From Hymenobacter nivis (GTDB lineage Bacteria; Bacteroidota; Bacteroidia; Cytophagales; Hymenobacteraceae): a stretch of 64,000 bases of DNA. The stretch is taken from contig NZ_RCYZ01000001.1 in NCBI RefSeq assembly GCF_006439025.1, forward strand, positions 248,001 to 312,000, written 5' to 3'. This document shows positions 1-64,000 of the stretch, piece after piece; positions within the stretch are counted from its first letter, which is position 1; every line of letters begins with the position of its first letter. Made by a program: the position numbers and the translations under genes. The notes beneath the pieces were generated by a model. That model did not search any database. It saw only the letters and a program-made list of their open reading frames with translations, and had not been told where the DNA came from.

Positions 1-2
1 AC

Positions 3-665
3 GGCCTGCTGATCTGCCACTCGCGCGAAACCGAGAACTTCGACCACGTGAAGGAGCCAGCCCGGCGCGGCATTCCGGTGGTGCACTTCGACCGGGTGTG
101 CAACGAGGTGAACAGCGCCAAGGTGATCCTCGACGACCGCCAGGGCGCGTTTGCCATTACCGAGCACCTCATCGAGCAGGGCTGCCGCCGCATTGCCATC
201 CTGGCCGGGCCACCGTCGCTGCTCATCAGCCGGCAGCGGCAGGCTGGCTACCTGGGGGCCCTGCGCAAGCATGGCCTGCCCACCAGCGAGGAGCTATGCG
301 CGCACATCAACTTCCGCACCGAGTCGGCGGTGGCGGCCCTCGATGCATGGCTGGCGCTACCCGAGCCGCCCGACGCCATTTTTGCCATCAACTACACGAA
401 CGCGTTCGACTTGCTGATTGCCCTCAAGCAGCGCGGCCTGCGGGTACCGGCCGACATGGCCATTGTGGGCTTTGGCGACGAATTCATGGCCATGCTTATC
501 GAGCCCGGCCTCACCACCGTCGACCTCCACCCCTTCCGTATCGGCCAGCAGGCGGCCCGGCTTTTCCTGGAGCAAATGACTCAAAAAGAGCTGTTTGAAC
601 CCCGCACTTGCATCATTCCCGGCGAACTCATCATCCGCCAGTCGTCGCTGAAAAGCCGCGGCTAA
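3..665 (+). CDS. LacI/GalR-family transcriptional regulator, 3' part (cut by window edge)
   Basis: The reading frame is open from base 3 and ends at TAA 663-665, giving about 220 residues of the C-terminal effector-binding domain. The DNA-binding helix-turn-helix lies outside the window. Family signatures are the FDRV segment after the first subdomain, GCRRIAILAGP (the 'RRIAhiaGP' stretch of LacI effector domains), PPDAIFAIN, and the PADMAIVGFGDE segment. It is a close relative in layout of the LacI gene at 14202-15209: both share FDRVC, an AGPP segment and a late FLEQ. It precedes the decayed fructan genes on the same strand, so local control of those genes is possible but not shown. The internal ATG at 48 is not the real start. 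Confidence 0.9.
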   Translation, partial: GLLICHSRETENFDHVKEPARRGIPVVHFDRVCNEVNSAKVILDDRQGAFAITEHLIEQGCRRIAILAGPPSLLISRQRQAGYLGALRKHGLPTSEELCAHINFRTESAVAALDAWLALPEPPDAIFAINYTNAFDLLIALKQRGLRVPADMAIVGFGDEFMAMLIEPGLTTVDLHPFRIGQQAARLFLEQMTQKELFEPRTCIIPGELIIRQSSLKSRG

Positions 666-783
666 GGTCTGTGGGGGCCCTCGACCGCGCCGGGGCCCCG
701 GAAAGAGCGGCCTCACCTTGCAAGCAGTAAATTTCTCCTCCGCGCGCCCTTTTTCCCTTGAATAACTTGCATTCGCTGAGGCG

Positions 784-1515
784 TTGATTTTGGCTGGGGC
801 TGCTGGCGCTGGCCGGCTGCGCCCCGGGCCCCCGGAGCCCACCTACCGCATCGGGTTTTCACAGTGTACCGCCGGTGATGCCTGGCGCCTGGCCATGCGG
901 GTGGGCCTGGAAAAGGAGCTGAGCTTCCATTCCGACGTGCAATTGGAAGTGCTCGGCGCGCACTTCAACATGGCCTTGCAGCGGCGGCAGGTGCAGGTCC
1001 TGATCCAGCAGCGGGTGGACCTGCTTATCATCTCCCCCAACCAGTCGGGGCCCCTAACGGAGCTAACGGAAGCAGCTTATAACTAGGAGATTCCGGCAGT
1101 AGTACTGCCGCACTACCTCGCGCCTCTACACGGCCTACGTGGGCGGCAACAACGTGGAGGTGGGCCGCTCGGCCGGCCACTACGCCGCTCCGCTGCTGCA
1201 CGGGCGCGGCCGCGTGCTGGAGCCCCTGGGGGCCCCATTGGCCACGCCGCCCACCAAGTGGTGCAGCAGCTGGGCATGTCGCAAATGCATCTCCACCGCA
1301 AGGCGAAGGCCGTGCTCGGCACCGGCGTCACTGATTGCATCCAGGTCCTGCGCCTCACCAAGGCCCAAATGCTGCTGGCCGAGGGCTGCACCATTGCTGC
1401 AGTGGCCTATCGAACAAGGTTCTCTTCCCCTTCCTACTTCTCCACGGCCTGCAAAGGCAGGTACCAAATGTCGCCCTCCGAGTACAAGGACCTTCACGCC
1501 CTTACCCGGCACTGA
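784..1515 (+). pseudogene. Remnant of hybrid two-component sensor/AraC regulator (HTCS)
   Basis: Three frame-shifted pieces line up with the two ends of a hybrid two-component system. A lipobox-like LALAGCAP is readable in one frame near 800-825. The next frame (about 837-1083) carries YRIGFSQCTAGDAWR and DLLIISPNQ, as in the type I periplasmic-binding sensor domain. After TAG at 1084-1086 another frame has YTAYVGGNNVEVGRSAGHY and LLHGRGRVLE, the next part of that sensor. At about 1250 the text jumps to a C-terminal AraC helix-turn-helix (LGMSQMHLHRK, LRLTKAQMLLAEG, FSSPSYFSTACKGRYQMSP), ending at 1515. The transmembrane, histidine kinase and receiver parts are missing. In Bacteroides such regulators with this sensor type control fructan genes (BT1754 is the known case), which matches the fructokinase and GH32 remnant downstream. 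Confidence 0.85.
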
Positions 1516-1712
1516 CGGAATTTTACAAGTCGCGTCAGATCATTAACTACAACAGGTTGCGCCGCCTCCATGTCAATCAAGTTACTTATAATCAATATGT
1601 TATTTATGGAATGAATGATTGTAGTAATCTTGCAATCAATTGAAGGAAAGCAACAAGCTGGAAACCGGAATTTTAGCGGACATTTGGGCAATCGTTCCCC
1701 CCTCTCTCTGCC

Positions 1713-3032
1713 ATGCAACGCAAAGTTCTGTTCTGGTCCTTGGTCACGGCCCTCGGCGGCTTCCTGTTTGGCTTCGATACGGCCGTGATTTCGGGGGCTG
1801 AGAAAGCTATCCAGCAGCTATGGCATTTGAGCGCCGTCGAGCACGGATTCACCATTTCCATCGCCCTCATCGGCACGGTCATCGGGGCCATCTTCGGCGG
1901 CATCCCGTCCGACCGGCTGGGCCGGCGCCAGACGCTGCGCTGGATTGCGGTACTTTACCTGGTATCGGCGGTGGGCGCGGCGCTGGCCCCGGCATGGGTG
2001 CCGTTCCTAGTGTTTCGCTTCCTGGGCGGGCTGGGTGTGGGGGCCTCGTCGGTCACGGCGCCGCTCTACATTTCAGAGATTTCGCCGGCCCGCTCGCGGG
2101 GCAAGCTCGTGGGCCTGTTCCAGTTTAACATCGTGTTCGGCATCCTCGCCGCTTACCTCTCCAACTACCTGCTGGCCAACGTCGGCAGTCACTCATGGCG
2201 GCTGATGCTGGGCGTACAAGCCGTGCCGGCCATTGCCTTTTTGCTATTCCTGTTCCGGGTGCCCGAAAGCCCACGTTGGCTGCTGCTGCACGGCCGCGTG
2301 GACGAAGGCCGCGACGTGCTCCGCCTCATCGAGCCCGAAACTGTGGATGCCGACGTGGCTGCCATCCTCGCCTCGCAGGCCCATTCGGCCCAGCAGAGCG
2401 GCTCGCTCTTCGACCCCCAGTACCGCACGCCGGTGCTGCTGGCCGTGGCCTTCGCCTTTTTCAACCAGGTGTCGGGCATCAATGCCATCATCTACTACGC
2501 CCCGCGCATCTTCGAAATGACGGGGCTGGGCCAGGGCGCGGCCCTGCTCTCGTCGGCCGGCATCGGGCTCATCAACTTCATCTTCACGCTCTTGGGTGTC
2601 AATCTCATCGACCGGTTTGGGCGGCGCACGCTCATGCTGGTGGGCTCGGTAGGGCTCATCGCCACGCTGGGGCTGGTGGCGCGGGCCTTTTATACCCAGC
2701 AGTTTGGGGGGGTGCTGGTGCCGGTGCTGCTATTCGTGTACATCGCCTTTTTCGCCTTTTCGCAGGGGGCCGTCATCTGGGTGTTCATTTCCGAAATCTT
2801 CCCCAACGCCGTGCGGGCCCGGGGCCAGGCGCTGGGCTCCAGCACGCACTGGGTGATGGCCACGGTCATCGCCTTCACCTTCCCCTATTTCGCCGAGCGG
2901 CTGGGCGGGGGCCATACGTTCGCGTTTTTCTGCGCCATGATGGTGCTGCAACTCGTATTTGTGCTGCGCTTCATGCCCGAAACCAAGGGCACCAGCCTGG
3001 AGCAAACCAACCGCACACTGGTGATTCACTAG
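1713..3032 (+). CDS. MFS sugar porter (XylE/GalP-type), likely fructose or hexose importer
   Basis: A 439-residue inner-membrane protein with about 12 hydrophobic segments. Sugar-porter marks are GFDTAVISGA in the first helix, the DRLGRR loop after helix 2, the PESPRWLL motif before the central loop, the NQVSGINAIIYY segment of helix 7, DRFGRR, and PETKG near the C-terminus. The ATG start places the first helix directly at the N-terminus. It sits between the regulator remnant and a fructokinase with only about 40 bases to the next gene. The substrate is therefore most likely fructose released from fructans, by analogy with the Bacteroides fructan locus. Substrate is inferred from neighbours; the family assignment is firm. 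Confidence 0.9.
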   Translation: MQRKVLFWSLVTALGGFLFGFDTAVISGAEKAIQQLWHLSAVEHGFTISIALIGTVIGAIFGGIPSDRLGRRQTLRWIAVLYLVSAVGAALAPAWVPFLVFRFLGGLGVGASSVTAPLYISEISPARSRGKLVGLFQFNIVFGILAAYLSNYLLANVGSHSWRLMLGVQAVPAIAFLLFLFRVPESPRWLLLHGRVDEGRDVLRLIEPETVDADVAAILASQAHSAQQSGSLFDPQYRTPVLLAVAFAFFNQVSGINAIIYYAPRIFEMTGLGQGAALLSSAGIGLINFIFTLLGVNLIDRFGRRTLMLVGSVGLIATLGLVARAFYTQQFGGVLVPVLLFVYIAFFAFSQGAVIWVFISEIFPNAVRARGQALGSSTHWVMATVIAFTFPYFAERLGGGHTFAFFCAMMVLQLVFVLRFMPETKGTSLEQTNRTLVIH

Positions 3033-3074
3033 TCCGCTGGGGGCCCCATTTTCTACCTTAATTACTTGATTTTT

Positions 3075-3956
3075 ATGGCTATTGCCTGCTTCGGCGAAAT
3101 GCTTTGGGACGTGTTGCCTACCGGCAAGCAGCCCGGTGGGGCCCCGCTCAACGTAGCGGTGCACCTGCACAATTTTGGCACCGCCGCGCACATCATTAGC
3201 CGCGTGGGGCACGACGACCTGGGGGCCGAACTGCTGGATTTTGTGGCCGCCAAGGGCATCAGCACCGACTACGTGCAGCAGGGCGAAACCCACCTCACGG
3301 GCGTGGTAAAGGCCAACGTAAGCGACAACAACGAGGTGGTTTACAAGATTTTGCAGCCCGTGGCCTGGGACTACATCCAGTATGACGACGCGCTGGGCGA
3401 GCTCGTGGCCGCCGCCGATGCCTTCGTGTTTGGCAGCCTGGTGGCCCGCAGCCCGGCCTCGCGCGAAACGCTGTACCAGCTACTGGAGCACGCCCGGCTC
3501 CGGGTGTTCGACGTCAATTTTAGGGCCCCGCACTACTCGCGCGAGGTGGTGAGCTACCTGCTCCAGCAGGCCGACGTGGTGAAGCTCAACCACCACGAGC
3601 TGGCCGAAATCACGGGTTGGTTTGGGGCCCCGGCGGCCGAGGAAACGGCCCTGCCCTGGCTGGCCGAGCGCTTCGGCCTGCAAGCCGTGTGCGTAACCAA
3701 AGGTGCCGACGGGGCCGCGCTCTGGACCAACGGCCAGCTCTACCAAAGCGCCGGCATACCCATCGAGGTGCAGGACACCATCGGCAGCGGCGACGCGTTT
3801 CTGGCGGCCCTGCTCACGGGCCGGCTCGCCGGACAGGCCCCCGCTGATTACCTGGCTTTTGCCTGCGCCGCCGGGGCCCTGGTGGCTACTTACCAGGGGG
3901 CCACGCCGGCCATTTCGGCCGCCCAGGTTAGGGCCCTGGTCGCTGCGGCCGCCTAA
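3075..3956 (+). CDS. PfkB-family carbohydrate kinase, probable fructokinase
   Basis: A 293-residue cytoplasmic ribokinase-like enzyme expected to phosphorylate fructose with ATP. The N-terminal CFGEMLWDVLP and PGGAPLNVAVHL segments form the substrate site with the GG pair. The C-terminal DTIGSGDAF motif holds the catalytic Asp and the anion hole. VTKGADGAAL is the ATP-side strand. An in-frame TTG lies three codons upstream at 3066, but ATG 3075 gives the usual short N-terminus. It follows the sugar porter and precedes a GH32 remnant, which supports fructose as substrate over other PfkB sugars. The kinase appears intact although its neighbours are decayed. Confidence 0.88.
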   Translation: MAIACFGEMLWDVLPTGKQPGGAPLNVAVHLHNFGTAAHIISRVGHDDLGAELLDFVAAKGISTDYVQQGETHLTGVVKANVSDNNEVVYKILQPVAWDYIQYDDALGELVAAADAFVFGSLVARSPASRETLYQLLEHARLRVFDVNFRAPHYSREVVSYLLQQADVVKLNHHELAEITGWFGAPAAEETALPWLAERFGLQAVCVTKGADGAALWTNGQLYQSAGIPIEVQDTIGSGDAFLAALLTGRLAGQAPADYLAFACAAGALVATYQGATPAISAAQVRALVAAAA

Positions 3957-3978
3957 TTTTCGTCCGTTTCTACCCCGC

Positions 3979-4502
3979 ATGAAGTCACTTCTTCCCTGTG
4001 CACTGGTTTTGCTGGGCGCGTGCAGCAGCCCGGCGCCGAGCTGCGCACACTGGGTAAAGAGGCGATAAACTTAGCCAGCCAAGCCATTCCGGCTGGCACA
4101 GCGGCATACGAAGTGCCCTTCAAAGACAAATCGTACGATTTGAGCGTGTCGCTGGCCCTGAACGTACTGTAAAGCGCCAATGAGCGCATCACCCTCAGCT
4201 ACGACGTGGCCCGGCAAATGCTGACGCTCGACCGCACGCATTCGGGCAACGCGGGCTTCCACCCCATGTTTGCCAGGAGCCTCGAAACGGCCCGCGTGCC
4301 CCTGCGCGACGAGCAACTGCAACTGCCATTACTGGCGGATAAATCGGTGGTGGATGTGTCTGTTTAAGATGGTGAAACGACCCTGACGGATCTAGTTTTC
4401 CCGCAGCAGCACACCGGCCGCATCACCCTCACCACTACGGGCGGCACTGCCCAAATGACCGCTTTATGGCTCTCCGACCTTAGCCAGGCCCTGGCCTCCT
4501 AG
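3979..4502 (+). pseudogene. Remnant of GH32 fructan hydrolase (levanase/invertase family)
   Basis: The piece starts with a lipoprotein-type signal (MKSLLPCALVLLGACSS) and then shifts frame at about 4025. The second frame runs to TAG 4500-4502 and matches the C-terminal beta-sandwich of GH32 enzymes: ITLSYDVARQMLTLDRTHSG, then LPLLADKSVVDVSV, then DGETTLTDLVFP. It contains in-frame TAA codons at 4170-4172 and 4365-4367. The five-bladed catalytic propeller (WMNDPNG, RDP and EC motifs) is missing, so the gene lost its middle and then gathered stops. GH32 enzymes release fructose from levan, inulin or sucrose, which agrees with the fructokinase immediately upstream. Confidence 0.85.
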
Positions 4503-4865
4503 CGTCGGGGTTATTCCTTTCTGGCCGCCCGATACCTATTGACCAACCCCTCACCTGGGGGACCGCCCTTAGCTGCTTTTGCTGGCCCGTAGATATCCAC
4601 AGGGGCGCAAACGCTTGCATCTTATATACCTAATTTTATATTATAAGCAAAACTAATGATATTACAACATTTTTTGATATAAATAAACTATATAAATTAA
4701 TTACGGGCAAGTACTTTTACTCTGTGCAATGCCATTCGCCGCAGCAACGGCCATTACAGCCACCTTCCGTAATCGTTTGCGGGAACGGTTGTGTTGAAGA
4801 CAATTTTCAAGAAAGTGCCAAATTGGCATCTTACCCCGAATTTTTCCCACTTTCAATTTTCACCC
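4503..4865. promoter_or_regulatory. Leader/promoter region of the first susC gene
   Basis: This gene-free stretch contains a strongly AT-rich block at about 4618-4705, unlike the GC-rich surroundings, where a promoter is likely. The sequence TACTTTTA near 4709 is one base from the Bacteroidota -7 consensus TAnnTTTG. At 4771-4790 there is an imperfect 20-bp dyad, AATCGTTTGCGGGAACGGTT (CGTT...AACG arms), placed about 75 bases before the susC start, which could be a regulator site. These are sequence impressions only; no start site is known. Confidence 0.4.
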
Positions 4866-7800
4866 ATGAGTAACAATCTGTACAAACGTTACAACCTCTA
4901 TGAGCAGCCCGTTGCCCAGCGGGTGGGCCGGGCCAAGCCCGCGCTACTGCAGCTGCTGACTTTTGCCCTGCTCATTGTTCTGCTTCCGCTCCTGGGCCAC
5001 GCCCAAGCGACCCGGGCCATCACCGGCAAGGTGGTAGATGCCCAAGCAACCGGCCTGCCCGGCGTGACGGTGATTGTGCCCGGCACTACAGTGGGCGCCA
5101 GCACGGGCCCCGATGGCACCTTCCAACTTCAGGTGCCCACCACGGCCACGGCACTATCGTTCTCGTTCATTGGCTACACCACGCAGCGCGTTGACATCAC
5201 GGGCAAGAATTCGGTGAACGTGACGATGAAGGACGACGCCCAGGCCCTGGGCGACGTAGTAGTAGTCGGCTACGGCACAGCCCGTAAGGAGGACTTGACC
5301 GGCGCTGTGAGCACCTTGAGCACCAAGGACTTCAACAAGGGTACCTTCACCTCGCCCGACCAGCTCATCCAGGGCCGCACCTCGGGCGTGCAAATCACCC
5401 AGAACAGCGGGCAGCCCGGCGGCGCCTCCACCATTCGCATCCGGGGCAACTCGGCCGTGACCGGCACCGGCCAGCCGCTGTACGTAGTGGACGGCGTGCC
5501 GCTCGACGGCCGCTCGGCCCGCCCCGGCCTGAATACCTCGGCCGGTGACAGCCCCGACAGCAACCCGCTCAACTTCCTGAACCCCGCTGACATTGAGACG
5601 CTGACCGTGCTGAAAGATGCCTCGGCCACCGCCATTTACGGCTCGCGGGCCGCCTACGGCGTGGTGCTCATCACCACCAAGCGCGGCAAGGTGGGCGAGC
5701 CCCGGTTCGACTTCGGCGTATCGGGCGGTGCCGCCAGCATCATGCGCCGCATCAAGGTCCTGAACGCCAGCCAGTACCGCGAGGCACTGACTTACTACGG
5801 GGCCCCGGCTTCCAACGACAAGGGCCAGAACAACGACCCCCTGGACGCCATTCTGCAAACCGGCCCCCTCCAGAACTACAACGGGGCCGTGAGCGGCGGC
5901 GGCGAAAACGGCCGCTACCGCCTCTCGCTCGGCTACCTCGATCAGAAAGGCATCGTGAAGAAAACCGAGTTCCAGAAGTACAGCGCCAACTTCGTAACCA
6001 ACGTAAAATTCCTGGAAAGCAAGCGCTTGGGCGTGGACGTGAACATCACGGCCAGCCAGACGCGCGAGCAGCTCGCCCCCATCACCAACAACGGCGACTT
6101 CCGGGGCAGCCTCATCGGCCAGGCCTTGCAGTGGAACCCCACCGACTCGCTCTACGGCGCCAACGGTCTGCCTATCTCGCGTCTAGGCAGCACCACCATC
6201 AACCCGGTGGCCCAGCAGCAGTACTACGACGACCACTCGCGCGTGACCACCGCCCTGGCTTCGATCTCGCCCTACTACAAGTTCAACGACTGGTTGGAGT
6301 ACCGCGCTTTGGTGGCCGTTAACTACAGCACCGGCTCGCGCCGCACCTCCATCGACCAGCGCCTCAACATCCAGGACTACCAGCGTTTTGGCTACGCCGC
6401 TGTTAGCGCGACGGAGCTGCAAACCCAGCAGATGACCCACACGCTGAACTTCAATAAGAAGATTGCTTCTGACTTGAACCTGAACGCGTTGGTGGGCTAT
6501 GAATACACCAAATTCAACTACTCGGGCACGGGCCTGAGCGGCCGGGGCCCTGCAAACTCCGATGGCTCAGCCATTGGCTTCGGCACCTACGGCCTGGACT
6601 ACACCAACTACCTGCAATACTCCAACCCCTCGGGCCGCCTCATCTCGTCGTTTGTTGATCCCGTAACGGAGCTGCAATCGTTCTTCGGCCGTGCCACCCT
6701 GAACTACAAAGACCGCTACTTGCTGACGGCCACGCTGCGTGCTGACGGCAGCACCAAGTTCGGCGACAACAACAAGTACGGCTACTTCCCGTCGATATCG
6801 GCGGCCTGGGACATCAGCCAGGAGGATTTCCTCAAGGTGGACGCCATCAACCAGTTGAAGCTGCGCGTGGGCTACGGCCGCACGGGCAACCAAGAGTTTC
6901 CGGCCGGTTCGGCCCGCAGCCAGTTTGTATTCCAGGCCAACAACGGCGGCTTGCAGCAAACCACCAACGCCAACCCCAACCTGAAGTGGCAGTCGGATGA
7001 GCAGTACAACGGCGGCGTCGACGTGGCCCTGTTCAACAACCGCCTGACGCTGACTGCCGACTACTTCTACAAGCGCACCACCGACCTGCTGTACCCCAAC
7101 ATCCCCGGCTTCCCGGCGGCCCCCGGCGGCAGCAGCGTAATCTGGCAGAACCTGAACGGTGTTATCGTCAACAAAGGCGTGGAAGTGTTGGCGGGCATCA
7201 CGGCCTTCGACAGCCCGGCTTTCGGCCTGAGCTTCAACGCCAACGCTACGTTTGTGAAGAACAACGTATCGGGCCTGCCCAACGCCCTCATCATCCAGAC
7301 CGGCACGCTCAGCGGCCAGGGCCTGTCGGGCGTACTGGCCGAAACCATCCAGAACGGCCAGCCCCTCAACGGCTTCTACCTGCCCACCTACAACGGCATC
7401 AACCCCACCACCGGCCTCTACAACGAGTTCACCCCGGCTAGCTACGTTGGCAACCCCAACCCCACCACGCTGGCGGGCCTGAGCACCACAGCCCGGTTCC
7501 AGAAGCTCTCGCTGACGGCTAACTTCAACGGCGTGTTCGGCAACAAGATTTACAACAACACCTTCAACAGCGTGCTCAACGTGAGCCAGATTCGTGCCGG
7601 CCGCAACATCTCGCTGTCCGAATACCAATTGGGGGTGAAGGAGTCGCTGGCTAACGCCGTAACGCCTTCGACGCGCTTTTTGGAGAGCGGCAATTTCGTG
7701 AAGCTTGCCAACGTAACGCTGTCCTACGCCCTCGGCGACCTGGGCAAGGTATTCAAGGGCGCGAGCGTCTACGCCATCGGCCAAAACCTGTTCGTTATCA

Positions 7801-7931
7801 CCAAATACCGTGGCTTCGACCCGGAGGTGAACACCAACAAATCCTCGGGTGTGGTGCCTTCGGCGGGCATCGACTACACCGGCTACCCCTCGGCCCGCAC
7901 GTTCACGTTCGGCGTCAACTTCTCCCTTTAA
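4866..7931 (+). CDS. susC: SusC/RagA-family TonB-dependent outer-membrane transporter
   Basis: About 1021 residues from ATG 4866. An in-frame GTG 25 codons upstream is less likely because ATG 4866 leads straight into the signal peptide (LLTFALLIVLLPLLGHAQA). It has a carboxypeptidase-regulatory-like domain (ITGKVVDAQATGLPGVTVIV, through SFSFIGYTTQ), then the SusC-type VVVVGYGTARKEDLTGAVS segment, a plug domain (IQGRTSGVQI, IRIRGNSAVTGTG, LYVVDGVPLDG, LKDASATAIYGSRAA) and a long C-terminal beta-barrel ending in an aromatic-rich strand (FTFGVNFSL). It forms the channel for oligosaccharide uptake with the SusD protein 21 bases downstream. The substrate cannot be read from the sequence. Neighbours point to alpha-glucosides (GH65, GH13) or, from the upstream remnants, fructans. 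Confidence 0.95.
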   Translation: MSNNLYKRYNLYEQPVAQRVGRAKPALLQLLTFALLIVLLPLLGHAQATRAITGKVVDAQATGLPGVTVIVPGTTVGASTGPDGTFQLQVPTTATALSFSFIGYTTQRVDITGKNSVNVTMKDDAQALGDVVVVGYGTARKEDLTGAVSTLSTKDFNKGTFTSPDQLIQGRTSGVQITQNSGQPGGASTIRIRGNSAVTGTGQPLYVVDGVPLDGRSARPGLNTSAGDSPDSNPLNFLNPADIETLTVLKDASATAIYGSRAAYGVVLITTKRGKVGEPRFDFGVSGGAASIMRRIKVLNASQYREALTYYGAPASNDKGQNNDPLDAILQTGPLQNYNGAVSGGGENGRYRLSLGYLDQKGIVKKTEFQKYSANFVTNVKFLESKRLGVDVNITASQTREQLAPITNNGDFRGSLIGQALQWNPTDSLYGANGLPISRLGSTTINPVAQQQYYDDHSRVTTALASISPYYKFNDWLEYRALVAVNYSTGSRRTSIDQRLNIQDYQRFGYAAVSATELQTQQMTHTLNFNKKIASDLNLNALVGYEYTKFNYSGTGLSGRGPANSDGSAIGFGTYGLDYTNYLQYSNPSGRLISSFVDPVTELQSFFGRATLNYKDRYLLTATLRADGSTKFGDNNKYGYFPSISAAWDISQEDFLKVDAINQLKLRVGYGRTGNQEFPAGSARSQFVFQANNGGLQQTTNANPNLKWQSDEQYNGGVDVALFNNRLTLTADYFYKRTTDLLYPNIPGFPAAPGGSSVIWQNLNGVIVNKGVEVLAGITAFDSPAFGLSFNANATFVKNNVSGLPNALIIQTGTLSGQGLSGVLAETIQNGQPLNGFYLPTYNGINPTTGLYNEFTPASYVGNPNPTTLAGLSTTARFQKLSLTANFNGVFGNKIYNNTFNSVLNVSQIRAGRNISLSEYQLGVKESLANAVTPSTRFLESGNFVKLANVTLSYALGDLGKVFKGASVYAIGQNLFVITKYRGFDPEVNTNKSSGVVPSAGIDYTGYPSARTFTFGVNFSL

Positions 7932-7952
7932 TTCATTTCTCGCTACTACTTT

Positions 7953-9521
7953 ATGAAAAAGATACTCAGCGCGGCGGCCATGCTGGCCCTGTTGCAATTA
8001 GCGAATAGTTGCAAGATCAACGAGGAGTTCCAGGCCGGCCTGACGCCCAACCAGATTGGCGCGGGCAACGCTTCTTCCATCCTGGATGGGGCTTACAACG
8101 CCATGCGCAGCCCGTTCCAAGGAGCTACCCAGATTTTTGCCATGTCGGAGGTAACCACCGATGAGCGCATTATGCCCACCCGGGCGGGCGACTGGGACGA
8201 CAACGGCAAGTGGCGGGCCCTGCACCTGCACAACTGGGACGCCAACCACCCCGAGATCCGCGACGCCTTTGCTAACCTGGGCGGCGTCATCTTCGCGGCC
8301 ACCGACGTGCTGCGCCCCGAGTTCAACGCCAGCACCCAGCAGCAGTCGGAGGCCCGCTTTGTACGCGCCTTTGCCAGCTACTGGACCCTGGACCTCTACG
8401 ACCAGGTACCGTACCGCGACCCGGGCGAGCTAGTGGCCAACAACGCCCGCGTGCGGAAAGGCACGGAGGCCCTCGACTTCATCATCAGCGAGGTAAACGC
8501 CGTGCTGGCCAACCTGCCCGATGCGCCGGTGTACCGCGCCAATAAGGATGCGGCCCGGGTGCTGCTGATGAAGTGCTACCTCAACCGGGGCGTGTACACC
8601 AACCGGTCGGCGCCCACGTTTGCCGCGGCTGATATGAACCAGGTGATTACCCTGGCCGACCAGATCATCAACAGCAACCGCTACAAGTTTGCCTCAAACT
8701 ACTTCGACAACTTCGCCCCCGACAACACCAACATCGGCACCGAGAACATCTTCACGGAGCTGAACATTGGCGGGGTGAGCAGCGGCGCGCAGTACGATTT
8801 ATGGCGCTTTATCTCGCACTACAACATGTCGCCCACCGGCTACAACGGCCCGTGCGCGCTGCCCAGCTTCTACGACACGTTTGGTGCCAGCGACCTGCGC
8901 CGGGGCCAGGTGTACAAGTACACCAACGGCCCGACCAACCGCTTCAACCACCAGAACGTGGGTTTCCTGATCGGCCAGCAGTATGACCTGACCACCACAA
9001 CTGATGTCGCGCTCAAGGACCGCACCGGGGCCCCGCTGGCCTTCACCCGCGAGGTGAACCTGATCGAAACCGGCTCAAACCTGGAGGTAACCGGCATCCG
9101 GCCGATGAAGTACCCTCCCGATTTCACCAACAACCCGGCTGGTACGACGGACAATGACATGGTGCACTTCCGCCTGCCCGACGTGCTGCTGATGAAGGCC
9201 GAAGCCATCCTGCGCGGCGGCACGGGCACCACGGCCGGCACTTACGGCAGCACGCCGCTGGCCTTGGTCAACTCCATCCGTACCAACGCCTCGCGTGGCG
9301 CCGGTGCGCTGGCCAGCCTCGATTTGAACACGCTGTTTGCTGAGCGCGGCCGCGAGCTGTACCTGGAGAACTGGCGCCGCCAGGACATGGTGCGCTTCGG
9401 TAAGTACTTGGGCGCTATCGAGCAGGGCCCCACAACCAGCGACGCCAAGTACCTGATTTTCCCGATTCCGAACCAGCAGTTGGCCGTGAACCCCAACCTG
9501 ACTCAGAACCCTGGGTACTAA
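7953..9521 (+). CDS. susD: SusD/RagB-family outer-membrane glycan-binding lipoprotein
   Basis: A 522-residue surface lipoprotein that caps the SusC channel. The signal peptide MKKILSAAAMLALLQLANSC ends in a lipobox Cys at residue 20. SusD-type features are the N-terminal SSILDGAYNAM helix, LYDQVPYRDP, the TPR-like helices around ALDFIISEVNAVLANLP and AARVLLMKCYLNRG, and the C-terminal ADVLLMKAEA-like segment (RLPDVLLMKAEAIL) followed by ERGRELYLENWRRQDMVRFG. It is co-transcribed with susC and is followed by a strong terminator at 9571-9602, so the pair forms its own unit. Confidence 0.95.
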   Translation: MKKILSAAAMLALLQLANSCKINEEFQAGLTPNQIGAGNASSILDGAYNAMRSPFQGATQIFAMSEVTTDERIMPTRAGDWDDNGKWRALHLHNWDANHPEIRDAFANLGGVIFAATDVLRPEFNASTQQQSEARFVRAFASYWTLDLYDQVPYRDPGELVANNARVRKGTEALDFIISEVNAVLANLPDAPVYRANKDAARVLLMKCYLNRGVYTNRSAPTFAAADMNQVITLADQIINSNRYKFASNYFDNFAPDNTNIGTENIFTELNIGGVSSGAQYDLWRFISHYNMSPTGYNGPCALPSFYDTFGASDLRRGQVYKYTNGPTNRFNHQNVGFLIGQQYDLTTTTDVALKDRTGAPLAFTREVNLIETGSNLEVTGIRPMKYPPDFTNNPAGTTDNDMVHFRLPDVLLMKAEAILRGGTGTTAGTYGSTPLALVNSIRTNASRGAGALASLDLNTLFAERGRELYLENWRRQDMVRFGKYLGAIEQGPTTSDAKYLIFPIPNQQLAVNPNLTQNPGY

Positions 9522-9570
9522 GCTGCTTAGGGGTCCCTGGGGCCCCACGGCGCTTGCTTACTGACAATGC

Positions 9571-9602
9571 AAAGGAGGATAAGCACGCGCTTATCCTCCT
9601 TT
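9571..9602 (+). terminator. Rho-independent terminator after susD
   Basis: A perfect 14-bp inverted repeat, AAAGGAGGATAAGC and its complement, is separated by a 4-base loop and followed by CTTTTA. It lies 50 bases after the susD stop and before the GH65 gene, so it separates the SusCD unit from the hydrolases. Confidence 0.85.
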
Positions 9603-9637
9603 CTTTTAGGCCATTTTTCACCGCTTATCCCTTTCGG

Positions 9638-11710
9638 ATGCTACGCACCCTTCTTACTAAATCGAGCCTGGCTTTTGGCACGCTGGCGCTGCTGTGGTCG
9701 GCGGCCTGGGGCCCCGTGGGGGCCCAAACCGCCGCCCCCGACCCCTGGCGCATCGCTGCCGACAAGGTGGACCCAAACCACTACTACGGCGTCACGGTGG
9801 GCAACGGGCTAATTGGCATCGTGTCGGCGCCGGTGCCGTTCCAGGTGAAGAGCGTGGTGCTGGCCGGCGCCTACGACCAGTACGGGCGCGGCCGGGTGAG
9901 CAACTTCCTCAACAGCTTCAACCTGCTGAACATGTACCTGGAAGTGGACGGCCGCCGCCTGGGGCCCCAGGATGCCACCAACTTCCGCCAGGAGCTGGAC
10001 ATGCAGCGGGCGTCCCTGACGACAACCTTCGACTACGCCGACAAGGCCACGGTGCGCTACACCTACTACGCCCTGCGCCACCTGCCCTTCACGGTGCTAC
10101 TGGATGTGTCCATCACGGCCAAGAAGGACGTGAACCTGACCGCGGCCAGCGTGATGGAGGCCCCCGACGCCCTGCGCGACGTGCAGAACTACTACAACGA
10201 AATCGATAGGCCCCACGCCACGCTCAGCCTGCTCACCTCGTCGGCCAAAAGCCCGACGGGCAAGATTCAGCTGTGCGCCTCCACCAGCTTTTTGTTTGAG
10301 GAGCCGCACGGGCAGGAGCCCCGCATCATCCACGAGATGTGGGACAACAACATGCACCTGATGAAATTTGGCAAGGCCCTAAAGGCCGGCCAAACTTACG
10401 GCTGGGCCATTGCGGGCTCCAGCATCACCTCGGCCCACCACCCCGACCCGCTGAACGAGGCCGAGCGCCTCACCATTTTTGCCCGCCTGGAGGGCCGCCA
10501 GCGCCTGCTCGACTTCCACGCCAAGGCCTGGAAAGACTTGTGGACCAGCGACATTCAGATTACCGGCGACGCGCAGGCCCAGCAGGACGTGCACAGCATG
10601 ATGTACCACCTCTATAGCTTCTCGCGGGCGGGCACCGATTACTCGCCCTCGCCGATGGGCCTTTCGGGCCTGGGCTACAACGGCCACGTGTTCTGGGACA
10701 CCGACGTGTGGATGTTCCCGGCGCTGCTGGTGCTGCACCCCGAAATCGCGAAGTCGCTGCTGGAGTACCGCTTCCAGCGCCTGGAGCCGGCCCGGCGCAA
10801 CGCCTTCGCCCACGGCTACCAAGGGGCCATGTACCCCTGGGAAAGCGCCGACTCGGGCGTGGAGGAAACCCCGGTGTGGGCCCTGAGCGGTCCGTTTGAG
10901 CACCACATTTCGGCCTGCGTGGCGCTGGCCGCCTGGCAGTACTACTGCGTGACGCAGGACAAGGACTGGCTGCGCGAGAAGGGCTGGCCCATCCTCTCGG
11001 CCACGGCCGACTTCTGGGCCAGCCGCGTGGAGCGCAACGGCCCGGGGCACTACGACATCAAGAACGTGGTGGCCTCCGACGAGTGGGCCGAAAACGTGGA
11101 CAACGACGCCTTCACCAACGCCGCCGCCCAGGTGAACCTGCGCAACGCCGCCGCCGCCGCCCAGCTGCTGGGCCTGCGCGCCCACCCCGACTGGCTGCCC
11201 GTGGCCCAGAACATTCCCATCTTGAAAATGGCCGACGGCGTGATTCAGGAGCATGCCACCTACCACGGCGAGGGCATTAAGCAGGGCGACGTGAACCTGC
11301 TGGCCTACCCGCTGAAAACGGTTACCGACCCCGCCCAAATCCGCAAGGACCTGGCCTACTACGAAACCCGCGTGCCCACCGAGGGCACCCCGGCCATGAC
11401 GCAGGGCATCTTTGCGCTGCTCTACTCGCGGCTCGGCAATGCGGACAAGGCCAAGCTGTGGTTCAAAGATGCCTACGAGCCCAACCTGCTGCCGCCCTTC
11501 CGCGTCATCGCCGAAACCAAGGGCGGCACCAACCCCTACTTCGCCACCGGCGCGGGCGGCGTGCTGCAAGCCGTGCTCATGGGCTTCGGCGGGCTCGACA
11601 TCACGCCCACCGGCCTTGTGCAGCGCAAAACCACCCTGCCCACCGGCTGGCAGTCGCTGAAAATCACCGGCGTGGGGCCCCAGCACAAAACCTACTCCAA
11701 CGGCCGCTAG
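9638..11710 (+). CDS. GH65 glycoside hydrolase, kojibiose-hydrolase-like exported alpha-glucosidase
   Basis: 690 residues from ATG 9638, with a signal peptide ending near GPVGAQ. The (alpha/alpha)6 catalytic core carries GH65 landmarks: GYNGHVFWDTDVWMFP, the YRFQRLEPARRNA helix, GAMYPWESADSGVEETP and VASDEWAENVDNDAFTN with the general acid Glu482. A second Glu in RVIAETKGG (Glu626) lies 144 residues later. This matches the acid/base pair I recall for the Flavobacterium kojibiose hydrolase of this family, whereas phosphorylases use phosphate and lack that base. An exported hydrolase fits better than a cytoplasmic phosphorylase. It is followed by a VOC protein and a GH13 enzyme. The exact linkage cleaved (alpha-1,2, alpha-1,1 or other) is inferred. 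Confidence 0.85.
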   Translation: MLRTLLTKSSLAFGTLALLWSAAWGPVGAQTAAPDPWRIAADKVDPNHYYGVTVGNGLIGIVSAPVPFQVKSVVLAGAYDQYGRGRVSNFLNSFNLLNMYLEVDGRRLGPQDATNFRQELDMQRASLTTTFDYADKATVRYTYYALRHLPFTVLLDVSITAKKDVNLTAASVMEAPDALRDVQNYYNEIDRPHATLSLLTSSAKSPTGKIQLCASTSFLFEEPHGQEPRIIHEMWDNNMHLMKFGKALKAGQTYGWAIAGSSITSAHHPDPLNEAERLTIFARLEGRQRLLDFHAKAWKDLWTSDIQITGDAQAQQDVHSMMYHLYSFSRAGTDYSPSPMGLSGLGYNGHVFWDTDVWMFPALLVLHPEIAKSLLEYRFQRLEPARRNAFAHGYQGAMYPWESADSGVEETPVWALSGPFEHHISACVALAAWQYYCVTQDKDWLREKGWPILSATADFWASRVERNGPGHYDIKNVVASDEWAENVDNDAFTNAAAQVNLRNAAAAAQLLGLRAHPDWLPVAQNIPILKMADGVIQEHATYHGEGIKQGDVNLLAYPLKTVTDPAQIRKDLAYYETRVPTEGTPAMTQGIFALLYSRLGNADKAKLWFKDAYEPNLLPPFRVIAETKGGTNPYFATGAGGVLQAVLMGFGGLDITPTGLVQRKTTLPTGWQSLKITGVGPQHKTYSNGR

Positions 11711-11782
11711 CCGCCGCCGCCGGGGGCCCTGTTTTCCGTTAATGAGCAAGTACCCATCGCTCATTTTTCCCTGTCCCGTTCC

Positions 11783-12175
11783 ATGCCCATTGCCCTCAAA
11801 CGCTTCGACCACTTGGTGCTGACCGTGGCCGACCTGCAAAAAACGCGGGATTTTTACACCGCCGTGCTGGGCATGGCGGCGGAAGAATTTCAGCCCGGGC
11901 GCTGGGCCCTCAAGTTTGGCCAGCAGAAGATCAACCTGCACCCGGCCGCCCACGTGCCCGACCCCAACGTGCGCCACGCCACCCCCGGCTCGGCCGACTT
12001 GTGCCTCCTGACCGATACGCCGGTGGCGGAGGTGCTGGCGTGGCTGGCCCACCACCACGTGCCGGTCGTGACGGGCCCCATCCGGCGCAGCGGCGCGCTG
12101 GGGCCCCTGCTGTCGGTGTACGTCTACGACCCCGACGAAAACCTGATTGAAATAGCCCACCAGCTGCCCGCCTAA
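11783..12175 (+). CDS. VOC-superfamily (glyoxalase/dioxygenase fold) protein
   Basis: A 130-residue small cytoplasmic protein with the paired beta-alpha-beta-beta-beta vicinal-oxygen-chelate fold. FDHLVLTVADLQKTRDFYTA opens the first module with a candidate metal His at residue 10, INLHP holds a second His, and VYVYDPDENLIEI closes the second module with a Glu ligand. Such proteins include glyoxalases, fosfomycin-resistance enzymes and ring-cleaving dioxygenases, and this sequence does not decide among them. It stands between two secreted alpha-glucosidase-type genes; a link to their products is not evident. Confidence 0.8.
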   Translation: MPIALKRFDHLVLTVADLQKTRDFYTAVLGMAAEEFQPGRWALKFGQQKINLHPAAHVPDPNVRHATPGSADLCLLTDTPVAEVLAWLAHHHVPVVTGPIRRSGALGPLLSVYVYDPDENLIEIAHQLPA

Positions 12176-12267
12176 GCAAGCCGCTGCCGCAATTTCTTCC
12201 CATTGGCTGAGGCCGCAGCCCCCGCTGCCGGGGGCCCCGGGCTACGTTTCACCCCCCTTATTTTCCC

Positions 12268-14046
12268 ATGCATCCTTCCCGTATTGCGCTGGCCAGCGCG
12301 CTGTTGGCCGGCCTGGCCACCGCCTGCAACCCGAGCCCCAAAACCGAAACCGCGGCCACCGCCGGGGCCCCCACGGCGGCCACCCAGGGGCCCCAGGCCA
12401 CCGACTGGTGGAAGGAAACCGTGGTGTACCAGCTCTACCCGCGCAGCTTCCAGGACAGCAACGGCGACGGCATCGGCGACTTGCCGGGCATCAGCTCGCG
12501 GCTCGATTACCTGAAGAGCATTGGCGTGGGCACGGTGTGGCTCAACCCCATCTACGGCTCGCCCAACGACGATAATGGCTACGACATCAGCGACTACCGC
12601 GGCATTATGAAGGACTTTGGCACGATGGCCGACTTCGACGCCCTGCTCAAAGGGCTGCACGGGCGCGGCATCAAGCTGGTGATGGACCTGGTGGTGAACC
12701 ACAGCTCCGACGAGCACGCCTGGTTTAAGTCGGCCCGGGCCTCGCGCACCAGCCCCTACCGCGACTACTACTACTGGTGGCCCGCCGAAAAAGGCACGCC
12801 CCCGGCCCGCTACAGCACCTTCGACGTGAAGCACGACGCCTGGCAGTACGACGCGCCCACCAAAAGCTACTACCTGCACTACTTCTCCAAAAAGCAGCCC
12901 GATCTGAACTGGAACAACCCCAAGCTGCGCCAGGAAGTGTACCAGATCATGCGCTTCTGGGCCGATAAGGGCATCGACGGTTTCCGCATGGACGCCTTCC
13001 AATTTGTGGCCAAAGACCCCGCATTTCCGCCCATCCCGGGCGTGACGGAGCGCACCTTCACCGACGCCTACAACCACGGGCCCCACCTGCACGACTACCT
13101 CCAGGAAATGAACCGCGAGGTGCTCAGCAAGTACCCGCTGATGACCGTGGCCGAGGGCGCCGGCCGCAACCCCGCCGAGGCCATGCTTTTTGTGGACCCC
13201 GCCCGCAAGGAGCTGAACATGACCTACCACTTCGACGCCGTGGGCGTGGGCAACGGCCCCGAAGGCGTCCGCCTCACCGACCTCAAGCGCGTGTTCACGC
13301 GCTGGGACAGCGCTTTTGCCCAGAAGGGATGGCAGTCGATTTACCTCGGCAGCCACGACCAGCCGCGCATCACCAGCAAGTTCGGCGACGACCGGCCGGC
13401 GTTCCGGGGGCCCTCGGCCAAGCTGCTTAACACGTTCATCCTCACCATGCGCGGCACGCCCTACTGCTACAACGGCGACGAGTTGGGCATGACCAACATC
13501 CGGTTTGGCCGCATGGCCGACTACCGCGACGTGGCCGCCCGCAACGGCTTTGCCCTGGTCAAGAGCCAGGGCGGCGACACGGCGGCCTACCTCCGGTCGT
13601 TGCAAAAGTTCTCGCGCGACAACAGCCGCACGCCCTTCCAGTGGAACGCCACGGCCAACGCCGGCTTCACCACCGGCACGCCCTGGATTAAGGTAAATCC
13701 CAACTACCTCACCGTCAACGAAGCCGCCGAAAACCAGGATTCTAGCTCCGTGCTGAACCACTTCCGCCGGGCCATGGCGCTGCGCAAGGCCCACCCGGTG
13801 CTCGTGCACGGCCAGTACCAGCTGCTCGACGCGGCCAACCCCCGCATCTACGCCTACACCCGCACGCTGGGGCCCGAAAAGGTGCTGGTGGTGCTCAACT
13901 TCTCGGCCGCGCCGCAACGCTGGCTGCTGCCCACCGGCCTGGCCGCCAGCGGCTTGCCCTGGCTCAACAACTACGCCGCGGCGTTTGCTACGGGCCCCAC
14001 GCTGGCGCTTCAGCCCTGGCAAGCCGTGGTGCTGCCCCTGCGCTAG
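12268..14046 (+). CDS. GH13 alpha-glucosidase / oligo-1,6-glucosidase-like lipoprotein
   Basis: 592 residues. The signal peptide ends at LATAC, giving an acylated Cys near residue 19 and a likely envelope location. The TIM barrel shows all GH13 regions: DLVVNHSSDEHAWF, GIDGFRMDAF with nucleophile Asp242, MTVAEGAG with acid Glu296, and LGSHDQPRITSKFGDD with Asp364. DNGYDISDY, and TPFQWNATANAGFTTG with LNHFRRAMALRKAHPVL in the C-terminal half, are typical of the oligo-1,6-glucosidase/alpha-glucosidase group. It would hydrolyse short alpha-glucosides to glucose, in keeping with the GH65 upstream. It is convergent with the LacI gene 155 bases downstream. Confidence 0.92.
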   Translation: MHPSRIALASALLAGLATACNPSPKTETAATAGAPTAATQGPQATDWWKETVVYQLYPRSFQDSNGDGIGDLPGISSRLDYLKSIGVGTVWLNPIYGSPNDDNGYDISDYRGIMKDFGTMADFDALLKGLHGRGIKLVMDLVVNHSSDEHAWFKSARASRTSPYRDYYYWWPAEKGTPPARYSTFDVKHDAWQYDAPTKSYYLHYFSKKQPDLNWNNPKLRQEVYQIMRFWADKGIDGFRMDAFQFVAKDPAFPPIPGVTERTFTDAYNHGPHLHDYLQEMNREVLSKYPLMTVAEGAGRNPAEAMLFVDPARKELNMTYHFDAVGVGNGPEGVRLTDLKRVFTRWDSAFAQKGWQSIYLGSHDQPRITSKFGDDRPAFRGPSAKLLNTFILTMRGTPYCYNGDELGMTNIRFGRMADYRDVAARNGFALVKSQGGDTAAYLRSLQKFSRDNSRTPFQWNATANAGFTTGTPWIKVNPNYLTVNEAAENQDSSSVLNHFRRAMALRKAHPVLVHGQYQLLDAANPRIYAYTRTLGPEKVLVVLNFSAAPQRWLLPTGLAASGLPWLNNYAAAFATGPTLALQPWQAVVLPLR

Positions 14047-14201
14047 GGTGATGGCCAGGCGCGGGCGAAAAGGGCGCCGCGAAGCATTTCTGCCCGCAGC
14101 AGCAACGCTTTTTTTTACAAGTATTCCTTTATCCAAATTCAGAAAACGTTAATTCCCCGAGGCCAACCCGCTGCCTGGGGGCCCCAAACGCTGCCCGCCG
14201 T

Positions 14202-15209
14202 CTACAACGACGACTCGCGCACGACCAGCTGCGTGGCCAGCACCACCTGGCGCGGGGGTACGGGGCCGGTGGCCTGCTCCAGAAACAGCAGCGCGGCCGT
14301 GCGTCCCATCTCAAACGTGGGGTGCATCACCGACGTGAGCATGGGCTCAACCACCGTGGCGTGGTATTCGTCGGTGAAGCCCACCAGGGCCACGTCGGCT
14401 GGAATACGCCGGCCCTGGCGCTTAATCTCCTTCATGGCGGCGAAGGCGGTGGTGTCGTTCACGCCGAAGATGGCATCGGGGGGCTGCGGCAGGGCCAGCA
14501 GCCGCTGGGTGGCGGCGGTGGCGCTGTCGGCGCTCAGGTCGGAAAGCTCGAGCAGCTGCGCGTCGAAGAGCAGGCCCGCGGCGGCCAGGCCCTCGCGGTA
14601 GCCCAGCACCCGCTCCTGGCTAATGTTGAGTGCCGGCGGGCCGGCAATGTGCGCGATGCGCCGCCGCCCCTGCGCCGCGAAGTGCCGGGTGATGCCGCAG
14701 GCCGCCGCTTGGTTGTCGACCACCACGGTGGGCACCTCGGCGGGGCGGCACACGCGGTCGAAGAACACGAGCGGGATGTCGGCGGCCAGCAGGGGGTCGA
14801 AGTGGGCGTAGGTGCTTGTTTCCTGAGACAAACACATGATAATGCCCTCCACGCGCAGCTGGAGCAGGTTGGCTAAGCACTCCTGCTCCTTCTCAAAACT
14901 CTCGTAGCTGCACCGGATAACGATGTAATAGCCCCGCTCAATGGCCACGCTCTCGATGCCGCTGATGATGGAGGCAAAGAAGTGGGTAACCAGCGCCGGC
15001 ACAATGACGCCGATGATGCGGGTGGCGTTTTTGAGCAGGCCTATGGCCAGCGGGTTGGGGCTGTAGTGCAGCTCCCGGGCCAGCTGCTGCGCCCGCTGCG
15101 TGAGCTCGGGGCTAATGTCGGGGTGGTTGCGCAGGGCGCGCGAAACGGTTGATATGGAAACGTTTAGCACCTGGGCCAGCGTCTTTAGCGAAACGGGGCG
15201 CTTGCTCAT
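14202..15209 (-). CDS. LacI/GalR-family transcriptional regulator
   Basis: 335 residues. The N-terminal helix-turn-helix and hinge helix are textbook: VSLKTLAQVLNVSISTVSRA, then NHPDISPELTQRAQQLA, then LHYSPNPLAIGLLKN. The effector domain runs from IIGVIVPALVTHFFASIISG through FFDRVC, RRRIAHIAGPPALNIS, PPDAIFGVNDTTAFAAMKE and PADVALVGFTDEY. It is transcribed away from the L-fucose catabolic genes starting at 15515. The 305-base gap contains a perfect 40-bp palindrome, so it probably controls itself and the fucose genes. The effector would then be L-fucose or a catabolite; that is inference. Confidence 0.93.
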   Translation of the reverse strand: MSKRPVSLKTLAQVLNVSISTVSRALRNHPDISPELTQRAQQLARELHYSPNPLAIGLLKNATRIIGVIVPALVTHFFASIISGIESVAIERGYYIVIRCSYESFEKEQECLANLLQLRVEGIIMCLSQETSTYAHFDPLLAADIPLVFFDRVCRPAEVPTVVVDNQAAACGITRHFAAQGRRRIAHIAGPPALNISQERVLGYREGLAAAGLLFDAQLLELSDLSADSATAATQRLLALPQPPDAIFGVNDTTAFAAMKEIKRQGRRIPADVALVGFTDEYHATVVEPMLTSVMHPTFEMGRTAALLFLEQATGPVPPRQVVLATQLVVRESSL

Positions 15210-15514
15210 AGCTTCGTGCTTTCTGTGGCTTGGTACTTTTTCGAGGTCATGGTTTGATAATAGTACAGGCTGGGCGGCACAAGTAGGCTGGGCACTGGGC
15301 GCCGCGCCGCCGCCCGGCCTCCCCCACGCTGCTACGAAACCGGCGAAGTGGCCAGCGGCGGGTATTTTTTCTTCGCAAACCTTTGCGCAAAGGTTTGCGA
15401 AGAAAAGGGGATAATTAGTTGATAACCGTTGATTTTACCGGCTTAGCTTTGGCTACTACAGCCCTTGGCGGGGCCAATTAAGTTGCCTGTCTTCTTCCTT
15501 CTCCCACCCACCCC
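15210..15514. promoter_or_regulatory. Divergent promoter region between LacI gene and fucose genes
   Basis: The gap carries the start-proximal DNA of two divergent genes. Apart from the 40-bp palindrome (separate entry) it holds an AT-richer segment at about 15410-15450 just after it (ATAATTAGTTGATAACCGTT), a plausible promoter for the rightward operon. The remaining part at 15260-15350 is GC-rich and shows no clear motif. Confidence 0.45.
15367..15406. promoter_or_regulatory. Perfect 40-bp palindrome, candidate LacI-family operator
   Basis: The left half TTTTCTTCGCAAACCTTTGC (15367-15386) is followed without any loop by its exact reverse complement (15387-15406). The centre CTTTGCGCAAAG and the flanking GCAAACC arms resemble LacI-family operators, which are even-length palindromes with a central CG or GC step. 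It lies between divergent genes, so a transcription terminator is an unlikely explanation. It is 158 bases from the LacI start and 109 bases from the aldo/keto reductase start. Confidence 0.75.
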
Positions 15515-16447
15515 ATGCACTACCGCCAAGTTGGCCGCACCGGCCTGCACGTATCGCCCCTGAGCCTGGGGGCCTCGGCCCTGGGGGGGGTATTTGAAGA
15601 CATTGACCCCGCGCAGGGCATTCGCACGGTGCACGAGGCAGTGGCGCAGGGCGTCAATTTCATTGATGTGGCACCGTACTACGGCTTCACCAAGGCCGAG
15701 GCCGTGCTGGGCCAGGCCCTGCGCACCCTGCCCCGGCAGCAGTACCTGCTCTCGACCAAGGTGGGCCGCTACGGCCACAACGGCGTGAAAGCCTGGGACT
15801 ACAGCGCCGCGCGCGTCACCCAGAGCCTGCACGAAAGCCTGGCCCGCCTGCACACCGACTACCTCGACCTGCTGAGCGTGCACGACGTGGAGTTTGCCGA
15901 CCCCGACCAGGTGATTCACGAAACCATCCCGGCCCTGCTGGCGCTGAAGGCGGCGGGCAAGGTGCGCTACGTGGGCATCACGGGCCTGCCGCTGGCCAAG
16001 CTGCACCACATCCTTGACCGGGTGCCGGCCGGCACCCTCGACACGGTGCTTTCCTTCTGCCACTACTGCCTGACCGATGACTCGCTGGCCGACCACGTGG
16101 CCTACTTTGAGGAGCGCGGCGTGGGCATTGTGAACGCCGCCCCGCTGGCCATGGGCCTGCTCTCGGCCCAGGGGCCCCCGGCCTGGCACCCGGCCTCGGC
16201 GGCGCTCCGGCACCATGCCCGGCAGGCGGCGGCATTTTGCGCCAGCCAGGGCTATGCTATTGAGCAACTGGCCATTCAATTTGCAGTGAGCCACCCGGGG
16301 CTGGCCACTACGCTGGTGAGCGCCGCCTGCCCCCGCCTGATGCGGCAAAACATCGAATGGGCACAAACGCCCCCCGACCCCGCCCTGCTGCGCGAGGTGC
16401 GCGCCCTGCTACACCCCGTGCTGGGCGAAACCTGGGACAATTCCTGA
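15515..16447 (+). CDS. Aldo/keto reductase, probable L-fucose (aldose 1-) dehydrogenase
   Basis: 310 residues of a single TIM barrel. AKR marks are MHYRQVGRTGLHVSPLSLG, the Asp-Tyr pair in NFIDVAPYYGFTKAE, a Lys in LLSTKVGRYG, and the SVHDVEF segment in place of the usual LHDPD. It resembles the L-galactose / D-threo-aldose dehydrogenase group, which oxidises aldoses such as L-fucose at C1 with NAD(P)+. As the first gene of a run that continues with mutarotase, FucP and lactonase, it probably produces L-fuconolactone. A tract of eight Gs at about 15583-15590 lies in the N-terminal GG loop. An SDR at 35888-36676 is a second candidate for the same reaction. Confidence 0.85.
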   Translation: MHYRQVGRTGLHVSPLSLGASALGGVFEDIDPAQGIRTVHEAVAQGVNFIDVAPYYGFTKAEAVLGQALRTLPRQQYLLSTKVGRYGHNGVKAWDYSAARVTQSLHESLARLHTDYLDLLSVHDVEFADPDQVIHETIPALLALKAAGKVRYVGITGLPLAKLHHILDRVPAGTLDTVLSFCHYCLTDDSLADHVAYFEERGVGIVNAAPLAMGLLSAQGPPAWHPASAALRHHARQAAAFCASQGYAIEQLAIQFAVSHPGLATTLVSAACPRLMRQNIEWAQTPPDPALLREVRALLHPVLGETWDNS

Positions 16448-16560
16448 GGGGGATTTAAAAACTAAAAAAGAGGGATTGAAAAGGACACAGGCCCTGAATA
16501 AACTTTTAATTCCTCACTTTTAATTTTTAATTCCTACTTCCCCTACCCCCTCCCCACCCA

Positions 16561-16938
16561 ATGGCCCCTGCCGAAGAAGCCCGCCCTGCCCCCTTGTTTA
16601 AGCGCTACTGCAAGACGCTGCGCCTGCAAGCCGATGCCAACCTGCTGGCCGCCTACCGCCGCCTGCACGCGCCCGGCGCGGCTTGGCCCGAAATCGCCCA
16701 GGGCATGCGCGAAGTGGGCATCCTGAACATGGAAATATACCTGGCAGGCAGCCAAGCCTTTATGATCATGGACACCGTGCCCGGTTTCGACCACGACCAG
16801 GCCATGCAGGCGCTGGCCGCCAAGCCCCGCCAGGCCGAGTGGGAGGCCCTGGTGGCCCCCTACCAGCACACCACCCCCGACGCCACGGCCGCCGAAAAAT
16901 GGCAGCTTCTCGAGCGCATCTACCAGCTCGGCGCCTAG
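16561..16938 (+). CDS. L-rhamnose/L-fucose mutarotase (RhaM family)
   Basis: A 125-residue protein of the DUF718/RhaM family, a small ferredoxin-like dimer that interconverts the alpha and beta pyranose anomers of 6-deoxy sugars. Family marks are FKRYCKTLRLQADANLLAAYRRLHA at the N-terminus (active-site Tyr/His positions), WPEIAQGMREVGILNMEIYL and FMIMDTVPGFD. Relatives occur in the Campylobacter jejuni L-fucose cluster (Cj0488). Position between a sugar dehydrogenase and FucP makes L-fucose the likely substrate; rhamnose is the alternative. It starts at an ATG with a short AT-rich leader upstream (16450-16540) that contains repeated TTTTAATT units. Confidence 0.88.
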   Translation: MAPAEEARPAPLFKRYCKTLRLQADANLLAAYRRLHAPGAAWPEIAQGMREVGILNMEIYLAGSQAFMIMDTVPGFDHDQAMQALAAKPRQAEWEALVAPYQHTTPDATAAEKWQLLERIYQLGA

Positions 16939-17022
16939 CCCCGGGGCCGCGTTAGGGCCCCCGGGGGCCCTGGCCCGCCGCCTTCCCCTGCCTGCTTTCT
17001 TCCGCTTTTTTCCCACACGCCC

Positions 17023-18276
17023 TTGACTGCTGCCCGCTCCACCACGTTTGCCGTTGGCCTGATCACCTGCCTGTTCTTCCTCTGGGGCTTTGCCCTGAAC
17101 CTGAACCCGATCCTGATTCCGCACCTCAAGAAGGCCTGCCAGCTCACCGATGGCCAGTCGGCGCTCATCGATTCGGCCTCCTACCTGGCCTACTTCCTGC
17201 TGGCCCTGCCGGCCGGGCAGTTCATGAAACGCTTTGGCTACAAGGGCGGTATGCTGCTGGGCCTGGGCTTGTTCGCCCTCGGGGCCCTGCTGTTTTACCC
17301 TGCCGCCGCGCTGCGCTCCTACCCCTTTTTCCTGGGGGCCCTGTTCGTCATTGCTTCCGGCCTCACCTTCCTCGAAACGGCGGCCAACCCCTACATCACC
17401 GGCCTGGGCAGCCCCGAAGGCGCCACCCAGCGCCTGAACTTTGCGCAGTCGTTCAACGGCCTGGCCGCCACGCTGGCCCCGCTGCTGGGCGGCGTCTTCA
17501 TCTTATCGGGCAACAGCCCGAGCCCCGCCGCACTGGCCGCGCTCGCGCCCGCCGCGCGCACCGCCTACCTCGACCACGAGGCGGTGGCCGTGCAGGGCCC
17601 CTACCTGCTCATCGGCGGCTTCGTGCTGCTCATTGCGCTGCTGCTGTGGCGCACGCCCCTGCCCGCCCTGGCCGAGGAAACGACTGACACGGTGGCCGAG
17701 GGCGGCTTGTGGCAGCAAAAAAACCTGATGTTTGGCGTGCTGGCGCAGTTTTTCTACGTGGGGGCCCAGGTGTGCGTGAGCAGCTTCTTCATCCGCTTTG
17801 CCGGCAGCGTGGCGGGCTTCGAGGAGAAGCAGGCCGCCCAGTACCTGGCCGTGGCCTTGTTTGGGTTCATGGCCGGGCGCTTTTTGGGCACGGTGCTCAT
17901 GCGCTACGTGCCGGCGGCGCGGCTGCTGGCCCTCTACAGCGTGCTGAATGTGGGCTTGCTCGTCCTGGCTACTACGCTGCACGGCACGGGCGCGGTGTAC
18001 GCGCTGCTGGGGGTCGAGTTTTTCATGTCCATCATGTTCCCCACCATCTTTTCGCTGGGCATCCGGGGGTTGGGGGCGCGCACCAAGGATGGTTCGGCGC
18101 TGCTGGTGATGGCCATTGCGGGCGGGGCCGTGCTGCCGGTGGTGATGGGCCACGTGTCGGACGCCAGCACCATCCAAACGGCCTACCTGGTGCCCGCGCT
18201 CTGCTTTTTGGTGGTGCTGGGCTTTGCGTTGCGCAACAGCTCGGTGAAGCACCTCACCCTTTCCACCGCCCACTAG
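17023..18276 (+). CDS. fucP: FucP-type L-fucose:H+ symporter
   Basis: 417 residues with 12 predicted membrane helices, starting at TTG 17023; no ATG fits the first helix. FFLWGFALNLNPILIPHLKKA, and the two acidic residues used for proton coupling in E. coli FucP, are conserved: Asp50 in ALIDSASYLAYF and Glu118 in FLETAANPYITGLG. The NFAQSFNGLAATLAPLLGG segment and a C-terminal FALRNSSVKH tail complete it. It brings L-fucose into the cell for the enzymes around it. The same C-terminal tail recurs as a fragment at 34040-34114. The lactonase gene follows after 16 bases. Confidence 0.92.
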   Translation: MTAARSTTFAVGLITCLFFLWGFALNLNPILIPHLKKACQLTDGQSALIDSASYLAYFLLALPAGQFMKRFGYKGGMLLGLGLFALGALLFYPAAALRSYPFFLGALFVIASGLTFLETAANPYITGLGSPEGATQRLNFAQSFNGLAATLAPLLGGVFILSGNSPSPAALAALAPAARTAYLDHEAVAVQGPYLLIGGFVLLIALLLWRTPLPALAEETTDTVAEGGLWQQKNLMFGVLAQFFYVGAQVCVSSFFIRFAGSVAGFEEKQAAQYLAVALFGFMAGRFLGTVLMRYVPAARLLALYSVLNVGLLVLATTLHGTGAVYALLGVEFFMSIMFPTIFSLGIRGLGARTKDGSALLVMAIAGGAVLPVVMGHVSDASTIQTAYLVPALCFLVVLGFALRNSSVKHLTLSTAH

Positions 18277-18292
18277 CCGCCCTATCCCCCTC

Positions 18293-19126
18293 ATGAGAAT
18301 TGACGCGCACCAGCACTTCTGGCAGTACAACGCCCAGCGCGATGCCTGGATAACGCCCGACATGGCGGCCATTCGGCGCGATTTTGGGCCCGACGACCTG
18401 GGGCCCCTGCTGGCCCAGCACGGCTTTGGGGGTTGCGTGGCGGTGCAGGCCAGCCAGAGCGAGGCCGAAACCGACTGGCTGCTGACGCTGGCGGCCGCGC
18501 ACCCGTTCATTAAAGGCGTGGTGGGCTGGGTGGATTTGCAGGCCCCCGACGTGGCCGAGCGGCTGGCTTATTACCAGCAGTTTGGCAAGCTGAAAGGCTT
18601 CCGCCACGTGCTGCAGGGCGAGGCCGACCGGGCCCTGATGCTGACGCCCGCCTTCCGGCGCGGCCTAACGGCGCTGGGGCCCCTGGGCTTCACCTACGAC
18701 CTACTCATCTTGCCCGACCAGCTGCGCTACGCCGGCCAGCTGGCGGCCGCTTTTCCGCAGCAGCGCTTCGTGCTCGACCACCTGGCCAAGCCGCCCATCA
18801 AAGCACAGGAAATCGACGCCTGGGCCCGCGACGTGCGGGCGCTGGCCGCCCACGGCAACGTGTGGTGCAAGGCATCGGGCCTCCTGACCGAGGCCGACTG
18901 GCACGCCTGGCAGCCCCAGGATTTCCGGCCCTACCTCGACGTGGTGTTCGAAGCCTTCGGGACCGGGCGGGTGCTGTTTGGCTCCGACTGGCCGGTGTGC
19001 AACGTGGCCGGCGGCTACGCGGCGGCCGTGGGCGTGGCCCAGGGCTACGTGGCCGCGCTTTCGGCCAGCGAGCAGGCCGGGTTCTGGGGCGGCAACGCGG
19101 CCAGCTTCTATTCTATTGACAGTTAA
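18293..19126 (+). CDS. Amidohydrolase-family lactonase, probable L-fuconolactonase
   Basis: 277 residues of the COG3618 amidohydrolase type. It begins with the metal-binding MRIDAHQHFWQ (His-x-His), continues with GCVAVQASQSEAETDWLL, GFRHVLQGEAD, DLLILPDQL, FVLDHLAKPPI and ends with RVLFGSDWPVCNVAGGY, holding the last Asp. Members hydrolyse sugar lactones such as L-fucono-1,5-lactone, L-rhamnonolactone and galactonolactone. Between FucP and a dehydrogenase it should open the lactone made by the fucose dehydrogenase. It starts 16 bases after fucP and ends 10 bases before the next gene, so it is operonic. Confidence 0.88.
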   Translation: MRIDAHQHFWQYNAQRDAWITPDMAAIRRDFGPDDLGPLLAQHGFGGCVAVQASQSEAETDWLLTLAAAHPFIKGVVGWVDLQAPDVAERLAYYQQFGKLKGFRHVLQGEADRALMLTPAFRRGLTALGPLGFTYDLLILPDQLRYAGQLAAAFPQQRFVLDHLAKPPIKAQEIDAWARDVRALAAHGNVWCKASGLLTEADWHAWQPQDFRPYLDVVFEAFGTGRVLFGSDWPVCNVAGGYAAAVGVAQGYVAALSASEQAGFWGGNAASFYSIDS

Positions 19127-19136
19127 AACCTCGCTT

Positions 19137-20153
19137 ATGAAAACCCTCGTTTGCCTCGCCCCCGGTACCCTCGCCTATGAAGACCGGCCGGCCCCCGCGC
19201 CCCGGCCCGGCGAGGCGCTGCTGCGCATCCGGCGGGTGGGCGTGTGCGGCACCGACTTGCACGCCTTTGAGGGCACGCAACCGTTTTTCAGCTACCCCCG
19301 CGTGCTGGGCCACGAGCTGGCCGGCGAGCTCGTGGACACGGGCGGCGCGGCGGGCTTCGCGGTGGGCGAAGCCATTACGTTCATCCCCTACCTGCACTGC
19401 GGGCACTGCGTGGCCTGCCGCGCGGGCAAGCCCAACTGCTGCGTGCACATGCAGGTGTGCGGCGTGCACGTGGACGGCGGCCTAGCCGAGCTGCTGGCCG
19501 TGCCGGCCACCGCGCTGGTGGCCGGCCAGGGCCTGGGCTACGACGAGCTGGCCCTGGTGGAGCCGCTGGCCATTGGGGCGCACGGCGTGCGCCGGGCGGG
19601 CGTGCAGCCCGGCGAGTGGGTGCTGGTGGTGGGCGCGGGCCCCATTGGGCTGGGCATCATGGAGTTTGCCCGCATTGCGGGGGGGCGGGTTATCGCCCTC
19701 GATGTGAACGAGCAGCGGCTGGCTTTTTGCCGCGAACGGCTGGGCGTGGCCCACACCATCAACGGGCGCACTACGGACGTGGCCGCCGCGCTGGCTGCCC
19801 TCACCGGCGGCGACATGCCCACGGTGGTCATCGACGCCACGGGCAGCCTGGGAGCTATCAACCAGGGCTTTGCCTACCTGGCCCACGGCGGGCGCTACGT
19901 GCTGGTCGGCCTGCAAAAGGGCGATATCAGCTTTGCGCATCCCGAGTTTCACAAGCGCGAGGCCACGCTCATGAGCAGCCGCAACGCCACCCGTGCGGAC
20001 TTCGAGCAGGTAGTTGGGGCCCTAAAATCCGGGCAGGTGCAGCCCACCACCTACATCACGCACCGGGTGGCCTTCGGGCAGGTGGCCGAGGAGTTTGCGG
20101 GCTGGCTCGACCCTGCCAATGGGGTCATCAAGGCCATGATTGAGCTGCCCTAG
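19137..20153 (+). CDS. Zinc-dependent medium-chain alcohol/polyol dehydrogenase
   Basis: 338 residues from ATG 19137; upstream in-frame codons overlap the lactonase and are not used. The catalytic zinc site is seen in GVCGTDLHAFEG and LGHELAGE. The structural-zinc cysteines are HCGHCVACRAGKPNCC. The Rossmann motif is VVGAGPIGLGIMEFA, followed by IALDVNEQRL (Asp, so NAD+ is likely). Family members include L-galactonate, threonine and sorbitol dehydrogenases. In fucose loci such a gene is common, but the step is not fixed: it may oxidise a C4 or C5 hydroxyl of an intermediate or handle a related sugar. The catalytic residues look complete. Confidence 0.8.
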   Translation: MKTLVCLAPGTLAYEDRPAPAPRPGEALLRIRRVGVCGTDLHAFEGTQPFFSYPRVLGHELAGELVDTGGAAGFAVGEAITFIPYLHCGHCVACRAGKPNCCVHMQVCGVHVDGGLAELLAVPATALVAGQGLGYDELALVEPLAIGAHGVRRAGVQPGEWVLVVGAGPIGLGIMEFARIAGGRVIALDVNEQRLAFCRERLGVAHTINGRTTDVAAALAALTGGDMPTVVIDATGSLGAINQGFAYLAHGGRYVLVGLQKGDISFAHPEFHKREATLMSSRNATRADFEQVVGALKSGQVQPTTYITHRVAFGQVAEEFAGWLDPANGVIKAMIELP

Positions 20154-20224
20154 CACGTGGCGCGGGCGGCCAGGGCGCAAGCGCCCGGGCCCTGCCTCCT
20201 CCTTTTTTCCCTTCCCTGCTGACG

Positions 20225-21889
20225 ATGAATAGAAGAAAGCTGCTCAAGAACATGGCCCTGGCCGCCCCCGCCGCCTGGCTGCCCAGCGTGGTGGCGGGCC
20301 TGAACTGGAGCCCCCTGGCCCCGGCCGCGCCAGCCGCCCCGGCCGCCGGCAAGTTTTTGCCTACCTGGGATTCCTTGGCCCAGTACCAGACGCCCGAGTG
20401 GTTTCGGGATGCCAAGTTTGGCCTGTGGGCGCACTGGGGGCCCCAATGCGAGCCCGAGCGCGGCGACTGGTACGCCCGCGGCATGTACGAGGAGGGCTCC
20501 GACCAGTACAAGTTTCACGTCGAGAAGTACGGGCACCCCTCCAAGTTTGGCTTCAAGGACGTGATAAACGTGTGGAAGGCCGAGCAGTGGAACCCCGAGG
20601 AGCTGCTGGCGCTGTACAAGAAAGCGGGCGCCAAATACTTCGTGTGCTTGGCCAACCACCACGACAACCTCGACCTCTACAACAGCACCTACCAGCCCTG
20701 GAACTCGACCCGCGTGGGGCCCAAAAAAGACCTGGTGGGCGGCTGGGCCAAGGCGGCCAAAAAGCAGGGCCTGCGCTTTGGGGTGAGCGTGCACGCCGCC
20801 CACGCCTGGCGCTGGCTGGAAACGGCCCAGCGCGCCGACAAGATGGGGCCCCTGGCCGGCGTGCCCTACGACGGCAAAGTGACCACCGCCGACGGCCAGG
20901 GCCTGTGGTGGCAGGGCTACGACCCCCAGGCCCTGTACGCCCAAAACCACCCCCTGAGTGAAAATAGCCTCGACAACGGCTCGGTGCACCGGCAGTGGAA
21001 CTGGGGCAACGGCGTGACCCCGCCCAGCAAGGAATACTGCGAGAAGTTCTACAACCGCACCATCGAGCTGCTGGATAAATACGAGCCCGACCTGGTGTAT
21101 TTTGACGATACGGCCCTGCCGCTGTGGCCCGTGAACGACGCCGGCCTGCGCATTGCGGCCCACATGTACAACACCAGCGCCCAGCGCCACGGGGGCGGTA
21201 ATGAGGCCGTTATCTTCGGCAAAATCCTGACTCCCGAGCAGCGCAAGTGCATGGTCTGGGACATTGAGCGCGGCCAAAGCAACGAGATTGAGCCCCTGCC
21301 CTGGCAAACCGATACCTGCCTGGGCCAGTGGCACTACGACCGCCGCATCTACGACCGCCACGGCTACAAGAGCGCCCAAACCGTGATTCATACCCTGGTG
21401 GACGTGGTGAGCAAAAACGGCAACCTGCTGCTAAGCGTGCCCGTGCGCGGCAACGGCAGCATCGACGACCAGGAGCGCGCCATCGTGGAGGACATTGCCG
21501 CCTGGATGCAGGCCAACGGCGAAAGCATCTACGGCACCCGGCCCTGGAAAATATTTGGCGAAGGCCCGGCCCAGGAAGGTGCAGCCGCCCTCAGCGCCCA
21601 GGGCTTCAACGAGGGCAAAGGCAAGCCGTTCGGGGCCGAGGATATTCGGTACGTCACGAAGGGCAAAACCTTGTTTGCTACGGCCTTGGGCTGGCCCACG
21701 AGCGGGCGCCTGCTGCTCAAGTCGCTGGCCGTGGGCGGGCCGCACTACGCCGGCAAAGTCAAGCAAGTAGAGCTGCTGGGCGCGCCGGGCAAGCTCAAGT
21801 TCGAACACACCAAAGACGGGCTGGCCGTGGTGCTGCCCGCGCAAAAGCCCAACGCCATTGCCTACGCGCTGAAGATTGTGCCGGCGTAG
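20225..21889 (+). CDS. GH29 alpha-L-fucosidase, Tat-type signal
   Basis: 554 residues. The N-terminus MNRRKLLKNMALAAPAAWLP has a twin-arginine motif and hydrophobic stretch, so folded export by Tat is likely. The catalytic barrel has KFGLWAHWGPQ, AKYFVCLANHHDN and LVYFDDTALPLW with the nucleophile at Asp294 (DD pair 294-295), then LVDVVSKNGNLLLSVP. C-terminal residues from about 440 form a small beta-domain. It would release L-fucose from glycans. It follows the fucose catabolic genes at a 71-base distance on the same strand and directly supplies their substrate. The other GH29 at 60758-62197 is only distantly alike. Confidence 0.92.
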   Translation: MNRRKLLKNMALAAPAAWLPSVVAGLNWSPLAPAAPAAPAAGKFLPTWDSLAQYQTPEWFRDAKFGLWAHWGPQCEPERGDWYARGMYEEGSDQYKFHVEKYGHPSKFGFKDVINVWKAEQWNPEELLALYKKAGAKYFVCLANHHDNLDLYNSTYQPWNSTRVGPKKDLVGGWAKAAKKQGLRFGVSVHAAHAWRWLETAQRADKMGPLAGVPYDGKVTTADGQGLWWQGYDPQALYAQNHPLSENSLDNGSVHRQWNWGNGVTPPSKEYCEKFYNRTIELLDKYEPDLVYFDDTALPLWPVNDAGLRIAAHMYNTSAQRHGGGNEAVIFGKILTPEQRKCMVWDIERGQSNEIEPLPWQTDTCLGQWHYDRRIYDRHGYKSAQTVIHTLVDVVSKNGNLLLSVPVRGNGSIDDQERAIVEDIAAWMQANGESIYGTRPWKIFGEGPAQEGAAALSAQGFNEGKGKPFGAEDIRYVTKGKTLFATALGWPTSGRLLLKSLAVGGPHYAGKVKQVELLGAPGKLKFEHTKDGLAVVLPAQKPNAIAYALKIVPA

Positions 21890-22013
21890 CGGGGCCCCAA
21901 AATTTGGGGGCGACTAGCCATTTACATTAACTTGCCGGCCTAACCAGCTGGCTTGCCGTGCACTGCTTTCGAGCAGTTCGCGGCGAGCGGGCCTCACACT
22001 CTTACGCTTGCCC

Positions 22014-24191
22014 ATGATTCACAATCGATTGTGTACTTTTTTTGCGGCGCTGCGGCGCTGCGGCGCGGCCGGCCTGCTCGTGCTTGGGCTGGCCACAACA
22101 GCCGCCGCCGGGCCGCCTACCCCCCCGGCCAAGCCCAGCGCCTACCTTTTTACCTACTTCACCGGCAACGACAAGAAGGAAGAGGCCATTCGCTTCGCCC
22201 TCAGCCCCGACGGCTACCACTATACGGCCCTCAATAGCGACCGGCCCGTCATTAATTCGGCCGCCATCAGCGAGACGGGTGGCGTGCGCGACCCGCACAT
22301 TTTGCGCGGGGCCGATGGCAAAACCTTTTACATGGTAGCGACGGACATGGTGTCGGCCAAGGGCTGGAGCTCGAACCGGGGCATGGTGCTACTGAAGTCC
22401 ACCGACCTGATTAACTGGACGCACAGCGCCATTAATTTTCAGAAGCGTTACACCAAGCAAGACGACTTGAAGCGCGTGTGGGCCCCGCAAACCATCTACG
22501 ATGCCAAGGCTGGTAAGTACATGGTTTACTTATCCTTGCAGTATGGCTCGGAGCCCGATAAAATCTATTATGCTTACGCCAATAAGGATTTTACCGACCT
22601 GGAAGGCGAGCCCAAGCAGCTGTTTTTTAGCCCCAACAACGGCTCGTGCATCGACGGCGACATTGTGGCCAAGGATGGCAAGTTTTACCTGTTCTTCAAG
22701 ACCGAAGGCAATGGCAACGGCATCAAAATCGCCGTTTCGGACAAGCTCACCAGCGGCTACGTGCAGCGCGCTAACTACGTGCAGCAAACCACCGACCCGG
22801 TGGAGGGCGCGGGCACGTTTAAGCTCAATGATTCAGAGGATTACATCTTGATGTACGACCGCTACACCAGCGGCAAGTACCAGTTCACCCGCACCCGCGA
22901 CCTGCAAAACTTCACGGTGGTAGACCAGGATATCAGCATGAATTTTCACCCGCGGCACGGCACCGTGCTGCCCATCACGGCTGCTGAAGCCAGCCGGCTG
23001 GCCCAGCGCTGGATGGTGCCGTCCGACGTGCTGCTGACCGCCCAAAACCCGGCTATCCGCAAGCTGAATACCGTGGTGGACAGCGCGGCCGGCAAGGTCG
23101 CCTTTTTGGCCTTGCCCGGTACCAAGCTGAATGCGTTCGACCTTCAACTTGGTAGCTCCGCGCTGCCGGTGTCGCCCAGCGGCCCGCAGAATTTTGCCAA
23201 AGGCCCCGTGACCTACACGGTAGGGCAAGGGGCGGCCAAGCGCACCTACCAAGTGAGCGTGACCGAAACCCACAACCCCGCGCTGACCGGCTACTACGCC
23301 GACCCGGATATCCTGTATTCGCAGAAAAACGGCAAGTTTTACCTCTACCCCACGAGCGATGGGTTTGATGGCTGGTCGGGCACGTATTTCAAGACGTTCT
23401 CGTCGCCCGATTTGGTGAACTGGAAGGACGAGGGCGTGATTCTGGACCTGCCGAAGGATGTGAGTTGGTCGAAGAAAAACGCCTGGGCGCCGACCATTAT
23501 CGAGCAAAAAACGCCCACTGGCTACAAGTACGCCTACTATTTCTGCGCGGGCGCCAAGATTGGCGTGGCGCTGGCCGACAGCCCCACCGGCCCGTTCAAA
23601 GACTCGGGCCAGCCCTTGCTCGACAAGCTGCCCGAGGGCGTGAAAGGCGGCCAGCAGATTGACCCCGCCGCCTTCCGCGACCCCAAAACCGGCAAATTTT
23701 ACCTCTACTGGGGCAACGGCTACATGGCCGGCGCGGAGCTGAATGACGACCTGACGAGCCTGAAACCCGGCACTACGCAGGTGATGACGCCCGATAACAC
23801 CTTCCGCGAGGGGGCCTATGCCTTTTACCGCAATGGCAAATACTACTTTATGTGGAGCGAGGACGACACCGGCAGCCCCAACTACCAGGTGCGCTACGGC
23901 ACCTCCGACACGCCGCTGGGCAAGATTACGGTGCCCGCCAATAACTCGGTTATCGCCAAAAACCCGGCGTTGGGCATCTACGGCACCGGCCATAACTCGG
24001 TCATTCAGGTGCCGGGGCGCGACGAGTGGTATATCGTGTACCACCGCTTCACCTACCCGAAGGGCATTACCATGAATGGCCCTGGCTACCACCGCGAGGT
24101 GTGCATTGACAAGCTGGAGTTTAACGCCGACGGCAGCATCAAGCCGGTGAAGCCGACGCACGCCGGTATTCAGCCGGTGCGGGTGAAGTAG
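22014..24191 (+). CDS. Double-domain GH43-family exported glycosidase
   Basis: 725 residues with an N-terminal signal peptide (GLLVLGLATTAAAG). ATG 22014 is preferred over the in-frame TTG two codons upstream. It contains two GH43-type five-bladed propellers. The first (about 40-330) has GGVRDPHILR, DGDIVAKDGKFYLFF and a VEGAGTFKL acid. A short linker domain (about 330-420) precedes the second (about 425-690), which has YYADPDILYSQKNGKFYLYP with Asp430, QIDPAAFRDPKTGKFYLYW and FREGAYAFYRNGKYYFMWSED. The Asp/Asp/Glu triads look present in both. GH43 enzymes attack arabinose, xylose or galactofuranose side chains. A role beside fucosidase suggests a branched plant or microbial glycan. Substrate is unknown. 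Confidence 0.85.
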   Translation: MIHNRLCTFFAALRRCGAAGLLVLGLATTAAAGPPTPPAKPSAYLFTYFTGNDKKEEAIRFALSPDGYHYTALNSDRPVINSAAISETGGVRDPHILRGADGKTFYMVATDMVSAKGWSSNRGMVLLKSTDLINWTHSAINFQKRYTKQDDLKRVWAPQTIYDAKAGKYMVYLSLQYGSEPDKIYYAYANKDFTDLEGEPKQLFFSPNNGSCIDGDIVAKDGKFYLFFKTEGNGNGIKIAVSDKLTSGYVQRANYVQQTTDPVEGAGTFKLNDSEDYILMYDRYTSGKYQFTRTRDLQNFTVVDQDISMNFHPRHGTVLPITAAEASRLAQRWMVPSDVLLTAQNPAIRKLNTVVDSAAGKVAFLALPGTKLNAFDLQLGSSALPVSPSGPQNFAKGPVTYTVGQGAAKRTYQVSVTETHNPALTGYYADPDILYSQKNGKFYLYPTSDGFDGWSGTYFKTFSSPDLVNWKDEGVILDLPKDVSWSKKNAWAPTIIEQKTPTGYKYAYYFCAGAKIGVALADSPTGPFKDSGQPLLDKLPEGVKGGQQIDPAAFRDPKTGKFYLYWGNGYMAGAELNDDLTSLKPGTTQVMTPDNTFREGAYAFYRNGKYYFMWSEDDTGSPNYQVRYGTSDTPLGKITVPANNSVIAKNPALGIYGTGHNSVIQVPGRDEWYIVYHRFTYPKGITMNGPGYHREVCIDKLEFNADGSIKPVKPTHAGIQPVRVK

Positions 24192-24782
24192 CGGCCGGGC
24201 CGGGGGCCCTAACTTGACCACGGCCGGCCCCGGCAGGCGCACGTAGCCGGCCCGCGTGGGCAGCGCGCATACCGGGCGTGGGGCCTGTGCCCCGCCGGGC
24301 CCCACAAAGCCGCACAGGTTAAAAAAGAAGAGCGCCGGGCGGTGTAGCCCGGCGCTCTTCTTTTTTAACCTGTGCGGGGAGCCCGCCCCATCTGCGCCGC
24401 ACTAAGCTGGAGCCTGGCTTGCCAAGCGGCCCACGCTTGCCGCGGGTGGGGGAGCCAAACCGCCGGGCAAGCGGGTTGCGCGGCGCGGAAGGGCGCGGGG
24501 GCTCCAACTCGCTTTTTGTGCAATGCGATGATGAAAGTGAACTATTGCCACTGTTGAGGCTTGCGTAGAAACCCATGCTGGCCTAAGTTTGCGAAGCACA
24601 GCAGCTTGGCTGCCCACGCGGCGGCGGTGCACCCGGGGCCCCCAATGCTGCGCAACGCCCCCCGCCAGGGCCAACCCCGCAGCAGCCCCGGCAATGCCTT
24701 TCCGGCACATTTCTCCTTGGGCCGCTGGCTTGGCGCACCAGCCGTTGCGGCCCGCAGGCTTTTCCTTGATTGTCAACAGCAG
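24192..24782. other. Non-coding gap with one terminator
   Basis: This 590-base gap has a strong bidirectional hairpin at 24310-24377 (own entry). The rest, 24400-24780, is GC-rich and contains an in-frame extension of the next reading frame whose composition does not look like protein. No tRNA, repeat or other gene was seen. A promoter for the sigma-factor fragment could lie near 24530-24560, which is slightly richer in A+T. Confidence 0.5.
24310..24377. terminator. Very long perfect hairpin, bidirectional terminator
   Basis: Two 31-base arms (24310-24340 and 24347-24377) are exact reverse complements around a 6-base loop. Each arm holds an A6 or T6 run next to a GC-rich core (AGAGCGCCGGGC), so the structure can terminate in either direction. 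It lies 119 bases after the GH43 stop. The length is greater than usual for an intrinsic terminator. Confidence 0.85.
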
Positions 24783-25178
24783 ATGCCTTCCACCGAAGAA
24801 ACCGAGTTGCTTTGGCAGCAATTTAAGCGCGGCGACTGGGAGGCCTACACGAAGCTGTACAACCAAAACATCAAGCTGCTGACCAACTACGGCCACAAGT
24901 TCACCCGCGACCGGACCCTGATTGAGGACACCGCGCAAGACTTGTTCATCAAGCTGTGGGCCAGCCGGGCCAGCCTCGGCACGCCCCTGTCGGTCAAAAA
25001 CTACCTCTACAAAGCCTTGCGCAGCATCCTGTTCCGCAAGCTGGAAGCCCGCGCCCGCCTGAGCGGCCGCCTATACAACTATAAGAACAAAACCGTGACC
25101 CGCGCCCGCTTCGCCTACCGCCCCTACCGCGGCCGGGTCGAAACCCTGTACGCCGACCCATGGCAATACTCGGCCTAG
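24783..25178 (+). pseudogene. ECF sigma factor, truncated after region 2
   Basis: 131 residues from ATG 24783. WQQFKRGDWEAYTKLYNQNIKLL, LIEDTAQDLFIKLW and SVKNYLYKALRSILFRKLE are sigma-70 region 2 of the ECF type common in Bacteroidota, which binds the -10 element and core polymerase. Region 4 (the -35-binding helix-turn-helix, usually the last 60 residues of a 180-190-residue protein) is missing: the frame drifts into a short basic tail and stops at 25178. No region 4 could be found in other frames before the next gene. It is probably a broken gene; a short functional variant is the less likely alternative. Confidence 0.75.
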
Positions 25179-25194
25179 GTGCCGGTGGGTGCCG

Positions 25195-25341
25195 GTGGGC
25201 GCCGACGGCCGCTTCGGCGCGCCTGTGAAAACGCCCATCGGTACCTTCGAATACAAGGCGGTGGCCGAGCAAAGCGGCATCGCCGTGGAAGGCGACACCA
25301 AGCTGGTTAATCGAGGAGGCCCATTTTGCAACAACAGCTGA
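25195..25341 (+). other. Unrecognised coding-like fragment abutting the sigma remnant
   Basis: A frame reads VGADGRFGAPVKTPIGTF, then EYKAVAEQSGIAVEG, then DTKLVNRGG, and stops at TGA 25339-25341, overlapping the GH20 start. The residue pattern looks protein-like, more so than the flanking GC-rich noise, but I do not recognise the family. It has no clear start. It may be the tail of a gene joined to the broken sigma factor by a deletion. Confidence 0.35.
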
Positions 25342-27644
25342 AAACAAGATTCCCGCTCCGAACCGCGCTGTGCCTGGTGCTACTGAGCCTGGGCCTGGGG
25401 AGGGGGGGTAGAGCCCTGGGGGCCCCACTGCCGATTATTCCGCAGCCGGTGCAAGTGCGGGTGGGCGGCGCACCGTTTGTGCTCACGCGCCGCACAATGG
25501 TGCACACCGGGCCGGGCCTGGCGCCGGAAGCGGCGGCGCGGTTCCGGGAGTACGTGCGCCGCGTGGGCCACCTGGCGCTGGGGGCGCCGGCGGATGGGCC
25601 GGGCAGGCCGGTGGGCGCTGGCATCTACCTGCGGCTCGACCCGCGGGCGGTGCCCCAGGCCGAGGGCTACCGCTTGGTGGTGGGGCCCCAGCGCATTACC
25701 CTGACGGGGCACGACGCGGCAGGCGTTTTCTATGGCTTGCAGACGATGAGCCAGCTGCTGCCGGCGGGCACGGGCCGGGCGCTGCGCGTGCCGGGCTGCG
25801 TGGTGGACGACTACCCGCGCTTTGCCTACCGCGGCATGCACCTCGACGTGAGCCGCCATATGTTTCCGCTGCCGGTGCTGAAAAAGTGGGTGGATGTGCT
25901 GGCGTTGTACAAAATCAACACCCTGCACTGGCACCTCACCGATGACCAGGGCTGGCGCATTGAAATCAAGCGCTACCCTCGCCTGCAAACCGTGGCGGCC
26001 TACCGCAGCGAAACGCTTATTGGCCACAAAAAGGAGCTGCCGCACCGCTTCGACGGGCAGCGCTACGGCGGCTACTACACCCAGGCCGAGGCACGCGAGC
26101 TGGTGCGCTACGCGGCGGCGCGCCACATCACGGTCATCCCCGAAATTGAAATGCCGGGGCACGCGCTGGCGGCACTCGCGGCCTACCCGGCGCTGGGCTG
26201 CACCGGGGGCCCCTACCAGGCAGCCACGTTTTGGGGCGTGTTTGACGACGTGTACTGCGCGGGCAATGAGGACACGTTTGCCTTTCTGGAAGGGGTGCTG
26301 GACGAGGTGGCGGCTATTTTTCCGTCGCGCTACCTGCACATTGGCGGCGACGAGTGCCTCAAGGGGCGCTGGCAGGCCTGCCCCAAGTGCCAGGCCCGGA
26401 TGCGGGCCGAGCACCTGCCCGACGAGCACGCTTTGCAGAGCTACTTCATCCGGCGCATCAGCCAGCATTTGGCCACCAAAAACCGCCGCATCATTGGCTG
26501 GGACGAGATACTGGAGGGCGGCCTCACGCCGGGCACCACCGTGATGAGCTGGACCGGCGAGCAGGGCGGCGTGACGGCGGCCCGCCTGGGCCACCCCGTC
26601 ATCATGACGCCCGAGAGGTACGTGTACCTCGACTACTACCAGTCGCTGCGGCCCACCGACTCGCTGGCGGCCGGCGGCTACCTGCCGCTCAGCAAAATCT
26701 ACGGCTATGAGCCCGTGCCGGCCGGCCTCACCGCCGCCCAGGCCGGCTACGTGCGCGGCGTGCAGGCCAACGTGTGGACGGAATACATGCCTACCCCCGC
26801 CAAGGCCGAATACATGATGTTCCCGCGCCTGCTGGCGCTGGCCGAAATGGCCTGGTCGCCCCGAGCGGCGCGCAACTACCCCGCTTTTCTGGCGCGGACG
26901 CGGTCCCACGACCGGCATCTGCGCGCCCTGGGCGTGGCCGCCAACCGCACCTTTGACCAGCTCACCGACACGCTGCGCACGGGCCCCGGCGGCCTGCCCC
27001 TGCTGGAGCTGCGCACCAGCGCCGCGGTGGGCGAAATTCACTATACCACCGACGGCCAGGCCCCTACCCCCCTTAGCCCGCGCTACGTGGGACCCCTGGC
27101 CGTGGCGCGCAGCGGCGTGGTGCGGGCGGGCCTGTTTGTGGGCGCGGCGCGGGTGCAACCGCTTTATGCGAAGGAGTTTAACATCAACCTGGCTACTGGC
27201 AAGCCCGTGGTGCTGGCCCACCCGCCGGCCGGCAGCTACGCGCCCAGCCCGGCCGTGCTCACCAACGGCGTGGCCGGCAGCCCCCGCTACAACGACGGGC
27301 AGTGGGTGGGCTTCAGCGGCACCGACCTCGACGCGACCTTCGACCTGGGGGCCCCGCAGCGCATTACCGCCTTGGGTACCAACGTGCTCAATTACCACTG
27401 GCAGAAGATGTGGGCCCCGCGGGAGCTGGTCTTCGCGGTGTCACTGGATGGAGTGAACTACCAGGACGTGTACCGCCAAACCGATTTTCCAATCAATGGC
27501 ATCAACCCGGTGCGGGCCACCGTGGCGCCGGTGCAGGCCCGCTATGTGCGGGTGCGCGGCGTGAGCCAGGGCCTTATTCCGGCCGGGGAGTATGGGGCGG
27601 GCGGCAAGGCCTGGCTGCTGCTGGATGAGCTACTCGTAAACTGA
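25326..27644 (+). CDS. GH20 beta-N-acetylhexosaminidase
   Basis: 772 residues from TTG 25326, with AGGAGG at 25313-25318 as ribosome binding site, which decides this start. A signal peptide (ALCLVLLSLGLGRGGRALGA) is followed by the GH20b domain, the TIM barrel (YRGMHLDVSRHMFP, LHWHLTDDQGWRIEIKRYP, EIEMPGHALAALAAYP) and the catalytic Asp342-Glu343 pair in HIGGDECLKGRW. After about residue 540 there is a chitobiase-type C-terminal module (HYTTDGQAPTPLS) and then an F5/8-type (discoidin) carbohydrate-binding domain (FDLGAPQRITALG, YVRVRG). It releases terminal GlcNAc or GalNAc, feeding the amino-sugar operon at 44.7-48.0 kb. Confidence 0.93.
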   Translation: MQQQLKTRFPLRTALCLVLLSLGLGRGGRALGAPLPIIPQPVQVRVGGAPFVLTRRTMVHTGPGLAPEAAARFREYVRRVGHLALGAPADGPGRPVGAGIYLRLDPRAVPQAEGYRLVVGPQRITLTGHDAAGVFYGLQTMSQLLPAGTGRALRVPGCVVDDYPRFAYRGMHLDVSRHMFPLPVLKKWVDVLALYKINTLHWHLTDDQGWRIEIKRYPRLQTVAAYRSETLIGHKKELPHRFDGQRYGGYYTQAEARELVRYAAARHITVIPEIEMPGHALAALAAYPALGCTGGPYQAATFWGVFDDVYCAGNEDTFAFLEGVLDEVAAIFPSRYLHIGGDECLKGRWQACPKCQARMRAEHLPDEHALQSYFIRRISQHLATKNRRIIGWDEILEGGLTPGTTVMSWTGEQGGVTAARLGHPVIMTPERYVYLDYYQSLRPTDSLAAGGYLPLSKIYGYEPVPAGLTAAQAGYVRGVQANVWTEYMPTPAKAEYMMFPRLLALAEMAWSPRAARNYPAFLARTRSHDRHLRALGVAANRTFDQLTDTLRTGPGGLPLLELRTSAAVGEIHYTTDGQAPTPLSPRYVGPLAVARSGVVRAGLFVGAARVQPLYAKEFNINLATGKPVVLAHPPAGSYAPSPAVLTNGVAGSPRYNDGQWVGFSGTDLDATFDLGAPQRITALGTNVLNYHWQKMWAPRELVFAVSLDGVNYQDVYRQTDFPINGINPVRATVAPVQARYVRVRGVSQGLIPAGEYGAGGKAWLLLDELLVN

Positions 27645-27651
27645 TTTTGCC

Positions 27652-28977
27652 GTGACCCTCACCCTCGTTTTGCTGTGCATTGCCGGCCTCGTCGTGTTGA
27701 TTTCCGTTTGTAAAATCAACGCCTTTGCGGCCTTTCTCCTTACGGCGTTTGCGGCCGGGGCCCTGCTGGGGATGCCCCTGGCCCAGATACCCAAGTCGGT
27801 AGAAAAGGGCCTGGGCGACACGCTGGACTCGCTGGCGCTGGTGCTGTGCCTGGGCGCGGTGCTGGGCAAGCTACTGGCCGAAAGCGGGGCCGCCCAGGTG
27901 CTGGCCGGGGCCCTGATGCGCGCCTTTGGGGTGCGCCACATCCAGTGGGCGCTGGTGGTCACGGGGTTTGTGGTGGGCATTCCGCTCTACTACGGGGTGG
28001 GGTTTGTGCTGCTGGTGCCGCTCATTTTTTCCATTGCCCAGCGCTATAAGTTGTCGGCCATCTACATCGGGTTGCCCATGCTGGCGGCCCTCTCGGTCAC
28101 GCACGGGTTTTTGCCACCGCACCCGTCGCCGGCGGCGCTGGCGGTGCAGTTTCACGCCAACATGGGCCTGACGCTGCTCTACGGGCTGGCCGTGGCCGTG
28201 CCCACCATTGTGGTGGCCGGGCCCCTGTTTGCCCGCACCCTGAAGGGGCTGGCCGCCCGGCCGCTCGAAGCCTTTGCCGGGGCCCCTACCCCTGGTCCCG
28301 CGGCCCAGGTGCCCGGCACGGCCAACAGCTTTTTCACGGCCCTGCTGCCCGTGCTGCTGCTGGCAGTGGCCGCCGCCTACCCCTTCGTGGCGGGCGGGCG
28401 GCTGCCCGGCCAGGCCGTGGTGGCGCTGGTGGGGCAGCCCTCGGTGTCCATGCTGCTGGCGGTGGCCTACGCCACCTACGCGGTGGGGCTGCGCCTGGGC
28501 AAAACCATGCCGCAGCTCATGGCCCTGTTTGCCGAGGCGGTGAAGGACATTGCCATGATTTTGCTGATAATCGGGGCCTCCGGGGCCCTGAAGCAGGTGC
28601 TCACCGACAGCGGGGCCAGCGCCGAGGTGGCCGGGCTGCTCTAGCACGTGGCCCTGCCGCCGCTGCTGCTCGGCTGGCTTATGGCGGCCGTGCTGCAGGC
28701 CTGCGTGGGCTCGGCCACGGTGGCGGGCCTCACCACGGCGGGCCTGGTGGGGCCCCTGCTGCTGCACACGCCCACCAACCCCAACCTGATGGTGCTGGCC
28801 GTGGGCGCGGGCAGCCTCAGGTTTTCGCACGTCAACGACGCCGGCTTTTGGATGTTCAAAGAATACTTTAGCCTCAGCGTGAAAGACACCCTGCGCTCGT
28901 GGCCCGTGATGGAAGCCCTGGTGGGCCTCATGGGCCTGGGCGGCGTACTACTTCTCAATCAATTGCTTACCTACTAA
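27652..28977 (+). pseudogene. GntP-family gluconate/organic-acid permease split by in-frame TAG
   Basis: The frame from GTG 27652 encodes a GntP permease: many membrane helices, GALLGMPLAQIPKSVEKGLGDTL, GIPLYYGVGFVLLVPLIF, THGFLPPHPSPAALA. It meets TAG at 28642-28644 and continues in the same frame to TAA at 28977 with the conserved C-terminal part (LPPLLLGWLMAAVLQACVGS, then ATVAGLTTAG, then RFSHVNDAGFWMFKEYF). Total length without the stop would be 441 residues, normal for the family. One substitution therefore interrupts an otherwise intact gene. GTG 28648 or ATG 28681 could restart a C-terminal piece, but two half-permeases are unlikely to work. It begins 7 bases after GH20 and precedes RidA. 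Confidence 0.85.
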
Positions 28978-28984
28978 TTTTCTC

Positions 28985-29449
28985 ATGCCTACCCCCGACG
29001 AAAACTTCGCCCAAACCGGCCTGCGCCTCCCCCCCGCCCCCGCCCCGCTGGGCGTGTACAAGCCCTGCCTGATCGATGGCCACTACCTCTACGTGTCGGG
29101 CCACGGCCCCGTGCAGGACGATAAAAGCCTGATAATCGGCCGCATCGGCGCCGACCTTGACCAAGAGGCCGGCAAGCTCGCCGCCCGCCAGGTGGGCCTC
29201 ACCATCCTGGCCACCATCGTGGCCAATTTGGGCAGCCTCAACAAGGTGAAGCGCGTTATCAAGGTGCTGGGCATGGTCAACTGCACGCCCGATTTTGAGA
29301 AGCACCCCTTCATCATCAACGGGTGCAGCGAGCTCTTCGCCCAGGTATGGGGCCCCGAGCACGGGGTGGGCGTGCGCAGCGCCGTGGGCTTCGGCTCGCT
29401 GCCCGATAATATTCCGGTGGAAATCGAGGCGCTATTTGAGCTGGCGTAA
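28985..29449 (+). CDS. RidA-family (YjgF/UK114) protein
   Basis: 154 residues, a longer RidA subtype. DGHYLYVSGHGP, AARQVGLTILATIVANLGSL, and VGVRSAVGFGSLPDNIPVEIEALFEL with the conserved Arg and the Glu near the end match the family. RidA hydrolyses reactive enamine/imine intermediates produced by PLP-dependent dehydratases. It sits 8 bases after the GntP frame and 21 bases before a PLP enzyme of the D-threonine aldolase/D-serine dehydratase type, exactly the kind of enzyme that would generate such intermediates. This supports a shared job in D-amino-acid breakdown. Confidence 0.88.
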   Translation: MPTPDENFAQTGLRLPPAPAPLGVYKPCLIDGHYLYVSGHGPVQDDKSLIIGRIGADLDQEAGKLAARQVGLTILATIVANLGSLNKVKRVIKVLGMVNCTPDFEKHPFIINGCSELFAQVWGPEHGVGVRSAVGFGSLPDNIPVEIEALFELA

Positions 29450-29470
29450 TTGGTTTTAAGCAGCCCCGAC

Positions 29471-30574
29471 ATGGAGGAGTGGTTTAATATCCTAGATGCC
29501 GAAACGGTGGACACGCCGGCCCTGGTGGTGTACCCCGAGCGGGTGCGGCGCAACCTGGCGCAGCTGGTGGCGAGCATCGACGATGTGGGCCGGTTGCGCC
29601 CGCACATCAAAACGCACAAGTGCCCCGACGCCGTGCGGTTGACGCTGGCCGCCGGCATCACCAAGTTCAAGTGCGCCACCATTGCCGAAGCTGAGCTGCT
29701 GGGGCAGTGCCAGGTGCCCGACGCGCTGCTGGCCTACCAGCCCGTGGGGCCCAAAGCCGCGCGGTTTATAGCGCTGCTCCGGCAGTACCCGGCCACCCGG
29801 TTTGCCTGCCTGGTGGACCACCCGCAGGCGGCGGCCCAGCTTAGCGCGCTGGCCGGGGCCGCGGGCCAAACGGTGCGCGTGTACCTCGATTTGAACGTGG
29901 GCATGAACCGCTCGGGCATCGCTCCAGCCGTGGCCTTCGCCCTCTACCAGCAGTGCGCGGCCTTACCCCACCTGGCGGTGCTGGGGCTGCACGCCTACGA
30001 CGGCCACATCCACGACGAGGACTTGGCCGTGCGCACCGCCCGCTGCCACGCCGCCTTTGCGCCGGTGGGGGCCCTGGCGGAGGAGCTGCGGGCTGCGGGG
30101 TTCGACCCGGTTATCGTGGCGGGCGGCACGCCCACTTACCCGGTGCACGCCGCCCGGGCGGGCGTGGAGTGCAGCCCCGGCACGTTCATCTACTGGGATG
30201 GGGGCTACGGCCGGGCTTTTGCCGAGCAGCCGTTTGCGCCCGCCGCGCTGGTGCTGTGCCGGGTGGTGTCGCTGCCCGATGCTACCCGGCTGTGCTTGGA
30301 CTTGGGGCACAAGGCCGTGGCCTCTGAAAGCCCGCTCGATAAGCGCGTGACCTTCCTCAACGCCCCCGAATTGCGGGTGGTGGGCCACAGCGAGGAGCAT
30401 TTGGTGGTGGAGGCCGGGCCCGGCCACGGGTACCAGCTGGGCGATTTGCTCTACGGGATGCCGCACCACATCTGCCCTACGGTGGCCCTCCACGACCGGG
30501 CCGTTACTATTGAAAACCACCGCGTAGCCGGCGCCTGGCCCACCACCGCCCGCGCCCGCGCCCTTACCCTCTAG
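29471..30574 (+). CDS. D-threonine aldolase / D-serine dehydratase-type PLP enzyme
   Basis: 367 residues from ATG 29471. It has an alanine-racemase-like N-terminal barrel with the PLP lysine Lys47 in RPHIKTHKCPDA, followed by AKIAEAELL-like CATIAEAELLGQ, DLNVGMNRSGI and GLHAYDGHIHD. The C-terminal beta-domain has the metal pair His and Cys in PHHICPT and ENHRV. This domain pattern is the D-TA family, whose members cleave D-threonine-type 3-hydroxy D-amino acids or dehydrate D-serine using PLP and a divalent metal. RidA upstream and an M19 dipeptidase downstream give a D-amino-acid context. Which D-amino acid is used cannot be told. Confidence 0.87.
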   Translation: MEEWFNILDAETVDTPALVVYPERVRRNLAQLVASIDDVGRLRPHIKTHKCPDAVRLTLAAGITKFKCATIAEAELLGQCQVPDALLAYQPVGPKAARFIALLRQYPATRFACLVDHPQAAAQLSALAGAAGQTVRVYLDLNVGMNRSGIAPAVAFALYQQCAALPHLAVLGLHAYDGHIHDEDLAVRTARCHAAFAPVGALAEELRAAGFDPVIVAGGTPTYPVHAARAGVECSPGTFIYWDGGYGRAFAEQPFAPAALVLCRVVSLPDATRLCLDLGHKAVASESPLDKRVTFLNAPELRVVGHSEEHLVVEAGPGHGYQLGDLLYGMPHHICPTVALHDRAVTIENHRVAGAWPTTARARALTL

Positions 30575-30577
30575 CGC

Positions 30578-31651
30578 ATGCTGATTGTAGACGCCCACCT
30601 CGACCTGAGCATGAACGCGCTGGAGTGGAACCGCGACCTGACCCTGCCCGTGGCGGCCATCAACGCCCGCGAAGCCGGCCTCACCGACCGTCCCGACCGC
30701 GGCCGGGCCACGGTGAGCCTGCCCGCCCTGCGCCAGGGCGGCGTGGGCCTGGTGGTGGCCACCCAAATCGCGCGTTTCGTGGCCCCCGACAACCCCCTGC
30801 CCGGCTGGCACTCCCCCGCCCAGGCTTGGGCCCAAACCCAGGGCCAGCTGGCTTGGTACGAGGCGATGGAAGCCGCCGGCGAGATGTTACAAGTCAACAA
30901 CTTAGCCACTTTGGAGCAGCACCTGGCTCTCTGGGCCGACGCGGCGACCCCCGCTGCCCGCAAGCCCGTGGGTTACATCCTGAGCCTGGAAGGAGCTGAC
31001 TCGCTGGTGACCGTAGACTACCTGGCGCAGGCGCACGCCCGCGGCCTGCGCGCCGTGGGGCCGGCCCACTACGGCCCCGGCCGCTACGCCCAGGGCACCG
31101 ACGCCACCGGCGGCCTGGGGCCCCAGGGCCGCGCGCTGCTCAAGGAAATGGAGCGCCTCAACATCATCCTCGACGCGACGCACCTCTGCGACGACAGCTT
31201 CTGGGAAGCCCTCGACCACTTCCAGGGCCCCGTGTGGGCCAGCCACAACAACTGCCGGGCCCTGGTGCCCCACAACCGCCAGTTCAGCGACGACCAAATT
31301 AGGGCCCTGGCGGCGCGCGGCGCCGTCATCGGTGCGGCGCTGGATGCCTGGATGATGGTGCCCGGCTGGGTGCGGGGCGAATCGACCCCCGAGGCCCTGC
31401 GCTGCAACCTGGCCGTGATGGTGGACCACATCGACCACATCTGCCAGCTCACGGGCAGCGCCCGGCACGTGGGCATCGGCACCGACCTCGACGGTGCCTT
31501 CGGCCGCGAGCAGTGCCCCTACGACCTGGAAACCATCGCCGACCTGCAAACCATCCCGGCCCTGCTGGCTAAGCGCGGCTACCGCCCGGCTGATATTGAA
31601 GGCCTGATGCACGGCAACTGGCTGCGGTTTCTGCGCCAGGCGTGGGGGTAG
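30578..31651 (+). CDS. M19 membrane-dipeptidase-family metallopeptidase
   Basis: 357 residues of the renal-dipeptidase barrel. Metal ligands are in VDAHLDLSMNA (His-x-Asp), SLEGADSL (bridging Glu), DATHLCDDSFW and VWASHNNCRAL (His pair), and GIGTDLDGAFG (Asp). No signal peptide is evident, so it is likely cytoplasmic. M19 enzymes split dipeptides and tolerate a D-residue at the C-terminal side. It begins 3 bases after the D-TA gene, so the four genes from GntP onward form one operon. It is convergent with the GH97 gene, which ends 12 bases away. Confidence 0.9.
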   Translation: MLIVDAHLDLSMNALEWNRDLTLPVAAINAREAGLTDRPDRGRATVSLPALRQGGVGLVVATQIARFVAPDNPLPGWHSPAQAWAQTQGQLAWYEAMEAAGEMLQVNNLATLEQHLALWADAATPAARKPVGYILSLEGADSLVTVDYLAQAHARGLRAVGPAHYGPGRYAQGTDATGGLGPQGRALLKEMERLNIILDATHLCDDSFWEALDHFQGPVWASHNNCRALVPHNRQFSDDQIRALAARGAVIGAALDAWMMVPGWVRGESTPEALRCNLAVMVDHIDHICQLTGSARHVGIGTDLDGAFGREQCPYDLETIADLQTIPALLAKRGYRPADIEGLMHGNWLRFLRQAWG

Positions 31652-31662
31652 GCCTGGGGCCC

Positions 31663-33516
31663 CTACTGGGGCTTCAGCGTCAGGCAGGCCCCGCCCCCGG
31701 GGGCCAGCTTCACCCGGATAACGTCGGCGGCGGTGACTGGCCGCGTGGCCGCGGCGTAGCTTTCCTGCTGCGTGCGGAAGTCGGCCTGGGCGCCGTCCTG
31801 CACAATGGTGGCCGTGTAGCGCCCCTTGCCCAGGAAGGTGAGCGGAATGGCCAGCTCGCGGGCCTGCTCGTTGGTGGCGGCGCCCACCAGCCACGTTCGG
31901 TCCTGGGCCTGCCGGGCCATCACGATGTACTCGCCAATCTCGCCCTGCACCGTCTGGCTGTTCAGCCACGGCATTTTTTGCGCCGCGATAAACTGCAGCA
32001 GCTCCGGGTGATTTTCGTAGTTCTCGGGAATGTCGGGGATGATGGTGGCGCCCGAAAACACGATGAGCGTGCGCGCAGCCTCGCTGACCAGGGTAGAGGG
32101 CACCGGCGACGAGTTATCGACCCTACCCGCCTGGCTCAGGCTCGCGAAGCCATTGCCCATGTCCAGGGGCCCGGCCACCATGTTGACGAAAACGGACGTG
32201 ACGAACGTATTGGGCCCAAACTGCTGGTGGCCATCAAGTTGGGCCTTGCAATACTCGCGGGTCAGGGCGTTCGGGAACGTGCGCATTTGCCCGTAGGGAT
32301 GCACCGGCCCGTCATGGAAGTCGCACACCAGGTGGTGTTGCGCGCACAGCTCGGTAATCAGCTGGGTGCGGACGTTTTTTTCGGTGGGCGTGCCCGACAT
32401 AAAGCCGTACTTGATGCCCACGGCGCCCCAGTCGTGGTAGCGCTTCAGGGTCTGGCCGAGGTCAAAGTTGCGCCCCCCTACGTCGTTGAGGTACAGCCAG
32501 ATGCCGACTCCTTTACTTTTGCCGTAGGCAATAATATCGTGCACCTGCGCCACCTTGCCGCCCTTGATGGGGTCCGAGTCCTTGCCAAACTCGGGGCCGT
32601 ACCAATCAGCGTCCAGCACGAAATAGGGGAGCTGGTGGGCGGCGGCAAAGTCCACCATGCGCTTCCACGAGGGCAGCGACATTTCGTAGTTAAAGCCCGC
32701 TACGCGCGCCCCGTTGATGCGCCAGTCCCAGAGGGCTACCCCCGGCTTCACCCACGAAAAGTCCTGGGTGGGCGCCGGGTTCAGCAGCTCCAGCAGGTGC
32801 GAATCGACCAGGGCCCCGGGGGTGGGGCCGTAGAGCACCACCTTCCACGACGTGGTGAGCTTCGAGGCGATGGCGAAGCGCGTTTCGCCCTTCCGGGAGC
32901 GCAGAATGAGCGGCTCGCCACTGGTGAGCGCGGCTTCGTGCAGGGCCAGGTAGGCCGCGTCGTCGGCCTTCACGGTCATCACCGGCAGGCGCGTCGAATC
33001 GCAATCCGCCAGCTTTTCGGGCCCGATATTATGGTTTTCCCCGTTGTAATACCACGCCGTGTAGTTGCCGGCGAAGACAAACGTAGTCAGCTCTTTTACG
33101 GCCTGGTCGGCCGGGTAGTCGTAGCGGAAGGCGATGCCGTCGTTGTAGGCCCGCACGAGTATTTTGTAGGCTTTTAGATTGAGGGTTAGCTCATTGTACT
33201 GGTCCGGCACCATCGCCCGCTTGCCCCACACGGGCTTCCAGACGGTAGCCACGGAGCGCCGCGAAACCACCGGGGCCGTGGCCGCCGCCGCCAGCTTGAG
33301 GCCCAGTTTCCCATCCTTCAGCAGGGTTTTGGCATTGGCCACGAAGCTGTAGGTAATCGTCCCGGCGGGGTCGTACTGCAACTGCACCCGCAGCTTTTTG
33401 TCTGGCGAGGTAAGGGTGGGCAGCGGCGAGGCGCGGGCCGCCGAGGGTGCCGGCTTTGCGCAAGCTACGGCGGCGCCAAGCCATCCGGCTAGCAGCAGCA
33501 AAATATTGATTTTCAT
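31663..33516 (-). CDS. GH97 glycoside hydrolase (SusB-like alpha-glycosidase family)
   Basis: 617 residues from ATG at 33516 with a signal peptide ending near GAAVACAKP; a lipoprotein Cys at 19 is possible. The N-terminal beta-super-sandwich has SPDKKLRVQLQYD, AYNDGIAFRYDYP and PEKLADCDS. The catalytic barrel has WDWRINGARVAGFNYE, PYFVLDADWYGPEF, GIWLYLNDVGG, WGAVGIKYGFM, LVCDFHDGP and a Glu in TFPNALTREYCK. The Gly in IKYGFM stands where retaining alpha-galactosidases of this family have an Asp nucleophile (IKVDFM pattern), so an inverting alpha-glucosidase-type mechanism is more likely, from memory of the family. It faces the D-amino-acid operon and is alone on its strand. Confidence 0.88.
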   Translation of the reverse strand: MKINILLLLAGWLGAAVACAKPAPSAARASPLPTLTSPDKKLRVQLQYDPAGTITYSFVANAKTLLKDGKLGLKLAAAATAPVVSRRSVATVWKPVWGKRAMVPDQYNELTLNLKAYKILVRAYNDGIAFRYDYPADQAVKELTTFVFAGNYTAWYYNGENHNIGPEKLADCDSTRLPVMTVKADDAAYLALHEAALTSGEPLILRSRKGETRFAIASKLTTSWKVVLYGPTPGALVDSHLLELLNPAPTQDFSWVKPGVALWDWRINGARVAGFNYEMSLPSWKRMVDFAAAHQLPYFVLDADWYGPEFGKDSDPIKGGKVAQVHDIIAYGKSKGVGIWLYLNDVGGRNFDLGQTLKRYHDWGAVGIKYGFMSGTPTEKNVRTQLITELCAQHHLVCDFHDGPVHPYGQMRTFPNALTREYCKAQLDGHQQFGPNTFVTSVFVNMVAGPLDMGNGFASLSQAGRVDNSSPVPSTLVSEAARTLIVFSGATIIPDIPENYENHPELLQFIAAQKMPWLNSQTVQGEIGEYIVMARQAQDRTWLVGAATNEQARELAIPLTFLGKGRYTATIVQDGAQADFRTQQESYAAATRPVTAADVIRVKLAPGGGACLTLKPQ

Positions 33517-34173
33517 AAAGTAAGACCGTGAAGCTCGCCGGGTGCGGTAAGTGTTGCGCTTCAGATAAAGGCGTCCAACAGAAGCCGGATGCTTGGGCAG
33601 GCAGCGCCCGTCCCCACCACCGGTACCCGCGGGCCAAGGGGCTAGGCCGCGGCCCCGAACCGGCTTGCAAACTAGGCAGCACAAATTGCACAACCAATTA
33701 TTGGCCAGCTAATACCCCGGGTGAAATGTTGCTTTACCAGCCAAGCAGGGCCTTCGGGGCAGTCGCGCCGGGCTTTCTCCTCTGCCAGTTAGCTTTCAAG
33801 GCATACGGCATGGGTACTTGCAGCGACTGTTGGCGGTAGCACGACCACGCCTGGGGCACGGCAACCGGCTGCGGTGTCTGCGCAAAGCGTGGGGACAGGG
33901 TGGCGGCGTTGGGCCCTGCCCAGCGGGACGGCTACTCCGATTACCTTCGCTTTTCCTTGCATCCCCCCAGTGCCCACCCATACAGCCCCCGAAGAGTCCC
34001 ACCCGATGCCCGTTAAGTGCAGCGGCTGGCAAGCGGGCGGGCTTACTGGTCGTGCCCGGCTTTGCCCTGCGCAACGGCTCCGTCAAGCACCCCACGCTCT
34101 TGGCCGCTCACTAGCCCAGGGGCCCTATTCGCTCTTTTTTCAGCTTCTTTACTCCATCTAACGCGTTCGTTTC
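33517..34173. other. Gene-poor gap upstream of the SDR-FAH-SDR operon
   Basis: About 520 bases (33517-34039) contain no frame with protein-like content that I recognise. An AT-richer patch at 33680-33740 could be a promoter for the GH97 gene on the minus strand. The last part carries a fucP scrap (own entry). Just before the SDR start, AACGCGTT at 34160-34167 is a short perfect palindrome. Confidence 0.45.
34040..34114 (+). pseudogene. C-terminal scrap of a fucP gene
   Basis: The frame reads GLLVVPGFALRNGSVKHP then TLLAAH and a TAG stop at 34112-34114. Aligned to the last 24 residues of the intact FucP at 17023-18276 (CFLVVLGFALRNSSVKHL, TLSTAH, TAG), 17 of 24 residues are identical, and the stop codon is in the same place. 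No more of FucP is visible upstream. The scrap ends 59 bases before the SDR gene, so a second fucP copy once stood directly before the SDR-FAH-SDR operon. Confidence 0.8.
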
Positions 34174-34938
34174 ATGTTTGAATTAACCGGAAAGCAGGCC
34201 GTGGTGACGGGCGGCGGCAGCGGCATTGGCCGGGCCATTGCGCAGCTTTTTGCCCGCCAAGGCGCGGCCGTCCACATCATCGAGCGTACGCTGGCGGCTG
34301 GCCAGGCCACCGCCGACGAAATAGCGCAAGCCGGCGGCACGGCCCAGGTGCACGCCGCCGACGTGGGCCAGCAAGCCGCGGTGCAGGCCGCGTTTGCGGC
34401 CATTGGCCGGGTCGATATTTTAGTGAATAACGCGGGCATTGCGCACGTGGGCACCGTGGAAAATACGCCGGAGGCCGATTTCGACCGCGTGTACCAGGTG
34501 AACGTGAAGGGGGCCTACAACTGCCTGTTTGCAGCCGTGCCGCGCATGCGCGAGCAGGGCGGCGGCACCATCCTCAACCTGGCCTCCATTGCGGCACACG
34601 TGGGCTTGGCCGACCGCTTTGCCTACTCCATGAGCAAGGGCGCCATCCACGCCATGACGCTCTCGGTGGCCCGCGACTACCTCAGCAGCCACATCCGCTG
34701 CAACAGCATTTCGCCGGCGCGGGTGCACACGCCGTTCGTCGATGGCTTCATTGCCGGCAACTACCCGGGGCAGGAGGCGGCCGTCTTCGACAAGCTCTCG
34801 CGCAGCCAGCCCATCGGCCGCATGGGCCAGCCCACCGAAATTGCCGCCCTCGCCCTCTACCTGTGTTCCGACGAGGCGGGCTTCATCACCGGCTGCGACT
34901 ACCCCATCGACGGCGGCTTTATTAAGCTTAACACCTGA
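34174..34938 (+). CDS. SDR oxidoreductase, probable 2-keto-3-deoxy-L-fuconate dehydrogenase
   Basis: 254 residues of a classical short-chain dehydrogenase. The cofactor motif is VVTGGGSGIGRAIA, with Glu in IIERT after strand 2 (NAD-type). It also has NNAG, the catalytic Ser in NLASIAAHVG, Tyr/Lys in YSMSKGAIHAM, and a C-terminal DYPIDGGF. The first gene of a tight run with an FAH hydrolase and a second SDR. In the non-phosphorylative L-fucose route an SDR oxidises 2-keto-3-deoxy-L-fuconate to the 2,4-diketo acid, the substrate of the FAH enzyme, which fits this gene order. Assignment of the exact substrate is by context. Confidence 0.85.
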   Translation: MFELTGKQAVVTGGGSGIGRAIAQLFARQGAAVHIIERTLAAGQATADEIAQAGGTAQVHAADVGQQAAVQAAFAAIGRVDILVNNAGIAHVGTVENTPEADFDRVYQVNVKGAYNCLFAAVPRMREQGGGTILNLASIAAHVGLADRFAYSMSKGAIHAMTLSVARDYLSSHIRCNSISPARVHTPFVDGFIAGNYPGQEAAVFDKLSRSQPIGRMGQPTEIAALALYLCSDEAGFITGCDYPIDGGFIKLNT

Positions 34939-34968
34939 TCACCAACGCATAATAGTATTTTTTTTCGC

Positions 34969-35826
34969 ATGAAACTCATCCGCTACGGCCAGCCCGGCCA
35001 CGAGAAGCCCGGCGTGCTCCTGCACGAGCAGCGCTACGATGTATCGGCCTTCGGCCAGGACTACACCGAGGATTTTTTTGCCACCGACGGCCTGGCGCGG
35101 CTCGCCGCTTTCCTAGAGGCCAACGCCGGGGCCCTGCCCCCCGTGGACGCTGCCGAGCGCCTGGCCCCCCCGGTGGCGCGCCCGTCCAAAATCCTGTGCA
35201 TCGGCCTCAACTACGCCGACCACGCCCGCGAAACGGGGGCCACGCCCCCGGCCGAGCCGGTGCTGTTCATGAAATCGACCACGGCCTACGTGGGCCCCAA
35301 CGACGACATTATCATCCCCCGCAACTCGGTGAAAACCGACTGGGAAGTGGAGCTGGCCGTGGTCATCGGCCGGCGCGCTTCGTACGTGGCGGAGGCCGAC
35401 GCCCCGGCCTACATTGCGGGTTACGTGCTGCACAACGACGTGAGCGAGCGCGAGTTCCAGCTGGAGCGCAGCGGCACCTGGGACAAGGGCAAGGGCTGCG
35501 ATACCTTCGCCCCGGTCGGGCCGTTCCTGGCCACCCCGGATGAGCTCGGCGACCTCGACAACCTGCGCCTGTGGCTGACGGTGAACGGCCAGCTGATGCA
35601 GGACGGCACCACGGCCAACCTCATTTTCAAGGTGCCCTACCTGGTGTCGTACCTCAGCGAGTTCATGACGCTGCTGCCGGGCGACATCATTTCGACGGGC
35701 ACGCCCGCGGGGGTGGGCCTGGGCTTCAAGCCGCCCGTGTACCTTAAGCCCGGCGACGTGGTGGAGCTGGGCATTGAGGGCCTGGGCACCTCGCGCCAGG
35801 TGGTGAAGGCCTACAGCCCGGCCTAG
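34969..35826 (+). CDS. FAH-family hydrolase, probable 2,4-diketo-3-deoxy-L-fuconate hydrolase
   Basis: 285 residues of the fumarylacetoacetate-hydrolase fold. ILCIGLNYADHARE, PVLFMKSTTAYVGPNDDI, the metal-binding acidic triad in DWEVELAVVIGR together with the earlier His, VLHNDVSEREFQ, WDKGKGCDTFAPVGPF and ISTGTPAGVGLG are all standard. FAH enzymes cleave C-C bonds of diketo acids; the sugar-acid branch yields pyruvate and L-lactate from the L-fucose-derived diketo acid. It is 30 bases after the SDR that would make that substrate. The active-site residues look intact. Confidence 0.88.
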   Translation: MKLIRYGQPGHEKPGVLLHEQRYDVSAFGQDYTEDFFATDGLARLAAFLEANAGALPPVDAAERLAPPVARPSKILCIGLNYADHARETGATPPAEPVLFMKSTTAYVGPNDDIIIPRNSVKTDWEVELAVVIGRRASYVAEADAPAYIAGYVLHNDVSEREFQLERSGTWDKGKGCDTFAPVGPFLATPDELGDLDNLRLWLTVNGQLMQDGTTANLIFKVPYLVSYLSEFMTLLPGDIISTGTPAGVGLGFKPPVYLKPGDVVELGIEGLGTSRQVVKAYSPA

Positions 35827-35887
35827 CCTCCCGGGGCCCCAGCCGGGCCAGGGCAGCCCGTATTAACCATTTGCAACCCATTTAGCC

Positions 35888-36676
35888 ATGAACTTAGCGC
35901 TTCAGGACAAGGTAATTATCGTCACGGGCGGGGCCCGGGGCATCGGCGAGGGCATTGTGCGGGTGCTGGCGCAGGAAGGAGCCGTGCCCGTCGTCATCGG
36001 CCGCAAGGAGGCCGACAACCAGCAGGCCGTGGCCGCCGTGGTGGCCGCCGGGGGCCGCGCCGGGCAGGTGGTGGCCGAGCTCACCGAGCCGGCCGATTGC
36101 GCCCGGGCGGTGGCGGCCGTGGTGGCGCAGTTTGGCCGCATCGACGGGCTCGTGAACAACGCCGGCGTGAACGACGGCGTGGGCCTGGAAAGCGGCGACT
36201 ACGCGGGCTTTATGCAGAGCCTGCACCGCAACGTGGTGCACTACTACTTGGTGGCCCACCACGCCCTGCCCGAGCTGAAAAAGGCGAAGGGCGCCATCGT
36301 CAACATCACGTCCAAAACCGCCGAAACGGGCCAGGGCAACACCTCGGCCTACGCCGCGGCCAACGGCGCCCGCAACGCCCTCACCCGCGAGTGGGCCGTG
36401 GAGCTGCTCAAGTACGGCATCCGGGTGAACGCCGTGGCCGTGGCCGAGTGCTGGACGCCCGCCTACGAAACCTGGCTGCAAACCCTGGCCGACCCCGAGG
36501 AGAAGCTGCGCGAAATCACCGCCCGCATCCCGCTGGAAAGCCGCATGACCACCGCCGAGGAAATTGCCAACGCCGTCGCCTTCCTGCTCTCGGCCCGCAG
36601 CAGCCACACCACGGGGCAAATCCTGCACGTCGACGGCGGCTACGTGCACCTCGACCGCGCCCTGGCCAACGCTTAA
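35888..36676 (+). CDS. SDR oxidoreductase, probable L-fucose dehydrogenase
   Basis: 262 residues. Motifs are IIVTGGARGIGEGIV, an Arg-containing cofactor loop GRKEAD (NADP use possible), NNAGVNDGVGLE, NITSKTAETGQGNTSAYAA, and ANGARNAL where the usual YxxxK region reads Y-AAANGA. The following AECWTPAYETWL, IPLESRMTTAEEIA and VDGGYVHLDRAL segments match the bacterial L-fucose dehydrogenase group (Burkholderia type) that oxidises L-fucose at C1. The catalytic Lys position deserves a look, since I read Asn (AANGAR) where a Lys is expected three or four residues after Tyr. With the SDR and FAH upstream it fits the fucose pathway. It is a second candidate next to the AKR at 15515. Confidence 0.8.
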   Translation: MNLALQDKVIIVTGGARGIGEGIVRVLAQEGAVPVVIGRKEADNQQAVAAVVAAGGRAGQVVAELTEPADCARAVAAVVAQFGRIDGLVNNAGVNDGVGLESGDYAGFMQSLHRNVVHYYLVAHHALPELKKAKGAIVNITSKTAETGQGNTSAYAAANGARNALTREWAVELLKYGIRVNAVAVAECWTPAYETWLQTLADPEEKLREITARIPLESRMTTAEEIANAVAFLLSARSSHTTGQILHVDGGYVHLDRALANA

Positions 36677-36701
36677 GCGCTGCGCCATTGGCTGGTAGCT
36701 A

Positions 36702-36759
36702 ATAAAGCCGGGTGGGTGTAGAGACGCAAGGATGCGTCTCTACACCCACCCGGCTTTAT
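36702..36759. terminator. Perfect 27-bp hairpin between convergent genes; GTAGAGACGC-type palindrome
   Basis: Arms 36702-36728 and 36733-36759 are exact complements around loop AGGA. It lies 26 bases after the SDR stop and 68 bases before the stop of the minus-strand UxaA gene, so it can end both transcripts. The inner GTGTAGAGACGCA...TGCGTCTCTACAC resembles palindromic repeats that I recall as common in cyanobacteria and some Cytophagales, so it may also be a dispersed repeat copy. Confidence 0.8.
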
Positions 36760-36826
36760 CCTGCGGGGCTAACGCCCGCGCAGTGCAACGGTGCGTGTTG
36801 GCCCTAAAAATCAATTCATTAGCCGC

Positions 36827-38479
36827 TTACAGCGACACCCCGCGCTTCCACGGGATGAAGTCGTCCTGGCCCAGAGCCACGGCTTTGGGAATGACCTCGC
36901 CGCTGGCCGCGCGCACGCAGTAGTCCAGGATTTCTTCGCCCATCTGCTCGATGGTTTTGGTGCCCGCGATGACAGGGCCGGCGTCGAGGTCGATGATGTC
37001 GGCCAGGCGGCGGGCCAGCCCGGTGTTGGTGGCCACCTTGATGACGGGGCACACGGGGTTGCCGGTGGGCGTGCCCAGGCCCGTGGTGAAGAGGATGAGC
37101 GTGGCCCCGGCCGCGGCCTGGCCGGTGGTGGCCTCCACGTCGTTGCCGGGCGTGCACACCAAGGACAGGCCCGGGCGGCGGGCGGGCTCGGTGTAGTCGA
37201 GCACGTCGGCCACGGGCGAGGTACCGCCTTTTTTGGCCGCCCCAGCCGATTTAATGGCGTCGGTAATCAGGCCGTCGGCGATGTTGCCCGGCGAGGGGTT
37301 CATGAAGAAGCCCGAGCCGACCGCCGTGGCCAACGCGTCGTAGTCGCCCATGAGCTGGGTAAAGCGGCCGGCCAGGGCCCCATCGGGGCAGCGGTCGAGG
37401 ATGTTTTGCTCGGCCCCGCACAGCTCCGGGAACTCGGCCAGCAGCACCTGGCCGCCCAGGCCCACCAGCAGGTCGGCGGCGTAGCCCACGGCGGGGTTGG
37501 CCGAAAGGCCGCTGAAGCCGTCGCTGCCCCCGCACTTCACCCCGATGGAAAGGGCGCTGAGCGGGGCGGGCCGCCGCACGTTTTCGTTGGCCCGGGCCAG
37601 GCCCCGGAACGTTTGGCGGATGGCCTCGCTCACCACCTGCTCCTCGCTGTCCATCAGCTGCTGCTCAAATACCAGCAGCGGCTTGTCGAACTGCGGGTTG
37701 CGGCGCTGGAGGCTAGCCCGGAAATTACTGGTTTGCAGGTGCTGGCAGCCCAGGCTGAGCACCGTCACGCCGGCCACGTTGGGGTGGTCGGCGTAGGCGG
37801 CCAGCAGCTCGCCGAGGGTGTCGGCGTCTTGGCGGGTGCCGCCGCAGCCACCGCTGTGGTTCAAGAACTTAATGCCATCAACGTTGGGAAACACGCGGGC
37901 CCGGGCGGGCGTGGACGCGGGGGCCAGCTGGATGCCCTGCCCGTCGTCGCCCTGCTGGTAGGCCCGCAGCAGGTCGTGGGCAAAGAGGCGGTACTTGCCC
38001 GTGGTGGCGTAGCCCAGCTCGTGGTGCAGGGCCTCCTTGATGGCGTCGAGGTTGCGGTTTTCGCAAAACACCAGGGGCACAAACAGCCAGTAGTTGGCCG
38101 TGCCCACGCGGCCATCAGCGCGGTGGTAGCCCTGGAAGGTGCGGCCGGCAAAGCGCGCGGCGTCGGGGGCCACCCAGGGGCCCTGCTGCCAGCCGCGGTA
38201 GGCGTAGGGGTCGGCGGCGTGGGCGGTGTTGGCCGTGGTCATGCGCCCCCCCTGGGCAATGTGCACCTGCGCCTTGCCCACCAGCCCGCCGTACATGGTC
38301 ACTTCCGCGCCCGGCGCCATCTCGTGCAAAAAGAACTTGTGCTTGGCCGGAATGGCCTCGGGCAGCACAAGAACTTGGTTTTCAAAGCGTACCACCGTGG
38401 CGGCGGGCAAGTCCTGGAGGGCAACCATCACGTTGTCGGCCGGGTGAATGCGCAAAAAGCGCGCAGCAGGAGCACTCAT
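36827..38479 (-). CDS. UxaA-family sugar-acid dehydratase, probable L-fuconate dehydratase
   Basis: 550 residues from ATG at 38479. The N-terminal SAF-like domain (about 1-100) has FLRIHPADNVMVALQDLP and PAKHKFFLHEMAPGAEV. The main part has GYHRADGRVGTANYWLFVP, HSGGCGGTRQDADTL, LGCQHLQTSNF, KCGGSDGFSGLSANPAVG, EFPELCGAE, NPSPGNIADGL and TTGLGTPTGNPV, all typical of altronate/galactarate dehydratases with iron-binding Cys/His. In the Campylobacter jejuni fucose cluster UxaA-type genes supply the dehydratase step instead of the enolase-type FucD. Here it stands beside the fucose SDR and FAH genes but on the opposite strand, so the same role is likely. Confidence 0.85.
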   Translation of the reverse strand: MSAPAARFLRIHPADNVMVALQDLPAATVVRFENQVLVLPEAIPAKHKFFLHEMAPGAEVTMYGGLVGKAQVHIAQGGRMTTANTAHAADPYAYRGWQQGPWVAPDAARFAGRTFQGYHRADGRVGTANYWLFVPLVFCENRNLDAIKEALHHELGYATTGKYRLFAHDLLRAYQQGDDGQGIQLAPASTPARARVFPNVDGIKFLNHSGGCGGTRQDADTLGELLAAYADHPNVAGVTVLSLGCQHLQTSNFRASLQRRNPQFDKPLLVFEQQLMDSEEQVVSEAIRQTFRGLARANENVRRPAPLSALSIGVKCGGSDGFSGLSANPAVGYAADLLVGLGGQVLLAEFPELCGAEQNILDRCPDGALAGRFTQLMGDYDALATAVGSGFFMNPSPGNIADGLITDAIKSAGAAKKGGTSPVADVLDYTEPARRPGLSLVCTPGNDVEATTGQAAAGATLILFTTGLGTPTGNPVCPVIKVATNTGLARRLADIIDLDAGPVIAGTKTIEQMGEEILDYCVRAASGEVIPKAVALGQDDFIPWKRGVSL

Positions 38480-38557
38480 AACAAAAGGAAATAAAACCGG
38501 CGCTGCACACCGCCGCGTCCGAAGCGCATGCAAGGTAGGATGCCCGCCCTTTATTGG

Positions 38558-38605
38558 GGCCCGGCCAAGGGGCCCTGGTGGTGGCCGGGGCCCCTTGGCC
38601 GGGCC
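38558..38605. repeat. GC-rich 17-bp inverted repeat
   Basis: Arms GGCCCGGCCAAGGGGCC (38558-38574) and its exact complement (38589-38605) enclose 14 bases. It lies between two minus-strand genes: downstream of the phosphoesterase gene and upstream of the UxaA gene. It has no T-run on either side, so it may be a Rho-dependent or structural element. Confidence 0.55.
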
Positions 38606-38694
38606 ACTTCCACGAACGGTTTCCGCACCGGGCGCCATTACTCCCTCGTGCCCAGGGGCCCTAACTTGGGGCCCCGGCGCGGGCGTTGCCGGCC

Positions 38695-41154
38695 TCAGTC
38701 GTCATCGTCGTCGCGCTTGGGGGTGGGGCGCAGGAAAGCCCCGCGGCGGGGGGCCGGCACGGCGGCATTTTCGCCCCGAATGGCTTTCCACACCACTTCG
38801 GTGAGGTCGCGGTCGGGGGCGGCGTCTTCGGTGGCCAGGTTGAACTTGGCCGAGCGCTCGGCGCTGCGGTTCCAGGCGGTGTTGCGGGCATCGAGGGGCA
38901 CGCGGGCAGCCTTGGCCTGGTAGGGGGCCCCGGCGGGCGCGGCCTGAAACACGCCGAACAGCGGCCGTGCGGCGGCGTCGTACTGGCTCATGGGCGGCAG
39001 GCCCAGGATGAGTTCCATCGTGCGCAGCACCCCGGCCGTGGTGTAGAGGGTGTGGTCCACGGCGCCGCGGCGGGTGTAGGGGCTGATGACGAAGGCCGGC
39101 GAGCGGTGGGCGTCCACGTGGTCAGGGCCGTTCTGGGCGTCGTCTTCGAGCACGAACACCACCGATTCGTTCCAGATGGGGCTGTGCGAGAGGTGCTCCA
39201 CGAATTGGCCCAGGGCGAGGTCGTTGTCGGCCACGGCCGAGATGGGCGAGATTTTGCCCAGTTTCTGGCCGCTGGTGTGGTCGTTGCTGAGGCGGATGGT
39301 GCTGAACTGCGGCACGGCCCCGCGGGCCAGCAGCGAGTCGAAATCCTGGGCCCAGATGCGCACCCGGTCCACGTCCTTCACGTCCATGTCGAAGCCCGGG
39401 GCCTTGGGGCACAGGTGCCCTTCGAGCGACTTGAGCGGGGTTTTGCCGTTCTCGGCAAACTCGCCGTAGCTGCGGTAGCTGCGGCCGGCGCGCTGGCAGT
39501 AGTCCCAAATGAAGCCGTCGCGCGGGTAGGCAATCTTGCGGGTGCCCTCGTAGTCGTAGGTACCGCCGCGCCCGCCGTAGCTGATGGGCCAGGTCTTCTC
39601 CACGTAGTCGGTGGCGTAGGCGGCGGTGCTCCAGTTGTGGCCGTCGGCGCTCACCTCGGCGTTCACGTAGAAGTTGTCGAGCAGCACAAACTCGCGGGCC
39701 AGCGCGTGGTGGTTGGGCGTCACGCGCTCCGGGAAAATGCACAGCGTCGAGTCGCCGTTGCCCTCGCGCATATCGCCCAGCACCTGGTCGTACGTCCGGT
39801 TTTCCTTGATGATGTAGAACACGTGCTTGATGGGCGACGCCTCCCCCGCCCGCCGCGGGATAGGGCCCCCAGCCACGCCCAGGGCCTCTTTCTCCAGGGC
39901 CGGCGTGAAGGGCGTGTTGGCGTACACCTGCGCCGAGTAGGCCTTCAGCTGGGCCGCGCTGGGCACCGGAATGGCTGAAAGCGTGCCCTTAAACAGCCCG
40001 CCGATGTACTGCACCGGCCCAGCCGCGGCCGTGCTGCCCAGCTGGTAGCCGCTGTTGTCGGTGCGCTTCACCGGCTGGGGCCCCCGGGGGTTGGGCAATG
40101 ACGAGAAGCCCTTGCCATTGGCCACCAGCACCTGCCGGCCCAGCGTGCGCACGCAGGTGGGGTACCAGCCCGTGGGGATGAAGCCCTGGGGCGTACTCTT
40201 GCCGGGGTGGGCCACGTCGAACACGGCCAGGCAGTTGTTGTCGGCGTTGGCGATGTAGAGGGTTTTCTCGTCGGGGCTCAGGGCCAGGCCGTTGGGCGTC
40301 GAGCCGGTGAGCTTGGTGGGGTACAGGGCCGAGGAAATGGTTTCGAGCACCCGCCAGCTCTTCGCATCCACCACCGACACGGAGTTGTCGTTGGCGTTGG
40401 CCACGAACAGGTAGCGGCCGTTGCGGCTCTGAATCAGCTCGTTGGGGTGGCTTTCGGTGGCCAGGCGCTGCCGGATGGTGCCGGTGCGGGTGTCGTAGGC
40501 CAGCAGCTCGTCGCCGCCCCACAGGCTGATGTAGAGCGTGTTGCCGTCGGGCGCCAGCAGGCAGCCGTAGGCCTCGTGGCCCAGCGGCACCCGGCGCAGC
40601 GTGCGCTTGGTTTTGAGGTCGAGCACGTACAGCGCGTTGTCCTCCTTGGTCACGGTGTAGAGGCGCTCCCGGGGCCCGTCCACGGCCAGGCCGGCGGGGC
40701 TGATTTTCTCCTTCGGCCAGGCTCGGCCCAGGCGCATCGTGTCGGGGGCCCCCAGCTTGCGGGCGGCCACGGGGTAGGCCAGGATGATGTTGTCGTTGGC
40801 CCCGGACACGTACAGCCGGTCGGCTTTGGCGTTGAAGGCCAGCCCGTACCACGACTTGCCGATAACCTTCTCGTCGAGCAGCGCGTGCGTCACCGGGTCA
40901 ATGAGCTGCACCGTTTGGGTGCTCTGCCCGTTGTTGGTGACGGCCAGCAGCCGGCCCGATTTCGACAGCTGCATGTTCAGGGGCAAGTCGCCCAGGGCCA
41001 ACCCGGGGCCCCCGGCCGGGGTAAGGGACCAGCCGTTGGGCAGCAGGATTTTGGTGGCCCGGGGGTCGTTGGTGGGCACTTGGGCGGCGGCGGGGCGGGC
41101 GGCCAGCAGGCCGAGGGCGGCGGCCAGGGCAAAGGAAAGTTTCGGGCAGAGCAT
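38695..41154 (-). CDS. Exported beta-propeller / phosphoesterase fusion protein
   Basis: 819 residues from ATG at 41154, with signal peptide LSFALAAALGLLAARPAAAQ. Residues about 50-390 are repeated YVTN/SMP30-like blades (SKSGRLLAVTNNG, GLALSPDEKTLYIANADN). From about 440 the phosphoesterase (PF04185/alkaline-phosphatase-like) domain starts with HVFYIIKENRTYDQVLGDM, the ENRxxD motif, and continues through NFYVNAEVSADGHNWSTAAY, VFVLEDDAQNGPDHVDAHRSP and ISPYTRRG. The C-terminus is an acidic run after KR (six-residue DDDDD type). The Thr in ENRTYDQ could be the nucleophile as in related phosphatases. It probably acts on phosphate esters outside the cytoplasm; the substrate is unknown. Confidence 0.85.
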   Translation of the reverse strand: MLCPKLSFALAAALGLLAARPAAAQVPTNDPRATKILLPNGWSLTPAGGPGLALGDLPLNMQLSKSGRLLAVTNNGQSTQTVQLIDPVTHALLDEKVIGKSWYGLAFNAKADRLYVSGANDNIILAYPVAARKLGAPDTMRLGRAWPKEKISPAGLAVDGPRERLYTVTKEDNALYVLDLKTKRTLRRVPLGHEAYGCLLAPDGNTLYISLWGGDELLAYDTRTGTIRQRLATESHPNELIQSRNGRYLFVANANDNSVSVVDAKSWRVLETISSALYPTKLTGSTPNGLALSPDEKTLYIANADNNCLAVFDVAHPGKSTPQGFIPTGWYPTCVRTLGRQVLVANGKGFSSLPNPRGPQPVKRTDNSGYQLGSTAAAGPVQYIGGLFKGTLSAIPVPSAAQLKAYSAQVYANTPFTPALEKEALGVAGGPIPRRAGEASPIKHVFYIIKENRTYDQVLGDMREGNGDSTLCIFPERVTPNHHALAREFVLLDNFYVNAEVSADGHNWSTAAYATDYVEKTWPISYGGRGGTYDYEGTRKIAYPRDGFIWDYCQRAGRSYRSYGEFAENGKTPLKSLEGHLCPKAPGFDMDVKDVDRVRIWAQDFDSLLARGAVPQFSTIRLSNDHTSGQKLGKISPISAVADNDLALGQFVEHLSHSPIWNESVVFVLEDDAQNGPDHVDAHRSPAFVISPYTRRGAVDHTLYTTAGVLRTMELILGLPPMSQYDAAARPLFGVFQAAPAGAPYQAKAARVPLDARNTAWNRSAERSAKFNLATEDAAPDRDLTEVVWKAIRGENAAVPAPRRGAFLRPTPKRDDDDD

Positions 41155-41324
41155 AAGAAGCCGGCAAAGCACCGCCCAACCCGGGCGGCGGGCCCGGCGC
41201 AAGGCCCGGGCTGGGCGCAAAGGTCGGCCGCGGGCGGCTACGCCAATGTTACGTTTGCGTGGCCTACGCCGGGGCCCCGGCGTGGGCCACGGGCCGCGCC
41301 TTGGGGGACCGGCGCAGGCTGCAT

Positions 41325-41336
41325 AAACGTTTTAGC
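41325..41336. promoter_or_regulatory. Candidate LacI-type operator upstream of the oxidoreductase gene
   Basis: AAACGTTT at 41325-41332 is a perfect 8-bp palindrome within TAAACGTTTTAGC. It has the central CG step of LacI-family operators and lies about 100 bases before the oxidoreductase start. A one-mismatch copy, TAAACATTTTAGC, occurs at 60179-60191 upstream of the second GH29 gene. Confidence 0.4.
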
Positions 41337-41432
41337 GGAATGATACGGGGATAATTCGCAATTTTCTGTACCTTCCCCCTCGAAATTGTCCTTTCTTTTC
41401 CTCTTTCCCTCCCCTCCTATCCCCGCCCCCTT

Positions 41433-42875
41433 ATGAGCCAACTTCCCGATGCGTCGTCCCGGCGCGATTTTGTTAAGAAAAGTACGCTGGCCGCGGCTTC
41501 GTTTTTCATCGTGCCGCGCTTTGTGTTGGGCGGCAAGGGCTACACCGCTCCCAGCGACCAACTCGTGATTGCTGGCATCGGCGCGGGCGGCAAGGGCGAG
41601 AGCGACATCGCCATGTTTGCCAAAACCGGCAAGGCCCGCATTGCCTTCCTCTGCGACGTGGACGACCGCCGCGCGGCCAATTCGCGCAAGGCCTTTCCGC
41701 AGGCCAAGTACTACAAAGACTGGCGCAAGATGCTGGAGAAGGAGCGCAAGCACATCGACGCCGTGTCGGTATCGACGCCCGACCACAACCACGCCATGCC
41801 CGCCCTGGCGGCCATGCAGCTGGGCAAGCACGTGTACGTGCAGAAGCCGCTGACCCACGACATTTTCGAGGCCCGCACCCTCACCGAGGCGGCCCGCAAG
41901 TACCCCAAAGTGGTGACGCAGATGGGCAACCAGGGCTCATCCAACGACGGCGTGCGCCAGCTGATGGAGTGGTACGACGCCGGCACCATTGGCGACGTGC
42001 ACACCGTGTACTGCTGGACGGACCGGCCCGTGTGGCCCCAGGGCATTGCCTGGCCCACCACCAGCGCCCCCGTGCCCGCCGAGTTGGACTGGGACCTGTG
42101 GCTGGGCACGGCGCCCAAGCGCGACTACGTGGACAAGCTGGTGCCCTTCAACTGGCGCGGCTGGTGGGAATACGGCACCGGGGCCCTCGGCGACATGGGC
42201 TGCCACCTGATGGAAGCCCCCTTCCGGGTGCTCGACCTGGAGTACGCCAACGCGGTGCAGGCCAGCGTGGGCAGCGTGTACGTGGATGAGTTTAAGCGCG
42301 GCTACTTCCCCGACGGCTGCCCCCCCAGCAGCCACGTCACGCTCACGTTCCCCAAAACCGCCAAAACCAAGCAGGACATCACCATGCACTGGATGGACGG
42401 CGGCATCCAGCCCGAGCGCCCCGACGAGCTGGGCGCCAACGAGCTGTTTGGCGACGGCGGTAACGGCATCCTCTTCATCGGCGACAAGGGCAAGATGATG
42501 GCCAGCACCTACGCCGAAAATCCGCGCCTGCTCCCCCTCTCGCGCAACGAAGAGGTGAAGGTGCCCCAGACCCTGGCCCGCGTGCCCGGCCAGGCCAACG
42601 GCCACTACGGCCAGTGGGTAGAGGCCTGCCTGGCCGGCGCCGGCAAAACCAAGCTCAGCTCGCCCTTCGCCCTGGCGGGGCCCCTCACCGAGGCCCTGCT
42701 GATGGCCAATCTGGCCGTGCGCGGCTACGACCTGCGCAAGCCCAAGGCCGCGGGCCAGGGCTTCGACTACCCCGGCCGCGGCCGCAAGTTGCTCTGGGAC
42801 AACAGCCAGATGCGCATCACCAACCTCGACGAGGTCAACCAGTTTGTGAAGCGCGACTACCGCACCGGCTGGTAA
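41433..42875 (+). CDS. Gfo/Idh/MocA-family oxidoreductase with Tat signal
   Basis: 480 residues. The twin-arginine signal SSRRDFVKKSTLAAASFF points to export of a folded, cofactor-loaded protein. The Rossmann part has LVIAGIGAGGKGESD, AFLCDVDDRRAA and SVSTPDHNHAMPAL. The dinucleotide-sugar signature VYVQKPLTHDIFEAR gives the catalytic Lys-Pro, followed by the TQMGNQGSS and GALGDMGCHLMEAPF segments with the second His. Such periplasmic members act on sugars or sugar derivatives with tightly bound NAD(H), sometimes as redox-assisted glycosidases. It stands alone between the phosphoesterase gene and the tRNA. Confidence 0.9.
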   Translation: MSQLPDASSRRDFVKKSTLAAASFFIVPRFVLGGKGYTAPSDQLVIAGIGAGGKGESDIAMFAKTGKARIAFLCDVDDRRAANSRKAFPQAKYYKDWRKMLEKERKHIDAVSVSTPDHNHAMPALAAMQLGKHVYVQKPLTHDIFEARTLTEAARKYPKVVTQMGNQGSSNDGVRQLMEWYDAGTIGDVHTVYCWTDRPVWPQGIAWPTTSAPVPAELDWDLWLGTAPKRDYVDKLVPFNWRGWWEYGTGALGDMGCHLMEAPFRVLDLEYANAVQASVGSVYVDEFKRGYFPDGCPPSSHVTLTFPKTAKTKQDITMHWMDGGIQPERPDELGANELFGDGGNGILFIGDKGKMMASTYAENPRLLPLSRNEEVKVPQTLARVPGQANGHYGQWVEACLAGAGKTKLSSPFALAGPLTEALLMANLAVRGYDLRKPKAAGQGFDYPGRGRKLLWDNSQMRITNLDEVNQFVKRDYRTGW

Positions 42876-42878
42876 AGC

Positions 42879-42928
42879 CGGCGGCGGCGGCAGCGGGGCC
42901 CCGGCTTGGGGCTCTGCCGCCGCCGCCG
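42879..42928 (+). terminator. GC-rich hairpin after the oxidoreductase gene
   Basis: Fifteen-base arms CGGCGGCGGCGGCAG (42879-42893) and CTGCCGCCGCCGCCG (42914-42928) are exact complements around a 20-base loop that itself contains GGGGCCCC. It starts 4 bases after the stop codon. A short T-rich stretch (TATGTTTG) follows. It probably ends the oxidoreductase transcript before the tRNA. Confidence 0.6.
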
Positions 42929-42945
42929 TATGTTTGCCCGCACTT

Positions 42946-43019
42946 GGGGGATTAGCTCAGCTGGCTAGAGCGGTTGCTCCGCAAGCAACAGGTCATCGGT
43001 TCGACTCCGATATTCTCCA
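42946..43019 (+). tRNA. tRNA-Ala (anticodon CGC)
   Basis: A full cloverleaf is visible: acceptor GGGGGAT pairs with ATTCTCC (with G3-U70, the alanine identity pair), TA, D-arm GCTC-AGCTGGCTA-GAGC, anticodon arm GTTGC-TCCGCAA-GCAAC, variable AGGTC, and T-arm ATCGG-TTCGACT-CCGAT, discriminator A. Loop positions 34-36 read CGC, decoding GCG Ala. Position 33 is C rather than the almost universal U. CCA is not encoded (ACAA follows). The gene stands alone. Confidence 0.92.
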
Positions 43020-43020
43020 C

Positions 43021-43057
43021 AAAAAATGCCCCGGCCGGTTGGCGCGGGGCATTTTTT
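43021..43057. terminator. Bidirectional terminator between tRNA-Ala and the LacI gene
   Basis: Arms AAAAAATGCCCCG (43021-43033) and CGGGGCATTTTTT (43045-43057) are exact complements around an 11-base loop. A- and T-runs on both sides allow termination of the tRNA on the plus strand and of the LacI gene, which ends 25 bases away, on the minus strand. Confidence 0.9.
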
Positions 43058-43082
43058 GTGGGCCAGGGCGCTGCCCGAGGCC

Positions 43083-44165
43083 CTATTCGCCCACGTAGTA
43101 GCGCAGGTTTTCCTTGGTGATGATGTCGAGCGGCAGGTATTTCAGCGGGGGCACTTCCTTCTTGAACACCAGCTGGTCGGCCAGGGCGAACACGCCCTGG
43201 TAGCCCTGCTCGTGCGGGTTTTGGTTGATGAGGAAATCAATCACGTTCTCGTGGAGGAAGTGGATGTTTTTTTCCAGCAGGTCGTAGCCCACCAGGCGCA
43301 CGTCTTCGCGGTGGTAGGCCTGGAGGTAGGGCGCAATTTCGTAGGCCTTGGACGTGCTCACGAAGATGCCGCGCAGCTGCACGGTTTCGTCGTCGAGCAG
43401 GCGGTTGAGCTGCCGGGCAAACGAAGGGTCGGTCGGGTCGGGCAGGGCGATGCTGACCACGTTGGCGGGGGCCCCCGGGGCCCCGGGGGCGGGGGCGGGC
43501 AGCTGGGCAAAGTAGTCGCGGAAGCCCCGCTCCTTCTGCGTCACGTGCAGCGAGTTGGCAATGTCTTCGGCGATGTGCGCAATGAGGTAGGTGCCCGGCT
43601 CGGCCTGCCCGAACTGCACCAGCTTGCCCGCCAAAAACCCGCTCTGGTACGAGTCCTGCCCCACGTAGCTCAGCGCGGGCAGCTCGGCGATGTAGGTATT
43701 GAAGAGCACGTAGGGAATACTTTCCGCCTGCCAACGCGCAAAAAACGCCAGCGACTCGCGGTAGAACAGCGGCGCGATGAGGATGCCGTCGGGCGCGGAT
43801 TGGGTGGCCGCCTCGGCCTGGGCCACAAACGAGGCCACCTCCGTGAGCTCGTAGGGGTACATCGTGACGGTGACGCCGTACTGCTTGAGCTCCTTGGCAG
43901 CCTTGCCGATGCCGTCCCACGGGGCCTGCCAGTAGGGGTCGATGAGGTGGTCGGGCTGCACCACGGCCAGCTGGTAGGTGCGGTTCGAGCCCAGGGCGCG
44001 GGCAATGAGGTTGGGCTCGTAGTCGAGCTCCTCCATCATGCGCAGCACCTTCTGCCGCACTTTTTCCGAAACCCGCCCCCGGTTGTGGAGCACCCGGTCC
44101 ACGGTGCCGACCGATACGTTGGCCTTGGCGGCAATGTCCTTGATGCGTACCGCACTCTTTTCCAT
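43083..44165 (-). CDS. LacI/GalR-family transcriptional regulator (divergent from amino-sugar operon)
   Basis: 360 residues from ATG at 44165; in-frame codons upstream add 25 residues of non-family sequence. The DNA-binding part has VRIKDIAAKANVSVGTVDRVLH, VRQKVLRMMEELDYEPNLIARAL. The effector domain has QLAVVQPDHLIDPYWQAPWDG, PDGILIAPLF, VGQDSYQSGFLAGKL and DVRLVGYDLLEKN. VGTVDRVLH with the later VIDFLINQNP segment marks the subgroup with sugar-binding-protein-like domains. It is transcribed away from NagB-LmbE, and the gap holds two phased palindromes, so it likely regulates that operon in response to an amino sugar. Confidence 0.92.
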   Translation of the reverse strand: MEKSAVRIKDIAAKANVSVGTVDRVLHNRGRVSEKVRQKVLRMMEELDYEPNLIARALGSNRTYQLAVVQPDHLIDPYWQAPWDGIGKAAKELKQYGVTVTMYPYELTEVASFVAQAEAATQSAPDGILIAPLFYRESLAFFARWQAESIPYVLFNTYIAELPALSYVGQDSYQSGFLAGKLVQFGQAEPGTYLIAHIAEDIANSLHVTQKERGFRDYFAQLPAPAPGAPGAPANVVSIALPDPTDPSFARQLNRLLDDETVQLRGIFVSTSKAYEIAPYLQAYHREDVRLVGYDLLEKNIHFLHENVIDFLINQNPHEQGYQGVFALADQLVFKKEVPPLKYLPLDIITKENLRYYVGE

Positions 44166-44728
44166 ACTACTAACTGCTGCTCTGCACGGCGCGCGCACTT
44201 GGCCGCAGCGCCCCCTGCGTAGGGAAGCCGCAGCCGCCAAGCGGGCGCGCCGGCCCTATAAAACTCCTTAAAGCTACCGCTTAATGCCACCCCGGGGCCC
44301 CGGCGCTGCCGCAATGACGAAGAACGGGGCCCGTGGTTGCCGCCCGGCTGCTTTTTCTCCTGCTGGGGGCCCCGGGCCGGGGGGCGGCGGGCCCGGGGGC
44401 CCAAAGTGCGGTGTGCGCGCACACTCCGAAGGAAAAAGCTTGCGTGTGCGCACACATTATTTTGTCATGTGCTTGCTTTGCTTGCGCGGCCGGCTTAAGT
44501 TTGAATCGGATAAACCATTATTTACTTAAATAATTCTATTGAGCCGCGCTTGCCTGCTCCTGACGGCCGTGCCGGCGCTACGGCCCAGGTTGCCGCTACC
44601 CCGATCAGTGCCCGCCTGATTTATTGCTGGCCGCTGCGCGAGGGCCCCCGGGGCCCCTGGTTTTTCGCCAGCGCCGCCGCCCTGCTTCGTTCTGAAAACT
44701 CCGCTTTTTTACTCTCGAAAATTCAGCC
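44166..44728. promoter_or_regulatory. Divergent control region of LacI regulator and nagB operon
   Basis: The 563-base gap is GC-rich at its ends and AT-richer at 44456-44540. TAAGTTTG at 44496-44503 fits the Bacteroidota -7 consensus TAnnTTTG for the rightward operon; a TTTG at 44477-44480 lies a little close to be an ideal -33 element. Two palindromes stand just upstream (own entry). The start-proximal 180 bases before nagB show no gene. Confidence 0.5.
44411..44455. promoter_or_regulatory. Twin palindromic operator sites, 32 bp apart
   Basis: GTGTGCGCGCACAC (44411-44424) and GTGTGCGCACAC (44444-44455) are both perfect palindromes with the same GTGTGCG and CGCACAC ends. Their centres are 32 bp apart, about three helical turns, so two dimers would sit on the same DNA face. 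They lie upstream of the TAAGTTTG promoter element and between the LacI gene and nagB. Confidence 0.65.
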
Positions 44729-46645
44729 ATGGAAGTATTGAATTACTCGGAAACCACGTTTGAGAAGCTGCCGGTCACCGTTTTTGAAACGCCGCAGGAA
44801 GGCGCCATCTACGTGGCCCACGAGATTGCCGCACTGATCCGGGCCAAGCAGGCCCGCGGCGAGCAGGCCGTGCTGGGCCTGGCCACCGGCTCGTCGCCCA
44901 TCGGCGTGTACAAGGAGCTGGTCCGGCTGCACCGCGAGGAAGGCCTCAGCTTCCAGAACGTGGTCACCTTCAACCTCGACGAGTACTACCCCATGCAGCC
45001 CGACGAGCTGCAGAGCTACGTTTATTTCATGCACGAGCAGCTGTTCGACCACGTCGACATCCGGCCCGAAAACGTGCACATCCCCGACGGCACGCTGCCC
45101 ATCGAGCAGGTAAAGGCTTACTGCCAGGCCTACGACAAGCTCATTGAGGACTGCGGCGGCCTCGACTTGCAGCTGCTCGGCATCGGGCGCACCGGGCACA
45201 TCGGCTTCAACGAGCCGGGCTCGGCCAGCACCTCGGCCACGCGCCTGGTTAAGCTGGACCCCTTGACGATTACCGACGCGGCCAAGGACTTCATCAAGGA
45301 GGAATACGTGCCGCTGCGGGCCCTCACCATGGGCGTGGGCACCATCACCAAGGCCCGCCAGATCATCCTGCTGGCCTGGGGCGAAGGGAAGGCCAAAATC
45401 CTCCAGGAAACGGTGGAAGGCAAGATTTCGGACGCCGTGCCGGCTTCCTTCTTGCAGCAGCACCCCCACACCCGCGTGGTGGTGGACCAGTGGGCCGCCC
45501 TGGAGCTGACGCGCATCAAAACGCCCTGGCTGGTGGGCATGTGCGCCTGGGACGACGCCCTCATCCGCCGGGCCGTTATCTGGCTGAGCCTCAAGATGGA
45601 AAAGCCCATCCTCAAGCTCACCGACGAAGACTACAAAGACGGCAGCCTGAGCGACCTGCTGGTGGAATCGGGCAGCGCTTACAGCCTCAACATCCGGGTG
45701 TTCAACGGCATTCAGCACACCATCACGGGCTGGCCGGGCGGCAAGCCCAACTCGAACGACGACAAGCGCCCCGAGCGCGCCCTGCCGGCCCACAAGCGGG
45801 TGCTCATCTTCTCGCCCCACCCCGACGACGACGTGATTTCGATGGGCGGCACGCTGCTGCGCCTCGTCGACCAGGGCCACGACGTGCACGTGGCCTACCA
45901 GACCAGCGGCAACATCGCCGTGTTCGACGACGACGCGCGCCGCTTCGCCGACTTCGCCCTGGACTTTGCGCAGAAGTCGGGCGTGGGCGCCAACAAGATG
46001 CAGAAAGAGCACGCCGAAGTGGTGGAGTTCCTCGGCCACAAGAAGCTCGGCGAGGAAGACAGCCCGCTGGTGCAGGACATCAAGGCCCTGATTCGGAAGG
46101 GCGAGGCCGCCGCGGCCTGCCGCTTCTGCGGCGTGAAGGACGAGAACGTGCACTTCATGAACATGCCGTTTTACGAAACCGGGCAGGTGAAGAAGAAGCC
46201 CCTGGGCGAGGCCGACATCCAGGCCGTGGTGGACATTTTACAGGAAATCCGGCCCCACCAGATCTTCGCCGCCGGCGACCTGCGCGACCCGCACGGCACG
46301 CACAAGGTGTGCCTCGACGCCATTTTTGCCGCCCTGGCGCGCCTCAAGGGCACGGAGGCCTGGCTCGACGACTGCTACCTGTGGCTCTACCGCGGGGCCT
46401 GGCAGGAGTGGGACGTGCAGGACATTGAGATGGCCGTGCCCATCAGCCCCGAGGAGCTGATGCGCAAGCGCCAGGCCATTTTCAAGCACCAGTCGCAGAA
46501 GGACAGCGCCGTGTTCCCCGGCAACGACAAGCGCGAGTTCTGGCAGCGCTCGGAAGACCGCAACCGCGCCACCGCCGAGCGCTACGACCAGCTCGGCCTG
46601 GCCGAGTACGAGGCCATGGAAGCGTTCGTTCGCTACAGGTTTTAG
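44729..46645 (+). CDS. nagB: Glucosamine-6-phosphate deaminase fused to PIG-L/LmbE deacetylase domain
   Basis: 638 residues. Residues about 1-260 are NagB: GLATGSSPIGVYKELVRLH, TFNLDEYYPM, GIGRTGHIGFNEPGSAS and GVGTITKARQIILLAWGEGKA. From about 355 a PIG-L/LmbE domain has SPHPDDDVISMGGTLLRL (His364, metal-binding HPDD) and DLRDPHGTHKVCLDAI. The linker carries FNGIQHTITGWPGGKPNSND. NagB converts glucosamine-6-P to fructose-6-P and ammonia; a PIG-L domain typically removes acetyl groups, and may deacetylate GlcNAc-6-P in place of a separate NagA, though its activity is not proven. This two-domain form is common in Bacteroidota. Confidence 0.93.
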   Translation: MEVLNYSETTFEKLPVTVFETPQEGAIYVAHEIAALIRAKQARGEQAVLGLATGSSPIGVYKELVRLHREEGLSFQNVVTFNLDEYYPMQPDELQSYVYFMHEQLFDHVDIRPENVHIPDGTLPIEQVKAYCQAYDKLIEDCGGLDLQLLGIGRTGHIGFNEPGSASTSATRLVKLDPLTITDAAKDFIKEEYVPLRALTMGVGTITKARQIILLAWGEGKAKILQETVEGKISDAVPASFLQQHPHTRVVVDQWAALELTRIKTPWLVGMCAWDDALIRRAVIWLSLKMEKPILKLTDEDYKDGSLSDLLVESGSAYSLNIRVFNGIQHTITGWPGGKPNSNDDKRPERALPAHKRVLIFSPHPDDDVISMGGTLLRLVDQGHDVHVAYQTSGNIAVFDDDARRFADFALDFAQKSGVGANKMQKEHAEVVEFLGHKKLGEEDSPLVQDIKALIRKGEAAAACRFCGVKDENVHFMNMPFYETGQVKKKPLGEADIQAVVDILQEIRPHQIFAAGDLRDPHGTHKVCLDAIFAALARLKGTEAWLDDCYLWLYRGAWQEWDVQDIEMAVPISPEELMRKRQAIFKHQSQKDSAVFPGNDKREFWQRSEDRNRATAERYDQLGLAEYEAMEAFVRYRF

Positions 46646-46723
46646 GGCCCCGGGGCTACTTTTGGGGTCCCGGCCGCCTGCGTGGCGGTTCGGGGCCCCT
46701 CCTTTCCTCTTCTCCATCATTGC

Positions 46724-48001
46724 ATGAAAGACAGCAAAGCCACCGTCGTTCCACCCCTGGTCATCATCGGGGCCCTGTTTTTCATCTTCGGGTTCATCAC
46801 CTGGCTCAACGGCACGCTCATACCGTTCCTGAAAATTGCCTGCGAACTCACCTACGCGCAGGCGTTGCTCGTCACGTTTGCCTTCTACATCGCCTACGTG
46901 TTTCTGGCGCTGCCCTCCTCGTTTATTCTCCAGAAAACAGGTTTTAAGAACGGCATGGCGCTGGGGCTGGTGGTGATGGCGGGCGGGGCCCTGGTGTTTG
47001 TGCCGGCGGCGCAGGCCCGCTCCTACCCGTTGTTTCTGGTGGGCCTCTTCATTCAGGGGGCCGGGCTGGCGCTGCTCCAAACGGCCTCCAACCCCTACGC
47101 CACCATCCTGGGGCCCCTGGAGAGCGCCGCCAAGCGCATCAGCATCCTGGGCATCTGCAACAAAGTGGCCGGGGCCCTCAGCCCCATCGTCATCGGGGCG
47201 GTGGTGCTGAAGGGGGCCGAAGAGCTGGAAAAGCAGCTGGCGGGCCCCATCTCGCCGGCGGCGAAAGAAGCCCTGCTGCAACAGCTGGCCGGGCGCGTCA
47301 TCACCCCCTACCTCGTCATGGCGGCGGCGCTGGTGGTGCTGGCCGTGCTCATCCGGGCGTCGGGGCTGCCAGAGGTGCAGGCCGGTGCCGCCGGCCCGGC
47401 GGCCGCAGCCCCCGAGCCAACGGGCAGCATCTGGCAGCACCCGCACCTGCTGCTGGGGGCCCTGGCCATGTTTCTCTACGTGGGGGCCGAGGTCATTGCC
47501 GGCGACACCATCATCCAATACGGTCGGTCGCAGGGCATTAGCCTCGACGTGGCCCGCAATTTCACGTCCTTCACCCTGGCGGCCATGCTGGTGGGCTACG
47601 TCGTGGGCATCGTGGCCATACCGCGCTACGTGACGCAGCAAACGGCCCTGCGCCTCTGCACGTTCGTGGGCCTGGCCTTCACGGCCGGCATCGTGCTCAC
47701 GCACGGCCTGGCGTCGGTGGCGTGCGTGGCGCTGCTGGGCCTGGCCAACGCGCTGATGTGGCCGGCCATTTTCCCGCTCAGCATCAAGGGCTTGGGCAAC
47801 CTGACGGAGCGCGGCTCGGCCCTGGTGGTCATGGGCATCGGGGGCGGGGCGGTGCTGCCTTACCTGTACGGCAAGCTGACGGAGGTGCTGGGCCTGCAAA
47901 ATGCCTACCTGCTGCTGGTTCCGTGCTACCTCTACATTCTGTTCTTTGCCCTCAAAGGCCACACCTACCGGCCCAAGCCCGTGCTGGCCGCGGCTGCGTA
48001 G
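46724..48001 (+). CDS. MFS sugar transporter, NagP/GlcP-type (FucP relative)
   Basis: 425 residues from ATG 46724 with 12 predicted helices. FFIFGFITWLNGTLIPFLKIACEL and GAGLALLQTASNPYATILGP are marks of the FucP/GluP/NagP group; the TASNPY motif replaces the TAANPY of FucP. It follows nagB by 78 bases on the same strand. Uptake of GlcNAc (NagP) is most likely, with glucose/galactose as an alternative. With the GH20 enzyme and NagB-LmbE it would complete amino-sugar use. Confidence 0.87.
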   Translation: MKDSKATVVPPLVIIGALFFIFGFITWLNGTLIPFLKIACELTYAQALLVTFAFYIAYVFLALPSSFILQKTGFKNGMALGLVVMAGGALVFVPAAQARSYPLFLVGLFIQGAGLALLQTASNPYATILGPLESAAKRISILGICNKVAGALSPIVIGAVVLKGAEELEKQLAGPISPAAKEALLQQLAGRVITPYLVMAAALVVLAVLIRASGLPEVQAGAAGPAAAAPEPTGSIWQHPHLLLGALAMFLYVGAEVIAGDTIIQYGRSQGISLDVARNFTSFTLAAMLVGYVVGIVAIPRYVTQQTALRLCTFVGLAFTAGIVLTHGLASVACVALLGLANALMWPAIFPLSIKGLGNLTERGSALVVMGIGGGAVLPYLYGKLTEVLGLQNAYLLLVPCYLYILFFALKGHTYRPKPVLAAAA

Positions 48002-48161
48002 CGCCGCCCTGGGGCCCTCCGCGGGCATTTCGCCACTGCGGCAGGGCCCCCAGGTGCGCCGCCCGGACCCCCGAAAAACCTGCTTCCCATTGCTCCTGCA
48101 AAACTAGGCCCGGGGCATTAGCGAGCTGATTAACAGAAATTGATTAATTTGTTAACTAAAC

Positions 48162-48186
48162 AGTCAATTTCTCTCATCAATTGACT
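48162..48186. promoter_or_regulatory. Inverted repeat in the AT-rich leader of the second susC
   Basis: AGTCAATT (48162-48169) and AATTGACT (48179-48186) flank nine bases. They lie about 100 bases upstream of the susC start in an AT-rich block at 48115-48185 that also contains GATTAATTTG, close to the Bacteroidota -7 element. It is a candidate regulator site. Confidence 0.4.
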
Positions 48187-48291
48187 ACCTTCTCCTTACC
48201 AGCCAAGGCAGAAAGCAGTTAACCTCCCCTATTGTACTTTTTCCCACCCCCTTGCCTTTTAATCGCCCATTCACCAAACCCCCGAACAGTG

Positions 48292-51200
48292 ATGCAAAAA
48301 ACCTTACACCTAATAGTTCTACTCTTGCTGCTTTGCCGAGGGTATAGCTACGCCCAGGCAACCAAGATTGCGGGCAGAGTCGTCGGCTCAGACAACGCGC
48401 CCCTCATCGGGGTGAGCATCCAGGTGAGCGGCACCTCGCAGGGCACCACCACCGACGTGACCGGCAACTACGCCATCATGGCCCCGGGCAACGGCTCGCT
48501 GGTGTTCTCCTACGTGGGCTACCTGCCGCAGACGGTGGCCATCGGCGACCGCTCGACCATTAACGTGGTGCTGGCCAACGACAACAAGGAGCTCGGCGAA
48601 GTCGTGGTGACGGCGCTGGGCATCAAGAAGGACGAGCGCAAGCTTGGCTATGCCGTGACCAAAGTGGAAGGCGGCCCGCTCGCGATAGCCCGCGAAACCA
48701 ACGTGGCCAACTCGCTCGAAGGCCGAGTGGCCGGCCTGAACGTGGGCGGCACCAGTGGGGGCCCCGGCTCATCGGCGCGCCTCAACATCCGGGGCGTGAC
48801 GTCGTTTTCGGGCACTTCCTCGCCGCTGATCGTCATCAACGGCGTGCCCATGGACAACACCGTGCGGGGCAGCGCCGGCGAGTGGGGCGGCGCCGACCTA
48901 GGCGACGGCATCAGCAACATCAACCCCGACGACATTGAAAACGTGACGGTGCTGAAGGGCTCGACCGCTTCGGCCCTGTACGGGGCCCGGGCGGCCAACG
49001 GCGTGATTCAGATTACGACCAAGACCGGCTCGCGCACCAAAACCACGATTGAGTACAACACCAACCTGCAGTTTGACCGGGCGGTGAACAACACGGACTT
49101 CCAGGACGTGTACGGTCAGGGCAGCCAGGGCCTGCGGCCCACCGACAAGGCCTCGGCCATTGTATCGGGCAACACGGCCTGGGGCCAGCGGCTGGACGGC
49201 GCGCCGACCGTCGGCATCGACGGCCAGCAATACGCCTACTCGGCAGTGAAGGGCAACATCAACAATTTCTACCGCGTGGGGCCCTCCTTCACCAACACGG
49301 TGGCAATTTCGGGCGGTGGCGACAAGGGCACTTACCGCCTGTCGGTGTCGAACCTGGACAACAAGTCCATCCTGCGCAACAGCGGCCTGACGCGCCGCAC
49401 CGTGAACTTCAACACGGCCTACGACCTGACCAAGAAGCTGAGCTTCAACCTGTCGGCCAGCTACATCGACCAGAACGACCAGAACCGGCCCCAGCTCAGC
49501 GACTCGCCCCTGAACGCCAACAACATCCTGTTCCTGGCCCCCAACATCAACCAGTCTACCCTGGCCCCCGGCTTCGACCCCAACAACAACGGCCTGGAAA
49601 CGGCTTGGAACGTGGACAGCTACGCCACCAACCCGTGGTTTGTGGTGAACCAGTTCGTAAACAACGTGTCGCGCAAGCGCCTCATTAGCTCGCTTTCGGC
49701 CCGGTACGCCTTCACCGACTACCTGTTTTTGCAAGGCCGCATCGGCTACGACTACTCCAGCGACCGCCGCTTTGGCGTGACGCCCTACGGCACGCTGTAC
49801 TCGACCGCCGGCGAGGGGGCCCTCGACAACCTGACCCTGGGCAGCCGCCTCGAGATGAACTCCGACGCCTTGCTCTCGTTCAACAAGAGCCTCAACCAAG
49901 ACTTCTCCATCAGCGCCAGCGTGGGGGCCAACTACCGCCGCAACAAGTTTGAGAGCAGCCGCTTGTCCGGCGGGCAGTTCATTGTGCCCTACCTGTACAC
50001 GCCATCCAACGTGCGCATCGCCAACCGCCCCGAGTACCAGTTCTCGGAGCTGGTAACGCCCTCGCTCTACTACACCGCCGACTTCACCTACCGCTTCCTG
50101 ACCCTGAGCACGACCGGCCGCTACGACCGCTTCTCGTCGCTGCCCAACGGCAACCGCAGCATCTTCACGCCGTCGGTGGCGGGCAGCTTCATCTTCTCCG
50201 ACCTGCTCGACTCGCCGGCCCTGAGCTACGGCAAGCTGCGCGCCTCCTACGCCAAGACCAGCGGCGAGGCCGCCAACCCGTACCTGACGCAACAGTACTA
50301 CAACATCGGTAACCCCATCAACGGCGTGCCGCGTGCTAACACCAGCTCGACGCTGCCCAACGCCAACCTGCGCCCCTACAACCTGCGCGAATTTGAAATC
50401 GGCACAGAGCTGAAGTTCCTCAATAACCGCATTGGGGTGGACCTGGCGTACTTCAACCGCAAAACCACCGGTGAGATTGTGAACGCCTCCCTCTCGGTAG
50501 CCACGGGCTACGAGGGCACCACCGTGAACCTGGGCTCGACCCTGAACCGCGGCGTAGAGCTGGCCCTGACGCTGGTGCCCATCAAGCGCGGCGCCTTCAC
50601 CTGGACCTCGTCGTTCAACTTCACCAAGCTGCACAACGAAGTGCTCGACATCGACGGCGGCGCCAACAACCCGCTGCAAACCGGCACCTACCGCCCCATG
50701 AACGCCAACATCGGCATCGTGAAGGGCCTCCCCATCTCGCAGGTGCGGGCATACGACTACAAGCGCGACGCCAGCGGCAACGTGATTGTGGGCGCTGATG
50801 GCATTCCGCTGCGCGGCGACCTGAAGCCCATGGGCTCGGGCATTGCCAACCTGTACGGCGGCTTCAACAACGATTTCACCTTCAAGAACTTCAACCTGTC
50901 GTTCCTGATTGACTACAAGTTCAACAACAAGATCCTCTCGGCCACCGAGTACTACTCGTACACCCGCGGCCTGAACCAGGCCACGCTGACCGGCCGCGAA
51001 ACCGGCGTAGTAGCTGCCGGCGTGACGGAAAGCGGCGCGGTGAACACGGTGGTGGTGCCCGCCTACACCTACTACCCCACCCTGGCCAGCAACGTGTCGG
51101 CCCTGTCGGTGCTCGACGGTAGCTTCATCAAGTTCCGCCAGCTGTCGTTCGGCTACAACTTCAACCAGAGCCTGCTGGCGCGCACGCCGTTCCAAAATAT

Positions 51201-51366
51201 TACCCTGTCGCTGGTGGGCCGCAACCTGTTCACCATCCTCAAGCACACCGACAACATCGACCCCGAGAACACCATCTCGCCGTTGGTTGCCTATGCAGGG
51301 GTAGAAGGCGGCTCGCTGCCCTTCGCCCGCACGTACGGCGTCACCCTCAATGTTAAATTCAAATAA
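48292..51366 (+). CDS. susC: SusC/RagA-family TonB-dependent outer-membrane transporter (second)
   Basis: About 1024 residues from ATG 48292; the upstream GTG/TTG-extended frame adds non-signal sequence. Signal peptide LIVLLLLLCRGYSYAQA. Carboxypeptidase-like domain: KIAGRVVGSDNAPLIGVSIQ, TDVTGNYAIMAPG, LVFSYVGYLPQTV. Plug: EVVVTALGIKKDERKLGYAV, SLEGRVAGLNVGG, LNIRGVTSFSG, LIVINGVPMDNT, VLKGSTASALYGARAANGVI. A long beta-barrel ends in LPFARTYGVTLNVKFK. The EVVVTALGI and KLGYAVTKV segments place it in a different SusC branch from the first one. It starts a run of six same-strand genes. The imported glycan is unknown. Confidence 0.95.
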   Translation: MQKTLHLIVLLLLLCRGYSYAQATKIAGRVVGSDNAPLIGVSIQVSGTSQGTTTDVTGNYAIMAPGNGSLVFSYVGYLPQTVAIGDRSTINVVLANDNKELGEVVVTALGIKKDERKLGYAVTKVEGGPLAIARETNVANSLEGRVAGLNVGGTSGGPGSSARLNIRGVTSFSGTSSPLIVINGVPMDNTVRGSAGEWGGADLGDGISNINPDDIENVTVLKGSTASALYGARAANGVIQITTKTGSRTKTTIEYNTNLQFDRAVNNTDFQDVYGQGSQGLRPTDKASAIVSGNTAWGQRLDGAPTVGIDGQQYAYSAVKGNINNFYRVGPSFTNTVAISGGGDKGTYRLSVSNLDNKSILRNSGLTRRTVNFNTAYDLTKKLSFNLSASYIDQNDQNRPQLSDSPLNANNILFLAPNINQSTLAPGFDPNNNGLETAWNVDSYATNPWFVVNQFVNNVSRKRLISSLSARYAFTDYLFLQGRIGYDYSSDRRFGVTPYGTLYSTAGEGALDNLTLGSRLEMNSDALLSFNKSLNQDFSISASVGANYRRNKFESSRLSGGQFIVPYLYTPSNVRIANRPEYQFSELVTPSLYYTADFTYRFLTLSTTGRYDRFSSLPNGNRSIFTPSVAGSFIFSDLLDSPALSYGKLRASYAKTSGEAANPYLTQQYYNIGNPINGVPRANTSSTLPNANLRPYNLREFEIGTELKFLNNRIGVDLAYFNRKTTGEIVNASLSVATGYEGTTVNLGSTLNRGVELALTLVPIKRGAFTWTSSFNFTKLHNEVLDIDGGANNPLQTGTYRPMNANIGIVKGLPISQVRAYDYKRDASGNVIVGADGIPLRGDLKPMGSGIANLYGGFNNDFTFKNFNLSFLIDYKFNNKILSATEYYSYTRGLNQATLTGRETGVVAAGVTESGAVNTVVVPAYTYYPTLASNVSALSVLDGSFIKFRQLSFGYNFNQSLLARTPFQNITLSLVGRNLFTILKHTDNIDPENTISPLVAYAGVEGGSLPFARTYGVTLNVKFK

Positions 51367-51375
51367 GCTAGCGCG

Positions 51376-52968
51376 ATGAGAAAGACTGTTATCTACGCGG
51401 CTTTGTCGGCCGTCCTGTTCAGCACTTCCTGCTCGGAAAAATACCTGGATGAGGTAAACACCAACCCCAACGCGGCCTCCGCGGCCAACCTCAACCCCAA
51501 CTACCTGCTCACCGACGGCCAGCTCACGTTTGCCAACACGGGCTACGGCGAGCTGCTATACCCAGCCCCGGCCATTCAGGCCCTGGCCAGCACGTTCAAC
51601 TACTACGGCAACGGCGATAAGTACACCAACTCGGGCGGCTTTACCGGCTACCAGGCCCTGCTTTTCGGCCAGGGCTACACGGCCCTGAGCCGCCTGCAGC
51701 AGGCCATCGACGTGGCCAACACGCAGGGCGCGACGCGCTTCACCAACTTGATTGCCATCAGCAATATCATGAAAGTCATGATATTCCAGCGCATCACCGA
51801 TACCTACGGCGACATTCCGTTTACGCAGGCAACAATGGCCACCCAGGGCATCAACACGCCCCAGTACGACAAGCAGCAGGACATCTACCCTGCGCTGCTC
51901 ACGCAGCTTGACGCGGCCATCACCAGCCTCGACGCTGCGGGCCCCAAGACGGCGGGCGACCTACTCTACGGTGGCGACGTGGCCAAGTGGAAAAAGCTGG
52001 GCTACTCGCTGATGGTGCGCGTGGCCATGCGCATGACCAAGGCCAACGCTGCCCTGGCCAAAACCTACACCGAGAAGGCCGCGGCGGCTGGCACCATGAC
52101 CAGCTACACCGACAATGCCCTGATAAACGGCGACATTGCTTACGGCGACACCCAGAACGCTACGACCAACGCCCTACTCACCACCGACGACTTTCGGGAA
52201 GTGAAGTGGAGCAAAACCCTGATTGACTACCTGCGTACCACCAGCGACCCGCGCCTGAGCGCCGTGGCCGAGATTCCGCAGGCCGGCGCTGCCAACAACG
52301 CCAACCAGTCGCTGGCCGGTGACAACACGGCTTCGCTGCAGCGCGGCCTGCCCAACGGCTACGACCTGACGGGCGGCGCCTTCGACATCCGCAAGCGCAG
52401 CGACTACCCCGGCGGCACCGGCTCGGCCAGCGACCTGGCCCTGGTCGGCGGTTACTCGCGGCCCCGCGTGGCCGTGTACATCCAGCGCAGCGCCCCCAAC
52501 TTTTTGCTGACCTACGGCGAAACTGAGCTGCTGCTGGCCGAGGCCGCCAGCCGCGGCTGGAGCGTGGGCGCCACGGCCGCCACGCACTATGCCAACGGCG
52601 TGCGCGGCGCCATGCTGTCGCTCTCGCAGTTCGGCTCGGCCGCCGCTATCGACGCCTCCACCATTGACGCCTACCTGCTGGCTCGCCCCCTGAGCGCTGC
52701 CACTCCGCTCAAGCAAATCAACGAGCAGTACTGGCTGGAGGCCTCCACGACCTTCAACTTCATTGAGGCCTGGAACAACTGGCGCCGCTCGGGCTACCCC
52801 GAGCTGACGCCGGTGAACTACCCCGGCAACGTGACCAACGGCACCATTCCGCGCCGCCTCATCTACCCGGTGACGGAGGTATCGAATAACCCCGCCGGCT
52901 ACGCCATGGGCGTGGCCAGCCTCACCGGCGGCGACCTGCTGACCTCCCGCGTGTGGTGGGATAAGTAG
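51376..52968 (+). CDS. susD: SusD-like outer-membrane lipoprotein (SusD-like_2 type)
   Basis: 530 residues, starting 10 bases after susC. Signal peptide MRKTVIYAALSAVLFSTSC with lipobox Cys19 followed by SEKYLDEVNTNPNAAS, typical of the SusD-like_2 branch. Further marks are FQRITDTYGDIPFTQA, YDKQQDIYPALLTQLDAAI, KWKKLGYSLMVRVAMRM, LTYGETELLLAEAASRGW and the C-terminal PRRLIYPVTEVSNN. It binds the glycan at the cell surface for SusC. A terminator at 52988-53035 follows, so the next genes may have their own promoter. Confidence 0.93.
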   Translation: MRKTVIYAALSAVLFSTSCSEKYLDEVNTNPNAASAANLNPNYLLTDGQLTFANTGYGELLYPAPAIQALASTFNYYGNGDKYTNSGGFTGYQALLFGQGYTALSRLQQAIDVANTQGATRFTNLIAISNIMKVMIFQRITDTYGDIPFTQATMATQGINTPQYDKQQDIYPALLTQLDAAITSLDAAGPKTAGDLLYGGDVAKWKKLGYSLMVRVAMRMTKANAALAKTYTEKAAAAGTMTSYTDNALINGDIAYGDTQNATTNALLTTDDFREVKWSKTLIDYLRTTSDPRLSAVAEIPQAGAANNANQSLAGDNTASLQRGLPNGYDLTGGAFDIRKRSDYPGGTGSASDLALVGGYSRPRVAVYIQRSAPNFLLTYGETELLLAEAASRGWSVGATAATHYANGVRGAMLSLSQFGSAAAIDASTIDAYLLARPLSAATPLKQINEQYWLEASTTFNFIEAWNNWRRSGYPELTPVNYPGNVTNGTIPRRLIYPVTEVSNNPAGYAMGVASLTGGDLLTSRVWWDK

Positions 52969-52987
52969 TAGTTAGCTAATTGATTAC

Positions 52988-53035
52988 GAGAGGCTTTACT
53001 CCGGGCAAGCCTGGGGTAAAGCCTCTCTTTTTTTA
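52988..53035 (+). terminator. Rho-independent terminator after second susD
   Basis: GAGAGGCTTTAC (52988-52999) pairs with GTAAAGCCTCTC (53016-53027) around a partly paired loop, and is followed by a run of T up to 53034. It starts 20 bases after the susD stop. Confidence 0.85.
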
Positions 53036-53055
53036 CTTATTCAGGAATTGACGCT

Positions 53056-54204
53056 TTGTCGTATTTGAAAAACCTGCTCGCCCCTTTTCGCCGGCCCCCG
53101 GCCCCGCGCCGGCCTTTGGGCCGCTGGTGGGGGGTAGGGCTGGGGCTGGCCGCCGCCCTGCCGCTGCACGCCCAAACCACGCCCTTCGCCGGCCTGGAGG
53201 AACTCTTTACGCCGCCCAAGGGCTACGTGGTGCAGCACACAAGCCAGCCGCTGACGATAGACGGTAACCTGCGCGAAAGCGACTGGCTAAAAGCCCCCTG
53301 GACCACCGACTTCGTCGATATAGAAGGCGCCAAAAAGCCCCTACCCCCCTTCCAGACGCGGGTGAAGATGCTCTGGAACGACTCGACGCTCTTCATTGCC
53401 GCCACCTTGCAGGAGCCCCAGATTTGGGCTTACCAGACGCACCACGACGACATTATTTACAAAGACAACGACTTTGAGGTGTTTATCGACCCCGACAACA
53501 ATGCGCACCAATATTTTGAAGTGGAAGTAAACGCCCTGAACAAGATTTTTGACTTGTACCTGCCCAAGCCCTACCGCGACAAGGGCGACGCGCTTATCAG
53601 CTGGGACGCGGCTGGCCTGCGCTCGGGCGTGGCCCTCAGCGGCACCCTCAATCAGCCGCGGGACATGGACAAAAGCTGGACCGTGGAAATAGCCATTCCG
53701 TTGCGGGCCCTGCGCATGGGCTTTCCGTGGCAGCCGCCGGCCGAGGGCGCGCTGTGGCGCATCAACTTCTCGCGCGTGGAATGGGACACTAAAGCGGTGG
53801 GTGCCAAAAACGTGAAGCTGCAGGACGCCAGCGGCAAGGACCGGCCCGAGCACAACTGGGTGTGGTCGCCGCAAGGCGTCGTCAACATGCACTACCCCGA
53901 GCGCTGGGGCTACTTGCAGTTTACGCGCCGGGCGGGTACCACCTGGCAGCTGCCCGCGGCCGAAGTGCGCAAGCAGTACCTGTGGCTAGTGTACTACCGC
54001 CAGCAGCGGTTCAAGGAGAAAAACGGCCGCTACGCCGCCACCCTGGCCGAGCTTGGTATCGCCCCGCAGGTGGAAGTTGATAACCAAGCGAACCAGCTGG
54101 AGCTGGCCGCCACGCCCTACCAGTTCACGGCCACCATCACGGCGGCCGGTGGGGCCCCCATCCGCCTCAACGACGAAGGACTCATCGAAACCCTCAAGCC
54201 CTAG
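53056..54204 (+). CDS. Exported CBM9-like carbohydrate-binding protein
   Basis: 382 residues from TTG 53056. A hydrophobic stretch (GVGLGLAAALPLHAQ) is the signal. Residues about 60-290 are a CBM9-like (DUF1083-type) beta-sandwich: QPLTIDGNLRESDWLKAPWT, TRVKMLWNDSTLFIAATLQE, NDFEVFIDPDNNAHQYFEVE and WTVEIAIPLRAL. Such domains stand alone or on enzymes and bind sugar ends. No catalytic domain is attached. It follows the SusD terminator and precedes the Tat-exported GH10-like protein by 7 bases, so the two are likely co-transcribed. Confidence 0.85.
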   Translation: MSYLKNLLAPFRRPPAPRRPLGRWWGVGLGLAAALPLHAQTTPFAGLEELFTPPKGYVVQHTSQPLTIDGNLRESDWLKAPWTTDFVDIEGAKKPLPPFQTRVKMLWNDSTLFIAATLQEPQIWAYQTHHDDIIYKDNDFEVFIDPDNNAHQYFEVEVNALNKIFDLYLPKPYRDKGDALISWDAAGLRSGVALSGTLNQPRDMDKSWTVEIAIPLRALRMGFPWQPPAEGALWRINFSRVEWDTKAVGAKNVKLQDASGKDRPEHNWVWSPQGVVNMHYPERWGYLQFTRRAGTTWQLPAAEVRKQYLWLVYYRQQRFKEKNGRYAATLAELGIAPQVEVDNQANQLELAATPYQFTATITAAGGAPIRLNDEGLIETLKP

Positions 54205-54211
54205 CCCCGCC

Positions 54212-55306
54212 ATGACGAACCGCCGCAAATTTGTTCAGAACAGCCTGCTGGTGGGCCTGGCCGCGCCGCTGCTGCCCGCCGTGGCCCAGGCCGCCCTGCC
54301 CGCCCCTACCCCCCCCAAGGCCGGCTGGAAGCACTGGGTCTGGACCAACCCCGACCAGAAAGACACCGCCGACCAGCTGGCCGAGCGCTACCGCAGCTAC
54401 TACGAGGCGGGCGTGCGGGGCATCTTTTTCGAGGCCGACAGCGAGCGGCACTTCCGCGCCGCCAAGGCCCAGAAGCTGGAGGCCCACCGCTGGATTTGGA
54501 CCATGAACAGGGGCGAGAAAACGCTGCTGGCCGCCCACCCCGAGTGGTACGCCGTGAGCCGCAAGGGCGACTCCTGCGCCACCCACCCGCCCTACGTGGA
54601 CTACTACCGCTGGCTGTGCCCCTCGCGCGAGGAGGTGAAGCAGTACCTGGAGCAGGACTACGCCGCCGCCCTCAAAAAGGACTACATCGACGGCATTCAC
54701 CTCGACTACGTGCGGTTTTGCGACGTCATTTTGCCCGTCAACCTGTGGGATAAATACGGCATTGTGCAAACCAGCGAGCTGCCCGAATACGACTTTTGCT
54801 ACTGCCCGGTGTGCAAGGCGGCCTACAAGGCCGAGTGCGGCGAGGACATTGATAAAGTGCAGTACCCCGAAGCCAGCCCTTCGTGGCGCGCCTTCCGCTA
54901 CCAGCGCGTGAACGAGGTGGTGCGCCGCCTCACGGCCGTGGCCAAGCAGTACCGCAAGCCCATCACGGCCGCCGTATTTCCGACCCCCGACATTGCCCAC
55001 CGCAACGTGAAGCAGGACTGGGTGAACTGGAACATCAGCGCCGTGTGCCCCATGATTTACCACGGCTTCTACAAGGAAAACGTGTCCTGGATTGGCCAGG
55101 CGGTGAAGGAAGGCGTGGGGGCCCTAAACGGCAAGTTCCCGCTCTACGCGGGGCTGTACCTGTCCGATTTTAAGAGCGATGCCGAGCTGACGCAGGGCAT
55201 CGAGCTGGCCCTGCGCCACGGCGCGGCGGGCGTTTCGCTCTTCGGCAACGTGTCGGCGGCGGCGCTGGGGGCCCTAAAGGCGGCCTCGGCTACGGTGCGC
55301 GGCTAG
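54212..55306 (+). CDS. Tat-exported GH10-like putative glycoside hydrolase
   Basis: 364 residues from ATG 54212. MTNRRKFVQNSLLVGLAAPL is a clear Tat signal. The rest resembles the family-10-like (GHL10) putative hydrolases: WKHWVWTNPDQKD, EAGVRGIFFEADSERHFRAA, HRWIWTMNRG, CPSREEVKQYLEQDYAAAL, DYIDGIHLDYVRFCD and VCPMIYHGFY. The DYVRF segment with Asp/Arg is the usual signature. FCYCPVCKAAYKAEC shows three or four cysteines in a zinc-knuckle-like spacing, as often seen in this family. The reaction is unknown. It follows the CBM9-like gene by 7 bases. Confidence 0.82.
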   Translation: MTNRRKFVQNSLLVGLAAPLLPAVAQAALPAPTPPKAGWKHWVWTNPDQKDTADQLAERYRSYYEAGVRGIFFEADSERHFRAAKAQKLEAHRWIWTMNRGEKTLLAAHPEWYAVSRKGDSCATHPPYVDYYRWLCPSREEVKQYLEQDYAAALKKDYIDGIHLDYVRFCDVILPVNLWDKYGIVQTSELPEYDFCYCPVCKAAYKAECGEDIDKVQYPEASPSWRAFRYQRVNEVVRRLTAVAKQYRKPITAAVFPTPDIAHRNVKQDWVNWNISAVCPMIYHGFYKENVSWIGQAVKEGVGALNGKFPLYAGLYLSDFKSDAELTQGIELALRHGAAGVSLFGNVSAAALGALKAASATVRG

Positions 55307-55338
55307 CGGGGGGTAGGGCGAGCGTCGTACATTTTAGC

Positions 55339-58300
55339 TTGCAAAGCTTTTTGCAGCCTTTATTCATCAATTCCTTGAGCGTTTTCACCACCAAATTAGG
55401 GGCCCCGGGGGCCTGCTGGCGCGCTGGCTGCCGGCTGCTGCTCACGCTGATGGGGCTGGGCGGCGCGCTGGGCAGCCGGGCGCAGCAGCGGGAGCAGCAG
55501 CCGCTGTTCACGCTGCTCAGCGCGCAGGAAACGGGCATCGCGTTCAACAACGCCGTGAGCGAAAACGAGGCGCTCAACATTTTGTCCTACGAGTACTTCT
55601 ACAACGGCGGCGGCGTGGCGGTGGGCGACATCAACGACGACGGCCTGCCCGACCTGATGCTCACCGGCAACATGCGGCCTAACCGGCTGTACCTTAACTT
55701 GGGCGGCTGCAAATTCAAGGATATTACCGACCAGGCCAACCCGGGGCTGGGCGGGCGCAAGGACGGCTGGAAAACCGGCGTGACAATGGCCGACGTGAAC
55801 GGCGACGGCCGCCTCGACATCTACGTATGCTACTCGGGCAAGAAGGCCGACGACGTGCGCCGCAACCAGCTGTTCATCAACCAGGGCAACAACAAGTTTG
55901 AGGAGCAGGCCCACCAGTACGGCCTCGACGACCCCGGCTACAGCACGCAGGCCGCGTTTTTCGACTTCGATAACGACGGCGACCTCGACATGTTTTTGCT
56001 CAATCACAACATCAAAAAGATTGACAACATGGCGTTTGCGCGCTACCAGGGCGAGGTAGATGCGCTGGCCGGCAACAAGCTGTTCAAAAACGAGGGCGGC
56101 CATTTCACCGACGTTTCCAAGGCCGCCGGCATCGTGCAGAGCCCCCTCACGTTTGGCCTGGGCATTGCCGTGGCCGACATCAACAAGGACGGCTGGCAGG
56201 ACATTTACGTCACCAACGACTACAACGAGCCCGATTACCTGTACCTGAACAACAAAAACGGCACGTTTACCAACCAGGCGCAGCGGGTGCTGCGGCACCA
56301 TTCCCACTTTTCGATGGGCGTGGACATTGCCGACTTCAACAACGACGCGCAGCCCGATATTTTCACGCTCGACATGCTGCCGGCCGATAACCACCGCCAG
56401 AAATCGCTGCAGCTGGAGGAAAACTACGAGGTATTTGAGCTGATGCAGCAGCAGGGCCTTTACCCGCAGTACATGCGCAACATGCTGCACCTCAACAACG
56501 GCGACGGCACGTTTAGCGAAATCGGGCAGCTGGCCGGCGTGGCCAAAACCGACTGGAGCTGGTGCCCGCTCATCGCCGATTTCGACAACGACGGCTACAA
56601 GGACATTTACATCAGCAACGGCTACCTGCGCGACTACACCAACAAGGATTTTTTGCGCTACTGGGGCGATTACAAGATTAAAAAGGCGATGGCCCGCGAG
56701 CCGTTTCTGCTCATGGACCTCGTGACGGCCATGCCGGCCACGGCGGTGCCCGACTACATTTTTCGCAACGAGCACAACCTCACCTTCTCCAACAAGCAGC
56801 AGGAATGGGGCCTCAACCAGGCCAATATTTCGAACGGCGCCGTGTACGCCGACCTTGACAACGACGGCGATTTGGACCTGGTGGTGAACACGATAAACCA
56901 GCCGGCCAGCATCTACCGCAACCACAGCACCGACGCTAACCACACCAACTACCTGGCCCTCAGGCTCCGGGGCCCCGGCGCCAACACCCAGGCCGTGGGG
57001 GCCAAGGTGTACGTACACACGCCCGGCCAGGTGCAGTACCAGGAGGTGAACCCCAACCGGGGCTACCTCTCGTGCGTGTCCACGGTGCTCAACTTTGGGT
57101 TGGGCACCGCCGCGCGCGCCGATTCGGTGCGCATTGTGTGGCCCGACCAGACCACGCAGCTGCTCACCGCCGTGAAGGCCAACCAGCTGCTGCGCGTGAG
57201 CGCCAAGCCGGGGGCCCTACCCGCCGCCCCGCCGCTGGCCCGCGCCGCCAAGCCGGTGTTCCGGACCGCCGCGCCGCTGTTTGATTTCCAGCCCGAGCAG
57301 GAGTCGCTGAACGACTTTAAGCGCCAGCTGCTCATGCTGTTTATGTATTCTAAAACGGCCCCGGTAATCACTAAGGCCGATGTGAACCGCGACGGCCTGG
57401 ACGACCTGTTTGTGAGCGGCGCGCCCGGCGAGGTGGGCCGGCTGTACGTGCAGCAGCCGGGCGGCACGTTTGTGGCCGCCGCGCTGGGCCGCCCTACCCC
57501 CCGCCCCACCGGCACCGTGGCGGCGGCCACGTTCTTCGACGCCAACGGCGACGGGGCCCCCGACCTGTACCTGGCCAAGGGTGGCTACGCCCTCTACGAA
57601 GCTGGGCAGGACGAGCTGCAGGACGAGCTGTACCTCAACGACGGCCGCGGGCACCTGGCGCTGGCCCCCGCCGCCCTACCCCCCCTCAGCGCGGCCAGCA
57701 AGGGCTGCGTGCGCGCCGCCGACGTGGACCACGACGGCGACCTCGACCTGTTTGTGGGCGGGCGCGTCATTCCGGGACGCTACCCCCTGCCCCCCCCCAG
57801 CTACCTGCTGCTCAACGACGGCAAGGGCACCTTTGCGGCGGCCGAGGTGCCGTTTGCTCACGCCGGCATGGTGACCGATGCGCAGTGGGCCGACCTCAAC
57901 CACGACGGCCGCCCCGACCTGGTGCTGTGCGGCGAGATGATGCCGCTAACCGTGTGGCTCAACACCCCGCAAGGCTTTCAGGACCAGACCGCGGCCTACT
58001 TTGGCACGCCGCAGCCCGGCTTTTGGTTTAGCCTGCACGTGGCCGACGTGAACGCCGACGGCCAGCCCGACATCGTGGCCGGCAACCTGGGCCTGAACAG
58101 CCCGCTGCGCGGCACCCCCGCCGAGCCCGCCACGCTCTACTACGCTGATTTTGACAACAATGGCTCCCTCGACCCCTTCCTCAACTTCTTCGTGGATGGC
58201 AAGAGCTACCCCTTCGTGAGCCGCGACGAACTGAACGACGTCATCTACCCCATGCGCCGCCGCTTCACCTCCTACAAGGCCTACGCCGATGCTACCATGA

Positions 58301-58719
58301 CGGAGATTTTTGCCCCCGAAGACCTGACCAAAGCCAGCAAACTGGAAGCTACTGAGCTGCGCACCATGCTGTATATCAACAATAAAGGAAAATTCATAGC
58401 CACCGAGCTACCCATGGAAGCCCAGTTTTCGATGGTGACCCAGATTACCAGCGGCGACTACAACCACGACGGCCACCCCGACCTGCTGCTGCTGGGCAAC
58501 CACACCGACAACCGCCTGAAAGTAGGCAGCCTCGACGCCAGCTACGGCTGCCTGCTGCAGGGCAACGGCCAGGGCGGCTTCCGCTACGTGCCGCAGCCGT
58601 CGGCCGGCCTCAGCGTGGTGGGCGACGTGAAATCGGTGAGCGAAATTACGGTGGCCAAGCAGCCCTACCTGGTGGTGGGCGTCGGCAACGGGCCCGTGCA
58701 GTTTTACAAAGCACCATGA
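55339..58719 (+). CDS. Large FG-GAP/VCBS repeat protein with ASPIC/UnbV domain
   Basis: 1126 residues if TTG 55339 is used; the start is uncertain, since no ATG precedes the hydrophobic signal (LLLTLMGLGGALGSRAQ). Many FG-GAP/VCBS calcium-binding blades follow, each with a DxNxDGxxD core: GDINDDGLPDLML, DVNGDGRLDIYV, FDNDGDLDMFL, DINKDGWQDIYV, FDNDGYKDIYI, DLDNDGDLDLVV. An ASPIC/UnbV domain lies near 540-640 (GAKVYVHTPGQVQYQEVN, FGLGTAARADSVRIVWPD), then a second set of blades. It is exported and likely surface-bound, with an adhesive or ligand-binding role rather than a known catalytic one. It overlaps the next gene by four bases. Confidence 0.85.
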   Translation: MQSFLQPLFINSLSVFTTKLGAPGACWRAGCRLLLTLMGLGGALGSRAQQREQQPLFTLLSAQETGIAFNNAVSENEALNILSYEYFYNGGGVAVGDINDDGLPDLMLTGNMRPNRLYLNLGGCKFKDITDQANPGLGGRKDGWKTGVTMADVNGDGRLDIYVCYSGKKADDVRRNQLFINQGNNKFEEQAHQYGLDDPGYSTQAAFFDFDNDGDLDMFLLNHNIKKIDNMAFARYQGEVDALAGNKLFKNEGGHFTDVSKAAGIVQSPLTFGLGIAVADINKDGWQDIYVTNDYNEPDYLYLNNKNGTFTNQAQRVLRHHSHFSMGVDIADFNNDAQPDIFTLDMLPADNHRQKSLQLEENYEVFELMQQQGLYPQYMRNMLHLNNGDGTFSEIGQLAGVAKTDWSWCPLIADFDNDGYKDIYISNGYLRDYTNKDFLRYWGDYKIKKAMAREPFLLMDLVTAMPATAVPDYIFRNEHNLTFSNKQQEWGLNQANISNGAVYADLDNDGDLDLVVNTINQPASIYRNHSTDANHTNYLALRLRGPGANTQAVGAKVYVHTPGQVQYQEVNPNRGYLSCVSTVLNFGLGTAARADSVRIVWPDQTTQLLTAVKANQLLRVSAKPGALPAAPPLARAAKPVFRTAAPLFDFQPEQESLNDFKRQLLMLFMYSKTAPVITKADVNRDGLDDLFVSGAPGEVGRLYVQQPGGTFVAAALGRPTPRPTGTVAAATFFDANGDGAPDLYLAKGGYALYEAGQDELQDELYLNDGRGHLALAPAALPPLSAASKGCVRAADVDHDGDLDLFVGGRVIPGRYPLPPPSYLLLNDGKGTFAAAEVPFAHAGMVTDAQWADLNHDGRPDLVLCGEMMPLTVWLNTPQGFQDQTAAYFGTPQPGFWFSLHVADVNADGQPDIVAGNLGLNSPLRGTPAEPATLYYADFDNNGSLDPFLNFFVDGKSYPFVSRDELNDVIYPMRRRFTSYKAYADATMTEIFAPEDLTKASKLEATELRTMLYINNKGKFIATELPMEAQFSMVTQITSGDYNHDGHPDLLLLGNHTDNRLKVGSLDASYGCLLQGNGQGGFRYVPQPSAGLSVVGDVKSVSEITVAKQPYLVVGVGNGPVQFYKAP

Positions 58720-60062
58720 TAAAGCACGCACTACTACTGGCCGCGTTGGCCGCTACCACGTTGGTACCCGGCAGCGTAGCCGCCGGGGGGCCCCAGCCCG
58801 CCGGGGCCCTCGACCCCAGCAAGGCGCTCGACGCCATCAACATGACGATGGTGCACGACGTCATCAGCCCCCCGGCCGCGGCACGCTACTACGCCTACAG
58901 CATGCTGGGGGCCTACAGCATTGTGGCGGCCCGCAACAAGAGCCTGCCCCCGGCGCAGCACCTGGTCAAAGGCTTCGGCGCCGACCTGCGGCTGGACACC
59001 GTGCGCGCCCCCTACGACTACCAGGTTGCCGCCTACTACAGCATGCTCGAAACGGCCCGCCTGCTGCTGCCCTCGGGCGAAAACCTGGCCGACGAAGAAG
59101 CCAGCTTTTTGCAGGACATGGCCAAGCAGGGCCGCAAGCCGGCGGTGTTGCGCCAGTCGGTGCGGGTGGGGCAGCTGGCGGCGGCGGCCGTGGTTAAACT
59201 TTCTAAATCAGACCACTACGCGCAGCTGAGCACCCTCAAGCGCTACACCCCGGTGCGCGCCGAGGGCAGCTGGTACCCTACCCCCCCCGCCTACCTCGAA
59301 GCCGTGGAGCCCAACTGGAAAACCATTCGCCCGCTGGTTATCGACTCGGCCGGCGAGTTTCGGCCGGTGCGGCCCTGCGCTTTCAGCAAAGACACGGCCT
59401 CGGCCTTTTTCCATCAGGTGCTGGCCGTGTACAAGGCCGGCAAGCAGCTCACCGAAGAGCAGATTCAGGTAGCCCAGTTTTGGGATTGCAACCCGTTTGC
59501 TGTCAACACCTCGGGCCACATGGCCATTGGCTTCAAGAAAATCAGCCCCGGCGGGCACTGGATGAACATCGCCGCCCTGGTGGCCCGGCAGCAGAAAGTG
59601 GGGTTCGACAAAACTGTCTATGTGCTTCTTGCCGAAGGCATTACCCTCATGGATTCCTTCATCAGCACTTGGGATGCCAAGTACCTGACCAACCGCATTC
59701 GCCCCGAAACTTACATCAACAAGTACCTGGACGTGAAGTGGCAGCCCTTTTTGCAAACGCCGCCCTTCCCGGAGTACACCAGCGGGCACGCCGTGGTGTC
59801 CAACGCCTCGGCCGAGGTGCTCACCTACCTGCTGGGCGACCACATCGCCTACGTCGACAACACGGAAATCCCGTTTGGCAGCGGTGAGCGGTCCTTCAAG
59901 TCGTTCCGCCAGGCCGCCCAGGAGGCATCCGTGTCGCGCTTCTACGGCGGCATCCACTACATGGACAGCGTGACCGGCGGCAACGAGCAGGGACAGAAAA
60001 TAGGCCGCTACATCGTAGCTAAAATCCTGATGCCCAACAAGAAATCCTTATCTAAAAAATAG
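58716..60062 (+). CDS. Vanadium-haloperoxidase/PAP2-type protein
   Basis: 448 residues with signal peptide LLLAALAATTLVPGSVAAG. It is joined to the preceding gene by ATGA overlap (58716-58719). The three vanadate/phosphate-binding motifs are all present: K322-x6-R329-P330 in KYLTNRIRPE, S356-G357-H358 in YTSGHAVVS, and S407-R408-x3-G412-x-H414 in SRFYGGIHYMD. These define vanadium haloperoxidases and PAP2 phosphatases. A soluble exported form beside an ASPIC protein is a recurring pair in Bacteroidota. Whether it oxidises halides or cleaves phosphate cannot be told. It ends the second SusCD block. Confidence 0.88.
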   Translation: MIKHALLLAALAATTLVPGSVAAGGPQPAGALDPSKALDAINMTMVHDVISPPAAARYYAYSMLGAYSIVAARNKSLPPAQHLVKGFGADLRLDTVRAPYDYQVAAYYSMLETARLLLPSGENLADEEASFLQDMAKQGRKPAVLRQSVRVGQLAAAAVVKLSKSDHYAQLSTLKRYTPVRAEGSWYPTPPAYLEAVEPNWKTIRPLVIDSAGEFRPVRPCAFSKDTASAFFHQVLAVYKAGKQLTEEQIQVAQFWDCNPFAVNTSGHMAIGFKKISPGGHWMNIAALVARQQKVGFDKTVYVLLAEGITLMDSFISTWDAKYLTNRIRPETYINKYLDVKWQPFLQTPPFPEYTSGHAVVSNASAEVLTYLLGDHIAYVDNTEIPFGSGERSFKSFRQAAQEASVSRFYGGIHYMDSVTGGNEQGQKIGRYIVAKILMPNKKSLSKK

Positions 60063-60757
60063 TACCGGGGCCCCTAAGCAAGCCACCGGCTCGGCACCGC
60101 TGGGCTGGCAGCCTAGCCGGCCGGTCCGACCTGCCAACGCAAGTAAGCAGGTGCCTTCTGGCCGCTCCAGGGGTTGCTTAAACATTTTAGCAAAGCTGCT
60201 TTTCAGCTCATGTAATTGATGTTCTGTTAATTATCATCATTCTGTACTTTCCATTGATTGGCAGGTGCTGGACGGGACACGCAGCATTTTTTCATTTTAT
60301 TCTCTTTTCCCATGCTGCGCGTGTATTTTTCCAGCTCGGTACCTGCGCCTGCCCAGCTGGTTGGTGGGCAGCGCCCGGGGCCCAAGGGCGGGCTGATACT
60401 CGGTATATCAATGGGAAGGCGTGGTTTGCCAGCGCAGCCCGATATTGCCGACCTAAAAGGTTTTAGCAAGCCGCTGGCCAGTACGCACGCCAACCGGTTA
60501 CTTGCTGCAAATGGCCTGAATGCTCGCCAGCCTACTGTCCTCATTTATCACGGATGGCATCGGCTGGCTTTGCTTGGCCCGCGCACCGCGGGCGTTCGGC
60601 CGGTTGCCTTTGCCGAAGAATAGGGCCCCGGGCTAGCGCATAGTGCTACATATGTACCCCGCAGGGCCGGCACAGTAGATGGCCGCGGGGCGCTTACGCC
60701 ACACGGCGGCCGCAAAGAATTAATCGCTTGACTTTCAACAAATAGCTTACCCCATTA
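60063..60757. other. Non-coding gap before the second GH29
   Basis: 695 bases without a credible gene. A 121-residue plus-strand frame at 60258-60623 has no recognisable domain and reads like random high-GC sequence. AT-richer blocks at 60178-60255 and 60715-60757 could hold promoters. TAAACATTTTAGC at 60179-60191 is a near copy of the operator-like site at 41324-41336. Confidence 0.45.
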
Positions 60758-62197
60758 ATGAAAAAAGTAACCCTCGCCCTCGCCTTGCTCGCCGCGGCCA
60801 GCGCCCTACCGGCCCGGGCCCAGCAGCAGGGCATCCACCAGCAGTCGACGCAGTACGAAGCGCCCACCGACCCGCTCGTGGTGCAGAAGCTGGACAAGTG
60901 GCGCGACCAGAAGTTTGGGCTCATCCTGCACTGGGGCATATACGCCATTCCGGGCATTATCGAGTCGTGGACCATCTGCTCGGAAGACTGGATTGAGCGC
61001 GACAGCACCGTGGCCTATGAGGACTATAAGAAGCACTACTGGGACTATAGCAAGCAGTTCAACCCCACTAAATTCAACCCCGAGCAGTGGGCCAGCGTGG
61101 CCAAAAAAGCCGGCATGCGCTACCTGGTGTTCACCACCAAGCACCACGACGGCTTCAACATGTTCGACACGAAGGAGTCGGATTTCAAGATCAGCAGCGG
61201 GCCGTTTAAGGACAACCCGCGGGCCGACGTGGCCAAGTACGTGTTCGACGCTTTCCGCAAGGAAGGCTTCATGATCGGGGCCTATTTCTCGAAGCCCGAC
61301 TGGCACTCGCAGGATTTCTGGTGGTCAAAATACGCCACGCCCAACCGCAACGTGAACTACGACATCAAGAAGTACCCGTGGCGCTGGAAAAAGTACCAGG
61401 ACTTCACCTACAACCAGATTGGGGAGCTGATGCACAACTACGGGAGCATGGACATTCTGTGGCTCGACGGCGGCTGGGTGCGGCCCAAGGAAACCGTGAA
61501 CGACGAGGTGCGCTCGTGGGGGGCCCCCATCCCGGAGTTCAGCCAGGACGTGAACATGCCGCGCATTGCCGCCATGGCCCGCCAGGCCCAGCCCGGCCTG
61601 CTGATGGTGGACCGCACCGTGCACGGGCCCTACGAAAACTACCAAACGCCCGAGCAAAAGGTGCCCGACCGGCCGCTGGCCAACCCCTGGGAAAGCTGCC
61701 TGACCCTGGCCAACAACTGGGGCTTCGTACCCAACGACGTGTATAAGTCGCCCACCAAAATCGTTCACACGCTGGTGGAAGTGGTGGCCAAGGGCGGCAG
61801 CCTGCTGCTGGGCGTGGGCCCCAAGCCTGACGGCACCCTCGACCAGGAGGCGGTGACACGCCTGGCGGCCATTGGCAAGTGGCTGGACGTGAACGGCGCG
61901 GCCATTTACGGCACCCGGGCCACGGCGCGCTTCCAGGACGGCACCACGTACTTCACGCAGGGCAAAACCGGCACCCGCTACGCCATTGCCTGCCTGCCCG
62001 AAAGCCAGCCCGCCCCCGCCACCGTGGCCTGGACCGGCAACGTGCCCAAAAAAGGCAGCGCCGTGAAGCTGCTCCAAACCGGCAAAACGGTGAAGTGGAC
62101 CAGCGACGGCGACAAGGTGACGGTAATGTTGCCCGCGGCATTGTCCAAAACGGCCGGGGCTTACCCGGCGCTGGCCTTTGCCTTTGCCGCGCGCTAG
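60758..62197 (+). CDS. GH29 alpha-L-fucosidase (second)
   Basis: 479 residues with Sec signal peptide VTLALALLAAASALPARAQ. The catalytic barrel has KFGLILHWGIYAIPGIIESW, AGMRYLVFTTKHHDGFNMFD, MIGAYFSKPDWHS and MDILWLDGGWVRP with nucleophile Asp237, then GLLMVDRTVHG, LVEVVAKGGSLLLGVGPKPDG and a C-terminal beta-domain from about 390. It is a typical GH29 with the WLDG motif. It cleaves alpha-L-fucose from glycans. It differs strongly from the Tat-type GH29 at 20225 (YFDD motif), so the two probably serve different linkages. A GH3 gene follows 70 bases later. Confidence 0.93.
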   Translation: MKKVTLALALLAAASALPARAQQQGIHQQSTQYEAPTDPLVVQKLDKWRDQKFGLILHWGIYAIPGIIESWTICSEDWIERDSTVAYEDYKKHYWDYSKQFNPTKFNPEQWASVAKKAGMRYLVFTTKHHDGFNMFDTKESDFKISSGPFKDNPRADVAKYVFDAFRKEGFMIGAYFSKPDWHSQDFWWSKYATPNRNVNYDIKKYPWRWKKYQDFTYNQIGELMHNYGSMDILWLDGGWVRPKETVNDEVRSWGAPIPEFSQDVNMPRIAAMARQAQPGLLMVDRTVHGPYENYQTPEQKVPDRPLANPWESCLTLANNWGFVPNDVYKSPTKIVHTLVEVVAKGGSLLLGVGPKPDGTLDQEAVTRLAAIGKWLDVNGAAIYGTRATARFQDGTTYFTQGKTGTRYAIACLPESQPAPATVAWTGNVPKKGSAVKLLQTGKTVKWTSDGDKVTVMLPAALSKTAGAYPALAFAFAAR

Positions 62198-62267
62198 CCG
62201 GGGGCCCCGGCCCGTGGGGGCCCTGTTTTCTACGCGCTCAGTTGGGCGCGCACAACTACGTAATAAT

Positions 62268-64000
62268 ATGCTGAAGCAGCTTTTTTTCGGGTTAAGCGTG
62301 GCCTGTGCGGCGCCCGCCCTGGCGCAGTCCGCCAGCCCGCCGCTCTATAAGAACGCTAAGGCCCCCACCGAAGCCCGCGTGCAGGACCTGCTGGGCCGCA
62401 TGACGCGGGAAGAGAAAGTGGGCCAGCTCTCGACCCTGCTGGGCTGGGAAATGTACCAGAAGCAGGGCCCTAAAGTGGACGTCAGCCCCGCCTACCGCAA
62501 GGCCGTGGACGAGCGCCACATCGGCATGCTGTGGGCCACGCTGCGCGCCGACCCGTGGACCCAGAAAACGCTGCTCACCGGCCTGAACCCGACACTATCG
62601 GCCGAGGCCACCAATGCCCTGCAGAAGTACGCCCGCGAGCACACGCGGCTGGGCATTCCGCTGCTGCTGGCTGAGGAGTGCCCGCACGGCCACATGGCCA
62701 TTGGCACCACGGTGTTCCCCACCTCCATCGGCCAGAGCAGCACCTGGGACCCCGCCCTGATCGAGCAGATGGCCACCGCCATTGCCGCCGAGGCCCGCGC
62801 CCAGGGGGCCCACGTGGGCTACGGCCCGGTGCTGGACCTGGCCCGCGAGCCGCGCTGGTCGCGGGTGGAGGAAACTTACGGCGAAGACCCAGTGCTGAAC
62901 AGCGCCATGGGCGTGGCCATGGTGCGCGGCTTCCAGGGCCCCACCGGCCCGGTGGGTGGGCCCCACATCATCTCCACCCTCAAGCACTTCACGGCCTACG
63001 GCGTGCCCGAGGGCGGGCACAACGGGGGCAGCATCAGCACGGGGCCCCGCGAGCTGTACCAGAGCTTTCTGCCACCGTTCCGGGCCGCCGTCAAGGCGGG
63101 GGCCCTGTCGGTGATGACGGCCTACAACTCCGTGGACGGCGTGCCGTGCTCGGCTAACGAATTCTTGCTGACGGACTTGCTGCGCAAGCAGTGGGGTTTT
63201 CAGGGCTTCACGGTGTCGGACTTGGGCAGCATTTCGGGCCTGGTGGGCGGGCACCGCGTGGCAGCTACGGCCCCGGCGGCGGCGGCACTGGCCATCAACG
63301 CCGGCCTCGACACCGACCTCAGCGGCTACGGCTACGACAAGGAGCTGCTGGCAGCGGTGAATAGCGGCGCGGTATCGAGTGAGGTGCTGGACAGAGCGGT
63401 GGGCCGACTGCTGCGCCAGAAGTTCGAAATGGGCTTGTTTGAAAACCCCTACGTGGCGGTGAAAAACGCGGCCAAGCAGGTGAAAACGCCCGCCCACGTG
63501 CAGCTCGCGCGCCGCGTGGCGCAGGAATCGGTGGTGCTGCTGAAGAACGAGGGCGACTTGCTGCCGCTCAGCAAAACCCTGAAAACCATTGCCGTCATTG
63601 GCCCGAACGCCGACAACATTTACAACCAGCTCGGCGACTACACCGCGCCCCAGCCCGACGACAACGTGGTGACGGTGCTGGAGGGCATCAAGGCCAAGGT
63701 GTCGGCCGCAACGAAAGTGACTTACGTGAAGGGCTGCGCCATCCGCGACACCACGAGCGCCGACCTGGCGGGCGCGGTGGCGGCGGCCCGGGGGGCCCAA
63801 GTGGCGGTGGTGGTGGTGGGCGGCTCCAGCGCCCGCGACTTCAAAACTGAGTACCAGAGCACCGGCGCGGCCACCGTGACGGCCGCCGCGGGTGGCCAAC
63901 TCGTCAGCGACATGGAGAGCGGCGAGGGCTACGACCGGGCCACGCTGGACTTACTGGGCAAGCAACTGGCGCTGGTGCAGGCCGTGGCGGCCACCGGCAC
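62268..64000 (+). CDS. GH3 beta-glycosidase, 5' part (cut by window edge)
   Basis: At least 577 residues from ATG 62268, open to the end of the window. Signal peptide LFFGLSVACAAPALAQ. GH3 N-terminal barrel: LGRMTREEKVGQLST, LGIPLLLAEECPHGHM, FPTSIGQSSTWDP, YGPVLDLAREPRWSRVEETYGEDP, STLKHFTAYGVPEGG, and the nucleophile Asp318 in GFTVSDLGSI. The alpha/beta sandwich domain follows (QESVVLLKNEGDLLPLS, AVIGPNADN). It would act on beta-linked glucose or xylose at non-reducing ends, next to GH29 in a mixed glycan-degrading set. The C-terminal fibronectin-like domain is out of view. Confidence 0.93.
   Translation, partial: MLKQLFFGLSVACAAPALAQSASPPLYKNAKAPTEARVQDLLGRMTREEKVGQLSTLLGWEMYQKQGPKVDVSPAYRKAVDERHIGMLWATLRADPWTQKTLLTGLNPTLSAEATNALQKYAREHTRLGIPLLLAEECPHGHMAIGTTVFPTSIGQSSTWDPALIEQMATAIAAEARAQGAHVGYGPVLDLAREPRWSRVEETYGEDPVLNSAMGVAMVRGFQGPTGPVGGPHIISTLKHFTAYGVPEGGHNGGSISTGPRELYQSFLPPFRAAVKAGALSVMTAYNSVDGVPCSANEFLLTDLLRKQWGFQGFTVSDLGSISGLVGGHRVAATAPAAAALAINAGLDTDLSGYGYDKELLAAVNSGAVSSEVLDRAVGRLLRQKFEMGLFENPYVAVKNAAKQVKTPAHVQLARRVAQESVVLLKNEGDLLPLSKTLKTIAVIGPNADNIYNQLGDYTAPQPDDNVVTVLEGIKAKVSAATKVTYVKGCAIRDTTSADLAGAVAAARGAQVAVVVVGGSSARDFKTEYQSTGAATVTAAAGGQLVSDMESGEGYDRATLDLLGKQLALVQAVAATG

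Follow-up and report, generated by a model that had tools for sequence, protein, structure and literature searches.

Closest described systems

Among the closest described systems is the L-fucose cluster of Paraburkholderia mimosarum, a Route III cluster induced by its sugar, for which a heteromeric UxaA-type L-fuconate dehydratase was proposed from gene context (PMC6336799); the two dehydratase genes probably lie within the cluster itself. The same paper gives GD_AH domains and four conserved cysteines as the rule for the UxaA/GarD superfamily. The locus of Hymenobacter nivis analysed here is similar, in that an L-fuconate dehydratase of this superfamily is proposed from context in both, but the betaproteobacterial enzyme is heteromeric, from two genes, whereas ours is a single chain of 550 aa.

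The Campylobacter jejuni cluster Cj0480c-Cj0490, as described, has FucP, a FucX-type SDR, a hydrolase, a mutarotase and a UxaA-type dehydratase in common with our locus, but differs in its two-gene UxaA and in a DapA and aldehyde dehydrogenase branch in place of SDR/FAH (PMC9100392, PMC6946681); a knockout of the UxaA-type Cj0483 is described as still metabolising L-fucose (PMC9100392). The Xanthomonas campestris route, as described, has the same intermediates and an SDR KDF dehydrogenase, but uses an enolase-superfamily FucD, to which the H. nivis genome has no probe match (see below).

For L-galactose, the lgu cluster of Luteolibacter, and BVU_0219/BVU_0222 of Bacteroides vulgatus as cited with it, hold the kind of L-galactose dehydrogenase nearest to our AKR (PMC12632266). 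The L-galactose systems described there have an NAD-dependent L-galactonate dehydrogenase whose N-terminus is like that of our MDR (LguD MKTLVLREPG; MDR MKTLVCLAPG), and proceed through D-tagaturonate and D-altronate to altronate dehydratase (PMC12632266). Unlike those systems, our locus has a permease and a lactonase that resemble the fucose-operon ones.

Organisation of the locus and proposed pathway

In the window (the whole 64,000-nt stretch of DNA analysed), the nine genes of two clusters are open reading frames with family matches by profile search (Table 1). Cluster one (15515-20153, plus strand) encodes an AKR, a mutarotase, FucP, a lactonase and a Zn-dependent MDR. Cluster two has SDR1, the FAH hydrolase and SDR2 on the plus strand (34174-36676) and, convergent to them, uxaA on the minus strand (36827-38479); the long plus-strand ORF opposite uxaA has no family match. 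Both gene sets, and the 14.0 kb between them (20154-34173), are as the earlier note had described. The gap holds a GH29 alpha-L-fucosidase, GH43, GH20, an interrupted GntP permease, amino-acid-type genes and GH97.

Table 1. Coordinates in the window of the features of the two clusters and their surroundings
Feature	Position	Strand	Evidence
LacI-family regulator, divergent from cluster one	14202-15209	-	Pfam LacI, Peripla_BP_3
Perfect 40-nt palindrome consisting of two adjoining GCAAA-NN-TTTGC palindromes; candidate operator for a LacI-family regulator	15367-15406		sequence
AKR, L-galactose dehydrogenase-like aldose 1-dehydrogenase	15515-16447	+	PF00248 8.8e-48; PDB 7lh6 L-galactose dehydrogenase 4.7e-103
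RhaM-family mutarotase (FucM)	16561-16938	+	PF05336 9.1e-26; PDB 7byu L-fucose mutarotase 2e-5
MFS FucP L-fucose:H+ symporter	17023-18276	+	TIGR00885 fucP 353.3 bits (cut-off 280.4)
L-fuconolactonase-type amidohydrolase	18293-19126	+	PF04909 3.5e-50; PDB 4dlf 4.3e-55
Zn-dependent MDR dehydrogenase, LgoD-like, candidate L-galactonate 5-dehydrogenase	19137-20153	+	43.8% to E. coli LgoD
GH29 alpha-L-fucosidase, possible fucose source	20225-21889	+	PF01120 2.3e-88
SDR1, putative 2-keto-3-deoxy-L-fuconate 4-dehydrogenase	34174-34938	+	PDB 8xwk 3.3e-44
FAH hydrolase	34969-35826	+	PF01557 1.7e-71; PDB 8gsr 1.3e-79
SDR2, L-fucose 1-dehydrogenase	35888-36676	+	NF052481 409.4 bits (cut-off 300); PDB 4gkb/4gvx 1.5e-89, 6drr 1.3e-65
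Hairpin with 27-nt arms and a loop of 4 nt, in the interval separating SDR2 from the convergent uxaA; possible bidirectional terminator	36702-36759
UxaA/GarD-family dehydratase, putative L-fuconate dehydratase	36827-38479	-	PF20629 4.2e-91, PF04295 1.4e-35

We think it likely that the locus is an oxidative, non-phosphorylating 'Route 3' L-fucose system of the type found in Bacteroidota, with a UxaA dehydratase and a divided operon, cluster one probably serving also as an L-galactose entry. L-fucose released by GH29 would be imported by FucP and supplied as the right anomer by FucM; SDR2 would oxidise it to L-fucono-1,5-lactone, the amidohydrolase would open this to L-fuconate and UxaA would dehydrate that to 2-keto-3-deoxy-L-fuconate, which SDR1 would oxidise at C4, giving a diketo acid for the FAH enzyme to cleave to pyruvate and L-lactate. 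In the window lineage an SDR1-FAH-lactonase-SDR2(-MDR) type of operon would have been divided, so that the lactonase and MDR now stand beside FucM and FucP, an AKR of L-galactose type and a regulator of the LacI family; the L-galactonate formed by this cluster would pass to D-tagaturonate, and then to UxaB and a UxaA. Genes, families, relatedness and context are read from the sequence; from these we infer what each enzyme acts on, which way the rearrangement went, the shared use of lactonase and FucP, and the L-galactose branch.

Enzymes of the two clusters

The part of the earlier note that held to an oxidative L-fucose route, with a UxaA-type dehydratase leading into an SDR/FAH (diketo) branch, stands; its assignments for the AKR and for an 'extra dehydrogenase', and the novelty of its mosaic, do not. 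It had taken the AKR for the fucose dehydrogenase, and we dropped that assignment in favour of SDR2, which belongs to the curated L-fucose dehydrogenase model NF052481 over residues 1-259 and has solved relatives of this kind, while the five PDB sequences nearest to the AKR are all L-galactose dehydrogenases (4.7e-103 to 4.4e-86). On these matches SDR2 is the predicted L-fucose dehydrogenase of the window, and the AKR has a putative, L-galactose dehydrogenase-like activity; LguA, clustered by its authors with L-galactose dehydrogenases, is described as inactive on L-fucose (PMC12632266). The 'extra dehydrogenase' proves to be LgoD-like, at 43.8% identity to E. coli LgoD over 338 aa; the best of the listed models for it is that of LgoD, PRK10083 (202.2 bits, below the cut-off of 376). 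Its ORF is listed from 18978, but the ATG at 19137, which gives 338 aa, is the likely start. This resemblance of the MDR to LgoD suggests that cluster one probably serves L-galactose as well.

FucP exceeds the cut-off of its family model. The amidohydrolase, whose closest solved chain is 4dlf, would work like an L-fucono-1,5-lactonase, but we do not count it as a member of NF052480, where it scores 278.4 bits over residues 1-275 against a cut-off of 400. The solved enzyme matched by SDR1 (8xwk), the Herbaspirillum huttiense L-KDFDH, ranks third behind two uncharacterised SDRs. By hand-counted positions SDR1 keeps the equivalent of Arg148, but not those of Arg192, Arg214 and Trp252, having an Arg one residue ahead of the 214 column and Phe in place of Trp252, so that it lacks the full H. 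huttiense set of three arginine ligands and Trp252. As several arginine patterns are described for this enzyme type (PMC11199699), SDR1 may nevertheless have L-KDF 4-dehydrogenase activity. The solved enzyme nearest to the FAH protein is an L-2,4-diketo-3-deoxyrhamnonate hydrolase, the substrate of which is described as the same compound as the fucose-route intermediate (PMC11199699); against NF053535 (2,4-didehydro-3-deoxy-L-rhamnonate hydrolase) it scores 349.2 bits, below the cut-off of 500. L-rhamnose, which the mutarotase family and the FAH match could bring to mind, was set aside because FucDH and FucP score above the cut-offs of fucose models and the two routes share the diketo acid.

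UxaA belongs to the UxaA/GarD superfamily, with both domains over their cut-offs and C139, C212, C245 and C316 invariant in 8 aligned rows. A second UxaA of the same genome, 60% identical to it, adjoins UxaB-, UxaC- and KdgK-like genes and a GH28; the UxaB- and KdgK-like genes lie ~140 kb from the window genes, in a separate operon. In a tree from 32 of the 33 UxaA-bearing loci (L121, matched in two pieces, fell to the length filter), the window copy, flagged for its long branch and odd composition, lies in a 12-row clade (100/96) drawn wholly from fucose loci, a label partly built in for rows fetched via FucDH. The second copy lies in a separate 24-row clade (100/98), and the tree thus gives no support to the window UxaA as a duplicate of the galacturonate-operon copy. 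An AU test on a quick tree, run after the tree had been seen, gave p 0.014. Context and phylogeny make the window UxaA a putative L-fuconate dehydratase, and it looks like a dedicated copy, the galacturonate operon elsewhere in the genome having its own altronate enzyme.

The window's type of UxaA occurs in one of 101 Hymenobacter genomes. FucDH is found in 35 of them, all 35 with some UxaA and most with a single one. Fifteen genomes, from 16 loci without L058, were also searched and all have at least one UxaA-family match, Pedobacter psychrodurus having FucD in addition. Genomes searched for enolase-type FucD alone would be scored as lacking the fuconate step; the public annotation of the plasmid UxaA genes is 'altronate dehydratase family protein'.

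In the H. nivis genome, the search for FucD or a KDF aldolase that the earlier note had proposed favours its reading: no protein matches the FucD probe at 1e-10, and the two MR_MLE_C proteins best fit models, under cut-off, of o-succinylbenzoate synthase and a racemase/epimerase; the enolase-type FucD route is thus not found there. A DapA-type KDF aldolase was set aside, the DapA-like (DHDPS) match being single in the genome, and a phosphorylating route was rejected because a genome-wide domain search shows no Fucose_iso_C domain.

Recurrence of the pairing and division of the operon

The earlier note had suggested a mosaic route in the pairing of UxaA with FAH; the described Paraburkholderia case (PMC6336799) already tells against its being new. 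In Bacteroidota we examined FucDH-anchored loci, the best 80 of 554 confirmed, some on short contigs; UxaA, FAH, SDR1 and SDR2 occur together in 26 of these 80, with the relatives of SDR1, FAH and UxaA lying within ~10 kb. Since the loci were picked solely for FucDH, the grouping goes beyond chance. UxaA is the sole recurring candidate dehydratase found among these best 80 of 554, and FucD does not account for the UxaA-less loci, as none of the 80 matches its probe at 1e-5; the MR_MLE proteins of two loci (L140, L141) do not look like FucD at the N-terminus. The dehydratase swap is real but, as it recurs in related bacteria, mostly ordinary.

The division of the genes looks like a real rearrangement. 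Seven Hymenobacter loci (L056-L061, L064) have the order SDR1-FAH-lactonase-SDR2, and behind it L056 has a full-length MDR, L060 a match of 73% and L059 no more than fragments. The order is the same in L062 of Mucilaginibacter and L088 of Flavitalea, where FucP and FucM precede the run and MDR follows it. In trees the window lactonase and MDR branch with their Hymenobacter counterparts, the lactonase nested among those of Hymenobacter fucose loci (4 of 43 inner branches starred; window row flagged for composition). Since congeners hold the lactonase within the SDR1-FAH-SDR2 run, the window operon was probably split.

Two further loci are undivided. Plasmid unnamed2 of Hymenobacter tibetensis (NZ_CP094671; L050/L138) carries a uxaA-SDR-FAH-SDR-fucP run with a mutarotase nearby, the run genes 56-82% and the mutarotase 63% identical to their window counterparts; it differs in having an adjoining AraC gene, no lactonase match within the stretch, and a UxaA from another clade of fucose-locus genes. 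Flavitalea sp. BT771 (L088) has a single run of FucP, FucM, SDR1, FAH, lactonase, SDR2, MDR and UxaA that also takes in genes of UxaB and PfkB type; it differs in having no AKR match and a UxaA of the galacturonate-operon clade. With fucose genes, MDR, UxaB and the only UxaA detected in that genome in one run, it points to a shared L-fucose/L-galactose system.

Alternative explanations

D-altronate and L-fuconate have an identical C2-C4 configuration, which suggests that one promiscuous dehydratase could be shared. We therefore raise, tentatively and as somewhat less probable than its converse, that one altronate dehydratase of these Bacteroidota doubles as L-fuconate dehydratase, so that L-fucose, L-galactose and galacturonate routes meet; the Flavitalea run and the single UxaA of most FucDH-bearing Hymenobacter are its basis. 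The window lineage would then have left this sharing: it would have acquired a dedicated UxaA of different descent, and its lactonase, permease and mutarotase would have come to lie with enzymes of L-galactose type. The window, galacturonate-operon and Flavitalea copies are a natural trio for a direct comparison of altronate and fuconate specificity. That the window UxaA is instead a second D-altronate (or L-galactonate) dehydratase, with the L-fuconate step performed by another enzyme, seems improbable to us. Its family includes altronate dehydratases, the LgoD-like MDR would feed D-tagaturonate, and a candidate exists in an ILVD/EDD dehydratase beside an SDR on contig 21, of a type whose three carriers among the 101 genus genomes all have FucDH (the three partial MR_MLE matches in the genus likewise fall in FucDH genomes); of the 35 Hymenobacter genomes with FucDH, however, 32 lack this type at 1e-140, only L131 among the FucDH loci (best 80 of 554) matches it, with ordinary IlvD fitting better, and the window UxaA falls among UxaA genes that neighbour FAH and SDR genes.

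Two separate pathways could also simply be neighbours, cluster one a self-contained L-galactose module of LacI, AKR, lactonase, FucP-like permease and LgoD-like MDR, and cluster two an L-fucose module whose lactone is opened by a different lactonase or hydrolyses spontaneously. We regard this as rather unlikely, even with an AKR and MDR of L-galactose type and a perfect palindrome at cluster one only. Comparable plasmid loci are known: that of Bacteroides finegoldii has LacI (50% identical to the window LacI), AKR, amidohydrolase, fucP and Zn-ADH without SDR or FAH, and one in Catenovulum has a mannitol-dehydrogenase-type gene, Zn-ADH, amidohydrolase, AKR, GH2, altronate dehydratase and mutarotase. 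Against this, the window lactonase and MDR group with those from the fucose loci of Hymenobacter. For the amidohydrolase of B. finegoldii, blastp at 1e-5 finds no match, and the Zn-ADH of that plasmid shares 31% identity; the window FucP shares 82% with its counterpart in the H. tibetensis fucose operon but 39% with that of B. finegoldii, and cluster two itself lacks lactonase, mutarotase and permease. D-arabinose has the same C2-C4 configuration as L-fucose. A route chiefly from this pentose to pyruvate and glycolate would have precedents in a Herbaspirillum UxaA-superfamily D-arabinonate dehydratase, with Route III described for pentoses (PMC6336799), and in C. jejuni, where FucX and cells are described as using both sugars (PMC6946681); but with a GH29 fucosidase adjoining cluster one, and FucP and FucDH above fucose-specific cut-offs, we consider it very improbable.

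Regulatory elements

GCAAANSTTTGC occurs without mismatch in the window only in the palindrome ahead of cluster one, which could be a LacI operator. No counterpart was found upstream of cluster two, so that joint LacI control of both clusters is unsupported; a shared operator was likewise rejected, since with as many as 2 mismatches allowed the window gives 43 matches and shuffles give 47 on average. Separately, a G+C-rich stretch in the LacI-AKR gap (15462) matches one ahead of uxaA (38592) at 16 of 18 positions, the maximum in 20 simple shuffles being 15. The core of the hairpin between SDR2 and uxaA occurs once in the window and in none of 100 shuffles.

Gene content and enzyme assignments

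All nine genes of the non-phosphorylative L-fucose pathway that the earlier note had described as split over two clusters are present in the window, and the oxidative route that it drew from them is probably right. One step was wrongly assigned: the L-fucose dehydrogenase is not the AKR, for which the top five solved relatives are all L-galactose dehydrogenases, but SDR2, which reaches 409 bits with the curated model for L-fucose dehydrogenase (FucDH; cut-off 300). The closest solved relatives of SDR2, 4gkb/4gvx and 6drr/6ds1, are described as L-fucose dehydrogenases from Burkholderia multivorans and Campylobacter jejuni in the relevant passages of PMC13406643 and PMC6946681. FucP is also above the cut-off of its curated model; because the lactonase, the FAH hydrolase and the LgoD-like dehydrogenase (MDR) each score below their own, we infer their roles. 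SDR1, the putative 2-keto-3-deoxy-L-fuconate (KDF) 4-dehydrogenase, resembles the solved protein 8xwk (named as the Herbaspirillum L-KDF dehydrogenase in a passage of PMC11199699), which ranks third after two uncharacterised SDRs; of the three arginine ligands of 8xwk, SDR1 retains one. Both GD_AH domains are present in the window UxaA, as are the four cysteines of the superfamily.

Features of the window and of compared sequences, with coordinates
Feature	Location	Strand	Remarks
LacI regulator	window		divergent from cluster one
Cluster one	window, 15515-20153	+	AKR, mutarotase, FucP, lactonase, Zn-dependent dehydrogenase (MDR)
Cluster two	window, 34174-36676	+	SDR1, FAH hydrolase, SDR2
UxaA	window, 36827-38479	-	convergent with cluster two
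GntP permease gene	window, 27652-28977	+	in-frame TAG at 28642-28644; PF02447 matched by both halves
16-of-18 match	window, 15462-15479 and 38592-38609		LacI-AKR gap; before uxaA
Perfect hairpin	window, 36702-36759		27-nt arms, 4-nt loop
Second UxaA	own genome, C1:106918-108552
DHDPS match (L005)	own genome, C21:206026-206877		one in-frame TAA
Plasmid UxaA	H. tibetensis, NZ_CP094671, 82391-84034
LutB- and LutA-type genes	locus L058, 11768-13984		near fucose operon
UxaA match in two pieces	locus L121, 4231-5870		51% and 66%; within fucose run

Between the clusters lie genes for a GH29 fucosidase, GH43, GH20, an interrupted GntP permease (a pseudogene or a sequencing error), amino-acid-type genes and GH97. 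The gap between LacI and AKR holds a perfect 40-nt palindrome, and nothing similar was found upstream of cluster two. The 16-of-18 match (maximum of 15 in 20 simple shuffles) is G+C-rich and is given no weight; the hairpin lies between convergent genes, and no second copy of its core was found in the window.

Pairing of UxaA with the FAH branch

The pairing of a UxaA-type dehydratase with the diketo branch, which the earlier note considered a mosaic, is indeed there, but it is not peculiar to the window and recurs across the phylum. Of 554 confirmed FucDH relatives in GTDB genomes, the loci of the best 80 were compared (Bacteroidota by their titles); among these 80, UxaA was matched in 33, FAH in 51, SDR1 in 46 and all three in 26, while FucDH stood alone of the four genes in 23, some of them on short contigs, and the probe for enolase-type L-fuconate dehydratase (FucD) matched in none. 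A heteromeric UxaA-type L-fuconate dehydratase has been proposed for Paraburkholderia mimosarum, as has an L-fucose cluster of Route III in that species (PMC6336799); among the publications listed in searches of the open-licence PMC literature, none on the single-chain Bacteroidota version was seen. What is of interest in the window is its apparently dedicated UxaA, its probably divided operon and a likely link to L-galactose.

The putative L-fuconate dehydratase and its ancestry

The earlier note had called for an enolase-type FucD and a KDF aldolase to be sought elsewhere in the genome. The FucD probe, a Pedobacter psychrodurus protein that matches FucD 1yey at 1.3e-102, had no match at 1e-10 in the own genome, where the two MR_MLE_C proteins have o-succinylbenzoate synthase and racemase/epimerase as best models, under cut-off, and where no Fucose_iso_C domain was found; the aldolase search gave one interrupted DHDPS match. 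The remaining rival as dehydratase is one of two ILVD/EDD proteins, which adjoins an SDR. Of 101 genus genomes, three have a close relative of it and each of these three also carries FucDH, which is itself found in 35 of the 101.

Two UxaA/GarD proteins are encoded in the own genome, the second with GH28 and genes like UxaB, UxaC and KdgK as its neighbours. When 76 UxaA proteins are placed in a tree, the window copy, a row flagged for its long branch and odd composition, falls in a 12-row fucose-locus clade (100/96) with Chitinophagaceae, Sphingobacteriaceae, Flavobacteriaceae and Weeksellaceae, and the own galacturonate UxaA in a 24-row clade (100/98) of 23 galacturonate-labelled rows and that of Flavitalea L088; the fucose-labelled rows are not united in a single clade (AU p 0.014, in a test made after the tree was seen). 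Other UxaA matches in the 101 genus genomes are all 56-61% identical to the window copy, whose best match among the compared loci is from Segetibacter (69%, versus 60% in genus loci). FucM, FucP, lactonase, MDR, SDR1, FAH and SDR2 have their best matches among these loci in Hymenobacter (63-89%), and none of the loci held an AKR relative above 45%. Either transfer or differential retention could have given rise to the window UxaA.

In these Bacteroidota, one promiscuous dehydratase might serve L-fucose and L-galactose alike. UxaA occurs in 74 of the 101 genus genomes: every one of the 35 with FucDH has it, as do 39 of the 66 that lack FucDH (Fisher p 1.0e-6, for genomes that are related). A single UxaA was found in 33 of the 35, and all genus rows in the tree are of galacturonate context except the window copy and the H. 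tibetensis plasmid copy. FucD-like matches in the genus do not go beyond 33-34% over about 163 residues, in three genomes, all with FucDH. A shared L-fucose/L-galactose route through one such dehydratase would look like Flavitalea L088, where the run goes on past MDR, on the same strand, into a PfkB-type gene (35% identical to the own KdgK), UxaB and the only UxaA detected in that genome. Against this stand the occurrence of such a run in one locus of the best 80 of 554, the relatedness of the Hymenobacter genomes, and the possibility that both functions may simply be carried together in glycan-rich genomes.

The probably divided operon and a likely L-galactose link

The order SDR1, FAH, lactonase, SDR2 is found in seven Hymenobacter loci, followed by a full MDR in L056, a 73% match in L060 and fragments in L059, with no MDR seen in the other four; in Mucilaginibacter L062 and Flavitalea L088, FucP, FucM, SDR1, FAH, lactonase, SDR2 and MDR form one run. 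It is therefore likely that the divided arrangement of the window is a derived one.

The MDR shares 43.8% identity with E. coli LgoD. A Bacteroides finegoldii plasmid carries LacI, AKR, amidohydrolase, fucP and Zn-ADH but neither SDR nor FAH, and a Catenovulum plasmid carries a mannitol-dehydrogenase-type gene, Zn-ADH, amidohydrolase, AKR, GH2, altronate dehydratase and mutarotase. In PMC12632266, LguA clusters with plant and Bacteroides L-galactose dehydrogenases and is without activity on L-fucose, and L-galactonate passes via D-tagaturonate and D-altronate to altronate dehydratase. Even so, cluster one looks like pieces of a fucose operon joined to an L-galactose-type AKR and LacI, since its lactonase and MDR branch with Hymenobacter fucose-locus counterparts and its FucP shares 82% identity with the FucP encoded in the H. 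tibetensis fucose operon.

Further observations

LutB- and LutA-type clusters both recur in 9 of the best 80 of 554 FucDH loci, fitting L-lactate as product. Loci L063 and L065-L071, some on short contigs, have FucDH and an LgoD-like MDR with no match to FAH, SDR1 or UxaA; an L-arabinose isomerase is located close by in L063. The two-piece UxaA of L121 is a two-gene form, a frameshift or an assembly error. In L038-L040 (G064, G098, G083) a sister-clade UxaA is found close to an SDR that resembles SDR1 (61-64%), while neither FAH nor FucDH was matched, and in L038 a sulfotransferase-type gene stands between that UxaA and the SDR. An altronate-dehydratase family gene in E. coli record NZ_CP128951 (L139), 47.6% identical to the window UxaA, adjoins a DapA-family gene and an MFS transporter. 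Plasmid UxaA genes in a sugar-acid context were seen in H. tibetensis (L050/L138, fucose operon) and Runella slithyformis (L137, with FAH and aldehyde dehydrogenase), and such modules may be mobile.

Follow-up and report, generated by a model that had tools for sequence, protein, structure and literature searches.

A four-gene SusC-SusD-ASPIC-haloperoxidase-type cassette conserved across Bacteroidota in a SusCD glycan locus of Hymenobacter nivis

The gene block at 48292-60062 of the window (the whole 64,000-nucleotide stretch of Hymenobacter nivis DNA analysed here) contains a cassette that is conserved across Bacteroidota as four genes, encoding SusC, SusD, an ASPIC protein and a vanadium-haloperoxidase-type enzyme (VHPO), and not as six. 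The remaining two genes, encoding CBM9-like and GHL10-type proteins, are a separate accessory pair present only in some Hymenobacteraceae. The recurrence of the four-gene set suggests that sugar uptake is coupled to an oxidative or phosphatase step that is still unexplained. The known kind to which we assigned the block is the SusCD glycan locus, of which the window cassette was judged to be a variant with ASPIC and VHPO. All six open reading frames reported in the initial annotation were real, lay on the + strand and had correct ends. The features were as follows.

43083..44240, - strand: divergent LacI-family regulator, possible regulator of the sugar genes (ORF translation read)
44729..46645, + strand: NagB-like/PIG-L fusion, glucosamine-6-P deaminase-like (NCBIfam NF002557, 1059 bits)
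46682..48001, + strand: NagP/GluP-type MFS sugar transporter (TIGR01272, 302 bits; NF046060 match below cut-off)
48130..48155, no strand: imperfect palindrome TTAACAGAAATTGATTAATTTGTTAA 5' of SusC, candidate operator/promoter region (one copy in the window)
48292..51366, + strand: SusC-type TonB-dependent outer-membrane transporter, ATG start, core gene 1 (TIGR04056, E 9.5e-188)
51376..52968, + strand: SusD-like_2 lipoprotein, core gene 2 (PF12771, E 2.9e-74)
53056..54204, + strand: CBM9-like secreted protein, accessory (CBM9_1 PF06452, E 8.9e-12)
54212..55306, + strand: GHL10-type TIM-barrel protein with Tat-like signal, accessory (GHL10 PF02638, E 1e-7)
55339..58719, + strand: ASPIC protein, core gene 3 (11 FG-GAP_3 stretches; UnbV_ASPIC PF07593, E 3.7e-23)
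58716..60062, + strand: VHPO of the ZgVIPO group (predicted), core gene 4 (PAP2 PF01569, E 3.7e-7; 4CIT, E 5.2e-110)
60758..62197, + strand: GH29 alpha-L-fucosidase, putative next transcription unit of the locus (PF01120, E 1.1e-99)
~62268..64000, + strand: GH3 glycosidase, continuing past the window end (ORF list and contig beyond the window)

The six genes look like one operon because the internal gaps are short (9, 87, 7 and 32 bp, with the ASPIC frame then running 4 bp into VHPO) compared with the flanking gaps of 290 bp upstream and 695 bp downstream. The GH29 gene and the later glycosidases, which begin after the 695-bp gap, may be transcribed separately. No Bacteroidota -33/-7 promoter pattern was found across the window. 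A LacI-type gene also recurred near relatives of the cassette in the neighbourhood comparison. The tandem susC-susD genes, 9 bp apart, with carbohydrate-active enzymes alongside on the same strand, correspond to the organisation of a SusCD locus (polysaccharide utilisation locus, PUL).

ASPIC was located less than 250 bp upstream of VHPO in 75 of the 80 nearest named VHPO loci, where the two reading frames often touched or overlapped, and directly upstream in all 25 close homologues from Hymenobacteraceae. In an evenly drawn phylum sample of 75 VHPO loci, ASPIC adjoined VHPO in 43 and was present farther upstream in another 13. Among VHPO-positive genomes, 55 of 58 contained ASPIC (Fisher p = 4e-33); together with the 75/80 loci, this places the pairing far above chance. 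Of 135 ASPIC-VHPO pairs, at least 91 had SusC or SusD upstream; truncated locus flanks make this a minimum. A second cassette was present in the same genome, with VHPO 45% and ASPIC ~50% identical to the first. Thus, the neighbourhood and co-occurrence counts bear out the earlier suggestion that ASPIC and haloperoxidase-type genes recur together, and the recurrence is SusCD-linked and Bacteroidota-wide. A candidate fusion of VHPO with its partner, seen as 840-aa frames in two loci (G313 and G333), was rejected: the G313 ASPIC ends just before a normal VHPO, and high GC content accounts for the spurious long frame. In the literature searched, no paper joined a haloperoxidase with ASPIC/CRTAC1 or FG-GAP proteins in a SusCD setting.

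The ASPIC protein consists of a CRTAC1-like propeller, an UnbV_ASPIC domain and a second FG-GAP propeller (AlphaFold2 pLDDT 88.8), and thus combines the FG-GAP propeller and UnbV_ASPIC domain that define CRTAC1/ASPIC proteins. Its N-terminal half, comprising the first propeller and the ASPIC domain, resembled CRTAC1 (PDB 9etn; Z 41.2, rmsd 2.5 A over 463 residues); unlike CRTAC1, it carries a complete second propeller (model residues 589-1078). The latter resembled fungal aldos-2-ulose dehydratase (4a7k, Z 29.3), a likeness that the sequence profile did not recover and that we therefore regard as a fold resemblance only.

The VHPO is predicted to belong to the vanadium-dependent haloperoxidases, within the ZgVIPO group, and to share their activity. 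It matched the Zobellia enzyme 4CIT with E 5.2e-110 over residues 36-445, with 41% identity over 407 residues. In ZgVIPO numbering, the vanadate site is formed by K324, R331, S358-G359-H360, R410 and H416. As in ZgVIPO (4CIT/4USZ), all vanadate-binding residues are present in the window VHPO (K322, R329, S356, G357, H358, R408 and H414), and the W321 and S358 environment is kept. Across 160 aligned sequences, W321, K324, R331, P332, H360, R410 and H416 were invariant (160/160), and S358 was kept in 154. Fournier in 2014 is said to have found strict iodide specificity for ZgVIPO1. The Zobellia enzyme was crystallised as a haloperoxidase and is cited as an iodoperoxidase (PMC13198595). One surveyed locus (L125) encodes a VHPO that differs very little from the 4CIT protein and lies directly behind three ASPIC genes, just as the window VHPO follows ASPIC. 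Unlike ZgVIPO, the window enzyme lacks a lipobox and lies in a SusCD operon, apparently of N-glycan type, in a soil or plant-surface bacterium of a non-marine genus. The initial annotation had proposed an oxidative or dephosphorylating step. Either role would be compatible with the intact vanadate/phosphate site; no sequence feature tells peroxidase from phosphatase use of the site.

The statement that the block has no standard glycosidase held for the six genes and not for the locus: GH29 and GH3 are followed, beyond the window on the same contig and strand, by GH2, GH20, GH92 and GH20. The idea that hydrolytic glycosidases have been replaced is not supported, as ordinary exo-glycosidases come directly after the cassette. 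The exo-enzyme set for the Man, GlcNAc and Fuc of N-glycans is present together (GH92, GH20 and GH29), and a glycosylasparaginase-family gene was located ~24 kb downstream on the opposite strand. In relatives, the cassette neighbours included glycosylasparaginase, CutC, GH92 and GH20, and genes of the GH20/GH92/GH29/GH2/GH3/glycosylasparaginase set occurred in 36 of the 68 loci that belong to the window's clade versus 7 of 89 others. By analogy, the locus appears to be of N-glycan type, resembling the gut Bacteroides loci for plant N-glycans, which use SusC/D with GH29, GH3, GH92 and GH2, with GH20 also acting on the substrate (PMC9522356). Unlike those loci, the window has the additional ASPIC-VHPO core and the CBM9-GHL10 insert, and its genome was negative for PNGase in searches with PF09113 and PF12222, although the PF09113 control likewise gave no match. 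In Flavobacteriia and Cyclobacteriaceae, the ASPIC-VHPO pair was located beside GH65/GH37 (trehalose-type) genes and not N-glycan genes; therefore, no single glycan accounts for the pair.

Of 116 pairs, 93 showed the same lipobox status in ASPIC and the neighbouring VHPO (p = 6e-7), as expected if both proteins share a compartment. Both lack a lipobox in the window's clade and are thus probably periplasmic there. The four-gene plan is like that of the levan and dextran utilisomes of Bacteroides, in which SusCD are joined by a surface glycan-binding protein and a surface GH (PMC7618045), with ASPIC in the position of the large binding-type protein. In these utilisomes, which are stable outer-membrane complexes, SusC holds the enzyme and the binding protein as lipoproteins on the cell surface. 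The window cassette differs in having a haloperoxidase-type enzyme in place of the glycosidase, and its ASPIC and VHPO, without a lipobox, probably differ in location.

With a confidence that is no better than even, we favour the block being an outer-membrane entry module for glycoprotein-type (N-glycan-like) sugars, with a SusC-SusD-ASPIC-VHPO core that includes a peroxidase step. SusCD would import the glycan or glycopeptide, as expected from the family. The two-propeller ASPIC would be the obligate VHPO partner on the same side of the membrane, where adjacency and matching anchoring suggest physical contact, and would most likely bind the incoming glycoconjugate or scaffold the enzyme. VHPO would consume hydrogen peroxide to oxidise halide next to the transporter, an activity known only for the Zobellia relative, and the purpose may be peroxide removal or substrate modification. 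The GH29, GH3, GH2, GH20 and GH92 exo-glycosidases would then dismantle the glycan, and the NagP/NagB-type genes would deal with the amino sugar.

A rather unlikely alternative is that ASPIC-VHPO forms a peroxide/halide defence or antimicrobial module, which detoxifies host H2O2 or makes hypohalite, takes no part in glycan processing and simply shares its expression with glycan loci that serve growth on plant or algal tissue. The occurrence of one pair beside differing loci, N-glycan-type and trehalose-type, is consistent with this, as is the induction of Zobellia vIPO3 on fresh Ascophyllum, discussed as coping with algal defence (PMC9296495). However, the lasting SusCD linkage and the ASPIC/VHPO frame overlap throughout the phylum suggest a role in uptake, and defence genes have no need to remain in transporter operons; to our knowledge, other haloperoxidases do not require a large propeller partner.

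It is also unlikely, to a slightly greater degree, that VHPO, as a PAP2-superfamily member, is a phosphatase that strips phosphate from phosphorylated glycans or glycolipids while they are imported or beforehand, in the way that phosphatases serve fungal mannan breakdown. The enzyme matches the PAP2 Pfam model, the vanadate site of this family is also a phosphate site, and the missing lipobox suggests a periplasmic location like that of class A acid phosphatases. Yeast mannan degradation, moreover, requires phosphatases (PMC10154615). Against this stand the identity to the Zobellia haloperoxidase/iodoperoxidase with its W321/S358 environment (PMC13198595) and the pairs beside trehalose-type genes, a setting in which no phosphate would be expected. 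We consider it quite improbable that SusCD-ASPIC-VHPO is a phylum-wide oxidative module in which ASPIC presents a glycoconjugate or sugar that the vanadium peroxidase oxidises or halogenates during import; if true, Bacteroidota would gain a non-hydrolytic step in glycan use.

Close relatives of the CBM9-like protein were present in 6 of 80 VHPO loci, all from Hymenobacter, and GHL10 was paired with CBM9 in 6 of 6 loci. Both were absent from the cassette in every examined genus outside Hymenobacteraceae, and the pair occurred without adjoining ASPIC or VHPO in three loci (G335, G346 and G348); it would have been inserted into the cassette in some Hymenobacter. A single six-gene unit that would attack an unusual glycan with no standard glycosidase is highly improbable: the neighbourhood survey largely refuted it and the adjoining glycosidases also speak against it, despite the tight spacing in the window, the six-gene order shared by three loci (L006, L007 and L009) and the SusD-CBM9-GHL10-ASPIC order in the short G324 locus. 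The label 'GH10-like' for the 54212-55306 protein was also replaced: GHL10 is a different Pfam family, and at E <= 0.01 the protein matched only GHL10, GHL6 and DUF4015, with no match to the GH10 model. Its CxCxxC cysteines were conserved in the alignment; the AlphaFold2 model was unusable (pLDDT 50, from 4 sequences only).

Seaweed bacteria, and halide enzymes acting on their own, dominate the usual picture of vanadium haloperoxidases in Bacteroidota. The present survey shows them as regular members of SusCD-linked operons in genera from soil, plant surfaces and freshwater, where one propeller protein of unexplained role accompanies them almost without exception. Through this link with ASPIC, the crystallised Zobellia enzyme acquires a partner and a likely setting in physiology, and the roles of bacterial iodoperoxidases and ASPIC proteins become testable through one gene pair.

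The initial annotation's six-gene block at 48292-60062 proved real, since open reading frame ends and domain matches agree. All genes lie on the + strand and are close-packed, and the ASPIC propeller protein and vanadium-haloperoxidase-type (VHPO) frames overlap by 4 bp. The source genome is Hymenobacter-like, with H. coccineus as the best named relative, and the window spans 248001-312000 of contig C1 in the 5.44-Mb assembly.

Genes of the block and glycosidase genes following it in the window
48292-51366, + strand, SusC (Pfam/NCBIfam match)
51376-52968, + strand, SusD (SusD-like_2, Pfam match)
53056-54204, + strand, CBM9-like (CBM9_1 match)
54212-55306, + strand, GHL10 (PF02638, E 1e-7)
55339-58719, + strand, ASPIC (FG-GAP plus UnbV_ASPIC matches)
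58716-60062, + strand, VHPO-type (PAP2 match)
60758-62197, + strand, GH29, downstream of VHPO
from about 62268, + strand, GH3, downstream of GH29

The neighbourhood survey showed a four-gene module, SusC-SusD-ASPIC-VHPO. Of the 80 named loci with the closest VHPO, 75 carry ASPIC in the same orientation less than 250 bp ahead of it, the two reading frames often abutting or overlapping; SusC lies upstream in 60 of the 80. Even sampling of the phylum (296 Bacteroidota genomes) provided 75 VHPO loci for examination: 43 with ASPIC immediately upstream, 13 with it in the same orientation but farther away upstream (often with an intervening GH65-type gene), 2 with it elsewhere, and 17 with none inside the flank. 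In Hymenobacteraceae, ASPIC adjoined VHPO in 25/25 close homologues (L204-L228) and was absent in four weak homologues. Of 158 VHPO genes, 135 are preceded by a same-strand ASPIC gene within 5 kb, and at least 91 of these 135 pairs have a detected SusC or SusD upstream; the counts include near relatives (non-independent loci), and those for SusC are lower bounds because the flanks end at ~10 kb. At least 14 changes in ASPIC presence were required on the tree. ASPIC was found in 55 of 58 VHPO-positive genomes, and 32 further ASPIC-positive genomes had no VHPO; thus, VHPO needs ASPIC more than ASPIC needs VHPO, and the recurrence of the two genes together in Bacteroidota, proposed initially, was upheld. 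A literature search, with most subscription journals outside its coverage, found no paper on the module.

A second ASPIC-VHPO cassette occurs in the same genome (L003:4218-10967, contig G000:C17), with a 590-aa gene (7818-9587) in between that had no Pfam match. Four loci (L136, L150, L153, and L154) contain a longer, distantly related VHPO paralogue of about 510-550 aa, which has no ASPIC of its own and lies within a few genes of the main VHPO.

The CBM9-like and GHL10 genes form a pair of their own that interrupts the module between SusD and ASPIC. CBM9 relatives (≥74% identity) were present in 6 of the 80 nearest loci, all Hymenobacter, and GHL10 in 3. GHL10 occurred in 6 of 60 Hymenobacteraceae genomes, directly after CBM9 in 6/6, and three genomes (G335, G346, and G348) carry the pair without neighbouring ASPIC or VHPO; the supposed six-gene unit is reduced to a four-gene core. 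The GHL10 protein, mislabelled GH10-like, carries a Tat-like signal (RRKF) and a conserved cysteine cluster, CYCPVC.

The VHPO matched PDB 4CIT, the Zobellia galactanivorans vanadium iodoperoxidase ZgVIPO (E 5e-110, 41% identity over 407 residues). Across 160 VHPO sequences, W321, K324, R331, P332, H360, R410, and H416 (ZgVIPO numbering) were invariant, S358 was kept in 154, and position D322 was mostly D or E. Locus L125 encodes a near-identical copy of 4CIT immediately downstream of three tandem ASPIC genes; therefore, the characterised enzyme is itself the product of such a cassette. In L125:9479-19857 and L196, a GyrI-like gene follows this VHPO, and the upstream side carries a divergently oriented SSF transporter gene. 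Fournier reportedly found strict iodide specificity for the Zobellia enzyme in 2014. 4CIT is of the iodoperoxidase type (PMC13198595; PMC12871659), and expression of one Zobellia vIPO rises on fresh Ascophyllum (PMC9296495). The relationship to 4CIT slightly favours peroxidase chemistry for the VHPO, although halide oxidation and phosphate removal in vivo cannot be told apart by sequence; its purpose at uptake is one we infer.

The ASPIC AlphaFold2 model was good (pLDDT 88.8, pTM 0.89) and contained two propellers. The first half plus the ASPIC domain is CRTAC1-like (9etn, Z 41.2, 463 residues, 26% identity; profile E 1e-30), whereas the predicted second propeller (residues 589-1078) is additional to CRTAC1. 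Its best matches are propellers that include LGI1 and aldos-2-ulose dehydratase, a likeness of fold only. The fungal dehydratase match (4a7k, Z 29.3; modelled from 55483-58716), likewise fold only, is to a propeller enzyme that has oxidised sugars as its substrates.

Judged by a simple lipobox rule, lipoprotein status agreed between ASPIC and the adjoining VHPO in 93/116 pairs (19 both lipoprotein, 74 both non-lipoprotein; p = 6e-7). Both lack a lipobox in the window's clade and are thus probably periplasmic there, a genuine departure from the known utilisomes, in which the accessory proteins are lipoproteins at the cell surface (PMC7618045).

The window ends inside the locus, and glycan genes continue past it: GH2 (exo-glucosaminidase type), GH20, GH92, and GH20 follow on the same contig and strand, with a glycosylasparaginase-family gene ~24 kb past VHPO on the opposite strand. 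A LacI-type regulator, a NagB-like/PIG-L fusion, and a NagP/GluP-type transporter lie upstream of the block. Plant N-glycan loci of gut Bacteroides contain SusC/D, GH29, GH3, GH92, and GH2 (PMC9522356). Ordinary glycosidases are therefore present in the locus, outside the six genes, and the sugar set is of N-glycan type, making such a substrate likely in this genome. Elsewhere in the window, 4791-11710 holds a second SusCD pair and then a GH65-family gene, of the type separating ASPIC and VHPO in other Bacteroidota. The 17023-41220 stretch holds, by reading, apparent oxidative fucose or uronate catabolism genes (MFS, amidohydrolase, FAH-type hydrolase, altronate/galactarate-dehydratase-type protein, and SDRs) with GH29, GH20, and GH97, and a phosphoesterase/lactonase-propeller fusion at 38695-41220.

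In 13 loci, VHPO is accompanied by a ~520-aa protein that combines a single c-type haem motif (CxxCH) with FG-GAP repeats after it, directly downstream in L029, L032-L035, L037-L040, L116, and L118 (several Mucilaginibacter) and nearby in L172 and L173; this hints at redox chemistry, and the protein may serve the peroxidase as a redox partner. Niastella/Longitalea cassettes (L043, L047, L050-L052, and L056) have a BNR (sialidase-like) protein ahead and a conserved SSF, LacI, myo-inositol oxygenase, and SusC block after.

With many loci assigned to groups by reading sequences, GH20/GH92/GH29/GH2/GH3/glycosylasparaginase genes (with CutC) occurred in 36/68 loci of the window's clade versus 7/89 elsewhere. 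In Flavobacteriia and Cyclobacteriaceae, ASPIC-ASPIC-VHPO was surrounded by GH65, GH37, and sugar MFS genes. In another clade of relatives (L127, L132, L141, L144-L147, L150, L154, L160, L161, L165, L166, and L171), GH65, GH37 (trehalase), GyrI-like/SRPBCC-like small-molecule-binding protein, and sugar MFS genes surround ASPIC and VHPO, which suggests a trehalose- or alpha-glucoside-type locus. Since the glycan genes differ by clade, the ASPIC-VHPO pair is a general accessory of various glycan loci.
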